A model generated the notes under the pieces. That model saw nothing but the letters and a program-made list of their open reading frames with translations. It was not told the DNA's origin and did not search any database. A stretch of DNA of 64,000 nucleotides from positions 211,046-275,045 of the forward strand of contig CAUJNA010003817.1 of assembly GCA_963377175.1 (NCBI GenBank). The letters are read 5' to 3'. Positions 1 to 64,000 of the stretch are shown piece by piece. Origin of the DNA: Effrenium voratum (lineage: Eukaryota; Sar; Dinophyceae; Suessiales; Symbiodiniaceae). The position numbers and the translations under genes were made by a program. The stretch's first letter is position 1. Every line of letters begins with the position of its first letter.

Positions 1-895
<895 letters not shown>

Positions 896-904
896 GTATT
901 ATTC

Positions 905-940
905 TGTAGTAGCAGTAGTAGTAGTAGTAGTAGTAGTAGT
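905..940. repeat. (GTA/CAG)n microsatellite tail
   Basis: Short GTAGTAGCAGTAGTA array directly following the TTA array. Confidence 0.9.
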
Positions 941-3900
941 ATTTTTGTCTCCCAGTAGTGATCCAACCATGGGCTTAAATATTTTCCCACCAGCCACTTG
1001 CCAAGGAAGATGAACAGCTCCGCACTGGCACAAGGACTCAAGTCCTGTGACTGAGGCCGTGACCATACCAGGCCATTTTTTATGACCCTTGTAAGACATG
1101 GCGCAAAGGGTAAACGGTGGGTCAAAGAGATCTTTGACCCACGACAATCACCTGATGCAGAATTTGCGCCCTTCGGCACTTGAGACAAGCAACTTGCAAA
1201 ATGGAAACTCTGCGTGCAATGAGCTGAGCTTGTGCAAAAACACCCCGCGGGGGTGGAAGTCTGGTCGTCTTTGGGAAGAAAAGCCATATTGCGGCTGTTA
1301 ACGGCTCATGCAATGAAGCACCTGAGATCAAAGCCATGCACGGCGAGGCGCGGCGCACATTTCACACATCCACTGGGCAAGTTCAGAAGCCAGCCTTGCA
1401 GTTGACACATGTGGTGTTTAAGCCTATCTCGAGGCACGCAAAGAACATCATGCACCACGGGATCCAGCCAATCATCCGAATTGTCCCCTCCCAATGTTTG
1501 ATATGTTGATTTGCAGCAACTGCAAGTCATGGCTGCTCCCTGTTGTCTCCAAAGAGGGCTCCTTTACAAGGATTTCATGGTTCCTGCCCCTTCACTTCAG
1601 TTAGGCCATGGTCTCCCGTCAACCAAGTTACCCTCTAATCATGGGACAGGAGTTTTGGCCGACCCACAACATCAAATGGTGTCAATCAGGGCTTTTTGGG
1701 CGATTTCAACATCATCTTATGGTTGCCCATGTAAGCTTCCCTCAGCCGTGATGTTCAAGTGGACGTGTTCCGTCTGGTGTCCTTTTCAAACCAAAAGGGG
1801 CTTCACTCGCAAAAGACTACAGTTCTAGGGGTACAAAACGCAGGGGAAACAGCCGGCTTTTGAAAAGAACGATGGTTGAAAAGCTGCAGGACTTCGATTT
1901 CAGGACAAGGCGCCTCACCGCAGGCAGCTTGGCGGCCCGCTGTGGCGCGGTGCTGGGCAGGGCCTTTCCATTATGGTGCAAAGATGTCCCAGCCATGTTG
2001 AGCCAGGATTTATCAACGCCTGTTTATTAATAGGAGGGGTGCTTTGGGGATACAGTTCACGATTTCAGTGACAACTCATGATCTCGCGGTGAAACAACAC
2101 TAATGTGAGTTTGTCTCCAGATGCCGGGGGACCTTCAACCAACCCCGACAAAAGAATCTCCCCTAATTCCAGGTGTTGATGACAAAAAGTAGTAGGCGGC
2201 AACTGAGTCGTAGCTAGACACAGAAAGCTTCTCTGGAACCCGCCCTCACTAGTCGACCTTTTCGGAACAAGCGTTTCTCGTGAGCCTCCCGTAGATATGG
2301 GTGCAAAATCAGCCCCACTTCTCGGGTGGGAGCTGAACATCATACAGAAATCAACCAGTGGGGTCCCCAATTCGACACACATGCGTCAAAACTGTGCCAT
2401 GTGTTTTCTTTGTAGGGCGGCTCAGAAGAAACATGTGTTGGCAGACGTATCTTCGGCTAGAATCTGCTCCAACCAACCGCGCTTGCTTCGTTCGTTGAGC
2501 TCTAGGCGATCAGATTGGGGCACCGCGCGCGCCCCAATCCCAATGCCCCATGAACAGAGGGCTAACTTCCAGGGATGCCCCACGGGACGATTCAATTCCG
2601 ACAGCGAGCCACTCTGAGACCTGTCTCTAGACTCTACATTCCCGGATTCAGGTCAGGTCCCGGAATTCCATCTCCCGTTGCTTGCATCGAATTGATCCCG
2701 TGGAACACAAGGCCCAGATGTTGCCAGTCTCCTGCAAATAAGCTAGTGTGTGTCCGATTGAAGGCTTCCAGAGAAGAGACCCTGACCAAAGGTTCAGAGA
2801 AATCATAGTTTGCCTCGTTGATTTTGCGGGAGACCGGCAACAAGAATCATTTACTGAAGGGAACCCTTCCTGCCATGACATGGAATGGACATGAGAACGA
2901 AAGCCGTGGAGCAAATCTTGAGGTTGGCTCCCTTGGCCAACACAAATGCCGGATGCTAAACAAAGACACCCAACACATGACAACCAGAAACCAACCCTCA
3001 GCCCATCCGAAGAAGAAACACGTCTGTTTCGATAGCCATGGCAGGCAGGGTACTTCGTCGCCCAAAACATGAGGAGAGTTGCAACAGGGACTAAGTACTG
3101 TGCGCAACGCCAGCCATTGGGATCCAAAGAGCTGGCATTGCTGGCGTTTATCAAGGCTTCCCTAGGAAAATCAGAGTGTGTGGCTTTCTGATATCACCAC
3201 TCTGGTCAAACAAGTCATCTGAAAAAAGCGCAAATTGGACCCAACTCACGCCGCTTCAGGCAGAAGCGTCTCCTCATGCTTCAGCCCACTCAGGGAGCAC
3301 AGTGTGATCCCCTCATCTTCACCTCCTTGAGGAGCCCAAGCTATTGCCCGCTCGGCAAAAAAATCAACAGAATCGCCGGTTTCTCCCATTGATTGCTGCA
3401 CGAAACATCCCTCTGCCATTACCCCTGGTTCACAAATATCGCTCAAATGGCTGTTGGTTGCTCCAGTTGGATGTTGATGTGATAATAAATCCCCATGTCA
3501 GCCACGCACAATATTCCTGCTTTCCCCAAGAGCACATTGGAAAAAAATATTGGTGCGCCCGCTGGTTGTGGGAGATTTGGCCCGCCCCCATGTCAGAGTC
3601 GTTGGAGATCAAAGCAGTTGTCCTAGATTCTAGCAGAATCTGGGTCAAGGACCTTTCCGACTTGTCAATTGCCACAGCACGCGCCCTTTTGCCGGTGCGG
3701 AACATTCAGGCTTCCAGATTTCTCTCGCCGAGTGCTGGGGTACTTCCAGCCTTCCAGCCCAGCACCTTCCGATACTTCCAGGATTCCGCGGTCCATGTGC
3801 ATGTATCTGGAGCCTGTTGCAATCAAGAGCTATGGTCAGTCTCGGTCAGACTTTCCGAAGTTAAGCTTCAAACGGATAAGTTCAGGCCGAACCCACTGTG

Positions 3901-4090
3901 AGCCTGCTCGAGACTGCCCCTGACCTACTCACGTGCTGCTGCAACATGACTAGGGGAGTCTTGGTAACTAGACCTCAAATTCAGCGTCCAAGAACAGCTT
4001 AAGTACTGTTCTTTGGCCAAAGCCATTTGTGCAGATTTGGGTGAGCTCCAGTTTAGTATTCACTTTCAAGGGCCAGGCAAAGCCATGTAC
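941..4090. other. Host non-coding sequence
   Basis: Mixed-composition host DNA. Reading frames are short, overlap on both strands and show no recognisable family or convincing splice pattern. More 3' exons of the Gly-Tyr-Pro-rich gene that runs leftward from 5.5 kb could lie here, but I could not identify them. Confidence 0.5.
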
Positions 4091-4098
4091 CCACTCAC

Positions 4099-5517
4099 TG
4101 GTTGTGGCGGATAGCCAGCTGGTGGATAGCCAGGATAACCTGTGCACGCAAGACAGCTGGTCTGGTGAAAATCTCCAGACAGAGTCAACGAATCTAAAAC
4201 TTGTACTGCTCGGAAGGGAATTGGTACTGCGCAACTGCCACAATTCGAACGCAAATGTCCCTGCATCCATTGTGTGTGCAGAAGCTGTTGATGGTAGCTA
4301 TTCTGAGATACTTTTTACAAGGTTCATGATTGTTGTCTCCATGCGAAAACTCCAGACAATGTGCCACAGCTCGAGCTGAAATGTCCAACGAAAGTGATCG
4401 ATCCCTCACACAACGCAAGACGAGGCCAGGATGTTTTATATATTCAGACTGCCATGGCAAGAAGGCAAAACAACAGCTGCGGGAATGCGCAACCAGCAAC
4501 TGCCTGCTGGTGGTGGATACCCGGGCGGTGGATATCCGGCAGCTGGTGGATATGTGCTCGCTGGGGGCGGAACCTGCAAGGAAACCTACTGTCCGGCCGA
4601 GGATTATCTGCTCCATGACTGCAATTGAAGCACGAAAAAGGATGGCCACGCACAAACAGTGTGGTATACTCAATCGCACAGTCTGCGAGGTTTGTCCCTC
4701 GTCACAGTCTGGGCTGTCTTAACAGCCATGCCGCAACTCGAGGTTTCCCAAAGTGCCTGCTGCGGCGGGGGTGCAAACTGCGAGTAGTCGTAGGCCGGAT
4801 AGCCTCCCACAGCCAGGCACGCGCACAAACTTGGATAATCCCCGCGAGGAGTCATAGTCCACGCTCGTTCTTTGCAGGGTCTACCATTAGAAACCACGGC
4901 ACGCGTATCTGCACCTGTCTGTGGTTAGGACTGCCCCGCTCCAAACCTTCCACCCTTTTGATCCCGCCTTGCGGAGCAGGCTGTCCATAGCCAGGCGGCG
5001 GGTAGCCTCATGTGGCAGTGGGTCAAGGTCCCATGTGAGGGAAAGCTTCAGGGCTATCTACACACTGCGGCGCAGCAAACACGCCAAACTGGGGGCCAGG
5101 AGTATTGATCAACCTCCATTTGGCTGTGGCTCAAAAAATGGGATTCCCAAACTGGCACCTTGGCAAATGAAAACAAAGACTAAATTCTGCGTAACCCTAG
5201 TTCTTTTATTTTGAGCCGCACCCATGTGTTCCAGCCAAAGGCGTGATTCGCTGTCGCTCTGGGCGCATGGCCATACGGATACCCCGGCGGTGGCGCATAG
5301 CCGGGCGGCGGCGCATACCTAGGTACGGATTTTGCGTCCCTGTGGCCCTGTTTCCACCGCCAAAACTGTGGCCGCCGAAAAGAAGAGTCCAACTCTAAGA
5401 ACACTTCTGCCAACAAGCTGTTCCAAGCACCCAAAGTTCTCCAATACCATCCAGCCCATCCAATCCAAGCCCCCCGACCCCGGAGGCATGTAGCTCGGCG
5501 CCGGTGCCGCCTCCCTC
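4099..5517 (-). CDS. Gly-Tyr-Pro-rich protein gene (micro-exons, partial)
   Basis: A minus-strand series of very short exons, all encoding GYPPP/GYAPPP-type repeats. Inferred exons, 5' to 3': 5517-5479 (PAPSYMPPG), about 5318-5265 (YAPPPGYAPPPGYPYG), 5006-4968 (YPPPGYGQPAPQ), 4803-4757 (YPAYDYSQFAPPPQQ), 4573-4504 (VPPPASTYPPAAGYPPP...), 4139-4099 (YPGYPPAGYPPQP). The last four have AG acceptors and GC donors (GT for the last), and their phases join without a break, which chance would not give. Such tails occur as disordered regions of annexin-, calpain- and rhodopsin-like proteins and many algal proteins. No globular domain is visible, so function is unassigned. A likely 21-bp micro-exon (GYPRPPP) lies at 5988-6008, and weaker candidates at 9333-9357 and 12440-12488. 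Neither the start nor the end of the gene was found. Confidence 0.6.
5125..5221 (+). mobile_element. MITE/introner-like element, copy 1
   Basis: About 97 bp bounded by the inverted ends TGTGGCTCAAAA and TTTTGAGCCGCA. It lies inside an inferred intron of the Gly-Tyr-Pro-rich gene (host gene on minus). It shares internal blocks such as CTGCGTAACCC with the other copies. Confidence 0.6.
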
Positions 5518-5987
5518 CTGCGACTCCTGCTGCGATCTCTTCGACCTGCCCGCGGAAGATCCGAATGCGGGCGCCATTCACGAGAAGCTGGAGTGCAAAG
5601 AATTCCCTGGGTCTCTTCCCTGTCCATTACCCACCCCCCTTGTCCCAGGGGAGGAAGATGTCACCTTGACAAAGCGGGAAAGGATGGCAAAGGTCTCATC
5701 CCCAAGCGGCTCAAGCCAGGCCTGCGCCTCCTCTATCCCTGGCAGGGGGTTGGCCTTGCACGAGCGAGCGTGACTGCCATGGAGATGCAAGCGAGAACTA
5801 AAGGCTCGTTGGTGAAACCTCGTTGTTTGGGGTCATGATCATTGCTCCTGAAAAAGCAACCTTTGCCTGATGTTTCTCGAGAAAAAAACAAACCAACAAA
5901 ACTTTGAGGCTCTTTGACCTATCTGCTTCTCCTGGCACGACTGTTTGAGGTCTCCCTAGCATCAAGCCGCTTCTTTGCTTTTGCAAT

Positions 5988-6008
5988 CACCTGGTGGTGG
6001 ACGTGGAT
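5988..6008 (-). CDS. Possible 21-bp micro-exon (GYPRPPP)
   Basis: The minus strand reads TTGCAG, then a 21-nt segment encoding YPRPPP flanked by split Gly codons, then GTGATT. It has a consensus acceptor and a GT donor, and its phase and repeat character match the exons at 4.1-5.5 kb. It is probably an upstream exon of that gene, although at least one linking exon must be missing to satisfy phase with 5479-5517. Confidence 0.4.
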
Positions 6009-6513
6009 ACCCTGCAAGTGGACAATCAACACAACACGAAGCCTTTGCGGTGCCCGAGTGGTGACCTATGTCCATGGTCAAACTTCTTATGTGGGCCATG
6101 GGCCATGGTTCCCTTTGTGACACTCTTGTACCTCTGTCCGGGGATTGATGCCCATGCCCAGTCCCAAGGAAAGCGGTCCTTTGACGTCTCTCCCACTCGA
6201 AATCGCGGCTCACCTCGACCATCCCGTCGCTGGTTGCCGCCTCTGCGGTCACCTAAGGCTCGGTTGAGCCATCGGCAAGGAGCTTGATTTGTATGGGGAA
6301 CCATGTGGAAGCCCCTCCACCATGTCACAAGCGTGTCCTCAAAAACGGACCCGTCCATATTCAACCGGGGCCCATGAGGAGACCAACCCGTCTAAATCGA
6401 CAAAGTTGGGCTTTGGGGGTGAGCTGGTCTCTGAGCTGCTGGCAAATCGATTTGTCTCCTTCTTTGAGTTTTGAGGAAAGCCCAAGAAAGGGTGATTCTC
6501 CTTTGGTTCTCCT

Positions 6514-7068
6514 CTAACACCACCCCGACAAGAGTACTTCACTGAAAAAACAGGCACAAATCACAAACCACGAGTTATCGGCGCAATGACATCTGTGTTC
6601 CATTCGGTGTAACAGCGGGGCTTGGCCCACTGACCGCCTGCTGACTAGTATGTGAACAAGCAATGCCATGTCATCTGTTGCGGGAGCCGAGGGCTGCTGG
6701 ACTGCTGCCGAGCCACTAGAGTCCTGATTTAGCCTCTGCAGTGCCCGGTCAATCATGGACTGGTCCTCAGCAAGAGACCCCGCTGCAACGAGCTCATCCA
6801 GCCGAAAGCCATAGCGCAAACACTTGTGCTGCGGTCTGGATTGACTTCTTAAACATGCAAACTGGGCTGAGGTCAGGTCCGAAACACTGGTAGAAGTGAC
6901 CTCGATGACCATCTGTGAATCATCGGAGGTCACCTTTGCAGCGCAGCGTTGCGATTGAAAGGCGTGCCTACCATGCTCGTCAACAGGGTTCTTGAAAGGA
7001 AGCATCCAGTCGCCTTGTTCTGAAGCAGCTGTGGAAGCGATGTTCAAAATGGTTGGAATGTTCTTCAA
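6514..7068 (-). CDS. Coding-like open frame, unknown
   Basis: Open for about 184 codons on the minus strand with a protein-like composition and no low-complexity bias. I recognise no family. The true exon would be a sub-segment with unknown splice sites. It could also be a chance open frame, since long open frames occur by chance at this GC content. Confidence 0.2.
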   Translation of the reverse strand: MKNIPTILNIASTAASEQGDWMLPFKNPVDEHGRHAFQSQRCAAKVTSDDSQMVIEVTSTSVSDLTSAQFACLRSQSRPQHKCLRYGFRLDELVAAGSLAEDQSMIDRALQRLNQDSSGSAAVQQPSAPATDDMALLVHILVSRRSVGQAPLLHRMEHRCHCADNSWFVICACFFSEVLLSGWC

Positions 7069-10000
7069 GGAACCCGGTCAATCGCCAGGAAAATATCCAG
7101 CAGGTCCCTCTGAACTGCATCCCTCGGCAATTCTCTCGAGACCTGCTCGGCATGGCGACTTCCTGTCTCAACGTAAAAGGGGCACGCAGATCGCAAAGCT
7201 GACAACAATTTCAGGTGCCCATCCGCCCACAGAAGAACAGAGTGGGTGCGTGGTGAACCATGACTCATATCTCTGCACGTGTGTACGATGGTTCAGTCCG
7301 TGCACCCAACGTGACGAGTTGCCCCTCCAACCTTGCTAGCGGCAAGAAACTAAGTAGCTTCTTTTGGCATGGCGCCGTGAGAGGCCGCAACCAACTACCG
7401 CCGGCCTTGAAGTTGGTTGGAAACATCCGAATGAACTCAATCAACTTCTTGGCCTGGACACGAGCGCTCTCGAAGCTCCAGCCACGCTGGCTGCGTTCGA
7501 CACAGCACAGCCGGACTCCCGAAGCCACAGACACGACTTTGAAAGAAAACATAAGACTTCCACTCAAAGCTGGAACTTGGCAAACAAACTCGAGCTTCGA
7601 CTCCAACCATCCAGCCGACCCCCGAGCTCTGCGGAATGAACAACCCAGCAGCTACTGTACCAAAGCGAGAACAAAATGTCACTCAAGCCCCAAATTCCGT
7701 GCCTTTCTTGCTGGTGTTCAGCACAAAATGAGAAATGGAACGACCCCAAGAAAATAAAACATCCAATCGGTAGTTTCCTATAAACCGGTTCATTCCATTT
7801 CTCATTCCCGATCCCGATTTCCCGATCGCACACCGCGTCCCCAGACGCACGCGTCTCATTGGCCTCGCCTGGTGTAAACTTTGCTTCACCCGCTGCACCC
7901 GCGGCTCCTGGCCGAGCTCCTGCAGCTGGACCTCGCGGCTTGCGCTGAAAAGGGTCCCATCGCTCGCTCGGCCCTTTTCATGCGACCGTGGGACAGGCAG
8001 AGAGCAATAGACTCTCTTGAGACATCCTGAGTTGGGTCCTGAAAAATACATGTGTATTTACCTTTGCAAAAGAAGGCAGGCCTTAATTACAAGAACCACC
8101 TGCTTTAGCAAATCCTCTGTATCTCGGTGAAAGCGAATTGTTCACCGGCGCAGATGGATCGTTTAAGAAGCCCTGTTAAGGGCGGCCTTAGTCGGGATTT
8201 GAGCTGGCCAATGTGTTTTAGGTCGAAAACCCAAATCAACTCTGACACACATGCCTGGACGCCAGCAGGAACATATATTTTGATCAAAAGCATCATGTGC
8301 AACAAGAGGCAGCAACACCTTCACATAAAGCAACGGATTCTCTTATGCGGTATGCACACCTTGGCAGGTGCATCACCAGTTTTGCGGCCAGCCGAAACAC
8401 GAGTTAGCGGCTTTATTCTGGGGCAACAAGCTCTTGCCTCCGATTGCCAAGTGTGGCTAAAAATTAAAACCTCAGGGCTACGCAGGTTTTGAAGTCTTTG
8501 TTTCCATTTACCCAGGGGGCCATTTTGGTTGAATCCCACTTTTTCAGCCACAGCCGAGTGGATTCATCGCTCTTGCGAACTAGCGCCTCGCCCAATGCGA
8601 AAGCTGTTCCCAATTCCGTTCTGCAGCTGGTGCACACTTGTCTGTTGGGGGTCGGTCAAAGGATTCAGAAAGCAGCCTGCGCCTTGGCCACCAAAGTGAA
8701 TAGACATTGATCTCGAAAATCGAACTGCATCATTCCGACCTCATCGATATTATCCTCTACATGGTGCAAAGGGGAAACACCAACTTCGAGAACCAATCCA
8801 AATCTTCACTCTACTGGACCAAGTGATGGCCTTGCTCCCGCGCCGCTGTAGAGCGTAAAGCAGCTCGATGCGAAGGCTCTGCATCTTCTCGAACCTAGGC
8901 CGACTGACAAGAGCAACGGCCACTGGACCACTTGGCAGTCCATTCGAAGTCCATTTGCATGTTGGCCATGGTCAGAATTCCTGCGGGCCAGGGTCATCAT
9001 TATCTTACTGAGAAACTGTTAAAGATCGTGGCTGAACAACCCTATTGACAAGGTGATGATCTTCCCTCAACCCAAAGGGCCACGGTGCTTCTGGGTCCGT
9101 TTGCATCCAGGGAGCTGCGTGCGCGGATTCTCGATCCTGGGAGGCAAAGCATCCTGCGGCTCGAATCGTCGTTCGCTTCGAGTCGTGGCTCGCTCGAGCC
9201 GATGGCTCGGTGCCTCCCAGAATGGAAATGAACTGCCCGTAGCTTGGTGAACGTTCCAAATCCCTGCCACAACAGTGAAAGCTCCTACCCCAAAAGGACA
9301 TGAAGCCAAGTCATGTCATAAATGGTTGATACGGCGGTAGGGGCCATCCATAGGCACCTGCCCCAGTTTCCCCCGCCCCCATGTTCTTCATATATGGCCA
9401 TAGGGTCCTGGAAAGGTGGTACATACCCCAAGCTTCATCCTTGCATCCCACCGGGCGCAGCCTTGAACGCCTTCATCCCTATGCTGAACAAAGGAGATAA
9501 AGCCCTCTGAAATTGGGTGGTGTCCTGAAAATAATGCCACAAAGCGTACCCTACCATACACTCCGGTCCTGCTCCCTCATCTCGCGCTCCATATACTCCT
9601 GCCCGGCGAAATCGGGAAGCTGACTTGCAAGAGGTTCAATCAGGTGGGACACTGTTGCAGGAACCTTGTCGCCGCTTCAGAGCTGCACCTTCTTTCTCAC
9701 GACAGCTCTGCAGTGCTTCAACTGAGCCACAGTCAAAGTTCGCTCAAGAGAAGATGCACAGAGGACAGTCACCACAACAGGCTCGCTTTGATACCAGGGT
9801 TTGGTTGCAGCTCGGTTGCCACACTTTGATTCTGTTGCAGGGCCTCCACAGCATCGGCTGGGTGGGAAACCTGACAGTTCGGTTGGGCTCCCTGGTGCGG
9901 GTTTGTCACGTTAGCGACCCCGCAACCCTTGTGCTAAGCTTGCCTGCGAGAGTTCCTTACGACCTAGATTGGAAGCGGAGGTTCTGAACATATTTCAATG

Positions 10001-11715
10001 ACTATCAAGCCAGTTTTCGTGTGCCAATTTCTAAAGAACTGCTTGAAGTGGGAAAGGAAGGCGCCTCCCGTCAACCTCTCGCCGTGAAGCCAGGTGGCAG
10101 CGCCAAGTTTGATTTCAACACGAATACGCATACCGTAGACTGGAATGGGCGGATCTACTGCGTTGATTGCCCTTGAACCCAAAACTCTCACTCCAGCGGC
10201 TCCAGTGCCCTTTGGGCGTGAGCAGCCCCCACAAACGTTCTATCACAGTAGGTTCTATCACCTGTAGGGAGAATATGAGAATTGCGGAAAGGCCAGCCAT
10301 ACAAACTCTGAGCAGCTTGGACGTCTGCCCCCTCACCCATGTCTCCTCGGCGTCAGGCAGCGCCGCCTCCGCGCCGGGTTGCAACTTCACCTGATGGGAT
10401 CAGGCGCCCCTCTCGTTTCACGGCCAAAAGGCGTAGAATGAAAGACCTTTTTTGGCAGCCGGCATTAGCGTAATGTCGGCAACCCTTGCGGCACATTATG
10501 AGACGCCGCTCTTTGAGACATGCTTGAAAGTTCACCACTGCGTCAAACTGTTGCACTCTGAAGACTGCTGAGGGAGCTCGTCTCAAGGGAAAGCTGGCCG
10601 AAACAAAGCGCGTAAACAAGAGCATACACGTTTTGGTTTGGCCATGCTGGGATTCCCGCTGTTGCGCATACAGTAGCACCGGGGCGTGAACATGGTGCGC
10701 GCGGGTGTCGTGGAAACACTACGCTGACGGCTCTTGGGAACTTCAGTCGTGGTGCCTGGTCCTGGACACAATTGGGCCGCGACGTGGTTGTGGTGCTGTA
10801 CCATAGAACTGGGCGCGCTGGGGCACCTAGTCACTGGAACGGGCGTAGTCAGTTTGTCCTGCGAGGCTTGGCTAGTGGCTTATGTGTGTGTGTGTATATG
10901 TGTGCGTGTGGAAGCAAGTTCCGCTTCTAAGCAACCACAAGTTGATCACCTACTGGTCAGCTTGGTTGCTCTCCCAATCTCTGAGATCTGTCAAGCAAGG
11001 CCCGTGTCCTTCAACTGCAAACGAGCAAGTTCCCGTCGCGCCCGCAGGCTACCGCGCGCATGACGCAGCACAAAGCGATGGTGCGATGATGCGAGCAGAG
11101 GGAAGCACGACAGCTATCTGCGCACCTGCCATCCTCCGCTGGCACCATCCGGCACCAGCTCAAAGATGTCATCGTATGCCTCGGGGCAGATAGCATTGAA
11201 ACAAAACTTCGGCAACGGCGTTGGCCCAACATGAAACAAATGCCCGGGACCTTCGAGGCCCAAGGCCGAGGTTGGCACCCGTCAAAAAGGTTCATGCGAT
11301 CAGAGCTTCGAGTCTGGCAACTGGGAAGCCTTATGGCCGCGAAGCACAACTGAAACAGGAGCATGGGAAGCCATGTGAGCCAGACACTGATTGTTTGGGG
11401 ATGAGTCCCTCCGCGGGGGCTATTTTGACTGAGGTTCGTGCACACGACGGGTAGCAAAGGGAAGCTTGCCGGTTGGGAGAACCTCTTATTTCTTGCAGCC
11501 TTGCTTGTTCTGCAAAACTTGGCCAACCCGGGTTGCCTTTGGTCACCTCACCTTTGACGGGTAGAACGGTAAAACTTCCTAGTGAGCCTCATCCGGGAAC
11601 CCCGTTTCCGGCGCCTCGAGGATGTCAAGTAATCTGACACTCTTCCACATGTTGTCCTGGCGGGCTAGGACAAAGCATAGCTGATTGTTTGAAGGGAAAG
11701 CAAAGGGAAACCTAC
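7069..11715. other. Host intergenic/intronic DNA
   Basis: No recognised gene. It holds a MITE-like copy at 8451-8552, a GT-rich stretch at 10880-10912 and a possible 25-bp exon at 9333-9357 (minus; AYGWPLPP, AG acceptor, GT donor). Other open frames lack support. Confidence 0.4.
8451..8552 (-). mobile_element. MITE/introner-like element, copy 2
   Basis: The reverse complement begins TGTGGCTGAAAA and ends TTTTTAGCCACAC. Internally it matches the 5125 copy (GTGGGATTC, GAAACAAAGACT, CTGCGTA), so both belong to one roughly 100-bp family inserted in opposite orientations. Confidence 0.55.
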
Positions 11716-11959
11716 CCCATGTTCCCCCATGCAAAGAGCAAATGATTTGTTGGGCTAAAACATGCCAGACTTGTTGAGATCTTGCTGTGAACAGGGCATT
11801 GCCCCGCATGAAAACACGGAAATACACAGAGACTCCCTCTGGTCCTTCTTCAGCTGAGAAACCTTGTAGTCGGATCCCAGCCTTAGCAATCAAAAATACG
11901 CTAGAAAACGGCGACATCGTCTCAACTTTGAGGCACAAGTCCAACTTACGCCTGTGAAC
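11716..11959 (-). CDS. Putative exon, unknown protein
   Basis: A minus-strand open segment inside a 174-codon frame. It is bounded by a good acceptor (ATGTGCAG, next base G) and a donor GTAGGT. The encoded 81 residues have normal protein composition with several hydrophobic beta-like stretches. No family is recognised, and the partner exons are unknown. Confidence 0.25.
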
Positions 11960-12439
11960 CTGCACATGTTGGAAGCCTTTGTTAGCCATCTTGTAACGCA
12001 AGGGCTGGTGTGAAATGAGCCAAACCACAGCCAAGAACTGCACAATCACACCACCTCCGCTTCTGGGAGCCTGTAAGCGAGGGGCTGCGACAGCGTCACG
12101 CACCTGCCGCTGTGCATCTCGATGGCGGTGAAAAGCGCCCGGACCTCAAACAGTGGGCGCGGGGTCACAAGCTAAGGGGTGGCGCGTGGCCCATGGGCGG
12201 TGTATGAACTTGTCACTGGCAACAAGAACGAAAACTGAAGCAGCTTGTACCATCTGTGGGGCCGCGCCATGTCAGAGTCCTTCTTGCGCTCCACCGCCAG
12301 AGCTTGCGCAATCAGCGGCGTCCAAAACAGGTCTGAGAAGAAGCCGTGCTTGCCTGCAGCAAGGGACTACAAGGAAGTATCTTGGCCAGCTCTGAAGTCT
12401 CAACCATTGTTTCGCCAGGCGAAGGAAGGTGACAGGTGC

Positions 12440-12488
12440 CCTGGCCCCAGGCCTTTGCCCTTGCCTTTGCCGGGCGGCATGTAGGTGC
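12440..12488 (-). CDS. Putative micro-exon, Gly-Lys repeat
   Basis: On minus, an acceptor CTCCGAG precedes a segment encoding TYMPPGKGKGKGLGP, followed by a possible GC donor. The YMPPG motif resembles the SYMPPG exon at 5479-5517, so it may be a remote exon of the same gene or of a paralogue. Splice sites are inferred by eye. Confidence 0.25.
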
Positions 12489-15237
12489 CTCGGAGCAGCG
12501 AAATCAGCGCAGGGCGCCAATGAGCACAACGTGCACGTGTTGGATGATATCCCCAGTGCTTACCTGCCTGAATTCTTCCGCCAAAGACTGCAGGCCAAGG
12601 GCCCCTGCTGGTTCTCGCCCTTCCCTTGCTGCCTCTGGCAGAGCCCACCTGCCGCAAAGCAATATATTGAATACGTCCCAACACAAACCCGCCGCAACCA
12701 CCAACACAAACTCCCCACGAGTTGAGCATCCATCTTCCAAGTGGAAGGAAGAAAAGGACACCAAACCAACCCCAGATTTCTGACTTTGTGACATTCCAGA
12801 CCGCTCATCGTTTCGCGCCTGGCCTGGCCGACAGCCCTGGGGGCCTCGCCCGGCGCAGCATCCACCACGACGCTATTGTCCTCCTGTAAAACGCCGAGCC
12901 AGCAGGCGGCTTCGTTGGAGAAGCCCTTGTTGGTTGGCATCCGCAGAATCGGGTGAGTCTTGTTTTGAGGCTACCCTCCTTTTTTTTGGTGGTTTCAAAT
13001 GGAGACCAAAGGGAAAGCCCCCATTTCGGGGTCTGTTTTTTGCCATCCAGTGTCTCTCAACGGGGGTAATGGGATGAGCAGCCAAAACGGGGGAAGTGCC
13101 CCCAGGCAGTTTACACCACGCTAGCCTCTCTCACGGCCTTTTCTCTCCGAGCTCGAGACTCCGAGTTTCAGTTGATGCAAGGGCAAGGGCACCAGTGAAA
13201 GAATCTGGAACCACTCTGCCACCCCAGCCTAGATCTGCATTGCCTTCGACCTTTTAGAAAACTTGTAAAAGTCCGTGTTGCCCACTTGTATATACCAGTA
13301 GGCCTCTCCACACTCAGGCGCCTCCTTGATTACAATCAAAAGTCATGCCAAGGACGGAGCTTCTTGAAAGAAGTCCGGGGACCGCATTTCTGAAGGATGC
13401 ACACATCCGAGGGAATCCAGGCGCATTGCAGTCGTCTCCTCCTCCGGCTTGGTTGTTTCCCATGCCTGCCACAGGTCTGGCTATCAATTTATTAGATGGT
13501 GATAAACCCCCCCACCATTTCCCAAGGGTTTAGTGAGTGTCCCCTTTACTAGTAGCGCTGCTCGCAACTCGACTGTGGAGGCTCTCTGTGGCACTTAAGC
13601 CACTGTCAAAGCAAAGGTTAGGGGGCCAGTCCCGACTAGAAATAGGCGCGGGTCTCCAGCCTTTAGATTCTTGGCATGGCTTTTCGGCAATAATGGATTT
13701 TGATAGTGACGCACGTGACATGGACCTGCCTCCATGAGCCCGCCATCGGCGGTCAGGATGTTGTCCTGGTTCGGCTCACTGCCCCCGCCCCACGCCTTTT
13801 CCACCCCTTTTCCACAGGTGGGGGGGGGGTTGTCAACAGTAGCCCTTTTGGGACCCTGGTGCCGTCTTGTGCCGCCTTTACCGAAGAGGGCGCGTGATCC
13901 CGCGAATTGAAGAAGCGACCCATGCGCAAGCTAGATAAGTAAATGAATGTCCGAGGGCAGATCAATATCGAGATCAAGCCTAACCCTCACCTTGAGCATG
14001 CCAATTGCCACTCATGTATCTGACCAACCTCTTGAATGTATATCAGGCTGGTGCTTGAATAACTTCCGCTGGTTTGCGAATATATCAAACTAGGCCTGCC
14101 CACTCCAAATGCTGCTGTGAGAAACCTGATGCTTCACAGACCCGTCCGGCCCTCAAAACAGAAACACCAAGCGCATGGCTGGCAAGCCGTCGGTGGGGTT
14201 CATCATCTGGGCAGCCTGCGCGCAGAAAGCGGCCTCCGTGTCCCTTTTGGAAACATGGATTCCGTTGGGAAACGATTGGAAATAAACCCAGGGAATCCGT
14301 CTGCTCTTTCCAACAACAGAAGGGGATCAGGGGCTGTCAGGAGAATTGTAGTTTACCTATGCATCCATATGGCACACTGGGCGTTTCCTTTGGTTTTTTA
14401 GGCCAGGGTCAGGACTGAATCAGCGGTTGCCTCCGTCAACTCGATGGAATCCCCGGTGAACTCGAAGAGATCCGCCCGCTCGCCCAGCACCGACTTCCTT
14501 CATGAAAGCTCCAAATGGAAATGGCTGGCTTGTCGATTTGCTTTGGGGACCCCACAAAATGGGAAGCTTTCCTTTTGGTTTTCCTTTCGAGCCACCGAAA
14601 ACGGGGCACCCCGGGCGGTACCCTCAATTAAAAGGCCCACTCGTACGTGTCGAAATTGGACTCCCAAAATGGCTGTCATGTGGGTGTCCCTCCAACAAAA
14701 GTCTGCCCAAAAAGAGTATGCTCTACCAAAAGCATGTGCTTGAGTGCATGGGCACCTTTTTCGAAACGGCTTGACGGAAAGCAAACAGAAAACATCCATG
14801 TTGGGGCTCACCCAGTTTGAGAAGTACACAAATCTACCACGGGGTAATCAGGGTGCTTCTTTGTTGGTGTATCAGGGCACTTGCCCAGCAGCCGAATCCC
14901 GCGCAAGGGCTTCCAACGCACCCAGCGGCCGACTGAAAAAGACTAGGGTCTCCTGCAAATGGTCGGTCCAACTGTCCAACGGAGACGCATGGCTTGGTCT
15001 GAAACTGGGGAACGTCCAAAATGGGTGATTTCTTTTGATTTCACGTTGGTTTCATGCTAAAACCCAACCCAACATTTTTTTTTGTGTGCATGGTTTTTGG
15101 CAGAGCACTTTTCGTGTGCAAGGGAGCCTTTGCACCTCCACGCTTGTTTTGAGCCTCCCTTTGAAAACACCCCGAGAAAGAACCTCAAAACAAGCACACC
15201 CCCGCATGGGGGCGTGTTTCTTGGCATCCAAATCTCT
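12489..15237. other. Host non-coding DNA
   Basis: No gene I can defend. A minus-strand open segment near 12800-12950 looks mildly coding-like but lacks a clear exon boundary. A 12-bp G/C run lies near 13822. Confidence 0.35.
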
Positions 15238-15373
15238 TGCCCAGACGCAAGACCGCGGTCTTGGCCACCCCCTCGGAGCCCGTCTGCAGCTCAGCCCATG
15301 CATCCTTCACCGCCTCGCGGAAACCCCTTCCCCGAGACAGCATGGTCTTCCAGAACCCTTCGATCAGCTTCCA
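15238..15373 (-). CDS. Putative exon, unknown (amphipathic helices)
   Basis: The minus strand encodes a clean protein-like segment of about 45 residues beginning QSWKLIEGFWKTM and ending VAKTAVLRLG. It is preceded by GTCGCGCAG (acceptor) and followed by GCAAGAG, a good match to the GC-type donor used at 4.5-5.0 kb. The composition suggests amphipathic alpha-helices. Function is unknown. Confidence 0.35.
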
Positions 15374-16700
15374 TGATTGCTGCGCGACATTCAGACAAAC
15401 ATCGCAAAAAGATCGCATAGCATTTCACACACGTCCCGGGGTGGGGCGCACGTGAGCATTGCACACCCGCCTACCAATGTTACGCACACCCGCTCGCGCG
15501 CGCCCGCGCAGAGCTGCAAACATGCCAGCGAAATGGTAAGCACACCTGCTCATGTGCAGCCGCTCAGAACTGCACACACGCGAGCGAAACAGTAAGCACA
15601 CACGCTCACGTGCAAACACACCGGCTCGCGTGCGCCCCCGAATTTGGTGATACGCTGAATATGATTCAGATTCTGTCTACCCAAAATGTCGAGTGTGTTT
15701 GGAGGAGACCTGGGAGAGACCGTTTTCAATACACACATGCACGTACTAAAGTTAGGCCTCCTCTTCGTCCAAATACACCAGGATTGCTTGAACAACTTCC
15801 TTGGCCCTGCTTACATCGACCATGACGATCATTCAAAAACCTAGGCGCCAGAACGTCGTGCGCTTTTGTGAAAACGGTCAAGCGCATGAACTTCTCGCCC
15901 GAACGCCAAGCTGAATTTCGAAGGGCCCGCGGGCGAGATCCGAAGAAGGTTGTGGTGTCTGGTTGGCGCGGTTACCTGACGGTGGAACTTTGCTGGACAT
16001 AGAAGTAGTTGTATGCGCCAAGACTCTTTTGTCATTGCCGAAAACCCCAGGGCCCATGACCATTGACCGTGGCACATGGTTAGTTGTGACAACCCACCAT
16101 GTGGGCACGCGTGCAATGGGGCAATGCTCCATTTGTGACTACGTGCCCCGGGTGCAAGGAGCTCACAGCCCTTCACACAAATGGACGTGGAAAAATGGAA
16201 AACTCAGCGTCACCCCATCATGGACTCGTGATTTACTGGATTTCTCCCCGGTTCCGAAAGAACGCCAGTAGGTGCGCAAGCCAGGGTTTCTTCCTTGCCT
16301 GCGGAGTAGTCACAGAGGACAGAGCTACCTTGTTCTCCGGTACGCTCTGGAGGTGTTTCCAAACCTGGCCGGAAACCAAGGAACACTGATGCGTTTGAGA
16401 AACAGCGCCACACACTTCTGTGAGAACACGAAGAATGGGCATTTACGACAATATACAAAATCAAGAAATGATCCTGCCCTGCTCAACTCTCAGAGCTGTC
16501 CTTCTGCCAGGCCTGGGATCTATCTGTGAGCATGCCACAAGACCAAGTCTCCCTGCGTACAACTAGTGTTGGACTATCGGTGGATTCAACAGGCCGTCGG
16601 AGAACGCCGCATGCCTTTTTATCGCCGGCGTCATATTCATGTAGCTTGAGGGGCACGGGCAGACAACGGCAGCTCGTTTCAAACGTTGGGGTATAGGAGA
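15374..16700. other. Host non-coding DNA
   Basis: Contains a region at about 15430-15630 with irregular repeats of CACACCCGCTCGCGCG and CGTGCAAACACACCGGCTC type. No supported gene. Confidence 0.4.
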
Positions 16701-16715
16701 CTCAGAAGCCCTTGA

Positions 16716-17417
16716 TTACGTGGCAGAAACAGATGCCACCAGAACAGGTCTGTTTGACCGCTCCGCAAACCGAGTCACCAGGCAGATTTCGCGCGATGTG
16801 TCGCACTGCGTCCTTTCCACGGCCGACACTGCCACCTCCGACGCCTTGGATCCAAACAGCTCCAAACGGACCGTGTTCGCGCGGCTCGAGCCTTGCATGC
16901 GCGTGACAGAGCGCAGTCGGTAGGACATGGCAGCGGCCAGGGCCGTCCCGTTTGTGGTGCTGCTGACGCGAAAGACTTGCGGATCTGCGTCCTCCTCCAC
17001 GGGGAAGTCCCGGATGACTCGTAGCCTCATCCGGCCATCCCGCTGCCTTGGCAGCACTTGGGCTGTGGTGTGGGTCTCTTGCTTGTTCAGGTAAGCCAGC
17101 ACGTAGAGCAATTTGCTCCTTGCCCCTAGCTTCATCAGCCGGAGATCCACGATCCGGTGCTCCTCTCGGTCAAGCATGGCCAGGATGGAGGCGGCTAGAT
17201 CCCTGACCTCCGACTCCTTCGTCACGGCGAAGTCCGGGAAAAGGTCCGGCACCAAAGGGCTCTGCACATCACGCTCCTCCTCCCGGGCATCTCGTGCATG
17301 CCGAACCTCCCGCGCTCGCCGCGGAAGTCGTGACACCCCAGACACTACGAAGGGCTCAGGCCATGTCAAGGTCAAGGTGGTCAAGGCCAGGAAGCCCAGT
17401 GGGCCCAAACGCTGCAT
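16716..17417 (-). CDS. Intronless host gene, possible SpoVS-like tandem-domain protein
   Basis: Open frame of 233 codons on minus with clear coding character. I chose the ATG at 17417; the frame is open further upstream but has no ATG there. The N-terminus is a hydrophobic stretch (LGFLALTTLTLTW), then an Arg-rich segment (RLPRRAREVRHARD), which could be a signal or organelle-targeting leader. The body holds two similar halves (roughly residues 66-120 and 145-205) with the pattern V/SxLAxxxxxxL...GxxA, including VFRVSSTTNGTALAAAM. This recalls the small bacterial SpoVS fold, which I offer only tentatively. No introns are visible. A spliced-leader-like relic lies just upstream (17432-17442), suggesting a retroposed mRNA copy. 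The viral element is inserted about 112 bp upstream of the start codon and could disturb its 5' region. Confidence 0.55.
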   Translation of the reverse strand: MQRLGPLGFLALTTLTLTWPEPFVVSGVSRLPRRAREVRHARDAREEERDVQSPLVPDLFPDFAVTKESEVRDLAASILAMLDREEHRIVDLRLMKLGARSKLLYVLAYLNKQETHTTAQVLPRQRDGRMRLRVIRDFPVEEDADPQVFRVSSTTNGTALAAAMSYRLRSVTRMQGSSRANTVRLELFGSKASEVAVSAVERTQCDTSREICLVTRFAERSNRPVLVASVSAT

Positions 17418-17431
17418 GGCCGCATGGCTGT

Positions 17432-17442
17432 CTTGAGCCAAA
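17432..17442 (-). promoter_or_regulatory. Dinoflagellate spliced-leader relic
   Basis: The minus strand reads TTTGGCTCAAG, identical to the last 11 nt of the dinoflagellate spliced leader, 14 nt upstream of the ATG at 17417. Genomic SL relics upstream of start codons mark genes re-inserted from processed mRNA in dinoflagellates. An 11-nt match is short, but it sits at the expected distance and beside an intronless gene. Confidence 0.5.
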
Positions 17443-17524
17443 CCTGACAAGCTCCTGGTGAATCCCCGAACCCTGTGCTTGGTGAATCGAGCTGCCTCCG
17501 TGACTTGCAGGGCCCCAAACCCCC

Positions 17525-17529
17525 CTAAG
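17525..17529. repeat. Target-site duplication, left
   Basis: CTAAG immediately outside the left terminal inverted repeat, repeated directly at 37813-37817. The identity can be read as CTAAGAG (7 bp) because the next bases also match, so the duplication is 5-7 bp. Polintons typically make about 6 bp. Confidence 0.75.
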
Positions 17530-18102
17530 AGTTAGGATAGGCCTTGCCCATCTTTTTGTGGTACCCGAGCGTGACCCCCACCCTACGCAACATCGGCATT
17601 TTTCAACCATTTTTTCACTATTCAAATCGTCATCCTTATTCATTTTGCATATTTCCACTCAAAACATTTCATAACAGTCTCAACCTCAAAATCCATCAAA
17701 AAAGTCACATTTTTCTCATTTCTATTCCATCATTCATGTCATTGTTAGGATGCTTGAGTGGAAATAGGAGTATAGGGTGGTTCATAGGATATGGTTATTG
17801 GATGGTAGAAAAGATAGGCAAGGTTAAGTTTATTCATTAAAAAAAAACAAAAATAATATTGTTCAAAAAAAAATATTTTCAAAAAAATAATATTGTTCAA
17901 AAAAAAATCAAAAAATACTATTTTCAAAAAATAATATTTTCAAAAAAAAAGTAATTTTTCAAAAAACAAATTCGCAAAAAATAAATTTTCAAAAATATTA
18001 TTCCAAAAATTATGATAAATTATTTAACAATATGTTTATCATAAATTTTGTAGAAATATTATGGGCAAGGTTAGGTAGATAGAATTTTATAACTTAAGTT
18101 CA
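17530..18102 (+). repeat. Left terminal inverted repeat
   Basis: Begins AGTTAGGATAGGCC and ends ATAACTTAAGTTCA. It is the reverse complement of 37239-37812 with few mismatches or indels. The outer 310 bp are of moderate composition; the inner part is A-tract rich with repeated AATATTGTTC/ATTTTC units. A GGCAAGG-type motif occurs at its outer end (17540, inverted), middle (17813-17827) and inner end (18061-18074), possibly integrase or replication-protein sites. Confidence 0.93.
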
Positions 18103-18263
18103 AACAACGCACTTTGAAAGAGTCAAGCAATTTAAGGAACATTAAAATATTTCAATCTTTACAAACCATAAGTACAGTATAATTATAACATATAAGATTT
18201 TACATGTTATTATTATAGTATGATTATAAACATTATGGCAATGCGTTAAATCACCTCACGGTA

Positions 18264-18402
18264 ATCAGCGGTAAGCAAACGCAAATCAGCGGTAAGCAAA
18301 CGCAAATCAGCGGTAAGCAAACGCAAATCAGCGGTAAGCAAACGCAACTCAGCGGTAAGCAAACGCAAATCAGCGGTAAGAAAACGCAAATCAGCAGTAA
18401 GT
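18264..18402 (-). repeat. 21-bp tandem repeat beside left TIR
   Basis: About 6.5 copies of a 21-bp unit (ATCAGCGGTAAGCAAACGCA plus A) lying just inside the left TIR. It reads as LLTADLR repeats on minus because 21 is a multiple of three, but no credible gene contains it. The units are more GC-rich than their surroundings. A role as a replication or packaging site is only a guess. Confidence 0.85.
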
Positions 18403-18477
18403 TGCTTTGTTTTCTGGGTGATGACACAAAAGAGCAAACCCCAAACTCAATTATTAAAGATATTTAGATAATATTCT

Positions 18478-18750
18478 CTATGAATAAACCCCCGTATCTT
18501 CATCATAGTCAATTTGATAAAATGTCATAGTTGAAGCCTTCGGTTCTTTAATTTCTTTGTTATTAAGTTTGTTTAAATAAATATTTCTTTTATTTTTATA
18601 TTCACCATTGGTTCTATCTACTTCTTTACTTTGATAACTGTTTGTTAAAGGTTTCTTCTTTTCCATTTCTTGCAAGATTTCTAAAATATTCTTGTTCTGG
18701 TCTAAAATCCTGTTCAGTTTTTTAACAATCTTTTCTAATCCTTCATCCAT
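18478..18750 (-). CDS. Small coiled-coil protein
   Basis: 90 codons from an ATG. The first ~35 residues (MDEGLEKIVKKLNRILDQNK onward) show a heptad-like pattern of Leu/Ile and Lys/Glu typical of a coiled coil. The rest is polar and basic. It is the first gene inside the left TIR and the last of the minus-strand cluster. No family recognised. Confidence 0.6.
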   Translation of the reverse strand: MDEGLEKIVKKLNRILDQNKNILEILQEMEKKKPLTNSYQSKEVDRTNGEYKNKRNIYLNKLNNKEIKEPKASTMTFYQIDYDEDTGVYS

Positions 18751-18811
18751 GTAAATATTTATATTATATTATAAAATAAAACTTTTAAAACTAAACTTTT
18801 ATTTTACAAAA

Positions 18812-19314
18812 TCATATATCATTATAAGTCAGTTCAAAATTAGTTATTGTGTAACTCGTTAAATTATTATTCAATTTACCAATTAAATTACAAATAATAG
18901 TTTTTCTAAATTTTGAATATTTATGAAACTTTTCAATATTATCTGTAATATAAATTATTAAACATTTAATACATTCAAACACATTAACAACATTAATGTT
19001 ACTATTTTTGTAAATATTATTCATTTTTCTCAATGTAATTTCATAAAACTGAATAGCATTTTTATTATCATAACTAGCAATAAATCTTAAAGTATATGAA
19101 TATATTCTTTTACAATAGAATTTTAAATCTGATTGTTCAAATAAATCAGCATAATTAATAGAATTATAAAACATGTTAAAATCATTTTGCTATTTCTAAA
19201 GTCATTAACAAAATTAATTAATATATCATTTTCGTTATATTCTTCAATAAAACTATTCAATTTCAATTCTTTTACATCAATGAATTTAATTATATTATTT
19301 ATAACATCTTGCAT
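18812..19314 (-). pseudogene. Hypothetical element gene, probably frameshifted
   Basis: Two overlapping minus-strand frames: 19314-19123 (63 codons from ATG) and 19174-18812 (120 codons from ATG). Protein-like sequence in the first stops making sense near an A-run at about 19184, where the second frame takes over, suggesting one ~165-residue gene broken by a single-base indel. The end of frame 1 is an artefactual hydrophobic stretch. The second part is Ile/Asn/Tyr-rich and helical with scattered Cys. Alternatively, 18812-19174 is an intact gene of its own. No family recognised. Confidence 0.45.
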
Positions 19315-19337
19315 TATAAATAATAATAGAAATAATT

Positions 19338-19709
19338 TTAACTACTATTTTTCATCATTTCGCGTATAGTTTCCTGAGTTTCCTTATCACCATTATCGGA
19401 TGGCGATGCATGCCTTCCCCATTTGATAGCAATATTATGAACATCTGTTTCTAAGTTTATACTGTCTTTAGTTTTATCAATATTAATTTTCTTATCATTC
19501 TTACTTAGTTTGAAACTGGCTGGAATACAACTGCATTTGCAGTTCCCTTTCTTTGATATTTCTAATTCGTTCTTCATCTCTAACATCTTCTTACACATAG
19601 GACAAGCAAACTCAACAACTGCTGTTTTATTAATAACTTCTTCACTGTCGTCGTCTGCTGATGAAATTGTTGTTTCTGTTTTATTCTTTTTGTTTTTCTT
19701 TCTTCCCAT
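19338..19709 (-). CDS. Small zinc-ribbon-like protein
   Basis: 123 codons. A Lys-rich start (MGRKKNKKNK) is followed by an acidic linker, then a Cys cluster (CPMCKKM, later CKCSC) spaced like a zinc ribbon, then a charged C-terminus. The gene overlaps the start-side end of its upstream neighbour (19681-19875) by 29 bp, suggesting co-expression. It could bind nucleic acid or host proteins. No family recognised. Confidence 0.6.
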   Translation of the reverse strand: MGRKKNKKNKTETTISSADDDSEEVINKTAVVEFACPMCKKMLEMKNELEISKKGNCKCSCIPASFKLSKNDKKINIDKTKDSINLETDVHNIAIKWGRHASPSDNGDKETQETIREMMKNSS

Positions 19710-19875
19710 TTATATTAATATTTACATTTTTATTTTTGATATATTGTATCACAAACTTAATTATTTCTAAAACAAAATAGCATACTTTTTTGAATCTATT
19801 ATTAGTTATAACAACTTGTTCTATATTCTCTACTTCATCTATTATATCAATATAATCTGAATAGCTTCTATTCAT
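19681..19875 (-). CDS. Small protein with hydrophobic segment
   Basis: 64 codons from ATG at 19875. An acidic N-terminus is followed by a hydrophobic stretch (VCYFVLEIIKFVIQYI) that could be a membrane segment or amphipathic helix, then a basic Asn/Lys tail. It is divergent from the packaging ATPase (starts 53 bp apart), so the intergenic region probably holds two promoters. Function unknown. Confidence 0.5.
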   Translation of the reverse strand: MNRSYSDYIDIIDEVENIEQVVITNNRFKKVCYFVLEIIKFVIQYIKNKNVNININGKKEKQKE

Positions 19876-19927
19876 ATAAAATAATAAATATAAAATATTT
19901 TCTAAATAACTTTAATATTATTTTATT

Positions 19928-20692
19928 ATGTCAGATGTTCCAATAATAAAACCAATAAACATAACTGAATATGAATTCAAACAATCTAAATATGAGCACG
20001 TGCCAAAATTACCATTTAGAAGCATTATAGTTGCGAGTTCGACAGGCGGTAAGACTGTCCTTATTCAAAATTTAATACTGAATGTTTATAGAAATTCATT
20101 TGCAAGAATATATATATTTTCACCCAGTGTTCATAACGATCCAACCTTTACAGAAGTTAAAAAGTATATTAGGGATGAACTACATGTAGATGATGAAAAA
20201 GAACAAATTTATTTTGACAATTACAATCCAATTGATATAGAAAATGTAATTGAAAGACAGAAGAAAATTATTAACTATATGAAGTCTAAAAAGATAAAGA
20301 AACTACATTCAATATTAATCGTGATTGATGATTTCAGCGACGACCCCAAGTTTTTAAGATATTCTAAAATATTACACGGTTTATTTACAAGAGGTAGGCA
20401 CGATGCAATCAATGTTATTTGTTCTTTACAAAAATATAAATCAATCGCAAATATAATTCGTGTTAATGCTTCTTCACTATACATTTTCAGACTCAAAAAC
20501 ATTACAGAACTAATGAGTTTTATTGAAGAAAATAGCGCCATTGTTGATAAACAGCAATTATTAGATATGTATCATCAAGCCGTTAATGACACACCTTATA
20601 GTTTCTTCTACGTGAATATGAATGCTAAAGACATTAACAAAATGTTTCATATCAGATTTGAACAGGCATTTCAAATTACAAATGATGAATAA
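19928..20692 (+). CDS. A32-like genome-packaging ATPase
   Basis: 254 residues, the usual size for the FtsK/HerA-type packaging ATPase of PLVs, Polintons and virophages. It pumps DNA into the preformed capsid. Walker A is ASSTGGKT (residues 36-43), and Walker B is ILIVIDDF with the acidic pair at 134-135. After it comes a FTRGRHD segment and a polar residue cluster (ICSLQKY) where sensor residues of the family sit. The start is the ATG after a very AT-rich leader. The gene is intact and is one of only two plus-strand genes in the left half. Confidence 0.92.
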   Translation: MSDVPIIKPINITEYEFKQSKYEHVPKLPFRSIIVASSTGGKTVLIQNLILNVYRNSFARIYIFSPSVHNDPTFTEVKKYIRDELHVDDEKEQIYFDNYNPIDIENVIERQKKIINYMKSKKIKKLHSILIVIDDFSDDPKFLRYSKILHGLFTRGRHDAINVICSLQKYKSIANIIRVNASSLYIFRLKNITELMSFIEENSAIVDKQQLLDMYHQAVNDTPYSFFYVNMNAKDINKMFHIRFEQAFQITNDE

Positions 20693-20722
20693 AGATATTC
20701 TAATTTAATATAATATAATAAT

Positions 20723-20956
20723 ATGGTTATAAAACAATGTAGATGTGGTGGATTTTATCGTAGAGGTAATTATAATTTTCATACTAATTCTTGGATACAT
20801 AAACTTTATAAGGTATTGAAAAGAAGGGCAACAGACGAGGAATTATTACGATTTCAAAATATTTTTGTTGATGAAGAAGATTTAATAGATGATAGATGTA
20901 GCAATGCCTCAACGAAATTACCCGAAAGTGAAATGACAGATTATGATAGCAATTAA
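20723..20956 (+). CDS. Small Cys/His protein
   Basis: 77 codons starting 30 bp after the ATPase stop, so probably transcribed with it. The N-terminus has CRCGG followed by a His-containing segment (NYNFHTNSWIHK), resembling a compact C2H2-like zinc site. The C-terminal half is acidic. Function unknown. Confidence 0.6.
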   Translation: MVIKQCRCGGFYRRGNYNFHTNSWIHKLYKVLKRRATDEELLRFQNIFVDEEDLIDDRCSNASTKLPESEMTDYDSN

Positions 20957-20985
20957 TAATATTAATTTGTTTTAATATTATTAAT

Positions 20986-21192
20986 TTAAAATAATGAATA
21001 ATTACATAATTGAACAGGTAATTTATATATCAATTTGTCAGACTTTTCTTTTTCTAGTTTCTCAATTCGTGCCACACATTCTTGAAGAGATTTAATAATT
21101 AAAGTGTCTGCTCGTGTTTTTTCATCTATACTCAAAACCTTAATGTCTTCCAAACTATTATTTTCATTATTTTTACTTTGAAAAGCACCCAT
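20986..21192 (-). CDS. Small protein, possibly N-myristoylated
   Basis: 68 codons. It begins MGAFQSKN, which fits the N-myristoylation rule (Gly2, small or Ser at position 6), then a predicted coiled coil (ECVARIEKLEKEKSD). Convergent with 20723-20956. A lipid anchor would fit a membrane-associated virion or assembly factor, but this is inference from the motif only. Confidence 0.5.
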   Translation of the reverse strand: MGAFQSKNNENNSLEDIKVLSIDEKTRADTLIIKSLQECVARIEKLEKEKSDKLIYKLPVQLCNYSLF

Positions 21193-21228
21193 TATATATA
21201 ATATTATTTAGATTTTATTTTTTCAAAA

Positions 21229-22020
21229 TTATATTTTTTGTTTTTCTTCTCCGTCTTCTTCTTCTTCGTCTTCAGTTGGTGCTGGTATTTCTGTTGGACT
21301 TTCAGATGAAGAACTATGAACAGTAATAGGTGGAGAACTATGAACACTAACAATTTCATTAGAAGAACTACTGCTACCTTGTGCATTTCCTGCTGTTATT
21401 TGATTAACTAAATCTGCGATATTTATTGTTGTTGCAATTGCGGTATGTGATAAGTTTAATATTATATCTGCTACTGTAGCGCCGTTGTGTAGCATTATTT
21501 CTATCATTTTTGTCAGTTTGAACTTCTTTTCTTCTTCATCGCTGTCATCCTCGTCTGGTGGTTTCTTTGGCGGTGGTTCTGGTGGTTTGTTGTCGTCGAG
21601 CATTTTAGTAAAGGCTGACACCATTGTGTCGCGTTGGTTTTTCAGTGTTTGTGTTGCTTGCGCTCTTGTTGGTTCATGTCTTTTGTATGTGTTGTGCCAA
21701 AAGTTTTTAAGCATTATTTTAAACATATTATCTTGGTTTTCCTTTACCTTAAACGCTTCAAATGTCATATTTAATTGTTGATTTGCATCATTATATAACC
21801 TTTCTTGAGTCTCTCTGGTTTCTCTTGCGATTGTATCTGTATTGGTTGCAATGTCAATAAATTCTCTCGGTATGCCCTTTTTCATCATTTTCGGTGGTTG
21901 TGTTGTTGTTGGTGTGTTTGGTTTTGTTAGGTTATGTATTGAAAAACTGTCGTCGTGATCATAATTATCATTGAACTTATGCTTCTTTCTTTTCAGTATA
22001 TTTTTAGTTAATATTATCAT
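21229..22020 (-). CDS. Hypothetical protein, Pro/acidic-rich
   Basis: 263 residues from ATG at 22020. A basic N-terminus with an NLS-like patch (LKRKKHK), a Thr/Pro stretch, a helical Gln/Asn-rich middle, a Pro-rich linker (PPEPPPKKPPDEDDSDEEEK), a hydrophobic segment (NGATVADIILNLSHTA), and a Ser/Glu-rich tail. It starts 23 bp after the stop of 22044-23054 and is probably co-transcribed with it. Position in the capsid cluster suggests a structural or assembly role. No family recognised. Confidence 0.6.
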   Translation of the reverse strand: MIILTKNILKRKKHKFNDNYDHDDSFSIHNLTKPNTPTTTQPPKMMKKGIPREFIDIATNTDTIARETRETQERLYNDANQQLNMTFEAFKVKENQDNMFKIMLKNFWHNTYKRHEPTRAQATQTLKNQRDTMVSAFTKMLDDNKPPEPPPKKPPDEDDSDEEEKKFKLTKMIEIMLHNGATVADIILNLSHTAIATTINIADLVNQITAGNAQGSSSSSNEIVSVHSSPPITVHSSSSESPTEIPAPTEDEEEEDGEEKQKI

Positions 22021-22043
22021 TATTATTATTATTACTTATATTT

Positions 22044-23054
22044 TTATTTCTTACCTTTACCCTTAAAACTTGCCTTGAGTTCTTCTATTCTACCTCTGCT
22101 TAAATTTGCTATCCATCCGCCATTATCAATAGTGTCTAAAATCATATCCACTAAATATTCTTTGTATGTTCTCGCCCTGCCTCTTCCCTTTTGTTTCAAT
22201 TCTTCTTGTATTTCGCTTTCTTCTGGCACTTGAATTCCTCTTAAATAAAACTGAAATTTAATATCATTTACTGTTAAATTAGGGTTGTCTTTCCAGTAAG
22301 CGGGACTAATAGTATTATCTATTGTTGTTTTAAATAATGGCGTCATTGGCAATGGTGGTGGTTGTTGGGTTGTTGAACTTGATGCTCCTGTTGCTTGTTG
22401 AACTGGTGTCGCGTCAAAATTGTCATCTACTGCTTGAGGTGATTGTTCAACATCTTCTACGTGCATTGTTTGCTGGTCGTCTGCTACTGCTCCGCCTGCT
22501 GGTGCTTGTCGTGGTTCTGTTGGTGCTGATTGTCTGTTTGCCACCATTTTATGAAATAATGTCCCGCCCATCTCTCTTAAATTTGATGCCATCGCTCTGC
22601 CTACTTCTTCCGCTTTCCGCTTTGTTGCAGTTGCTATATCTTGTAATTGTGTATCTACCATTGCCTCGTGTTGTCTTGTCGTTTGTTGTGGTGTTGAAAA
22701 ATCATATTCGTCTGCTATTGCTTGGTCGTTTGTATGCTGTGGTGTATCTGTATCCATCTTATGAACTGCATAAGTGTGTCCGTTTCTGTGTGCTTCCCGT
22801 CTCATCATTATCTCTCTCATTTGCCTGTCTAATATTCTCATTTGTTGGTCTTTCAATAATTCTAAATGGTCGCTCCCGTCAAAAAAACTACCCTGAGGAC
22901 TTGATTTAAAAAATGTAGCATCTCTGTTAGGTAGTTTTCCTGTTAATTGTTCGTTCTCGCCTATTAAGTTAGCGATTTCTTCATAGGTAGGTCGTCGTTT
23001 CAATCCAAATTTTGCATATGGGTTTATCAGTTCTAAACTTGCTGTAGTTGCCAT
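22044..23054 (-). CDS. Hypothetical structural-cluster protein
   Basis: 336 residues. The N-terminus (NPYAKFGLKRRPTYEEI) is compact, followed by an Arg/Met-rich helix, a disordered Gln/Thr/Pro-rich centre, and a folded C-terminal part (from about residue 245) with charged helices ending in a Lys/Gly tail. It lies between the capsid gene and 21229-22020 in the same orientation, as expected for a minor virion protein. I cannot assign a family. Confidence 0.65.
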   Translation of the reverse strand: MATTASLELINPYAKFGLKRRPTYEEIANLIGENEQLTGKLPNRDATFFKSSPQGSFFDGSDHLELLKDQQMRILDRQMREIMMRREAHRNGHTYAVHKMDTDTPQHTNDQAIADEYDFSTPQQTTRQHEAMVDTQLQDIATATKRKAEEVGRAMASNLREMGGTLFHKMVANRQSAPTEPRQAPAGGAVADDQQTMHVEDVEQSPQAVDDNFDATPVQQATGASSSTTQQPPPLPMTPLFKTTIDNTISPAYWKDNPNLTVNDIKFQFYLRGIQVPEESEIQEELKQKGRGRARTYKEYLVDMILDTIDNGGWIANLSRGRIEELKASFKGKGKK

Positions 23055-23157
23055 ATTGATATAATATTAATTAGAAAATATTGTTAATAATATTTTTGTG
23101 AAAAATATTATTAATAATAAGATGTTATTGTATAAAGTCATACTATATCAATATATT

Positions 23158-23508
23158 TTAAGTAAATGTTAATTTGTCCAACTCATCGATCCGTTTTTTT
23201 AAATGCTCCTTTGTTGAATGTGGTAGATTTGGTCGGCGTAGTTCCATTGTTAATCTGTCTAATTCATTTTGATAATTTGCTCTGGCGTGTCCTTCTTGAA
23301 TGTGTTTTCTAAATGCTACCGATGCTTCTTGTGAGTTTCTTAATTTCATTTGTTCATGTAGGTGTTTTAGATACTCGTTATCTTTTAGATCAAATGGACT
23401 ATATTTAATTTGTGAGGATTGTAAAAATACTTTACCTTTATTTTTCTTATTATTTATTTTGTGGAATTTATACATTATATATTTATCATAGATTTTAATT
23501 TTAATCAT
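23158..23508 (-). CDS. Hypothetical helical protein
   Basis: 116 residues. A basic N-terminus (YKFHKINNKKNKGK) is followed by a mostly helical charged body with coiled-coil character. Its ATG at 23508 overlaps the end of the old capsid reading frame (23501-23503). A small nucleoprotein-like or scaffold role is possible but unsupported. Confidence 0.5.
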   Translation of the reverse strand: MIKIKIYDKYIMYKFHKINNKKNKGKVFLQSSQIKYSPFDLKDNEYLKHLHEQMKLRNSQEASVAFRKHIQEGHARANYQNELDRLTMELRRPNLPHSTKEHLKKRIDELDKLTFT

Positions 23509-25130
23509 AGAGCAGACTCCCGCTTTCGCGTAATTCCAGAACAGACTCCGAAATCATATGCACAAATAATTCTCGCACATCTTCAAAGTGCTCTGTTATC
23601 AATTTGCACAAATAATTCTCGCACATCTTCATCAGTTGTCAGTGCTCTGTTACTTCGTTTCAATTTAAAAACGAGTAAACCTCCCATTTTCGTATTCTGG
23701 CCTGTAAAATTAGTATCTGCCATTTTCTCAAACGATATACCAATAACGAACTTGTCTTCTCTGTAGCGCTTGTAGGAAATGCTAAAGGCATCTTGGTCGG
23801 GGTTCAAATAGTGTAATGTTCGTCTTAAATAATATGCAGTTTCTGCCATTGATTGACATTCAAACTCTGGATATTTCTTATTATTAATTTGTAATTGCCA
23901 CGTTAAATTTAAATCTTTATCTTGAAAACCTTTACCTTGGAAACGCTCGCGCCCAGCACCATCAGGGTCAGCACCATCAAAAATACGAGAATTAATCATA
24001 GGATTGTAAAAATAGTTCCATCTCTTATAAATATAATTATCGTGTCTGTAGTAATTATTATTATCAGCATCTACACCTGCTCTTGGTGTGCGATACAATG
24101 TAATGAAGCAACCATTTAATTTAGAAGCGGATTTAACAATATTCATATTAATTTCAGTTCCTGCCGCGTTGAATGATTGTGTCATAGTGTGATACATTGG
24201 AAATACAAATTTCAAACTTTGACCTTCTAACAAATGTTTCACTATATTATTGTTGACCGTGTTGTCCAATTGTATTACCTCTGCTCGTAGGATTACATTA
24301 TTTAATTCCCACGAGGTGCTGGTGTCTCCAGTTGTGAAATAATAACCTTTGGCATCATTTTGAGTGTTGACATCAGTTACGGTAAAAGGCGTAACTACTG
24401 GTATATGTTCATCTGATACAATTGTAAATTCCAGTTCAAGTGGAGCATAACGAAGAGGTAAATAATAATTGCTTTCTAACAGTCCGCATACTGGTTTATG
24501 TCCTAATCGCATATAACCATTAGCGCCGGGAATTCCTGCTACCGAATGGCGAGTATATCGCGATGTTAAGTCTCCCCAATTGTTATGGTCTTTTGTAGTT
24601 GAAATTGCAACTGCCTCGGGGGTGGCAGTGGGATTGGTTCGTGTATTGACATCAATAAATTCTGCCAATCCAGTAGCATATGTGTGTCGCCAGTCATCAT
24701 CCCAACGAGGATTAGCGCCACCTTCTAAATCGTCCATATCTCTGGCATCTTGACTTTTAAAGGAATTATACAATTCGCAATGCCTATTGTATTCAATAAT
24801 ATCCTGAACCTGTTGTCCTCCAACAGTGCATCTGTAGCGACTGAAGAAGGATGATAAATTACCTAACGGTCGTCAAAAATGACTTCGTGTTCCGTCGGTG
24901 TTTTGAAGATTTGCAAATAAACGAATAGAAGATAAATCAATATATGTGTTGTCTTCTCCTGATATATGAAATCTAATATTTTTGTTTCCTGCATTGGGAT
25001 TATAGACATTGCTACCTGATGGAAAATAATTAACGTGTCTGCTGTCTGTGATATACTGTGCTGTTTCTGGAAGTCCAAAATTTAGCGAGTTAATCATTGT
25101 AGTTTCTGATTCGGCGATTATATTATCCAT
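23501..25130 (-). pseudogene. Major capsid protein (double jelly-roll), disrupted
   Basis: Major capsid protein of PLV type, which forms the icosahedral shell as trimers. The frame starts at ATG 25130. It runs 85 codons to an in-frame TGA (24873-24875), then continues in the same frame with clear capsid sequence (RYRCTVGGQQVQD near 24835; YCL/VIGISFEKM-type strands later) to a TAA at 23583. Jelly-roll-like beta-rich sequence spans both halves. A second lesion lies at the 3' end: a 25-bp block is duplicated with a 46-bp offset (23560-23584 and 23606-23630), not a multiple of three. The shifted frame beyond it still reads like the original C-terminus, down to a stop at 23501. Intact length would be about 510-530 residues, normal for PLV capsids. 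The usual downstream start near 24773 is a TTG, so it is not a real initiation site. Sequencing error is the alternative to decay. Confidence 0.85.
23560..23652. repeat. Short tandem duplication in capsid 3' end
   Basis: A 25-bp segment starting GCACAAATAATTCTCGCACA occurs at 23560-23584 and 23606-23630, and AGTGCTCTGTTA occurs at 23587-23598 and 23641-23652. The offset is not a multiple of three, so the duplication changes the capsid C-terminus. Confidence 0.85.
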
Positions 25131-25155
25131 TACGTATATATGGTAAACTTAGATT

Positions 25156-25377
25156 CTATTTTTTGATTTTTATATTTTTCTTATGTGAAAGCATTGTAGT
25201 AGAATTATTTGAAGTTGTATTTTTTATAGTATTTATTAAATAGTTGTTTTTTGTATCAACTATATCTTTTATAGTATCATAATCTAAGTTCTTATATTGT
25301 TTATCGTATTTTGACGGTTCTTTTGTCAGTTTCTTCTCTAATGGAATTTTGTTTTGTTTGTCTTTGTTTCTATACAT
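25156..25377 (-). CDS. Small basic protein
   Basis: 73 residues, Lys/Asn/Thr-rich with a Lys-rich C-terminus (MLSHKKNIKIKK). It lies directly upstream of the capsid gene in the same orientation. A DNA-condensing or virion core role is possible by composition only. It may be co-transcribed with 25386-25829, which ends 8 bp away. Confidence 0.5.
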   Translation of the reverse strand: MYRNKDKQNKIPLEKKLTKEPSKYDKQYKNLDYDTIKDIVDTKNNYLINTIKNTTSNNSTTMLSHKKNIKIKK

Positions 25378-25385
25378 TATTAATA

Positions 25386-25829
25386 TTATTGAGATAATGT
25401 TAGTTCATTTACACGCTTTATACAATCTTCTAATTCGTCTCTATACTTATACAAATAACTTAAATCATCTTCATCTAATGGAATTTTCTTTTCTTCTTGT
25501 TCTTTTAACAAGTCGGTATAATCAATTCTACTATAATCTGTATAATGCTTCTTTTTATTTTCAGGATGTAATTTTAAATAATCATTTTCATAATTAATAA
25601 TTTCACTATACATGCCTATTATAAGTCCTTCAATATTACCTTTTCTGTAGTATAAATGATTTAAATCATTGCTTTCGTGCTCTTCTTTATCCTTATTCAA
25701 TACTTCTTTGCCACAATTACATGCATATTCACTATTTGATATGTTGTATTCTTTCTCTTTCTCTCGCTCTATCATTTTCTTATAAGCATATTCAATATCG
25801 TTGTCCCATTTCTCAGCATCAATACTCAT
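25386..25829 (-). CDS. Hypothetical acidic protein with Cys/His cluster
   Basis: 147 residues. A helical charged N-terminus is followed by a zinc-finger-like cluster (CNCGKEV, then HESNDLNH), and an acidic, Tyr-rich helical C-terminus. It lies in the minus-strand late cluster between the lipase and the capsid region. No family recognised. Confidence 0.6.
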   Translation of the reverse strand: MSIDAEKWDNDIEYAYKKMIEREKEKEYNISNSEYACNCGKEVLNKDKEEHESNDLNHLYYRKGNIEGLIIGMYSEIINYENDYLKLHPENKKKHYTDYSRIDYTDLLKEQEEKKIPLDEDDLSYLYKYRDELEDCIKRVNELTLSQ

Positions 25830-25899
25830 ATATAACTTATATATATATCTTTATTTATTTATTGTTCTGGTGTTGAATTAGGGTCGAAACGCGAAGCAT

Positions 25900-26679
25900 T
25901 TAACCCGAATTATCATTCGGGTTGAACCCATTAGAAATGTTCGTAGTAGGATTAATTTCAGTCATACCTTGTCCTGTCCAATTATTGAAACTGTGTTTAT
26001 CTAATAAATTATTGCTTTCTATTTCTCCAGTTATTGCTGCGTCATCAAACATTGCTATAGGATCTCCGCGATTTCTAAATCGTAAGTATCGCGGGTTTTT
26101 CTGTTGATTACTTCCTGATACAAAAGGTGATGAATAAACAGTAGTAGCATATTTGTTTCCGTGTCTATTGTTAATTTCTTGAACAACGGATGAGCCGAGG
26201 GAATGGCCGACCAGTCTATTAACATCTGGATTTTTACTTAATTCTTCCATTGTGTCTTTATATCTTTCGCTTAATTGAATATTATGAGTAGGAATAAAAA
26301 ACAAATCTGCAATGACATCATTGACTTTGTGGCCTAGTCCTGTTTTAGCACCAGTGCCACCAATATATAATGTGTTACCTATTCTTGTTATTCCATTCAC
26401 ATTTGAATACGCGGCGTCTAAACCCTTGACATCATCAATTTTATTTTTATTTTGAACATTGATTTCTTCGGCGTAGCGTGTTTTATGTTTCATTATTTGC
26501 TTATCAAAATGTTTATTGAAACCTCCTATTTTGTCTTCCAATTTCTTTTTATGGTTAAAAAATACATCTTCTATTAAATCCTTACCTGCAGTATATGCTT
26601 TATCACTTGCTACGCCTGCCATCATTTGCGTAGGCGATCTGCCTTCAATAGCACCTAATAATAATTGTCTTCCTATCAT
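25900..26679 (-). CDS. Class-3 lipase / alpha-beta hydrolase
   Basis: 259 residues. The nucleophile elbow VGHSLGSS has the catalytic Ser at 160, Asp206 in RFRNRGDPIAMF and His229 in DKHSF, giving the expected order and spacing of a lipase-3 triad. A preceding strand (TLYIGGTG, 103-110) fits the oxyanion-hole region. The N-terminal ~80 residues are helical and basic. Lipase-like genes are known in some PLVs and virophages, where membrane breach at entry or exit is a plausible role. The gene is divergent from the penton gene, with only 42 bp between starts, so a shared AT-rich bidirectional promoter is likely. Appears intact. Confidence 0.85.
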   Translation of the reverse strand: MIGRQLLLGAIEGRSPTQMMAGVASDKAYTAGKDLIEDVFFNHKKKLEDKIGGFNKHFDKQIMKHKTRYAEEINVQNKNKIDDVKGLDAAYSNVNGITRIGNTLYIGGTGAKTGLGHKVNDVIADLFFIPTHNIQLSERYKDTMEELSKNPDVNRLVGHSLGSSVVQEINNRHGNKYATTVYSSPFVSGSNQQKNPRYLRFRNRGDPIAMFDDAAITGEIESNNLLDKHSFNNWTGQGMTEINPTTNISNGFNPNDNSG

Positions 26680-26721
26680 ATAATAATAATTATATAATAA
26701 TTTCTATTGTATATTATATTT

Positions 26722-27576
26722 ATGAGTGATAGGTTAACATATAAAAAAATCTATGTTGATAGTGCCTACAGATTGCAAGAAAGTAATTCTACCAGCGATT
26801 TTATTATAGAACTTGACCAAAACTTTGAAATTCCGCCAAGAACAAAAATGTTCGTGACAGAGTGTTCATTCAGCACTCCGTTTTATACAACAGAGAAAGG
26901 GTTTTACGAACGCTTCTATATTATGTTATATAATAGTTCAAATGTCTTATTAAGAAGCACTGCCGTTGATGTATCCGGTGAAATTTATTATGCCAATCAA
27001 TTATCATTTAAAATACAATCAGAATTAAACACGGCATTTAATGATATTGTGCCTGACTTATTCTTAACAGTATATGGACAAAGCGAACGCAAAATGGAAC
27101 TTAAATTAAATGACCCTCTAACTTACAAAATCAAAATACCTACAGATGAAGAATTAGAAACTTATGTAAATGGCGAATGGAACAGAGGACAGTTTGAATA
27201 TGACAATTTAAGACCAAAATCTATTAATTATTTATTAAGTAATTATATTGCCTATGATCCTGCGTCATCTTGGTTAAGTGGATACTTTAATTTAGTTCCT
27301 TTTCAGAATATATACATAAATTGTCCTCAATTAAGCGATTATAAATATTCAGCACCTAATAATTTCAGCAGTTCAGTAATTAAAAAAGTTCAAATCAATC
27401 AACAACTTGGCGGAGTTATAACAGATTTTACAGCGCCCATATATGCAGATTTTATTGATGTAGGCGGTAAAAATATTAAGAGACTACACTTTAGAATAAC
27501 AACTTCAAGAAACGAATTAATTGATTTTCACGGCGTACCCATTTCTTTTAGCATTCTCTTTCAATTAGATAATTGA
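26722..27576 (+). CDS. Penton / minor capsid protein (single jelly-roll)
   Basis: 284 residues from ATG 26722 (an upstream in-frame TTG at 26707 is unlikely to be used). The hallmark start is KKIYVDSAYR followed by SDFIIELDQ and a beta-rich body, ending DFHGVPISFSILFQLD. This is the pattern of PLV/Polinton penton proteins that occupy the capsid vertices. Open throughout, ending in TGA, which shows that TGA is used as a real stop in this element. Divergent from the lipase; followed 114 bp later by a zinc-finger protein gene. Confidence 0.82.
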   Translation: MSDRLTYKKIYVDSAYRLQESNSTSDFIIELDQNFEIPPRTKMFVTECSFSTPFYTTEKGFYERFYIMLYNSSNVLLRSTAVDVSGEIYYANQLSFKIQSELNTAFNDIVPDLFLTVYGQSERKMELKLNDPLTYKIKIPTDEELETYVNGEWNRGQFEYDNLRPKSINYLLSNYIAYDPASSWLSGYFNLVPFQNIYINCPQLSDYKYSAPNNFSSSVIKKVQINQQLGGVITDFTAPIYADFIDVGGKNIKRLHFRITTSRNELIDFHGVPISFSILFQLDN

Positions 27577-27690
27577 ATAAACAACCTAATTATTAATATT
27601 AATATTAAATTATTAATATTAATATTTCTCAATTTGTCCATATAGACAAAATATATAAATAATATAGACAAAATATATAATATATTATAT

Positions 27691-28245
27691 ATGTCAGAAG
27701 TCGAACCTGGAATTACTAATACAATTGAAGCAGACGTACCAGTAAGTGAATTACCACCAATTGAAGAAGAAGAAGCACCAAAGGCAGAACCAACAATAGA
27801 ACCAACACAAGAAATAAAACCTGTAGAACCTCTTAAAAACAACTCAAAAACTCAAGCGCGTAATGAAAAGAAAATAACCTGTCCAAAATGTGCCAAAACT
27901 TTAACATTAAAATCATACAGATACAGCCACGAACGCAATTGCCAAGGACCATTAGAATCTAAACCCATAAAGCCTAAACCCAAAGCAGTTCCAATAGCAA
28001 AACCTCAAAGGATAGATCATGAAGTAGCGTACAACGAAGAAAATCAACAACCACAACCGCAACAAAATAATATAATAGCGAACACACCGCCCCCAAGAAG
28101 ATCGCAACCACAACCGCCTCCAAACCCGCTACAAAATATAGCGCAACATTACCAATTATTGCAAAATGAATATTTAAGACAGAAGCAAGAAAAATATAAT
28201 GCATTAAATAAGAATATATTTGGTTCAAGAGGAAAGAAAAGATAA
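27691..28245 (+). CDS. Zinc-finger, Pro-rich protein
   Basis: 184 residues. An acidic Pro/Glu-rich N-terminus is followed by one CCHC/C2H2-type finger (CPKCAKTLTLKSYRYSHERNC minus its last residue, around residues 64-83), then a Lys/Pro and Gln/Pro-rich disordered region (QPQPQQ, PPPRRSQPQPPP) and a helical basic C-terminus (NIFGSRGKKR). It could link DNA or host factors to the virion. The upstream region is nearly pure A/T with AATATATAAT repeats. Function unproven. Confidence 0.6.
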   Translation: MSEVEPGITNTIEADVPVSELPPIEEEEAPKAEPTIEPTQEIKPVEPLKNNSKTQARNEKKITCPKCAKTLTLKSYRYSHERNCQGPLESKPIKPKPKAVPIAKPQRIDHEVAYNEENQQPQPQQNNIIANTPPPRRSQPQPPPNPLQNIAQHYQLLQNEYLRQKQEKYNALNKNIFGSRGKKR

Positions 28246-28280
28246 AATATAATTATTATATAACCTACTATATAATAATT

Positions 28281-30301
28281 ATGTTTTCAACATTATCACT
28301 GGACGGATCAAACAGAATTATAGCAAGTGAATTAGTATTAATAAATTCAACAGAACCATCAACATTAAGCAGTGTTTATGCTACAAAACAAGAATTAGCA
28401 GACACAGCAGGATCATTAGGTGGAGGTTATACAATTGAAGAAGTTGATGCTCTTATTTTAGCACAGAAAAATAAGATAGATGCCAATATTTTAGATATTA
28501 CTGAATTAAACGCAACATCAACAACTATGTTTAATGAACAAGTAAATCAAAACGCAACAATTACAAGCAACTTTAATAATATAACAGCACACGGATTAAC
28601 CATAACTTCAATACTACCGACTATATCAGCAAATACAATTAAACTTGATTCTAATTTTAATAACATTAGTTCGAATACACATTTAATCAGTAATTTAAAT
28701 GCTACAATAACATCGCATATATCATTAATTGACACAAACATTAATAACATAACAGGACACGGAAACACAATAACAACCATTCTTACAGATATAGCAGATT
28801 TACAAGCAGGAGCGGGTGCTTCTTGGACTACAGCTGAAAAAACAACTATTCAAGCAGATGTATCAACATTATATACAAACGATACTAATTTATTCAATAC
28901 TAACACTGCTTACAGTAATACATTTGCTTCAATTATATCAGATAATAATATACAAGATGTATTAATAACTCAAAATTCAAACACAATAAATAGTTTAATA
29001 TCAGCAGATTTACAAAAGTTAGATAAAATAGATACTAACGCTCAATCAGTAGCAGGTGCTGTTAATTTTAGCGATAATGCAACCTTACATAGTGATTTGA
29101 ATATGCTTACTACTGGTTCTATAATATGTAATAAGTTTAGCTGTACCCCTTCACCAAATTTAGGACTACAAATGACTTTTCAAATGTTTAATCGTGAATT
29201 TAATATTAATAGAGATGGTAGAATGTGGATGTCAAGCTCAGGAGGCGTTTGGGAAACGCAAATCGGAGATGCTAATGTTGGTCGTGTATGGATAAAAGAT
29301 CGATTCGGTTTAGGGGCAGTTGGCGTTGTTAATTATGTTTTAAATTGTGCTGGGCAAGCTCGATTTACAAGCGCTGTCCAGTTTATAGGAACAGACAGTG
29401 CAATAAGTCTTAACAATGGTTCATATTTAAATTTTAATAATAATGGTTCAATACGAAGATATACACCAGATGCTACAGAAGGTTTATATATGGCGCATAA
29501 TAATTGTGTTGCTGTTAGTGTTGGCGATATTACTAATTCTTCTAATCAATATTTTATGTGCGACGGTGCTGTATCAAAAACCATATTCAATAAACCAGTT
29601 GATGTATTAGGTGATGTATATACAAATGGCGATTTAACAATGGTTTCTGGTAAAAAGATTGAAGTCAATCAAGTTCAGTCAGTATCAGGAAATACTTTAT
29701 TATTACAAAATTCACCGAGTGGCAATGTTCAATTTTCAAAACAATGAAAACCAAATGTTGAATGTCAAACTCTATTAAGGTGATGCTGATATAAAATATT
29801 TTGAATAGTGGAAGTAATAGCGAATTACGAGGCGACTGGACTATTGACGGTGATATGACTTTTGGAATTGCTCATAAAATCAATTTGAGACATTTAAATA
29901 GTGATGCTGTTTTAAGATTAGAAGCATCAACAACTATTGATAGTTATATTGATGGCACTAAATATTTACAATTGGATGATACTCAATTTTCATCATTTAA
30001 CGGATTTAATTTAAGTAGCGATAAGAGACTGAAAGATAATATAGAAGATGTAGAAGATGATACTGTAAATATGGTAAAACAAATTAAGATTAAAACATTT
30101 GTTAAAAATCAAAAAACTAAAAAAACTGAATTAGGATGGATTGCTCAAGATGTTCAACAATACACAAATCCGAAATATAATATTGTAAATGATTCGGGAG
30201 AATACTTAACGATGTGTTATGATCGTATGGCTTGTATTAGTTGGGATGCATTATCAAAACTAATCGATCGTGTAGAGTATTTGGAAAATGAAGTTTTTTA
30301 A
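28281..30301 (+). pseudogene. Fiber-like protein with S74 chaperone end, broken
   Basis: Part 1, 28281-29747 (488 codons from ATG): an N-terminal segment ending in GGGYTIEEVDALI, then long Asn/Thr/Ile-rich repeats (NATITSNFNNITAHG, NNISSNTHLISNLN) typical of trimeric fiber shafts, then beta-rich sequence. Part 2, about 29801-30301: beta-solenoid-like sequence followed by SSDKRLKDNIEDV, the signature of peptidase-S74 intramolecular chaperones that trimerise phage tail fibers and cleave themselves off. The two parts clearly belong to one protein, but 29745-29800 has a TGA in the first frame and stops in every frame, so at least one stop and indels separate them. The second part lacks an ATG in position. 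It probably encoded the host-attachment fiber. Confidence 0.72.
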
Positions 30302-30388
30302 AAAGAAAAAGAAAAAAGACAAGTCTAAATAATATTTATGCGAGAAGTGATATTAAACTTTACAAATAAAAATATATAGTTTTAAAAT

Positions 30389-30416
30389 CTTGTAAAATGT
30401 ATTTAAAGAAATATAA
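30389..30416 (+). promoter_or_regulatory. Shared upstream motif, copy 1
   Basis: TCTTGTAAAATGTATTTAAA followed by GAAATATA, 22 bp upstream of the ATG at 30438. It is nearly the same as blocks before 31075 and 33077 (motif TTGTAAAA..GT.ATTTAAAG). Conservation in otherwise unconserved AT-rich spacers suggests an element-specific promoter. Confidence 0.7.
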
Positions 30417-30437
30417 TATAATATAATATATAATACA

Positions 30438-30719
30438 ATGAGTATTAAACCTGAAGATATGACATTAGAGCAAATAAAGGAGCAACTGGCACTATATAAC
30501 AGATTATATTATCAAAGAAGGAGACACGAAAAGGACTTTATGGACACCAAAAGGGCAAGTGCTATAAGATTTCACAGAAGAAAGAAATTAGACAAGATGG
30601 CCGAAAATGGAGAAATTGATTTAAAAGATATTGATTATGAAAAGAAGCCAGAAGATTTACAGAATACAAAACCCAGAAAATATAAGGCGCAAACATATAA
30701 AATTATAACAGTTGAATAA
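30438..30719 (+). CDS. Small basic hypothetical protein
   Basis: 93 residues. Helical, with an Arg/His-rich centre (YYQRRRHEKDFMD, RFHRRKKLDKM) and a Lys-rich tail. Possible DNA- or RNA-binding. It carries the shared upstream motif, so it is probably expressed with the replication gene group rather than the capsid group. Confidence 0.6.
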   Translation: MSIKPEDMTLEQIKEQLALYNRLYYQRRRHEKDFMDTKRASAIRFHRRKKLDKMAENGEIDLKDIDYEKKPEDLQNTKPRKYKAQTYKIITVE

Positions 30720-30807
30720 ATAATATTCAGTAAAATTTAAATATTTTAAATAATATTTATTAAAATTTAAATATTTTAATAAATATGTGGTGCATTTTTT
30801 GGGTTTT

Positions 30808-30990
30808 AGGTTTTGAAACCCCCAGAGCGGGGGATTCGAAAACCCTGACCGGGGGGATTTGCCCAAAAATCCTTAAATTAGGTGGTGTTTAGCGGAAACC
30901 CCCAGAGCGGGGGATTCGAAAACCCTAACCCGGGGGATTCGAAAACCCTAACCCGGGGGATTCGAAAACCCTAACCCGGGGGGATTTGAA
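30808..30990 (+). repeat. GC-rich 24-bp minisatellite
   Basis: Copies of GGGGGATTCGAAAACCCTAA plus CCC, with the CCCCCAGAGCGGGGGATTCG block occurring at about 30819 and again at 30899. It is strikingly GC-rich inside an AT-rich element, and contains CCCTAACCC. It sits in the spacer between 30719 and 31075. Confidence 0.85.
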
Positions 30991-31043
30991 ACCATAAATT
31001 TAGGAAAAATATAAAAATATATAGAACTGTTACTATAAAAATA

Positions 31044-31074
31044 TTTCTTGTAAAAAAGTATTTAAAGAAATATT
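31044..31074 (+). promoter_or_regulatory. Shared upstream motif, copy 2
   Basis: TTTCTTGTAAAAAAGTATTT then AAAGAAATATT, ending at the ATG at 31075. A preceding ATATATAGAA...TATAAAAA block is also shared with copy 3. With the start at 31075 there is almost no leader, so the later ATG at 31090 or 31099 could be used. Confidence 0.7.
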
Positions 31075-31902
31075 ATGTATTATAATTATATGGTGAAAAT
31101 GTTCAGTGAGATTGAGCAGGAAGAAATAATTAATGAGTTCTTAAATCAGATAAATATAAATGACATTAAAAGAACGATAAATAGAAAAATTGGAATGTGT
31201 AAAGAATGTAAATTTAATTATAATAATATTCAATTATATAAAACTAAATTATCAGAAAATATTATTAAACACATATGCAAATATAATTATAAAGAATGTT
31301 ATAAATGCAAAAGATTAAAACAGTTGAGCACATTTGTAAATATTGACACTTGTAATAAGTCAAAAGAATTTATCAAACTAACTAAAATAATTGAAAATGA
31401 AAAGGGAGAAGATACAACCGTTACAATACACAACATCAAGGATTATTATTTTACAAAATTATATAAATTTCCGACATTCAAATTTATCAAATCCAATTTA
31501 TTAAAGGATGTTAAAGAAAGGCACAACTACACAAGGGACATACACAACAGAATAAAGGACTGTTATGAATTATACTACAAAGGAAATATTAAAACTGTAA
31601 GTGCTGGAGTAGATTTAGGCGATACACCAATTTATAAAACAGTTGAAATAAAATACATAGAAACATATAAAAATGGTCTAGTAGATAGATTTTTTGATGA
31701 GTATAAGAATGATGATGACATACCAAAAAACCAAAAGAATAGACGGGATTGTTTTAGATATATTGAAAATAATATTTCGAACACGTTAACCATATTCAAA
31801 ATAATATTATCACACATTTTCAATAAGCAAGATAATGCATTTTCCAATATCCTTTTTAATGATGTAGGACAAAATATTTATAAGCACTATACAGAAAAAT
31901 AA
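31075..31902 (+). CDS. Hypothetical protein with paired CxxC sites
   Basis: 275 residues from ATG 31075. Two CxxC motifs in the N-terminal third (CKECKFN about residue 42 and CYKCKRL about 77) suggest a zinc-binding site. The rest is Ile/Asn/Lys-rich and helical with a DIHNRIKDCYELYY segment. It lies in the replication/integration gene cluster and carries the shared upstream motif. No family recognised. Confidence 0.65.
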   Translation: MYYNYMVKMFSEIEQEEIINEFLNQININDIKRTINRKIGMCKECKFNYNNIQLYKTKLSENIIKHICKYNYKECYKCKRLKQLSTFVNIDTCNKSKEFIKLTKIIENEKGEDTTVTIHNIKDYYFTKLYKFPTFKFIKSNLLKDVKERHNYTRDIHNRIKDCYELYYKGNIKTVSAGVDLGDTPIYKTVEIKYIETYKNGLVDRFFDEYKNDDDIPKNQKNRRDCFRYIENNISNTLTIFKIILSHIFNKQDNAFSNILFNDVGQNIYKHYTEK

Positions 31903-31925
31903 TAATAAGCGAGAGAATACAAAAT

Positions 31926-32039
31926 ATGATATTTAGATCATACCCAAGTATCAAAGATATCAAACCGCAGACTAATAGGAGTAACCAAAAACAACAACAG
32001 TACGAAGCATATTTAAATAGTGCTGAAGATTTTGAATAA
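31926..32039 (+). CDS. Possible 37-residue ORF before integrase
   Basis: ATG to TAA, ending 1 bp before the integrase ATG at 32041. It encodes a polar Gln/Asn/Ser-rich peptide (starts MIFRSYPSIKD). The tight spacing suggests a translated leader or a small gene, but its coding potential is weak. Confidence 0.35.
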   Translation: MIFRSYPSIKDIKPQTNRSNQKQQQYEAYLNSAEDFE

Positions 32040-32040
32040 A

Positions 32041-32985
32041 ATGTTAAAAAATATCACCTTTATTAATATGGCAAATATTAATAAAAATGATATAATTAGT
32101 AAAATATATTATGATAAATCAGGATACGGAAGTATCACAACAACCTATAAGGATGCTAAACAAAAGGAACAAAGCATAACCTTAAATGATGTTAAAGAAT
32201 GGTTTCAAAAGAACATAGAACAGAAGAAGCAATTAAGAGGCAAAAATTCATTTATTGCTCCACATCCATACTTTGAATTTCAATTAGATTTATTTTTTAT
32301 TAATGACATACCCAATCAAAAATTTAAAGTAGGGATGGTTTTAATTGATATATTTACCAGATACTCTACAGTAATACCTATTAAATCAAAACAACCGCCT
32401 GACATATTAGCGGGAGTAATGGAAGGAATGCAGAAAATGAAGGGCAAACCAGAAATTATGTATAGCGACGAGGAAGGCAGTTTATATAATAAAACAGTTG
32501 AAGATTATTTCAAAGAAGAAGGAATAGAATTATACCGCACAAGAGGACATCCTAATTTTGCAGAACGTTTTATAAAAACCTACAAGGATATGCTTTATAA
32601 AAGAGTTGAAGCAGATGAAAAGAAGGGGAAGGACAATATACAATGGATAGATTATAATTTTGAAATATTAATAACTTATAATAATAAAATGGAACATTCA
32701 AGCATAGGAATGACACCAGCGGAAGCATTGAAGGAGAAAAACAATTATAAAGTAAAAATGAAAATGGCAACCGAAGCAACCAGAACCCGTAAATATCCTG
32801 AAATTAACATAGGTGACGAAGTGAAGATTTACAGAAAGAAAGCAATAACTGAAAAAGAAAGGAGTAGCAATTGGTTACCTACAAAATATAAGGTTGAAAG
32901 GATTGAAAAAAAGTTAGGTCAAACTTATTTTTATTTGGAACATAACACACGACCATTCTTAAGATTTGAAATTTTAAAAGTTTAA
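32041..32985 (+). CDS. Retrovirus-type DDE integrase
   Basis: 314 residues from ATG 32041 (ATG 32068 is an alternative; the open frame upstream lacks an ATG). RVE-fold core: FQLDLFF (Asp83), the conserved IDIFTRYS strand, YSDEEGSLY (Asp143), and NFAERFIKTYKDM (Glu175), the DDE triad that joins the element's ends to host DNA. The Asp143-Glu175 gap is 31 residues, a little shorter than the classic 35. The C-terminal domain (INIGDEVKIYR...YKVERIEKKLGQTYFYLE) resembles the SH3/chromodomain-type tail of Polinton integrases. It accounts for the TIRs and the short target duplication. Intact. Confidence 0.88.
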   Translation: MLKNITFINMANINKNDIISKIYYDKSGYGSITTTYKDAKQKEQSITLNDVKEWFQKNIEQKKQLRGKNSFIAPHPYFEFQLDLFFINDIPNQKFKVGMVLIDIFTRYSTVIPIKSKQPPDILAGVMEGMQKMKGKPEIMYSDEEGSLYNKTVEDYFKEEGIELYRTRGHPNFAERFIKTYKDMLYKRVEADEKKGKDNIQWIDYNFEILITYNNKMEHSSIGMTPAEALKEKNNYKVKMKMATEATRTRKYPEINIGDEVKIYRKKAITEKERSSNWLPTKYKVERIEKKLGQTYFYLEHNTRPFLRFEILKV

Positions 32986-33016
32986 AAAAGTATATAGAAT
33001 TTGTATTATAAAAAGT

Positions 33017-33048
33017 TTTCTTGTAAAAAAGTTATTTAAAGAAATATG
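33017..33048 (+). promoter_or_regulatory. Shared upstream motif, copy 3
   Basis: TTTCTTGTAAAAAAGTTATT then TAAAGAAATATG, 28 bp upstream of the replication-protein ATG. It differs from copy 2 by one inserted T. Confidence 0.7.
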
Positions 33049-33076
33049 TTTATAATATAAATATATAGATTATAGT

Positions 33077-36000
33077 ATGAGTAAGTTTTTACAAAGTAAT
33101 ATCAGCGAGTTAAATAAACTCAAAAGAAATTCAACACAAAACGCAAATAATGCAACTAAAAAAAGGGTTGATGAGATCGTTAAACTTTATACTGAAAGGA
33201 AGTTATCAAATGTAGCAACTGCAGAAAATTATATCAAAGGTTTAACATCTACTGATAAAAAGGTTTATGACAAAGCATTTCAAAAATACAAAGATAATAT
33301 CAAAAAGATCAAGGATACAAAACCACTAAATCAAAGAATGACAGAAACAAGATCGAAGAAGGAAGAAGAAGAAGAAGGCAAAGAATATAAGAAAAGAGGA
33401 AGGAAGAAGAGAAATACATATTTTGTTATGTATGACCTTTATATAATTGGTGATAAGGAGAAAATGAAATCAAAACCCGCTTTTAAAGCATTTGGTAAGT
33501 ATTATTATCTTTGGAACTATGAGCGATTAAGTGCTACAGTTCAAATAGTAGGAGAAGAATTTCCTAAGGAATTTATCCGCAAGAGAATTTTGAAAAAAAC
33601 AGGTGTTTCGATGGATACTGATTTTGGAGAGACGGAACAAATAAATCCAGAATTTACAAAAATAATAAAAATAAAGAAAAACGATGAGGAGTTTGCCAAA
33701 CACGTGGAACATTTAGAAAATCAGGAATATGGCTTAGATGGTATAAAAATATTGTCCGTGGAGATGATGAATAAATCAGGTGAAAAGTTTGATATATTAG
33801 CAGAAAATTTAAGAGATGCATCTAACGTATCCGTTTTCCATGCATATATATATACACATTTAAAAATGAGTGAGGACACTATACGAAAGGCAATTAAACA
33901 AGGCAATTATATTAAAAATGAATGTTGGATAAATTCATTAACTGATTTTTACAGTGATACAATCATGAATGAAAGAACCCGCAACAGACTAACCAGAGAT
34001 AAAATTATTGAAATCATAGGTAGGAATGATTTTAAGGAAGTAGGAGCAACCATTCAAGAAATGGAAGCAGTATTTAAGCAGTTTAATATTCAAGTTAGAA
34101 TTTTTAATTTTGTAAATGAACTTATTTACAAATATAACCCAAAAATAAGAAACCGTCATATTAAAACATTTTACGCTATGGTGAAAAATAACCATATTTA
34201 TACATTAAACCACGATTTAAGCAAAATACAACAAAAACAAGTAATATCAAAACTACCCACTATAAAGGCACACACTGATTATTATATAAATGAAAGAGAG
34301 GAACCCCCGCAATACAAAATGATTAAATGTATAGATGATATACTCAAAATAAAAACTGATGATAAAACAAGGGAAGTATATTTAGTACCCGAAGATAATG
34401 ATTTGGCAGAAATATTTTTCCAGTTGATAAATATTGGATATGAACCCAGAATTAAATACACAGGTATTATTGATGAAATTAGAGTCAAATTTAACAAGAT
34501 AACATATATCATAAAGACTCAAAATTTAATTAAATCATCCAGCGATGGTTGGATCGCAGCAAATAATGAAACTATGTACAACAATATGAATAAAGCAATG
34601 TTTAATTTTAATAAATCTTTATTTATTTTATCTCACAAATCTTTTTATAATGACATTGATATAAAAATATTAAACGAAACAAGGACTGTAGCACCTTCGG
34701 GATTATTATGGGATAAATTTAATTTAATGCGTAAAACTGAAATCGGTGAAAATAAGGCATTTACAAAGGGGTTCATAGATATTACTGAAATACCAGTTTT
34801 TAATCAGTTTGACAATTGGAAGGAATACAATGATGCAATTAATATTGATGAACTCCACGATCTAACATTATATTATATTGAAGTTAACTATCCGAATATA
34901 CCAAATAAATACAGTATGGAACGTATTAAACGTAAACATCTTTTGGAGGAAAGTTTAAAATTTAAATCAAAAGAAGAAGTTGAGTTCATAATGACAAAAA
35001 CGTTACTGGGGAATAAAGAGGGCTTAATGTTTAATAAAAAATATAATTTAGTTTATGGTAAGTTTTTAAAAAAGTTTATTAATCAATATAATATTAAAGT
35101 ATTATATTATAAACAACCTTCGTTTATTCATAAAACAAACTATAAGGATATGGTTAATGAACTTCGGAAAACTACTATAGATGATGATGATGATGATGAT
35201 GATATACTAAGTAAAAAATTAATAGCAAATGTCAATTTTGGATTATTAGAGAAGGGAGAGACTACCGCGCATCAAAGCATTTTGTTTAAGAGTATTGATG
35301 AAGCAATCCATTATCAAACAGAATACGGAGGCAAAATTCATAAGTTATCACAGATAGAAGGCAAAATTCATAGGTTATCACGTATAGGTACAGAAGACGA
35401 AGAGTGTAAAGAGGAGTATGAAGAAGAGTATAAATATGAAATAGATAGAGAAGATATAAATGCATCATACTATATATTAAAATTAAAGGATAAAGCAGTA
35501 TTAAGAAACGGCTATAGATATATTAAAGAACTACTCATGCAACATCAAAATTTTAAAATGAACCAAGACATTTACAAATTAATAATCAACGATATTAATG
35601 TATATAGTGTGAAAACCGATGCTTTTGTAATTGATTCATACAATGTAGAGAAAGCAAAGCAATTATTAGAATTTCATAATGATATAGGAGGTTGGAAAGT
35701 TTCTGGGCGAGACAATGAAATTAATCTTCCTACTGTAAAATATGAAGTTGTTAAGAATGATCTAACAAAAATACCAGTTCATGAAAGTAAAACTATTGAT
35801 ATTAAAGATGAATACGACACTGATAACATTATAGAGATTGTTAAACAGAATAACCCTATTATGATCAGGGGCGAACTACCAGGCACAGGAAAATCATATA
35901 TATGTCAAAAAATGGTTGATAAAAAATATAAGGTAATATTTATTTGTCCTACTAATAAATTATTACAGGCATTCGAGGGTGAAGCAATGACTATAAATAA

Positions 36001-37141
36001 GCTTTTTGGAATAAACTACGGCGATGCAAAATTAGAACCATTTGATTTTACAGAATTTGATGTAATCGTATTTGATGAAATTTATTTCAGTAATTTAAAT
36101 ATATATTGGAGAATAAAACAATTTGTAGAGCAGAATAAACACAACAAAATTATAATAGCAACGGGAGACACCAAGCAATTAAAACCAGTTCAAGAGATAA
36201 CAAATACTCGAGACTATGAATTATATACTGATAATATTATAGATAACATTTTTGAATATAATATTTTGTTAAAAGAATGTAAGAGACTTAACACACAGGA
36301 AGATAAGGATAAACTAAGAAATATTAAATTTGATATTTTTGAAAATAAATTACCTATTATTAAAGTTATTGAAAAATATTTCGAATATACAACTGACATA
36401 AGCAATTCTAACAACAACATAGCATTTTTAAATACAACTTGTAAAAATGTCTCAAATGAAATTAGAAAATTAGAAAATAGAAAAGATGAATACGAAGTAG
36501 GCGAATTTTTAACATGTAGGGAATATACTAAAACTAAAACATCAGTGTTTAATGTAAATTTCAAATATAAAATAGTTCATATCGGAAGCGATGGAATATT
36601 TACATTAAAGAATGTCAAAACCGAAATTTTACAATCCGTAGAAGTTGCTAAAATAAGAAGCAATTTTATATTTGCATATTGCTCAACTTGTCATTCTGCC
36701 CAAGGCAGTAGCATTGATGATACCATAACAATTTTTGATTATAACCATTTTTTGGTAAAGAATTATCCAGAATGGATATGGACTGCAATTACAAGGTGTA
36801 GAGATTTAAACAAAGTTAAATTTTATAAATATACAAAAGATATTGATGATGTATTTAATCAAAAATGTATTATGAGTTATTTTGAAAGGAAAATATTAAA
36901 TTACAAAGAACAGGACAGGAAAGCAAAAAGAACCATATCTAAAGAAGGTTATGTAAATACACAGTGGTTTTTAGACAATATAAATAATCAATGCAATTAC
37001 TGCGGATGTGGTTTTACTATTGATATGAAAAATGGTAATATCATTACAAATCTAACAGCACAACGAAAAGATAATGAATTAACTCATACAATAGAAAATA
37101 TCATTCCTTATTGTTGTCGTTGTAATTGTAGTTGTAAATGA
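33077..37141 (+). CDS. PolB-like region / SF1 helicase / Cys-rich fusion protein
   Basis: 1354 residues, intact. Residues 1-110 are basic and helical. The middle has segments reminiscent of a family-B polymerase palm: a motif-A-like site with ENKAFTKGF (557-566), a motif-B-like KLIANVNFGLLEKG (714-728) and a motif-C-like VKTDAFVI (845-852). Catalytic acidic residues expected at motif A and at the first position of motif C are replaced, so a working polymerase is doubtful. Then a superfamily-1 helicase: Walker A GELPGTGKS (932-940), Walker B VFDEIYF (Asp1000), GDTKQL (1030-1035), SAQGSS (motif V area, 1207-1212), AITRCRD (motif VI, Arg1240). The C-terminus has CNYCGC (from Cys1306) and CCRCNCSC, an HNH-like zinc module. 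Presumed replication protein. I recall polymerase-relic/helicase fusions from transpoviron-type elements. Confidence 0.85.
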   Translation: MSKFLQSNISELNKLKRNSTQNANNATKKRVDEIVKLYTERKLSNVATAENYIKGLTSTDKKVYDKAFQKYKDNIKKIKDTKPLNQRMTETRSKKEEEEEGKEYKKRGRKKRNTYFVMYDLYIIGDKEKMKSKPAFKAFGKYYYLWNYERLSATVQIVGEEFPKEFIRKRILKKTGVSMDTDFGETEQINPEFTKIIKIKKNDEEFAKHVEHLENQEYGLDGIKILSVEMMNKSGEKFDILAENLRDASNVSVFHAYIYTHLKMSEDTIRKAIKQGNYIKNECWINSLTDFYSDTIMNERTRNRLTRDKIIEIIGRNDFKEVGATIQEMEAVFKQFNIQVRIFNFVNELIYKYNPKIRNRHIKTFYAMVKNNHIYTLNHDLSKIQQKQVISKLPTIKAHTDYYINEREEPPQYKMIKCIDDILKIKTDDKTREVYLVPEDNDLAEIFFQLINIGYEPRIKYTGIIDEIRVKFNKITYIIKTQNLIKSSSDGWIAANNETMYNNMNKAMFNFNKSLFILSHKSFYNDIDIKILNETRTVAPSGLLWDKFNLMRKTEIGENKAFTKGFIDITEIPVFNQFDNWKEYNDAINIDELHDLTLYYIEVNYPNIPNKYSMERIKRKHLLEESLKFKSKEEVEFIMTKTLLGNKEGLMFNKKYNLVYGKFLKKFINQYNIKVLYYKQPSFIHKTNYKDMVNELRKTTIDDDDDDDDILSKKLIANVNFGLLEKGETTAHQSILFKSIDEAIHYQTEYGGKIHKLSQIEGKIHRLSRIGTEDEECKEEYEEEYKYEIDREDINASYYILKLKDKAVLRNGYRYIKELLMQHQNFKMNQDIYKLIINDINVYSVKTDAFVIDSYNVEKAKQLLEFHNDIGGWKVSGRDNEINLPTVKYEVVKNDLTKIPVHESKTIDIKDEYDTDNIIEIVKQNNPIMIRGELPGTGKSYICQKMVDKKYKVIFICPTNKLLQAFEGEAMTINKLFGINYGDAKLEPFDFTEFDVIVFDEIYFSNLNIYWRIKQFVEQNKHNKIIIATGDTKQLKPVQEITNTRDYELYTDNIIDNIFEYNILLKECKRLNTQEDKDKLRNIKFDIFENKLPIIKVIEKYFEYTTDISNSNNNIAFLNTTCKNVSNEIRKLENRKDEYEVGEFLTCREYTKTKTSVFNVNFKYKIVHIGSDGIFTLKNVKTEILQSVEVAKIRSNFIFAYCSTCHSAQGSSIDDTITIFDYNHFLVKNYPEWIWTAITRCRDLNKVKFYKYTKDIDDVFNQKCIMSYFERKILNYKEQDRKAKRTISKEGYVNTQWFLDNINNQCNYCGCGFTIDMKNGNIITNLTAQRKDNELTHTIENIIPYCCRCNCSCK

Positions 37142-37238
37142 TAAATACCGTCAGAAATATTAATATTATTTTTAAAATGATGCATGAAAGAGATAAGATA
37201 TATACACAATTTAATGGTTATCAATTGAATTATTATCC
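37142..37238. other. Spacer before right TIR
   Basis: AT-rich gap. A 25-codon frame starting at an ATG near 37178 runs into the TIR and is probably not a gene. Confidence 0.6.
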
Positions 37239-37812
37239 TGAACTTAAGTTATAAAATTCTATCTACCTAACCTTGCCCATAATATTTCTAAAAAAAATAT
37301 GATAAAAATATTGTAAGATAATTTATCATAATTTTTGGAATAATATTTTTGAAAAATATTTTTTTGGGAATTTATTTCTTGGAAAATTACTTTTTTTTTG
37401 AAAATATTATTTTTTGAAAATAGTATTTTTTGATTTTTTTTTTGAACAATATTATTTTGTTTGAAAATATTATTTTTTGAACAATATTATTTTTGATTTT
37501 TTTTAATGAATAAACTTAACCTTGCCTATCTTTTCTACCATCCAATAACCATATCCTATGAACCACCCTATACTCCTATTTCCACTCAAGCATCCTAACA
37601 ATGACATGAATGATGGAATAGAAATGAGAAAAATGTGACTTTTTTGATGGATTTTGAGGTTGAGACTGTTATGAAATGTTTTGAGTGGAAATATGCAAAA
37701 TGAATAAGGATGACGATTTGAATAGTGAAAAATGGTTGAAAAATGCCGATGTTGCGTAGGGTGGGGGTCACGCTCGGGTACCACAAAAAGATGGGCAAGG
37801 CCTACCCTAACT
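37239..37812 (-). repeat. Right terminal inverted repeat
   Basis: Reverse complement of 17530-18102. The outer end read inward is AGTTAGGGTAGGCC, with one substitution against the left end. It carries the same A-tract array and GGCAAGG-type motifs. Confidence 0.93.
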
Positions 37813-37817
37813 CTAAG
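37813..37817. repeat. Target-site duplication, right
   Basis: CTAAG directly outside the right TIR, identical to 17525-17529 (the identity extends to CTAAGAG). Confidence 0.75.
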
Positions 37818-40619
37818 AGGGGTTCTTAACACCTTCTTGCTAGGTGATGTCTCTGAATTCTTGCTGGAACCTACGCGGTCCGAAGATGCAAAGATATAAA
37901 ACCTAATGAGCTGTCCAATGCTGACTGGGGTCTCCAACAGACCATATCACTATGTGCCAATTTGAGTGATGCCGTTGCGCCGAGTTTGTGCTCAAACCGC
38001 ATGTACAATAACACAGCTAATCAGTGCCTGTATCTGGTTGGGAACCCCGACAATTGAAGCAGTGGCCACCGCTGGATATGTGCACAATGGATTCTCCCAT
38101 TGCCCATGCCAACTTTGCCAAACATGCCAATGCCAAAATTCCCTCGAACCACGCCTCCAAGAAAAGCGCATCCTTGAGTCTCCCCATCGGCCTGTTACAG
38201 GTGGTTTGTGCCCTTCTCGTGTGCTTTCATGGAACACAGTGACAATGCAGCGAGGAAGAGACTCTGAGCCATTCCCCGCCATCTGCGCCACAAGTGGTGA
38301 GATGCCCTGCGTCTAGAAAGATGGGGGACAGAACTTCCCTTGACCATTCGGTGGATATCAAAAAAGAATGTTTATGTGCTTTCTGCCCCCCCTCCCCCCC
38401 CCCACCATGAAAAATTATTGCCGCATGCCGAGAAAAACGCTTTGCGACTGGTGTTGCAAATCACGGCATGCCACGCCTCGCGTGGTCAGCGCATGCTGCG
38501 CTTGGGCCCAAAACAGCTGCGACAGGTGCGCCGCTTGTGCCTGACCCCAAACCACTGCCTGCACCTCGGAAAAGGCCACGCCCGGTGCAGGAATGTTCGA
38601 GGCAAGTGTCCAGTCTGACCAAACCAAGAACACCCGGCATACATGCCCGGGTGATGCAAGCCACTTGCAAAACACATTGGATTTCACATTTCATCAGGCA
38701 TCGTCCTTTTCTACAAGCAGCTAAAAAAACAGAGCCGATCTCCCACACAGAGACGCAAACCAAAACCGCACGCCACGAAGCTGCCACTGGCACCTTCTCT
38801 GCAAGCTCCTGGATTTGCAAGGATCGCATCCCATGAGGCCAGGCTACACCCGTCTCAAATGAGGAACACTGGCAAATTGGGTGGGCCTTGGCTTTTCGCA
38901 GGGAATTTGGGCGCCGTCCTCCCCAAACGAAAAGGTCGCCACTGGAACCATGCAGATTTGGACTTGGGCCAACGCCTTGCAGCTCGCCTTGCCCGTTGCG
39001 CAATGTCACACGCGGCAGAAGGGGAGACCAGCTGACTTTGCCGAGCCCTCAGAAACGGCCGAAATCGCTTCAGAACTACGTCAAACTGGGCCTTGGAGCT
39101 GATTTTGAGAGCCACATGCATTCAATCCATATGGTTAAACATACACCAAACCCGAAACAATACATGGAAACAATAAGCATAACAACAAAAGTAGGAACGG
39201 TCAAAAGACCAGTGGGAATCCAGAAAAGTAGGCCTACGGCCACACACAAAAAATGAGCTCCCGTAACGAGCGCTAAATGGGGGATGGGTTTCCGCAGGCT
39301 CCTCTGCCTGGATCTCCAGCGCCCGCAGCGCCGCCGCGGTCAGCGCCATGGCGCCGCATCACGGCAGGCGGACGGCAGGTGGTAACTGGGGTGTCACCCT
39401 GGGGTTGCAACTTTACAACTATATGGTGACTTTATAACTTGTTACCTATAACTTTGTAAGCATTATAACTTTACAACCTACACACTAAACTGAGTCCCAT
39501 GGGTATAACCTAACTAAACTGAAAGGGAAGCCTTTCCTCTCTCGGGTAGTAGCCGAATGGGAAAATGAGCGAAAATGGCATGTTTGAGGGGTACGAGCAA
39601 CGAAGCAGGGCGCCTCTCACACAAATGTTTCGGCTCAGAGTTTCGCAGAATTGGGCAACGACTGTTCAATCAAGAACCGAGGACGAAAAGCATTACGAGA
39701 CACCAACGCGTCAAGGGGCCCAATGCTTTTGACCAGAAAAAATGAGCAAGTGAAAAGGAAAGGGCTGAATGAGCGAAATCGCATTTCAGGGCAAGTGCGT
39801 TGACCACAACTTCAGGCGGAAGGCAGCCAAAGGCGGGCGCGAACGAAGACATCTCCGAAAACTTGATCCCAAGACCCGTGATTTTGCATTCCCAAAGCAT
39901 GTTTTGCCCGGAGCCGAGCAGCCTTGAGGGTTGCAAAGGCCAGGTGGAGCCGGTCACAGTCGACAAGCTAAGGAATGGAACGCATTTGTATTGTACCAAG
40001 ATTCCTCTCTGCAAAATGTCTCAGCCAAAGATAATACTTGCTGATATGCATCCTCTTCCCCCCCTTTTGAGCCCATGGTTGGGGAAAGCATGAAGCATTT
40101 CAAACGTTCAACCAATTGCGGTCGCCTTCCCAACTTGACTCTGTCCCATTCCCCCCTCCGAACCTTTCTTCCAGAAATCCTTCGTCGCTGAAGTCCTCCT
40201 AAGTGAGCAGCACTCCAAACTTGGTTCTAGCAATGCTTAGTAAGGTTGATGCAGGTCTCAGGTCTTGCTAGCTCTAAACATGCATCCTGGCATGCCAAGA
40301 CATGGGGTGAGTGAAAGAGATGGGCTTGCTTCCTCCCGTCTCTTGCTTCGTCTCTCCGCAGCGAGCGCGGGGTAAGCAAGGAAGAGGCAAGGCAAGGGTG
40401 GGGGAGAGAAGTGCCATCATTCACTCTGTTCATGTCCTTTCTCTCGAAAAAATTGGGGAGCTTCCTGTTGTCTGCCCTTTTAACACCTGACAAAAGGGGA
40501 AGGCAGAAAATTTTGGGGGACGCGTGGCTGTGCGTGCCGGTCAAAACAGCAAGGCCTGCGTCAAAGTGTCCCTGGAAAAAGATAGAGGAAGATTGGCCCG
40601 AAAGCATTTTTCCAAGTGC
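37818..40619. other. Host non-coding DNA
   Basis: No supported gene. Contains C-runs near 38385-38402 and an AT-richer patch at about 39405-39500 with repeated ATAACTTTGTAA/ATAACTTTACAA units. Confidence 0.4.
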
Positions 40620-40960
40620 TCCTCCAGAAAGTTTACTTCGCGTACGACTTTCGTACTTAGAAGTTGCGATTTTCCAACCGGAGCTGCAAAAGTTTACGTC
40701 GCGTTCGTAATGCTTTCGAACTTCAAAGTTTCCAGCCGGAGCTGCGCAAGTGTACTTCGCATACTACTTTCGTACGTAAAAGTTGCGATTTTCCAGCCGG
40801 AGCTGCGAAAGTGTACTTCGCGCTCGAAAGTTGCGCCGGAGCTGCAAAAGTTTACTTCGCGTACTATTTTCGTTCTTAAAAGTTACGATTTTCCAGCCGG
40901 AGCTGCGAAAGTCGCCTACTACCTTCATACTTAAAAGTTGCTATTTTCCAGCTGGAGCTG
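40620..40960 (+). repeat. ~60-bp minisatellite
   Basis: About six degenerate copies of a 55-61 bp unit (one 39-bp copy), with landmarks GTACTTCGCGTACTACTTTCG and GATTTTCCAGCCGGAGCTGC (GAGCTGC at 40681, 40739, 40800, 40839, 40900, 40955). Confidence 0.85.
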
Positions 40961-41129
40961 CCGCGGACCAGGGGCGAATCGAACCCGCGACCGCGGGATT
41001 GCAACAGCAGGCGCGCAAGCCACGAGACAACTTCCAAAGGCCGTTTCGCGAGCAAGGAAATCGCACGGCGCCACAGCGAGATTTGCCGAGACTAAGACGA
41101 ATTCGCACAGCACCACAGCGAGACGCGTC

Positions 41130-41565
41130 GACACGCACGATCTCCGCAGAGGGTCGCGCGCGCACCGAAAGAATCGCAAAAAGCCCTCAGTTGTTTAACC
41201 TCGACCACGCGGATCTCCGCAAAGGGTCGCGGTAAAAAGTCCGCGATCTCCGCAGAGGGTTGCGCGGGCACCGCGGAAATCGTAAAAGGTCCTCACAGTT
41301 TTGTTTAATCGACCACGCGAATCTCCGCAGAGGGCCGCGCGCGGCTTGCAAGAATCGTAAAAAGCCCTCAGTTTTTTTTAACCTCCCCCACGCGGATCTC
41401 CGCAGAGGGTCGCGCTGGCACCGCACAAATCGCAAAACGCCCCCAGTTTTTTGACGTCGACCACGCGGATCTCCGCAGAGGGTTGCGCACGGCGCGCGCG
41501 AACCCTAAAAAGTCCTCAGTTTTTTAACCTCGACCACGCGGATCTCCACAGAGGGTCGCAATCCC
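41130..41565 (+). repeat. ~74-bp minisatellite
   Basis: About six copies of a 73-76 bp unit with landmarks ACCACGCGGATCTCCGCAGA, GGGTCGCGCG and AAAAAGCCCTCAGTTTTTTA (ATCTCC at 41140, 41213, 41321, 41396, 41469, 41542, plus a partial copy at 41245). Confidence 0.85.
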
Positions 41566-41654
41566 GAGCAATGATCAAACTCCCACCCCGGCGCCTTAGA
41601 AACCTAAACTAACTTACATAGCTGCTTGCGCCGAAGCTCCACGCAAGCTCTACC

Positions 41655-42645
41655 TAAACTTGGCTCTGTGCAACTTGGCTCTGTGCAGCTTGGCTCTGTG
41701 CCACTTGGCTCTGCGCCACTTCGCTCTGCGCCACTTGGCTCTGCGCCACTTGGCTCTGTGCAACTTGGCTCTGTGCAACTTGGCTCTGTGCAACTTGGAT
41801 CTGCGCAATGCGATGCAACTTGGCTCTGCGCCACTTGGCTCTGTGCAACTTGGCTCTGTGCCACTTGGCTCTGTTCAACTTGGCTCTGTGCAACTTGGCT
41901 CTGCGCCACTTGGCTGCAACTTGGCTCTATGCAACTTGGCTCTGTTGAACTTGGCTCTGTGGCTCTACTTGGCTCTGTGCTACTTGGCTCTGCGCAACTT
42001 GGCTCTGTGCAACTTGGCTCTGTGCAACTTGGCTCTACTTGGCTCTGTAACTTGGCTCTGCTACCTGGCTCTGTGCAACTTGGCTCTGTGCCACTTGGCT
42101 CTGTTCAACTTGGCTCTGTGCAACTTGGCTCTGTGCAACTTGGTAACTTGGCTCTACTTGGCTCTGTGCAACTTGGCTCTGTGCTTGGAACTTGGCTCTG
42201 TGGCTATGTAACTTGGCTCTATGTAACTTGGCTCTGTGCAACTTGGCTCTGTGCAACTTGGCTCTGTGCAACTTGGCTCTGTGCAACTTGGCTCTGTGCA
42301 ACTTGGCTCTGTGCCACTTGGCTCTGTGCAACTTGGCTCTGTTCAACTTGGCTCTGCGCAAGTTGGCTCTGTGCAACTTGGCTCTGTGCAACTTGGCTTA
42401 CTTGGCTCTGTGCAACTTGGCTCTTTGCTACTTGGCTCTGTGCAACTTGGCTCTGTGCCACTTGGCTCTGTTGAACTTGGCTCTGTGCAACTTGGCTCTG
42501 TGCTACTTGGCTCTGTGCAACTTGGCTCTATGTAACTTGGTTCTGTTGAACTTGGCTCTGTGCTACTTGGCTCTGTGCTACTTGGCTCTGTGCAACTTGG
42601 CTCTGTGCAACTTGGCTCTGTGCAACTTGGCTCTATGTAACTTGT
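41655..42645 (+). repeat. 15-bp minisatellite (CAACTTGGCTCTGTG)n, ~1 kb
   Basis: About 65 copies of CAACTTGGCTCTGTG with CC/CT variants. Because 15 is a multiple of three, all frames on both strands are open and read as five-residue repeats (LGSVQ, AQSQV, HRAKL, SCTEP). These are not evidence of a gene. Confidence 0.95.
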
Positions 42646-43307
42646 CCAAGGGCTCCGCACGGAAGCACCCTTCGCGATGCTTTCGGGAAAAAGCACAAGC
42701 TCGACCCGTCCTCGCTTTCCGAAGCGAAGTCATCCTGCGCTTGCTCCTGGCAAGCGGTCAAGCACTTTGGCATGCTCTCCCTCTCACGGGTTGCTGGAGC
42801 CTGCGTCCATCCGAGCGCACGGGACACAAGCAACCGTCTCCAAGCAAAAAAGACATGGCGCCTTTCTGGGTCCTCAAGCCCAAAGGGCTCCAACTAAACA
42901 AAACGTTCCGCAACCCTCAGGGACTGAAACCTGAAAAGGGAGACCCCCAGGTTCAAGTCTTCGGATTGGTTTAACAAGTGGAGCTCCAACCCTTTGTGTA
43001 ACAACCCAGCATTCACCATCCCCTCCACTCGTGATACGAGTGGTGAGAATCCGTGGCTTCTAACGGCCTCACCCATTCGCCTTTCACTTTGCAAGAGCCA
43101 TCGGGTTGGCAAATGCTTCAGCACGCCGAAAACTTTCATGGTATCCATCCCATCTTGACATGAGCTTTAAACGGGGCTGTTTTGGAGGACGTCCTGTTCT
43201 GTCCACTTGTAAGGGTGTCCCCCAATGCACGGCTTTCTGGAGGGCTTGTCCAAGTGGGGTGTCTTGGAGGTATCCGAGCACACTCTGAGCAACTCACCCG
43301 GTCCTCA
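42646..43307. other. Host non-coding DNA
   Basis: No gene I can support between the minisatellite and the coding-like segment starting at 43.3 kb. Confidence 0.4.
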
Positions 43308-43817
43308 TCACCAAAGGTGGACCCCTGAGGCAAGTGTGACATGGGCCCTGGCTGATGCAATGAATCTTCCAGCCCTTTTTGTGGGTGAGCTCGCATTGCT
43401 TCCCGATAGGCCGGCTGTGATCCAGGGATTCTGTCTGCGCAAACAACGCGCTAACGCGTAGGAAACTTCTTCATCCACTGCATAGCGCCATCCTGACACT
43501 CGCACCTCGTCGTCGTAGAGCGAGTTAAACTCGTCATTCCGCTCCAAGAGGTCAAGTATTCTCAAGAAGATCTCCTACCCAATGCGTTGCGCGGCTCATC
43601 GCTCAAGTGTATCTTCAACCGCAATCTCGTGGCATTTGATGTTGGAACATCCTCTTGCCAAGTACCACTGAACGGTGAAAATGCAAAGCAAAGCAGCCAG
43701 CATCTCCTCCTCACTCAGTCCCTTCAGGTCCTTGCAAAGGCACATACACGCGAAAGATGCGACACGATTCAGCTCGTTCGCCAAACGTCTCGGTAGAAAG
43801 CCGCCCGCGAGGAGCAA
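43308..43817 (-). CDS. Putative two-exon host gene fragment, unknown
   Basis: Two adjacent minus-strand coding-like segments: 43817-43596 (PRRLANELNRVASFACMCL..., ending at TGA in its own frame) and about 43576-43420 (EIFLRILDLLERNDEFNSLY..., preceded by TGGGTAG as acceptor). Both have balanced, helix-rich protein composition unlike neighbouring frames. The junction between them is not resolved and they may be separate exons. No family recognised. Confidence 0.35.
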
Positions 43818-44343
43818 ATGCTGTTACAGGTGGCATGTGACTCGACAGAGAGTGCGAACAGGTCAACAAGCAATCAGCCTCGGGAAGTTGACACAGCCAA
43901 CTCAACCAACCACATAAGTTGTGAGCCCAAAAAGACCAATGGCTGGACGACCAAACCGGCTATCCAAATACTCATTCGCCGGTTACAGTGGACAGCCAAA
44001 ACCGCGCTCATGACAGACCAATCTGAGCTGTGTCAGACACCAAGGGTCGTGCTTTAAATAGACCGTGGGTGGTTCATGGTATGAGCCCCTAATTTTGAGC
44101 TTATGGTCGTTGCTTGCATTGATTGCATTCGCTTGCTGTTGCCGCTCATTCGCCCCATGTGCTGACGGATTGTTTGTTCACGTGTTGCCACACCTTCCCA
44201 TTGGTCTGTGGTTGGATGGCTGAATGGAGAATCTTCTCGAAGTTCGCTTCACCGGGGTCGACGCATGGCCACTCAAAACGTTGATCAAGCTGGATCTCCG
44301 GATATACACAATACTAAATGTTCGCTTCACATACTCAAATGGC

Positions 44344-44438
44344 TGTGGCTCAAAAAACGGGTACCAACATGGAACCCTGGTAAGTGAACACATGGACCAA
44401 AACCTGTGTAACCCCTCCTGGTTCACTTTAAGCCACAC
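44344..44438 (+). mobile_element. MITE/introner-like element, copy 3
   Basis: Ends TGTGGCTCAAAA and TTTAAGCCACAC. The interior GGAACCCTGGTAAGTG...CATGGACCAAAACCTG is almost identical to the copy at 58875, showing recent activity of this family. Confidence 0.75.
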
Positions 44439-44694
44439 CTAAATATGCTCGGCTTCTGAACAATTGTGGACGGACTGCAAACTGCAGGAGGCCCCTCGCC
44501 TTGTCGAGCTTGGTGCTGTGCCTGCGAGACCAGCAACTCGGAAACGGAAGTCTGTTTGGCTGGGCCTTCTTGCATCGTTTAATTACATGGGCTGCCAGAG
44601 GCCGGGGCGGGGGGAAGCATTACTGGGCAGGTGTCGTTTCGAGCTTACTTGGAGGTATATTCAAGTGATCATTTTTCAGGGCATGTTCAACCAT

Positions 44695-46104
44695 TCAAAT
44701 CAACGACCCCTTCTTCAAGCGTTTCGGATCACGATGCGTTTTCCTGTGGCCGAGCACCCAGCTGTCTCGTTTAAAAGCGCGCAACCCAGGCGAGCGTGAA
44801 GGAGAGTATGCCGCAGGGACGTGGACCGCCTTTCGTCGAAGAGGAAGGCAGTCTCCACGGCGAGAGCCCAACAGCTGCGGATCGTGTGGGATTGTGACGA
44901 CCCCCTCCCTCCATTGCGTTGAGTCGCAAATCGTTTTCCGGCCCAGCGTCAAGCTGTCTCGGTGGAAAGCGTGGCGCCCACCTACTCGATTCATCTCGAT
45001 TCCATGCGAAGACGAACTCCCTTCGTCCGGTGGGTTGCAACTGGTCTCAAAATAAACGTAATCCACGTAGCTGTCAAAAGCTACAATTTCACGGGCAGAG
45101 CGTTCAAACCGGTCGACGAGGACCGCCCTTTCAATAGGTAGCCAAGATTGGCTATCTCGAGAGTCGGCCCCGCACACGTCCCGCCGTGATTTGGCTTTGA
45201 AGACAGCCTTGAGTTCGCCAATATTGAAGCACCTGTCCGCGTGAGCTTCTCGCGCAAACAAACTTATTGTAACCCTTCTGAACAAGTCTGCCGGAAAGGA
45301 TTGAGCTTGTAGCATTCTTCCGGCAAGTCGCTCTTCCTGCAGATCCAAAAAGAACTTCAAATCTCTGAGACTGGTTGAGATACGATTTTGTGCGAAAGCG
45401 GAGACCAGACCGCATCTTCTCCGCAGCGCGCTAGCTGCGATGTGCTGCGATCGTATCGGAAACCCGAGCTCGCAAATTCGTCACTGCTACCGGCAGTAGA
45501 TCCACCAAGATCAGCAACTCGAATCGCCCTTGCCCTGACAGTTGTTCCCATAGCGTCCCGCTTGAAAGAGCGCGACAAGTAACAACAAAAGCCTCCGCCA
45601 GCAAAACGGAAATACGTGAGCCAACGAGCTCCAGCAGCTGCGCTGCGTAGCCGTCAAGATCTGCGCCCCCCAAAAGTCGCCTGACTGACACATCGTCGAC
45701 CGTAACTCCTGCATAATCAGCACCTCCTGGGCAAGTTCAACAGCCTGACAAGCACTCATAGCCAAATGCAAAGCTCCACACACCTGAGGAGACTGAGACG
45801 GAGTCTTAGCTCCAGACAACACTTTCCGGCTTGCCCTCTGCTCCACCTCCAAGGTAATTTGCTGAAACCCGGAGCGCATTCAGCAAGACACTGAGTGAGG
45901 CTCCGGAGCGAGGAGGATCCAATCCACCTTCCCAGAGGTCGTTCCAACAAGCTCGCGGGTCTCGAACCGAGAATCAAGATCAGCGAGTACCCCTGCAGCA
46001 AACCGAGGGCGAACTTGATTGGGGCGGGCGAGAAAAAGCGACCTGAAGAACCTATATCGACAGACCCTTGTTCTGGACTCCAGGGATCTAGTGGGTCGGG
46101 TCAA
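44695..46104 (-). pseudogene. Decayed coding region, unidentified
   Basis: Across about 1.4 kb of minus strand, protein-like sequence moves between frames: 46104-45880 (RPRFAAGVLADLDSRFETRE), 45879-45690 (LEVEQRASRKVLSGAKTPS), 45691-45431 (GGADLDGYAAQLLELVGSR), 45360-44900 (RLAGRMLQAQSFPADLFRRV). This pattern is that of a gene or retroelement broken by indels, or of several exons. I see no reverse transcriptase, protease or integrase motif and cannot name it. Confidence 0.35.
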
Positions 46105-46796
46105 AACTCGGGCCCATGAATTTCAGTCTTCTTGGCTCAACAGCCCGCTCCCCTAAGTCCACCAAAGGGAAAGACTCTTGGGAGTATCGGCTGCAGGCCC
46201 GCGGGGCTTTCTTCAACGTGCTCTTGAAGGTCGGTGTGGCAAACTTTCCGGACCCCGAGATTGATCTGCCCCGCTCCAATTTAAAGCGGCGGTCAGCTCA
46301 AAGGCCGCCGCCTCGCCGGTCAGCGGCAGGGAGAAGGAGCGGGCCTTGCGGGTCCTCAAGCAGGTCCTCATCAAGAAACCTGGAGTGCAGCTACTCGGTC
46401 ATCGACACCCTGCTGCAGTCCAAGGAGCGTGCGCGATGCGCCGGCCGGCTGGGGTGAAGCAAGTCAAGGTTTAGCCAGGGCAGGCAGTCAGATGTTTTGA
46501 TGGAGTTGATGCAGGTGGGGATGTGGCCTCACTTGGGGCCGACCGTGCTGCTTTAATTGAAGTCCCAGGCGAGCCTTCTTCAAGGCTCTCTGGAAGTGGG
46601 CGCCAGGCCCAGATTGCCGACTTGGGTGTTACGTCTGTTGCGCTACCCAGAGGACGTCAGCGAACTCGGCCGAGCGTTGATAGAGAGGGCACACATTTGG
46701 CTGCAACACCTAGGACGGGCTCCTACGACTATGAGGCTGCACTTTGCTGCGTTGGGTTCCCCGTAAGGATCGAGACAAACCCCCATGTTCGCGGGC

Positions 46797-47450
46797 TCAC
46801 GGGTCCCTTTGAGGAATGGAAACAAACCGCGTCCGAGCCGTTTCCATCCGGCCTCCTGCCGCGGGTGACCGGCTGGCTGCCTTCCTGGCGGCACAGGACG
46901 CGCGAAAAACCTGGCTGAGATGAGTGTTCGCTGGATGCTCACCAGGAATTGTTTCTGGCGCACATGGCCCAGCTGCTCCGAAAGACATGGGGCTTCTTGT
47001 CGCACAGCAAGACAAGCATGATAGAACCGAAGCAGAGGGCTGCAAGTCCCTCCCACAGTTAGCAATAGCCCACAGCGAGGCACAAGCTGCGCCCTCAAGC
47101 AAGCACGTCCAAACATGAAGGAACCCCAATGCTTCTCTGGCCTCAAAGCTCACCGGAGAGACCTCTCTCGACGAAGTGTGGGAGTTGGAGCGAGAGCTGA
47201 CGCCGGAGCTCGCTTTGGAGCTCGCTTTGGAGTTTTTGGAGCCCTTAGAGCTCGCTTTGGAGCTGGCTTTGGAGCTGCTTTCCGACCGAGTGGAGGAGGC
47301 CCAGCGAGGATCATCCTCGTGTCCTCGCAGTTGCAAGGTGTGCTTCCGAGTGACAAGCCTGGGGCCTTTTATAACATGATGAAATGATATGGGTATCAGC
47401 TCAAAGGAACGCCCAAGATGAAGCTGATGTTTGTTGCGCAACTTGCACAC
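46797..47450 (-). CDS. Putative exon with Ser-Lys-Ala repeat
   Basis: Minus-strand open frame of 217 codons. A segment of SSKASSKASSKGSKNSKASS repeats (47300-47190; DNA repeats of GAGCTCGCTTTG on plus) is followed by ordinary sequence (SFEAREALGFLHVW, ANCGRDLQPSASVLSCLSCC). A possible acceptor TGCAACTGCGAG lies at about 47330. The repeat inflates the open frame, so the coding call is cautious. Function unknown. Confidence 0.3.
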   Translation of the reverse strand: MCKLRNKHQLHLGRSFELIPISFHHVIKGPRLVTRKHTLQLRGHEDDPRWASSTRSESSSKASSKASSKGSKNSKASSKASSGVSSRSNSHTSSREVSPVSFEAREALGFLHVWTCLLEGAACASLWAIANCGRDLQPSASVLSCLSCCATRSPMSFGAAGPCAPETIPGEHPANTHLSQVFRASCAARKAASRSPAAGGRMETARTRFVSIPQRDP

Positions 47451-50271
47451 GAAGCTCCCAGCCTGGGCGAACCTTTTGTGGCGTCGTTGGAGGTGATGCC
47501 TGCAGATCCAGTGATTTCAGTTGCAATCCGACGCGGCTCAATGGCAAAAAGGGGAGGGGGTCCTTTCTTTCTAACAAATGGCTTGGTAAGATAGCAGACT
47601 TCCATGTCTGGTTCTCTCAGCCTCGCCTTTGCTGCCAGCCTCAGCTCGCAGCCCCCAGCTGACCAAGGAAGATTGCGCAATCCAACAGGATTGGGCCAAC
47701 CTTGTGTAAAAATGCTAAAACCTCTGTTGTAAATTTAACCTCCTTCCTATGGCTTCCCTTTACAGGAAAAGGGGACACACCCTTGCGCAAGGCGCCAAGT
47801 GGCCAAGTTTCGATAGATTGAAGGAACATCGAACTGGAGTTTTGGCTTTCGGAACGTTAATCGGCAGGCCCGCTCAGGGAAGGTTAATCTCCGTGTTTTT
47901 CAGAGCAATAGCAAGGGGTGGTATAGCTTAATAGTCCTTGACAGCCAAGTAGTCACAGGGTCGCTTCTTCCTCTCTCTTTTTGGCTTGGGGGGGGGGAGG
48001 AACTTTCGTCCACGCTGCCCTCTTTGTGCCCGCGAAAACGGTTTTGACTGGTCACTCTGCTACGGCTCCTCTCGCTCGCTTCAGACCTCTTTGGATCCCT
48101 GCGGCTTCGCCTTCCTCGGGGCCGACATGCGAAGCCAAGCGATGGACGTGCGCGCAGACTTGAGGTTCGAAAAACGAGGGGCGGGGTATAGACAGGTATG
48201 ACTTTGGTTGACGTAGGCTGAAGCCAAAGTCACAAAGAATGGCCTTTGAAGGATCCAGCCCCTGCAAGTGGCTGTGGCCAAGTCGCGGTTTACCGCCTGG
48301 CGTGTCTACACTCGCACCTGGGCGATGGAAGGGACCAGCCCGGTGTCTCGACAAAATCGTTTCCGCTACCCCCAGACCACCAGTAGCATACCCCTGCTAG
48401 TCATGGTCAAGGGTAGCCCTATTCTTTTGATCTAGAACAACCATCCCTACCCCAAGGAAACAGCAAGGAAGCAGCAAGGAAGCAGGTCATGAAAAAACAT
48501 CCCGCGCCTTTGTGCGCAGCTTTACTCGCGGGCTTGCTCACGCTGGACATCCTGGCACATCGATTCGTCTCAACCCGAAACGGGTTTGCGGGTTCCTGGC
48601 GTTTTCCCTTGCTAGAAACCCCCAGAAGGGTACCAGCTTGACAAAAGGCTTCCGTTTCATGTGCAGAAACAAGGATTCCGCAAGGTCAGCCGAATGGCGC
48701 ATGCAGTGATTCAAAAGACAACAGCGAGCAGGATGGCCAAGAGTTTTTGCTGGAAAAAGCTTCGTGAAGTCAGAAGCTGAGGACCTGAAAGAGGTCGATA
48801 GAAGTGAGCTGGCCTGAGCTGCTTGCTTCAGGTCTTCCATCTGCAAGCGTCCCCGAGGGGTGGCAGGTGCCTTTTGTGGCTGCGTTTCAGTTCGCTCAGC
48901 TTTTCGGACATTCATTTCCACTTGGCTTCTGGTGCGCTCATTTCACAGGGCTGGTGTACTTGAATCAGCCTTGGGAACAACCAATTCTGGGGCTGGAATG
49001 CAAGAACGAACCTATGCTACAAGCTTGAGCCTCGGGCATTTGGCGGCATTGCGGGTGTTTCAGAGACTCAACAATCGTCATAATTGGAGAATGACACGTC
49101 AGGGCTTGGGGTAAACCGCTTGAATGGAGGGCAAGGCGCACAAGACTTCGCTTGTTCGCAGCCCATCTCAGTGTCTTTTCTTAACATCCCACCGTCCACT
49201 ACTGTTACCCGACTCACATCCCAACGCAAAAATGCACCAGGGCCGCACCCCCCATGGGCACGCCGCTGGCAATCCGAAGCTTGGCTGCGGCTGGTTCAGT
49301 CACCTCGGGAAGGGAATGGCCGAAAAAGTTTGAGGAAACCCAAGTCTCCGGCAGTCTCCTTTGGCTCCTTGTCACGGGCATGCCGCACGAGCATGTCAGC
49401 GTACGCCTGCAGGGAAAGAACCTGGTGGCAAAACAACCCGTTCGCGTGGACCTTCTGTGGCACGCCTTCTTTGCTTCTAAGTTGGTGCAAGACAGCGCTG
49501 GCCCGTCTGCACTTCCAAAAGACTCGGAACCAAAGGAGACCCCAAGCCAACTTGCTCTGGAAGAGCTTGGGCCGGGAGCTCACTGGCACTAATAAAACCC
49601 AAGGTCGCGTGGTCCAGCGCTGTCCCCAGGCCTTTTGACACGTGCGAACACCTAGTGCATGGAGTAGCGTGACGTGCACCCTTTGCCGGGCGTGTAGTCA
49701 TTGCAGGCGCCTTCCGCAAGAAAACTCTCTCTCTCTCTCTCTCCCTCTCTCCGCCCGCCCTCTCTCTCTAACTGCTGAGGTTTGCGCCCTGTAGCTGCCG
49801 CCGACCCAAGGCCACTGTCGGCCCACGCGCGCCGTCTCAAAGTCTCGGCCCTGTGACCATCTGGGCTCGAAAATGGAAGCGCGCCTTTGGCCAGGGTTGC
49901 CGCGCATGCGCTCGTTCCATTGTAAATGTCTTGCACTGACATGCGGCTCCAAACGTCAGTGACCATGAAGCCTGTCCCCCGTAGCACTTGTCCGCCCCTT
50001 CGCAGATGACATAGCGGCTTTCTCAAAGGCCGCAACCGCGAATCCGCCGACGTCAGCTTGCGGCTCGCGCAACGACTCCTGGGCCACTCACTGCGGGATC
50101 TCCTCTCTCCCGGAGCTCTGCGTGGTTGATGGTTGAAGTTCGGATCGGTCGAGATACTCTGTCGCGCCGTTGTCACCATCTCACCATTCGGGCCGGGATC
50201 ACGCTGCAGCATGCACAATGTCGCTTGGCACGCTTTCCCAGCAGTCAGGAGCCCAAGAACGTCTGTGCTCA
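47451..50271. other. Host non-coding DNA
   Basis: No recognised gene. Holds a G-run at about 47988-47998 and a CTCTCT microsatellite at 49724-49770. Confidence 0.4.
49724..49770. repeat. (CT)n microsatellite
   Basis: CTCTCTCTCT run interrupted by CCCTCTCTCCGCCCGCC. Confidence 0.9.
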
Positions 50272-50623
50272 TCTGGTTGCGACAGCCGGCTTCTTGTCCT
50301 CATCCGCTTCTGCAACCTCCGCACGTAGCCATAAGCCGCATCAATCTCAAACTGCAGCAGCATGTCCACTTCAGTCTCATCTTGAGGGAAAGCATCTATG
50401 TCATCCAGATTGCACGCTTGCCTGGCTACCCACCACACTGATACCACAACTGCCACTTGCAGCTACTGGGGCGCGCAAGCCTGACAACACAGAGAGCCTC
50501 TTTGGGAGCGCGTGCCAGAATTCGGAATGATGAAAACTTGCCCATGGCCTGCGAAAAAACTGCCCACACATCTGGTGTCACGCCAGCCGAATCTCGGATG
50601 GCATCAACCGTCAACCGAGTCAA
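50272..50623 (-). CDS. Putative two-exon host gene fragment, unknown
   Basis: Two coding-like segments on minus: about 50610-50480 (VDAIRDSAGVTPDVWAVFSQ..., possible GC donor after GTTGTCAG) and about 50415-50280 (QACNLDDIDAFPQDETEVDM..., after acceptor GGGTAGCCAG). The implied intron is about 60 nt. The second segment is acidic then Arg-rich and helical. No family recognised. Confidence 0.4.
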
Positions 50624-50639
50624 GACTTGCCATCACACG

Positions 50640-51312
50640 TTGGCGCATGACACCAGCGCGCCAAAAGGAGGGCGAGTCGATGAGTCCCAGTCAGCACACT
50701 TGCCCTAAAACGGCCATGGGAGAAATGTAAATTAGATGGTGTCAAGCAAGTCAATCGCAACCGGCAAGCAAGCTTCCAGTTGAAAACGTGTTTGCCACTC
50801 CTCCCAAAACACGTGTGCCATGTTGTCACTTAGCTACAGCATAGCTTTGGCAGAAAACAACTGGAATTAGAGCGGTGCTTCAAATCTGTGCGCAAAGGTG
50901 ATGGTTCCCGCCTGCCTCTTGAATCCAAACCTTGTGGGCACTGTTGCCAGGGTAGGCCAGAGCCTCAGAATTGGCTCAAGGGGAATCAGACCAGGGGCCA
51001 GCTGGACGGCTCACCTGATACTCCATCCGCCTTCGCATCAGTCTTTCAGCATCCTGCCAAACGCTCGGCCAAGATGATGTTGGCATGTCCAGAGCATTCC
51101 ACAAAGCATGCATCTGATCTCACGGCATAGCGTCCCTAGAAATCCTTGTTCTTTTGCTCCAAGGCTCCCTTTCATTGATGCCAAAGCTTTGTGCCCAAAT
51201 CAGATCACTACACTTCCTCTTCCTGAAATCCTGTAATCAGAACTCGCTTTGCCCTTTCTCAAGCAACCGGCGCAAACCTGTAGTGATGGGAAAAGCGGGG
51301 CATTTTGTTGGG
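50640..51312. other. Host non-coding DNA
   Basis: No supported gene up to the rRNA fragment. Confidence 0.4.
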
Positions 51313-51331
51313 TATGAACGCTTGGCTGCCG

Positions 51332-51370
<39 letters not shown>

Positions 51371-51460
51371 AGCTGAATATTTCTCAGACCTAAAGGATCG
51401 ATAAGCCATGTTTCACAGTGTGTATTCGTACTGAAAACCAAAATCAAGCTAGCTTTTCCC
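51313..51460 (-). rRNA. 28S (LSU) rRNA fragment, antisense, pseudogene
   Basis: The minus strand carries a contiguous piece of the nuclear 28S 3' region, including the universally conserved GTTACCACAGGGATAACTGG and AAGCGTTCAT near the peptidyl-transferase centre, and TTTTCAGTACGAATAC upstream. Similarity stops abruptly after GCCAAGCGTTCAT and fades near 51460, so it is an isolated ~150-bp insertion and not part of an rDNA unit. It contains several departures from the expected conserved sequence. Confidence 0.85.
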
Positions 51461-51817
51461 CTATTCGCCCACATGCGGTTTCTGTTGATCTATGGGAATC
51501 CCTCCAGAACAAAAGCCTCAATCACTTGGCCTTCCCGGCCTTCCCGGCCTTCCCCGTCCTCTGAGTGCTTCAAGCGTTGGTGCAGCACAGACATCATGTC
51601 CCAGGCTTGGTCCAGGAGAAAGTGCTGACGGACCGAATTGAGACGCGGGCAATGGGTGCGGGCTCTCAGCCTAGGTTCAACATTGAATATGCTTTTATTT
51701 GGCTTTAGTTAAGGACCCTCTGGTGGACATCATTTACGTGTGGTTTTACATCCACCAACCGCTTCTTAGGAGGTTCCTTATTAAAATTCATGGCCATTTC
51801 TTTCCGCGAATTGGTCA

Positions 51818-51897
51818 TGTGGCTCAAGAATAGGAGGCCACCCTATGGAAAAGCAAACTAAATCTTGGCGTCCCCTGGCTCTTGAATTTTGAGCCAC
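51818..51897 (+). mobile_element. MITE/introner-like element, copy 4 (diverged)
   Basis: About 80 bp bounded by ATGTGGCTCAAGAA and AATTTTGAGCCAC. The interior (CTATGGAAAAGCAAACTAAA) is related to copy 1 (GAAAACAAAGACTAAA). Older or deleted copy. Confidence 0.5.
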
Positions 51898-53207
51898 CCG
51901 AGGAACCACTGGAAGGAATCACAAGGCCTTTCGTTCTAGCGCTTCCGCAAGCCGCGCCCAAAAATGCTGGCGGCGCCACAAATGGTTGCAGGGCTTCCTG
52001 AAAAGACCATCCAACAAGGATGGTTCCTATTTTGCTCGAAGTATTAATGAGCCAAATTACGCTTGCTTGCGGAGGTCAATTTCCCAGTGAAAAGGCCCAA
52101 GTGTGCCATGGTCCAACTCCTTCACGAATCCCGTGCTAGAAAACCCTTGCAGCTTCGTGACATCCTGATCAAAGGGGTGCAATCCAAGTAAGCAGGTCTT
52201 CTCAAGCTTGACTTTGTCTTTGCGTTGAGGGCACCTTGAAGGCGGGTTCGAGACACGCCCTTCGTCCAAGAGGACAGTAGTCCAAAAACCAATCGGCGCC
52301 GACCAACAAGGAGGCAGTGTTCAACTGTGTGCTCCAAAGTCAAACCGCATCAGGCCCATTTCGTTTAACCGTAGAAGCACCGTTTTTGCTTTGGGGTTGT
52401 GTATGGGTTTCACTGCAAAATAGGAAAGCCCCCAAAAGTTGCGCTTTCGTTTGCTTCCTTTCCTCAAAAATTGCTGTCGCCCCACTGCCTAGACTACCAG
52501 ACACTTTGACCAAAGTCTGCGCCTGCGAGAGGCACTTGGCTGCGCGATGCGTGCTCCGTTCAAGCCGCTGCAGCCTGTTTTGGTCATGTTTTTGGCATCC
52601 GACTGTGTTTTCGAACGGCCAAAAAAGGCAAAGTATTGAATGGGCTTTTGTTGGGGTGGTCCCAACTGCTCTATCATTTTTGGTGACGGGTATCTTCCAC
52701 AGTCGGGTTCCGAAAAGACCTCGACTGCGATCGCCTTACCACAGAAGAATCGGATCCCCGCTGCACATGCAGCAAACAAGGTATTGCGTGGCTCGGGTGT
52801 TGCTCTCCTCTGCAAAATGCTGCGACCTACATCCTGCAGGCCAGAGCTTTGCCGCCAACCATAGGGGTAACCCCCCAGAGTAGTTTCCCTGAAACAAAAT
52901 GGATGGCTTCCCTGAAAACCGAGGCCGCGGCAGCGAGGCGCTGTTCGCCTCCGGCCCCATCTCCGGTTCCATCCTAAGGCATCGGCATCCCTTCAAGGGT
53001 GGCCCTGTTTTTTGCGGCCAGACCATGTTGTGCAACAAAGACCTTTTCGACCCTTGCCACCCCCCCCCCCCTCCCCCGGTCAAGACAAGAAGCGCCACGG
53101 CAACAAAAATCACAAAATAGGGGCGTGTGGCCCGACTGACAGACAGAGTCAGTTCGCTCATTGCGCCGTAAAAAGCTTGGTTCTAGCATCTTGCGACTCA
53201 GAGTCTG

Positions 53208-53208
<1 letters not shown>

Positions 53209-53246
<38 letters not shown>
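53209..53246. repeat. (CA)n microsatellite
   Basis: About 19 uninterrupted CA units. Confidence 0.97.
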
Positions 53247-53248
<2 letters not shown>

Positions 53249-55515
53249 GCATCGCTCCAACTTGGAGTCCGGCTCCGCACATGTTGCACTCAACAGTTTT
53301 TCCTCCGCATTCAGCATCGCAGCCTCGCATGGCAAGCAAAGGCATGAGGCAAGGCGAACAAGTTTTCGTCCGCCTGCAATCCGCTCTTGCGGCAAGTGGG
53401 CTGTCCCTATAGTAACTGCGCAACTCCGGCCTGACCCAGTCCCAGTTCCACGTGACCTCAGGGCAACTCCACGGGCATGTTTTTGGACGGGCCCCATGGT
53501 GGCTCCGCTTCCAAGCGGGGAGAAGGTTTCGACAGGCAGAACAAATTACTTTCGCAAGAAGACATGAGAAAATTGGCGGCCTGTCCTCTTGGGGCCTGCC
53601 CGTCCCTCCAAAGCGAACAACAGACTACCACTAACTTTGTGAGTTGCTCACGAGTTATGTTGAGAACCAACATGGAGCTCGGTCAAACTCAGCCGCACAC
53701 AATTCTCACATTGCCGGGAGGCCATTTCCTCTTCACCCACATCCACCTTCAGGGCTAGCGCTGACTATCACGCGTATAGGGGCACCAAAAATTCGTCAAT
53801 CCACCAACTTGCCTAAGCCGAAATAGAACACTCCCAAGTAACACGCTCTCAAATTTTGCCTCAAGCCCCAGAGGTCAGACCCCTTTTTAGACCACGGCAG
53901 CTCCATCACGCGGCGGGACTACGGCGCGAGACGCCAGAGCTACGGAGCTGTGGGCCGCTGACCGAGGGCAAGGGGCAGGGACAGAGCCTCGCAGCCAAGA
54001 GCAAGGGGCGAGGGCCACAACTAGAGCCGCTGTCTAATAATGCCTGGGCAAGCTACGCGAAGCCTCCCTGGGCCGGGGCAAGGCACGCCAGGCTCGTAAT
54101 AGGGCTTACTGCTCTTGTCGCCCGTGCGCGTCGCCCTTGCGCGCGTCGCCCTTGCCACGCCACACGGCTGGCCACAATCCCTTGCGCCCAGACTACCACG
54201 CACACGCGGTGGCCTACCAACCGAAGTGGCCGGCCGCCACCGCTTGAGATCCAACTAAAAGAATCCGGCTGAAACTGGCCGAGGTGGGCAGCGCGAAGCA
54301 TTTACAACAGGCAGCTCCAGATCTTACACTCTTAAACCCACCATTTCCCCCACATCTCGCCCTGGCAGTGGAAGGCTCAGAAAGCGCTTGCCAGCTATCC
54401 GCACTCCGGCCTCATCCTCACGAGCGGCACCCAGCTGCAATGAGATTGCAGAGCAACGTGGGCACCTCGCAGGCGAAAACCCCGACCTCACGCCGGCCTG
54501 GATTGAAAACCCCATTTCTACAGGATGCGTCTGGTTCCTGCAGTCCAAATGCGTGCAAAGATCACATCCAGAAATGCTTGAGGTTTAGATCAGCACGGAA
54601 CGACTGCCCAATGCGATGGTTGTTTTGTCCTATAACATCTCTGGCACCGTGTGAATGAACTTGGAAGCGGGCCGAAAACCCCGGCAGGGGTCGTTGATGT
54701 CAACGCACCGCTCACAGCGGCAAACGAAGTGCTTTGAAGCCTGCAATTCAAGAATGTGCTCCGCGCGGGTCTCAATGTGGAAGCCGCTTCAGGAGCAAAG
54801 CGATGTCAAACACAAATCAGGATCTGCTTGCCACCCTTGCAGGGAGAAGTTTGGCATAGCTTCACCAGGAAGCCTACATTTTTCGGGGGCTCCAACAATC
54901 CTTAAAAAAACAAAAAGGAAAGCCAACACATGGCTGTGGTTGTAAACCCTGTACCCCTGGTGAACATCAAAATAGGTAGTACACGGGTGTTCCGCCCCAA
55001 AATGGCGAAATGCATAGGTTATGACCCGTGGCCACATCAACACGCCACAACAATCATGTCATGCAAACCGGGCATCCATGTTTTTCGCGAACAATCCAAA
55101 AGGGGAAAAAGGGAAAGCCGACACCTCAACACGCCGCAAAATTCCATGTGCTTCGCGTTAGTCCTTCAGCTTTTGCCGCCGCGCCGTGCTGGAGCTCATG
55201 AGGGACTCCTGCTTACGGGGAACCGCCACATGGGCTTTCGCTTTCACGCCTCTTGCTTTCTTTCACCACTCAGGCTCTGGAGCCCTTTTTGTCTCGTCCC
55301 TCCATATGCACTGCAGAAGCCCACTCACTTGAAGAATCAAATCAGAACAGTCAAGCCCTTCACAACCGATGCTTTTCCGAATAGAAGCGTGCCTGCCCAG
55401 AACGGCAAGCCGCAGTGGTCGACCGTTGCGCCTTGAACTTCTCTTGAGACCACCAATGTTCGCGCAAACAATCCAGCCCTTTCGAAACCAGAGCGTATCC
55501 TTGTACGTGTATGCA

Positions 55516-55541
55516 ATATATATATATATATATATATGTGC

Positions 55542-55573
<32 letters not shown>

Positions 55574-55955
55574 TATTCGATTTATCTGCATATTTATCTA
55601 CCTACCTACCTACCTACCCCTCCATCCATCCATCCATCCATCCATCCATCCATCCACCCACCCACCCACCCACCCACCCACCCACCCACCCACCCACCCA
55701 CCCACCCACCCACCCTCCCACCCACCCTCCCACCCATCCATCCATCCATCCATCCATCCATCCATCCATCTATCTCTCCATCTACCTGTTCATCGGTCTA
55801 CCTTTGTTTCGTTCTGTCTTGCCATCTGTGTCTTTCCGTGTATTCATATTGTACTCAGCAATCTCTCTGTCAGTCTATCCTTGACCTTCCTATGTTTCTA
55901 CCTATCTACCTACCTACCTACCTACCTACCTACCTACCTATCTATCTATCCATCT
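55516..55955. repeat. Compound TA / CCTA / CCAT / CCAC microsatellite
   Basis: In order: (TA)n interrupted by TGTGCATATG (55516-55572), (CTAC)n (55592-55618), (CATC)n, (CACC)n (55653-55735), (CATC)n again, then a spacer and (CTAC)n (55895-55937). Long poly-(THPP) and poly-(SIHP) frames come only from this array. Confidence 0.95.
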
Positions 55956-58900
55956 CTGTCTCTTTATGTAGCCAAATAACCTCCATCTTTCTATCGAACC
56001 ATATCTATCCATGTATCGCTCTGTCCGTCCATATTATCCTTATCTGTCTATTTGTTTATCCATAATTCTACCGACTATTTTTCTTTCTATCTGTCTGCCT
56101 GTCTTAGCCAGCCTTTTTATCTGCTGGCCACCTGGCCACCATTTCACCAATTCGACGGCCGACCCATCGAAAGTGCGCAAAGGCTTCGCCCAAAGGCTGC
56201 GAAGACCGACTCCGAACCCGTTCCGGGACAGCTCCTAACCTCCCAACCCCCTTTCAAGGTATACTCTCAAAAGCAAAAAAAACAGCCATGTTTCACTCCT
56301 CTGACAAGTAGGACAAGGTGACCTCGTCATCCACCTGCGGAGAGGCATTTCTTATCTTGCAACTCAGCTTCTCTGAGAAAGAGAGAGAGAGAGAGGGGGA
56401 GATGGAGATGGAGATGAAGATGAGTTGGCAGCTTGACAGCATGTTGTTCACGGTCAAAGCCCATATCCGACAACCATTGAGAAAACAAGTCGGACAGTGA
56501 AAAGACTCGGACCTGCCCCCTTTTCGGACAGTAATGTTCCTGCGTATACCAGCACCAACGTTACCACATGTTAGTGAACAACCGTGCAAGGCGCCTCGAT
56601 GTCTTCCCGCGCGCGCAGCACGAAGTCATCCTTCCAAGAAATACAGTTGAAGTTTGGGTAAATGACGCTGCGTGAACCCAGACGACCCGCTCCCCATCGT
56701 AGTGCCATACCGCATTGGGGAAGCAGGAGTGCGACCTTGTCGCAAGTGAGGCGCAGTCCATATGATGGGAGAGAATTACTAAGTTAAATACGACATGAGA
56801 AACTTATGGACAATTTGGGCGGAGTGCTTTGGGGGGTCCCCCCGCACCCAAAAAAATTTAACAATTGCCATTGACTCACAGGTCAGTGGGCCTTGATGGC
56901 TCACCTCCTACATGCTTCAGCGCGTCGTGCAGTGAGGCCCCTTGCGTGAAGGAGGACAAGAAGTAGGTGGCGTAGCCTAGCCTCAGAGCAAGGCTCCCCT
57001 GTCTGAGTCTAGAAGGGTTCAGTCAGGAGTCCCTTTGCCCTACCATCCACAAACATGAAACCAGACAGGGGGTTCCAGGAAGACCAGTTTCGGCACCCTC
57101 TGGTGGGTTCCATGTTACGCAACTTCTAGCCATGTCAAGGTTGGTGATATCTTTGGGACGTAGAAAGAAAGGATGCCCCCTCTCGCCACGCGAAAGGGGC
57201 CCCGACGGCTCGTCCGTGTGCTCGAAGCAGTTCACGATCCAAACCTCGCGTCTCTCAGACGCTTTGTGCCCGTACCAACTGCAAGATGACGCGACACACC
57301 CCAAACAGAAACACACCAAGTTTCAGAGCGCAACCGCAGAAAGGAACTTGCAAATCCGACGATGTTTTCCGGCCGGTTTCTCCACCGAGCGAATGCATTC
57401 CACTTGCGCACCTGCAAGACCCGCTCCAAATCCAGGGCTTGGCACCTGAACGATTGGCTCAGGAGACTGGCCTTTCGTGTCTTTCGCTTTTGGGGTACAA
57501 ATTGCTTCCCAAACTCTTTCCACAAGTCGCCTCTCTCAACCTGGATTTGCTTCTTGAGTCTCGGTGCGCGTTTTGGGGGCTGGCGCAGAGGCAAACACTT
57601 CTACCTTTGTCTCGGAATAGGGGAGCCTGGAAAGTGGTTCATTGAGTTGAAACCTTCTCGCAAAGGACACCAAGCCTCGGAAAAGAGCATACCCTTTTGT
57701 GGGAAGGGGACATGAGGTCTTGCTTCTTATTGAGCAGTCAACCTGTCAGTCAACCTGTCAGTCAATTCGTGAAGCACAAGGTTTGCCCAGGGGAAAGGAG
57801 CGCCTGGGCTCAAGCTGAAATTCCTGCACCAAGACCTTTGCGGCCTAGCAGTGAACGTCGAATGGGTCTAGCCTCGAAATGTCCGCGCACAAGCCAGGGG
57901 CAAGCTGATACGCAGTCCTGACTCAGAGGTCGGTTAAACCCCTATCAATGGGTGCAAAAGGACCATCCCCGACAGACCATCCGGACGCTCTGGCCAACCT
58001 CAGAGTAAGCGTGCCGGGCTCGCCTCTCTCGCTTCCTGGAGGCAGCGTCGCAGTTCTCAGCAGCTTCCTTCTGATTCTATGCATGAAGCAGCCCTGGGTA
58101 CAAGATTGCAGAAAGCATCCAACAAAAAAAACCAGCAGCACCAGTTACTCCACTGACGTCCATATTGCCTGCCTCACCCTCGCCGGCTGTGATTTCCATG
58201 CCACACCTGGAAAGCCCGACGTAATGGCCAGAACCGTCCAGAGGTCTGAGGAAAGCGCAGGAGAAGCAACCGCTTGTGCACGTCCTGCATGCAACCATGC
58301 TGCTAGCATGCTTTATTTACAAACGTGTTTAAAGAAGAAGTGGCCGCATGTGGCCCCTCGTTTCCAGAGGTGAAGTGCTCAATTGCCAGCCCGGGGGCAT
58401 CCAGAAAACTCCAACAATCATGGAAGCTGACCGGGTTGCGGAAGACTAAGTACTTCTCTTGGATGCCCCGTGTCAATACTATGACTGCTGGAAGGAAAGT
58501 ACCCCTTTCCTGTGGTCAACCGCTTTTTCAGGCTGGCTTTCAGGTCCTCCGCGACCGGTGGAAGCCTGCGATCCTCCGGCAAGTGGGCGGCAGTCAGAGA
58601 GCACAGGGCTGCCCAGTACCTGGCAGCCACCAACATCTGCTCACCCTGCATCTGGGTATGTCTCAAAATAGGCAACCCCTCTGGTGTTTGCTAAGGGAAC
58701 CAAAAGGACACCAAGAGGGGTGCACCGATTTTGAGACGCCCTCTCAAATTGGCACCAGAGGGCTCCGAAGATGAAGTCCCGAGGCCTCGCGGAAGTCGGC
58801 TCTAAAGTCAAGATGAGCACCGGCCAAAACCCATCGACGTTTGCTTCTATCAACAAGGCAAAAAAAAGCTTTTTATGGCTCAAAAAACCGGTACCGAAAT

Positions 58901-59064
58901 GGAACCCTGGTAAGTGGAAACATGGACCAAAACCTGCGTAACCCCCCCTGGTTAATTTTGAGCCACACACACATCGCTCAATTGAACCCGCACTTGTCGA
59001 GGCGTAGCGCTGCTCAGAAGGCTTTGACAGCAGCTTCGGGCCTCTCCCGGCAAATCTTCTCGAC
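55956..59064. other. Host non-coding DNA
   Basis: No gene with firm support. A GA microsatellite lies at 56381-56412, a CAACCTGTCAGT duplication at 57738-57765, and a weak coding-like minus frame around 57250-57590. A MITE-like copy lies at 58875-58968. Confidence 0.35.
58875..58968 (+). mobile_element. MITE/introner-like element, copy 5
   Basis: ATGGCTCAAAA to TTTTGAGCCACACA, about 94 bp. About 90% identical to the copy at 44344 across the whole interior. It lies ~100 bp downstream (in gene sense) of the putative exon at 59065-59276, that is, in a likely intron. Confidence 0.75.
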
Positions 59065-59276
59065 CCTGGCGTTTCGATGCGCGGGTTGAAAACGAAAACG
59101 GAAAAAACTGGCGCACGTTGCACGCGAGGATGGATCCAAAGATCGAACATTCCGGCGCCGGCCCCCTTGCGTAACCGCAATTCAACCAGCCGCAAATCCT
59201 CACCGCGCCTTTGGAAAAGCTCGTTGTCTGGCTGCTCAGACACCAGGTGGAGCGGAGGCTCGCGGAAAATGATGTC
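59065..59276 (-). CDS. Putative exon, unknown conserved-looking protein
   Basis: Minus-strand segment of about 70 residues with strong protein character (starts DIIFREPPLHLVSEQPDNEL; later LRLVELRLRKGAGAGMFDLW). It is bounded by a good acceptor (ACATTCTCAG, next base G) and a GT donor after CGCCAGG. The mix of charged helix and beta-like stretches suggests a folded domain. No family recognised. Confidence 0.42.
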
Positions 59277-59901
59277 CTGAGAATGTCTTCACCTCATGCC
59301 TCACGCCTTGGCACAAATGAGGCAAGCCCATCCTGTAGTCTCAGACTGAGAGTCTGAGTCTCACCACCACTCACCCTTTCTGTACCAGGACGAACAAGGG
59401 ACAAGAGACGCTTGAACCAGCAGTCCTTGCAAGTGCCAAAACGCCGCAATGTATTGCAAACAAAACCGCTGAATGTGAAGGCCCCCCTTCTTGTGCTTCC
59501 CCTTTCGATTGGGAAATTAATCAACCATTTTCGGGACAAACCTCTGATTAGGTCCTCCATTTGGGTTCCATTTGACACTCTCAGCTCCTAAGGCGAGTAT
59601 GGAGCGAGTCAGAAGTTTCCTCGGAGAAAACTCTTTCTTTGAAGCTTAGTCACGCGGCGCCGGCCGCCCCCAAAAGTGGGAAACTAACTCCAACAGAGGA
59701 AATATGTTTTTTTGCAAGGAATAACAAAGATTTAATGTGTGCGTTTTTGTTTTTTTCTTCGAGTGGAACTAACCTTTCCGCCTGGGGGGAAGGGGAGAGC
59801 CCAGAAACAAACGTTGTTCAACCTTTGATTTCATGGAGGGAAAACAATCGTTTCCAGGATTGGAATCAGACTTTGTTAGTTTCTTGGGCGCTCGCAGCCA
59901 G

Positions 59902-59982
59902 CATCACCAGCAACATCCCCAGCATCACCAGCAACATCCCCAGCATCACCAGCATCACCCAGCATCACCAGCGATACCCTGA
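59902..59982 (+). repeat. Short tandem repeat CAGCATCACCAGCAACATCC
   Basis: Three to four copies of a 20-21 bp unit and shortened derivatives. Confidence 0.85.
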
Positions 59983-60047
59983 GCATCAGCAGCAAGTGGC
60001 GGCAGTTGTGTGCAATGTGCCGTATTCCTTTTTGCGATCCCAGAAGC

Positions 60048-60290
60048 TGAGGGGGGGGGGGGGCTCCGGTGAACCGCCTCTGTGAATGTTTGAGGGATTA
60101 CTCGAACAATGATTAGAGGAGGGGGGATTGCTTTTGGGGGGGGAGGGGTTATAGCTGTTCGAACAAGAAAGGGATCATTTGTTCGGGATTCTTGTTGGGG
60201 GGGCGATGCTCGAACAACAACCGGGGAAAATAACTGCGAAAAGGGGCGGGGAGTGCGGGTTGCTCTTTGGGGGGGGGGAGGGGTTGCTGC
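60048..60290 (+). repeat. G-run cluster
   Basis: At least five G runs of 6-12 bases in ~240 bp, interleaved with repeats of TTGCTTTTGGGGGG and GTTCGAACAA/GCTCGAACAAC type. G-quadruplex potential on plus. Confidence 0.75.
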
Positions 60291-62401
60291 TTTCGGATGG
60301 GGGAAGGAAAGCAATAGCCTTTGTTCGGCTTTGTGATCCTTGCTTCTTTGTTAGTAATCGCTCGCTTGCCTCGTTTAGTGTCTTCATCTGCTTCTCTAAT
60401 GGGGGAGGCTGCGCCCGCCCCCCAACCCGCCCGCTTGTTTGTAAGGCCGTTGTTCGGCTTTGTGATCCGGGCTTTGTAACCGCGAACTCTCTCCAGTAGT
60501 GTCTTCACTTTTTCTATGGGCGCCCCAAGGCGTAGAAAATGCGTAGGACTCACGCATGGAAATAAATATAAAATGCACAAACATTGCACATCGATTGCAT
60601 GTGAAATGCAAACAGAAATGCGTGCAACGTGCGCAGCAAGAGTTGCACGGGGTCAATCACACGCTCAATTAGCGCCAAAATGTAAGGAAACTGCATGCAG
60701 AAGCATGCCTGTAAAATGCCAACAATCCCCCCTTCCACCCCCCCTCCCCAAGTATGACCCTGACCCAACCCCCAACCCTAAAACAACCCCCCTGTGTTGG
60801 GCGGGTATAAGCCTGTATAAGCCTGAATCAACCCCCAATCCTAGACACCCAAGTAACCAATCCAAAATCTGAGACAACCCACACTAGAATCATCAAACGA
60901 TCGAAACCCACACTAAACCAACCCGAAACCCACCATACACCAACCAATAAACCCACCCAAAACCCAACCCGGACCTATCCGAAACCCACCCCAAAAACCA
61001 ACCCTAAGAAGGGTGGCGAGCCCGTGCCACAAATGCCGCGCCGCGGAAGCGTTGCCGAAACAAAGGAATCGAAACAAACATTTCGTGGACACAACAAACC
61101 TTCTGTTATCTGACGAAACTAGAGTTTGCGCGCAGAGAAACAAACTCACAGCCGGAGGTTGCGCCATGTTTATATTCAGCGCTGGAACAATCGTTTGTCT
61201 GGAACGTTAGTTTCGGTATGCGAAACTAACCTTCTATCCGCGAGTTTCCTTTCGGAGTTTCCCAAAAAACAAACAAGCTAAACTCTCCGATGAAACATGT
61301 CTTTTCCAAGTTTCCAAACTAGCCATTCTAGGGTTCGGAAAAGCTTCCCAAGGCAAAAACAAACTTCACTGGAAGAATGTGTCTTCGAGAAGGAAACAAA
61401 CCTTTCACACGGGAAACGGTTGTTTCTCCTTTGGAGACTAACCTATCCGCGCATGCGACAAAAGAGTAGAAGCATGACCTCAGAAGAAACATTTGTTTTG
61501 TCCAGAGAAACAAAGGTTCCGTAGACGGCCATAAGTTTGTTGACCGTCTTGAAGCAAACGTTCTGCCAAGCCAATAGTTAGTTCTTTCAAAACGAACTAA
61601 CTAGTGACTTGCTCCCCATTTCCTAAGGCAGCGTCCCCTGTCTTGAAAGAGCGGCGGCTCCTGAAACAAAGCGCTCTCATTCCACTTCAATCAACCAGTG
61701 TGCACGTCTCGGCAAGGCCTTTCATTGATACCAGGCGAAAAGGGGTTCGCACCCTGGCTCTCCCTGGGCTTCCTTTCGTGGCTGTCGATTTAGAAACCAA
61801 ATCATGGCAACGCTTTTGACCAACCCATAACCTGCTGTGTTTGCACATGGGTTTATTTCTGCTCGCAAGAGGCAGGAATTGAACCTGTCTTTTGTTGCGA
61901 ACACTCTTTGGGATTGTTTTCAAGGGAGATTAAGGGGAAATAACATCATTTGTGCGGTCCCAGTGGGCATTTCGCGTGAACCAAACGCGTATCCTGCCTC
62001 AAGATCCTCCCTTTCTCTGCAGTCCACTGGCAGTGCACCACTGAGTTGTGCCTCGGATCCGACCAACTCCGCGTGCGGTCTCCTTCTTAAGGGGGCGGTC
62101 TCTTTGTGTTTGAAAGATCGAACCCTTGAGGCCCCGCATTGAGGTTCCCCCAAGGCTGGCCAGGGCCGTTTGAGTTCCTTGTGGCAATTTGGAGTTGCCC
62201 AAATATCGGCAAAGGTCCCTCCCTTTCCTCATGACGGTGTGGGGAATCAGTGTCGAAGATGTCGCTGGATGAAAACGGCAAGCAAGGCGCCTGGCGCTGG
62301 GTCACAGCACGTTGGAACAGGCTGGGGGAAGGCAGCAAAAGGCATCGAACATGGCAATACACCACAATAATACTGCCCCCTGCTTTCTTGGCCCCCTGTC
62401 T

Positions 62402-63754
62402 TCAACTGGGGCAGAAACCACTTCTGGCAGTGCTCATTGATGTAGTCGCCTTGGTCAGCATCTTGGAAAGCAAGCTAGGCAATCTTTGGATCCTGACAGC
62501 CAGCTGCTTCTGATCGAGGTCTTTCCATTCAAGAAAGTCGTAACGGCGCAACGTTGGAATCGATCTCTTGCTCTGTCTCACTGCATTGTGATGCTGTGGC
62601 CTGGTAAAGTCAGGGCGAAGCTGCGTCCTATGATTTAGTGTGAGGTGTAACGCTAACAGTAACGCCCCAGTTGCATTGTTATGATTGGCTGCACTGTGAA
62701 GCAACTGTACGAAATGGATGCAGTGGATGCAGTGGATGCAAGGGTTACCAAGAATGCCAAGGTTCAACCTAAGCAAGCTGCAACTGCAGCCAAGCACCAA
62801 CATGCCAATGAACCAGCATGCACACGCGGGCAAGCATCTGATTTCTGAATGGAGGCACGATGGAAGCTGGCTCACTCTTCCACTATCAGGCCTGTCTCTG
62901 TCATTCAAGCCGTTCCCTTCCCAGCACTGCATGCAAGGGGAGGGGCCCCGTGTGAATGATGCTACACATGGGTATGTCAGAGAGAATTGGGAGATCCCTG
63001 CAAATGTCAATTGAGCCAGCTAAGCAGGGGTCCCACTTGGTTGAAACCCCTGAATGCCCAATCTGCAACAACTTCTCCGATATCTTCCGCCAATTCCCAG
63101 GATGGGCGGCGTGGATGGCGTCACGACTCTGACGCAGGGCTTGCCAAATTTCGGCGAGGCAGCGCAAGGATCTAGCCCCGGCGTCTTCAGCCTGCGTTTC
63201 TTCAGCAGAAAGCGAATTCCCCATGAGGACCAAATGGGCATGGATCTTCATGAATGCCGCTTGGTGGAGATCACTTGAATAGTGTATGTCCACGAACCAG
63301 TTTGCAAGGTGTTCCCAATAGTTTCATCACCATACTATCTTCCGGCTTTGCGGAACGCTTGGGAATCTTGGGGCCTGCCCGTTGTTGCGTCCACTGAATG
63401 GGGCGTCGCTTCATGCTTCACGGTGAAGCGAGTGTCTCCCGCCTTGACGTGACCCCGCTTCTCAGAAATGTCACTCAAGTTCGGTTTGGCGATTACCCAT
63501 CAGCTGATTCCAGAGAAGTACCCAGGGGTCACATCCACAAGATAAAAGCGCTGTTGCACTGAACTTGCGCTCAGATTGGAATCGAACTCCAAGCTACGGC
63601 ATACAAACTGCAAGAGTGAGGATGTGACGAACATGAAGAGTGAGACCACCAAGCAATGCTTCTTTGACGGTGATTTAGGTGCAAACAGTGAAAACTTCAT
63701 ATGCAACAGTCCCGTCACCGGCACTTTGGCATGATCTCGCTCCTGCCTGCGCAA
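62402..63754 (-). CDS. Putative multi-exon host gene, unknown
   Basis: Several coding-like minus segments in order: about 63605-63510 (FVCRSLEFDSNLSASSVQQR...), about 63290-63050 (including AEDAGARSLRCLAEIWQALR; internal AG acceptor after GAAACGCAG), about 62560-62480 (RYDFLEWKDLDQKQLAVRIQ) and 62460-62395 (QDADQGDYINEHCQKWFLPQ). The compositions are balanced and helix-rich and lie on the same strand within 1.3 kb, which suggests exons of one gene, but the joins were not resolved. No family recognised. Confidence 0.35.
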
Positions 63755-64000
63755 GGCCGATAAGAACTGGGTGATAAGACACGGGTGCAGTCTAGGCGGA
63801 GAAAGTGCATAACCCGCTTTTCACAACATCCTGTCCATCTTTTGACGGGCAGCTGAGTAAGAGTTTGCTGCAGGACATGTCACTTTCGCCACCAGCTAAT
63901 CCCAAGCTTAGCTATGAAACCGGGCGCCTTCGGAACCCCTTTCTGCTTTGCTACCCGTGTGTCCCGCCGGGGAGCCATGTCGCCAAAGCATCTGTGCAGC

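Follow-up and report, generated by a model that had tools for sequence, protein, structure and literature searches.

Dinoflagellate genomes carry many copies of Polinton-like viruses (PLVs), and an AT-rich block in the Effrenium voratum assembly bears on how these elements choose their insertion sites and whether they may still make particles. The window, i.e., the whole 64,000-nucleotide stretch that was analyzed, had been read from its letters as holding a complete-length PLV, with terminal inverted repeats (TIRs) of about 573 bp and a CTAAG duplication, in a probable dinoflagellate genome. The outer features of that reading are borne out. The block exists as described, with exact boundaries at 17530..37812 (20,283 bp) and a sharp step in GC content from 0.538 and 0.532 in the flanking host DNA to 0.293 within the element. 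The TIRs measure 573 and 574 nt, are identical in 556 of 575 alignment columns, and are bordered by CTAAG on both sides, and the element falls in the 15–40 kb range of linear, TIR-bounded PLVs. The host flanks are present at one locus only in the assembly, where they adjoin the TIRs directly; no empty insertion site for this copy was found in the same assembly. The features of the locus are as follows:

17525..17529, unstranded: left target-site duplication (TSD), CTAAG, exactly 5 bp in the sequence
17530..18102, plus strand: left TIR, 573 nt, beginning AGTTAGG, by alignment to the right TIR
18237..18425, plus strand: 21-bp tandem repeat within the left end (family D2)
19338..19709, minus strand: small open reading frame (ORF) with Cys pairs, from the ORF list; weak zinc-ribbon match, E 0.057
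19928..20692, plus strand: predicted A32-like DNA-packaging ATPase (Pfam Pox_A32, E 5.7e-12, above cut-off)
21229..22020, minus strand: 263-aa ORF, no Pfam match
22044..23054, minus strand: 336-aa ORF, no Pfam match
23504..25130, minus strand: major capsid protein (MCP) gene, interrupted, by tblastn with the relative P0009 and the predicted fold of P0009
25386..25829, minus strand: 147-aa ORF, no Pfam match
25900..26679, minus strand: lipase/hydrolase-like protein with a GHSLG motif (Pfam Hydrolase_4, E 0.011, below cut-off)
26722..27576, plus strand: putative penton (minor capsid) protein, by an N-terminal motif
27691..28245, plus strand: ORF in which a zinc-finger-like Cys/His stretch was seen by eye; Pfam gave nothing above cut-off
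28281..29747, plus strand: fibre-like protein, by position and repeats in the translation, by eye; no domain match above cut-off
29855..30301, plus strand: C-terminal part of the fibre with an S74 chaperone domain (Pfam Peptidase_S74, E 4.3e-11, above cut-off)
30815..30985, plus strand: GC-rich 23-bp tandem repeats (family D6)
31075..31902, plus strand: 275-aa ORF, from the ORF list
32041..32985, plus strand: predicted rve (retrovirus-type) integrase (Pfam rve, E 7.1e-4, below cut-off)
33077..37141, plus strand: 1354-aa replication protein with predicted vOTU, pPolB palm, SF1 helicase and HNH-like tail
37239..37812, minus strand: right TIR, 574 nt, by alignment to the left TIR
37813..37817, unstranded: right TSD, CTAAG, exactly 5 bp in the sequence

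The genes named in the sequence-only reading fare unevenly. The packaging ATPase is upheld by its Pox_A32 match and supplies the A32-type enzyme characteristic of PLVs; a PHROGs search with seven proteins returned, as its single match with E <0.01, a terminase for this ATPase (E 3.8e-11), and no relatives of it were found among phage records. For the integrase and the lipase, profile matches exist, but both lie below the Pfam cut-off; the GHSLG motif is what we take to mark the latter as a lipase or hydrolase. The fibre keeps its S74 tail, but the region is two ORFs, not one. The penton candidate, which we take to be one from its N-terminal motif, had no Pfam match and only a chance-level match in the PDB (E 0.74). 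The 275-aa ORF is shorter than the matching open frame of 320–324 codons in four of the seven other copies compared. No tyrosine recombinase was found in the 15 scanned of the element's 17 ORFs of at least 100 aa. Among PDB sequences, the integrase matches retroviral integrases best (2x6n, E 0.016; 3oym, PFV integrase by name, E 0.03; chains range from 0.016 to 0.12), and the only NCBIfam match among six proteins searched is an IS481 transposase for the integrase (E 2.6e-9, below cut-off). Its candidate catalytic residues are D83, D143 and E175, presumably the active-site triad.

The capsid gene is present in the window, but the ORF first reported as capsid is only a fragment of it: the gene is broken by an internal stop and by a short local duplication with a frame change near the C-terminus, leaving 23583–24737 as its longest open piece. 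The full-length relative P0009, 91% identical to the window gene by tblastn, is predicted to be a capsid protein of the double-jelly-roll type, the MCP fold of PLVs, although its model is weak (mean pLDDT 54) and its PDB fold matches span residues 21–292 only. Its best viral fold match is M4QM72 (E 2.9e-10), a protein of TvV-S1, a PLV of a green alga, but the two share just 13% identity, with a TM-score of 0.27 from this weak model. By sequence, the MCP had no match in the PDB. No promoter footprint stood out upstream of the gene, because that region is conserved throughout.

The helicase fusion of the earlier reading does contain an SF1 helicase by profile, and it also holds vOTU and polymerase domains. 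In the 1354-aa protein, the predicted order is vOTU, pPolB palm, SF1 helicase (residues 936–1240) and HNH-like tail (1306–1350). The vOTU domain carries a candidate Cys and His (C283/H373), its OTU fold matches having middling Z scores (<8), and the palm is modeled as protein-primed; both are features of Tlr1-like pPolB-S1H proteins. The helicase sits after the palm (Pfam Viral_helicase1, E 7.8e-7 over residues 935–1038, above cut-off). Polymerase motif C lacks its first Asp in an alignment of 23, and motif A of the window copy lacks the conserved acidic residue. No exonuclease motif was recognized by eye; the fold alignment with phi29 begins at phi29 residue 6, so an exonuclease remnant fold may exist. 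The N-terminus before the vOTU domain is helical or alpha-beta in the predicted structure, without an assigned fold, and the whole protein gave only a chance-level PDB sequence match (E 0.039). With a broken capsid gene and a polymerase that lacks the motif A residue, the window copy itself is likely defective; the element is thus complete in length but not in its genes.

The window copy is one of many. The TIR terminus pattern matched 89 places in the assembly and none for the reversed control, which excludes chance, and these 89 ends pair into at least 39 TIR-to-TIR copies, 38 of them spanning 19.0–23.0 kb and one 11.8 kb. The TSD is exactly 5 bp in 37 of the 41 copies seen at both ends, the other four having no matching duplication, while mispaired flanks of the first set gave 0 matches in 306. 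Unpartnered single ends do not enter this count, nor do C3276 and C1056, for which the retrieved stretch had no right end, nor C936 and two places of C900, whose single ends repeat the C849 flanks; C2811 is scored as a failure, its edge being uncertain because the right TIR match starts at TIR base 17, beside a G run. Some target duplications fall in simple repeats.

Is such a family still viral? Over 29 copies (29 of 30 loci, L030 being left out), capsid dN/dS stays at 0.10–0.16 in all six dS bins, and integrase dN/dS is 0.114 over eight copies; in both cases these are best-scoring copies rather than a random sample. A neutral null built with similar best-copy picking gives 0.77. Values near 0.1 for both genes suggest recent function. 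A value of 0.355 for the fusion N-terminus (four copies) was set aside, because half of the eight copies were not open, and the high pS pointed to a faulty frame or alignment. The rival reading is that the family now spreads only within the genome, as a giant transposon, with its capsid genes as leftovers. Damage to many copies fits it: among 126 scored integrases, 30 contain a stop within the matched span; four of eight copies have a replication gene that is not open across the stretch compared, so decay is also under way; and the window capsid gene is interrupted. Moreover, the deleted 11.8-kb copy keeps proper TIRs and a TSD, and a transposable-element-like route has been argued for OmPLV (PMC12721341). 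Against it, dN/dS is as low for the capsid gene as for the integrase, close pairs included, and stops are absent from 79 of the 81 capsid genes and 133 of the 137 penton genes scored in the assembly (the best-scoring ones). We regard the transposon-only reading as unlikely, albeit the strongest of the alternatives.

The insertion sites share a pattern. They show a palindromic preference, with GC at positions -3/-2 and 8/9 around an AT-rich center; the pattern was found on 17 sites and then repeated on 20 new ones. At the key offset, the dinucleotide is CC or GG for 30 of the 34 discovery-set ends, against a background of 0.16; in the new set, where the signal is weaker and broader, the same holds for 26 of its 40 ends (local background 0.22, p 5e-9). 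In the pooled sites, GC reaches 97% at -2/8 and 89% at -3/9, and AT 77–81% at the three central bases; 29 of 37 sites (15 of 20 in the new set alone) have at least one central pyrimidine-purine step, versus 46% of host positions. Since this pattern is shared, symmetrical about the duplication and accompanied by duplications, the element's integrase likely chooses the landing site. Alternatively, survival or assembly of insertions in certain places, such as GC-rich simple repeats, may account for the pattern: several sites lie within C or G runs, and one base inward the dinucleotide signal in the new set is almost as high (23 of 40). Palindromy about the duplication, with a signal that fades nearly to background only a few bases away, would not readily come from survival or assembly, and we find this explanation improbable. 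In its mechanism, though not in membership, the site resembles those of HIV-1 and other retroviral integrases with a 5-bp stagger (PMC4422553), which likewise have a weak palindrome, an AT-rich flexible center and a disfavor of AT at the duplication ends; unlike them, this integrase, of a different virus, shows a strong GC preference two to three bases outside the duplication. No target motif reported for a PLV integrase was found in the literature searched.

As to lineage, the element is, judged by its gene content, a Tlr1-type PLV. With the Tlr1 element of Tetrahymena and its Tlr1-like pPolB-S1H protein (PMC11071308), it shares the order vOTU, protein-primed palm, SF1 helicase and nuclease-like C-terminus, the rve integrase, and a motif C without the first Asp; it differs in its HNH-like tail, where Tlr1 has GIY-YIG, and in its dinoflagellate rather than ciliate host. 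A bona fide Polinton/Maverick (Eupolinton-like) with an ordinary pPolB would have the same rve integrase (found here, though with a Pfam match below cut-off), TIRs, A32 ATPase and capsid gene. The 5-bp TSD falls in the 5–6 bp given for Maverick/Polinton elements in PMC8547959, and similar repeats in Breviolum are named Mavericks (PMC11071213). Against this, the palm, rather than standing alone with an exonuclease, shares one protein with an SF1 helicase and an HNH-like tail, a Tlr1-type architecture (PMC11071308); motif C departs as described; and 5 bp lies outside the typical rve TSD of 6 bp (PMC12220804). Such an assignment is thus quite improbable. OmPLV of Oxyrrhis marina (Haro 2025, PMC12721341) is likewise AT-rich, with many partly decayed dinoflagellate copies and a helicase SF1-pPolB fusion, but it has an N-terminal helicase, a full exonuclease, a tyrosine recombinase, no TSD and no rve integrase. 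Membership of that lineage was rejected, since here the helicase is C-terminal to the palm, a TSD is present and the ORFs scanned hold no tyrosine recombinase.

In IMG/VR, the MCP alone led to 0 of 3 pattern stretches confirmed as relatives, the MCP alignment to 0 of 151 and the penton alignment to 0 of 47; the fusion protein led to 1 of 68, diverged. Dinoflagellate PLVs have been published before, and the earlier remark that they are little described in this host group is out of date (PMC12721341, PMC10120064, PMC11071213). A dinoflagellate ‘Dino’ PLV/EVE group has been described (Bellas 2023, PMC10120064), and protist EVEs are mostly 15–30 kb, about half with TIRs (PMC10120064, PMC11071213). 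Like our locus, the dinoflagellate genomes treated there, for ‘Dino’ and for Symbiodiniaceae Mavericks, contain capsid genes of PLV type or repeats of the Maverick kind; in the parts available, neither a survey of TSDs nor a target motif was found.

The host is very likely a dinoflagellate, because the assembly (1.156 Gb) holds 97 peridinin-chlorophyll-protein matches and 0 of 14 control genomes were positive. This agrees with the sequence-only reading, though not with the spliced-leader relic on which it partly drew: no relic was found when up to three mismatches were allowed to what we take to be the 22-nt leader, or up to two to its final 15 nt. That a contaminant viral contig was misjoined to host DNA is scarcely credible, for all the sharp GC step at the element edges, given insertions with TSDs at many separate places (37 of 41 examined), single-locus host flanks joined straight to the TIRs, and the peridinin-chlorophyll-protein matches in the same assembly.

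Altogether, we consider it highly probable that the block is a full-length integrated Tlr1-type PLV, inserted likely by its own rve integrase, and replicated and packaged along the following lines, with enzyme activities and capsid predicted from folds and motifs. Acting with a 5-bp stagger at palindromic sites whose outer bases are GC-rich and whose middle is AT-rich, the integrase would attach the element to host DNA through its two TIR ends. The 1354-aa protein would copy the DNA: its palm is predicted to be protein-primed, its SF1 helicase would open the duplex, and its vOTU protease is predicted to release the priming portion. The A32 ATPase would package the copies into double-jelly-roll capsids, and these may reach new sites by infection or re-integration; virions, re-infection and helper dependence are what we infer from this scheme.

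A bolder proposal joins two claims: that the rve integrase recognizes as its target a palindrome of 13 bp (a GC pair, an AT-rich center of 5 bp and a second GC pair) by a lentiviral-like DNA-bending logic, and that most genomic copies record repeated infection of a dinoflagellate by real virions, rather than intragenomic transposition. The second follows if capsid genes have been under selection at every family depth sampled. We advance the pair tentatively, at slightly under an even chance. If true, a target-site code would be known for a PLV for the first time. Because dozens of full-length copies carry clean duplications, the target pattern can be measured and tested in vitro, and it links the integrase of a protist DNA virus to retroviral intasomes. 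The selection signal in the capsid genes, in turn, makes the question of virus or transposon testable in a likely culturable alga.

The element is 20,283 bp long with both edges exact in the window sequence and a GC content of 0.293, as anticipated by the sequence-only reading, which had described a ~20.3-kb AT-rich block with terminal inverted repeats (TIRs) and a CTAAG duplication. Host GC is 0.538 to the left and 0.532 to the right. The two TIRs (573 and 574 nt) are identical in 556 of 575 aligned columns, and only a length of 5 matches when target-site duplications (TSDs) of 3 to 15 are tried at this copy. The main features are:

17525-17529 and 37813-37817, CTAAG duplication
17530-18102 and 37239-37812, left and right TIRs
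23504-25130, minus strand, capsid gene
26722-27576, plus strand, putative penton gene
32041-32985, plus strand, rve-type integrase gene
33077-37141, plus strand, replication gene

A host-like ORF of 233 aa (16716-17417, minus strand) starts ~110 bp from the insertion, which may put the element in the region upstream of this ORF. Elsewhere in the host sequence, the left end of the window (1-1000) is ~1 kb of almost pure ATT-type simple repeat (GC 0.10), and an isolated 174-nt match to eukaryotic LSU rRNA (51367-51540, minus strand, 68.9 bits) is likely an rRNA relic. GC-rich 15-bp tandem repeats at 41600-42974 leave three overlapping forward frames open across 203 to 288 codons, probably a coincidence of repeat length.

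The assembly containing the window (1.156 Gb, 3699 contigs) holds 89 occurrences of the TIR terminus, 44 and 45 by strand, and none of the reversed control. Thirty-nine pairs of these ends face each other, the window's own among them; 38 pairs span 19.0-23.0 kb and one spans 11.8 kb. Counting best-scoring copies, and as lower bounds, there are at least 126 integrase matches (30 containing a stop), at least 81 capsid matches (2 with a stop), and at least 137 putative penton matches (4 with a stop). An exact 5-bp duplication flanks 37 of the 41 copies examined at both ends (18 from a first batch, the window copy, and 22 from a later batch), the exceptions being those on contigs C2811, C362, C2280, and C3517; mispaired flanks from the first set gave a 5-bp match in 0/306 cases. 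At a TIR end the flank is common to contigs C849, C936, and C900 (loci L059, L082, and L083), pointing to a single insertion that was segmentally duplicated or is present in alternative contigs.

The peridinin-chlorophyll-protein family gives 97 matches in the host assembly, with 0/14 control genomes positive; this pigment protein is not known outside dinoflagellates. The spliced-leader relic previously claimed was not recovered, as a search of the window matched neither the 22-nt leader nor its last 15 nt.

PLVs are already known in dinoflagellates. Published examples are a ‘Dino’ capsid cluster and, in Polarella, 2,535 capsid genes (PMC10120064), as well as the dinoflagellate PLV OmPLV (PMC12721341). 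In Breviolum, Mavericks lie at the borders of chromatin domains (PMC11071213), and metagenomes of Karenia lysates contain PLV contigs (PMC13037468). The element fits the Tlr1 type and differs from OmPLV in fusion order, integrase, and TSD (PMC12721341).

A 96-nt stretch, 71% identical between 30996-31091 and 32969-33064, directly precedes both the ORF at 31075 and the replication gene, and inspection by eye shows none ahead of the capsid genes; it may be an early promoter common to the two. Sequence just ahead of the capsid gene (25160-25386) is strongly conserved across 30 copies and contains a short open frame, possibly encoding a small conserved protein. In the replication protein, the alignment of residues 411-550 with phi29 takes in the phage enzyme from its residue 6 onward, a position inside the exonuclease domain; a remnant of that domain may thus survive in a protein type described as lacking one. 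An IMG/VR contig (locus L081, 10001-18504) carries a split, diverged relative of this protein (33% identity); by eye, a P-loop ORF and an integrase of rve-like type lie close to it.

Is the family viral or a transposon? Among copies chosen for high protein score, capsid dN/dS is 0.10-0.16 in every one of six divergence bins, close pairs included (29 genes), and integrase dN/dS is 0.114 (8 copies), against 0.77 in a neutral simulation with similar picking of copies. The capsid was therefore under selection in lineages ancestral to the sampled copies, as expected if particles matter. Against a virus still live today stand the damage in the window copy, whose capsid gene is interrupted, the damage in 4/8 replication genes, and searches of IMG/VR that confirmed no relative of the capsid or putative penton.

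The new part of the finding is the target pattern. With the duplication numbered 1-5, CC or GG occupies positions -3,-2 or 8,9 at 30/34 ends of the first 17 sites, compared with 0.16 in surrounding flanks. In a second set of 20 sites, fetched later, the figure is 26/40 (local 0.22, p 5e-9), and 23/40 ends carry CC or GG one base inward, so that compared with the first 17 sites the preferred zone is wider and the signal less strong. In the pooled, symmetrised sites, GC reaches 97% at -2/8 and 89% at -3/9, the three central bases are 77-81% AT, and position 2 is almost without G. A pyrimidine-purine step occurs at least once in the centre of 29/37 sites (15/20 new) and a central purine-pyrimidine step in 9/37 (6/20 new), each against 46% in the host. 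All four outer positions are GC, with at least two central AT, at 23/37 sites versus 3.3% in the host, under a rule set post hoc and counting old and new sites together. Full-text literature searches that covered passages of PMC12220804, PMC8547959, and PMC7805220 found no target motif for a PLV integrase, and EMALE virophages are described as integrating without observed sequence specificity (PMC8547959). According to PMC4422553, retroviruses with 5-bp duplications favor a flexible centre and AT-rich central triplets and avoid A/T at the duplication ends; the element family resembles them in its centre and end features, and the outer GC pairs are its addition.
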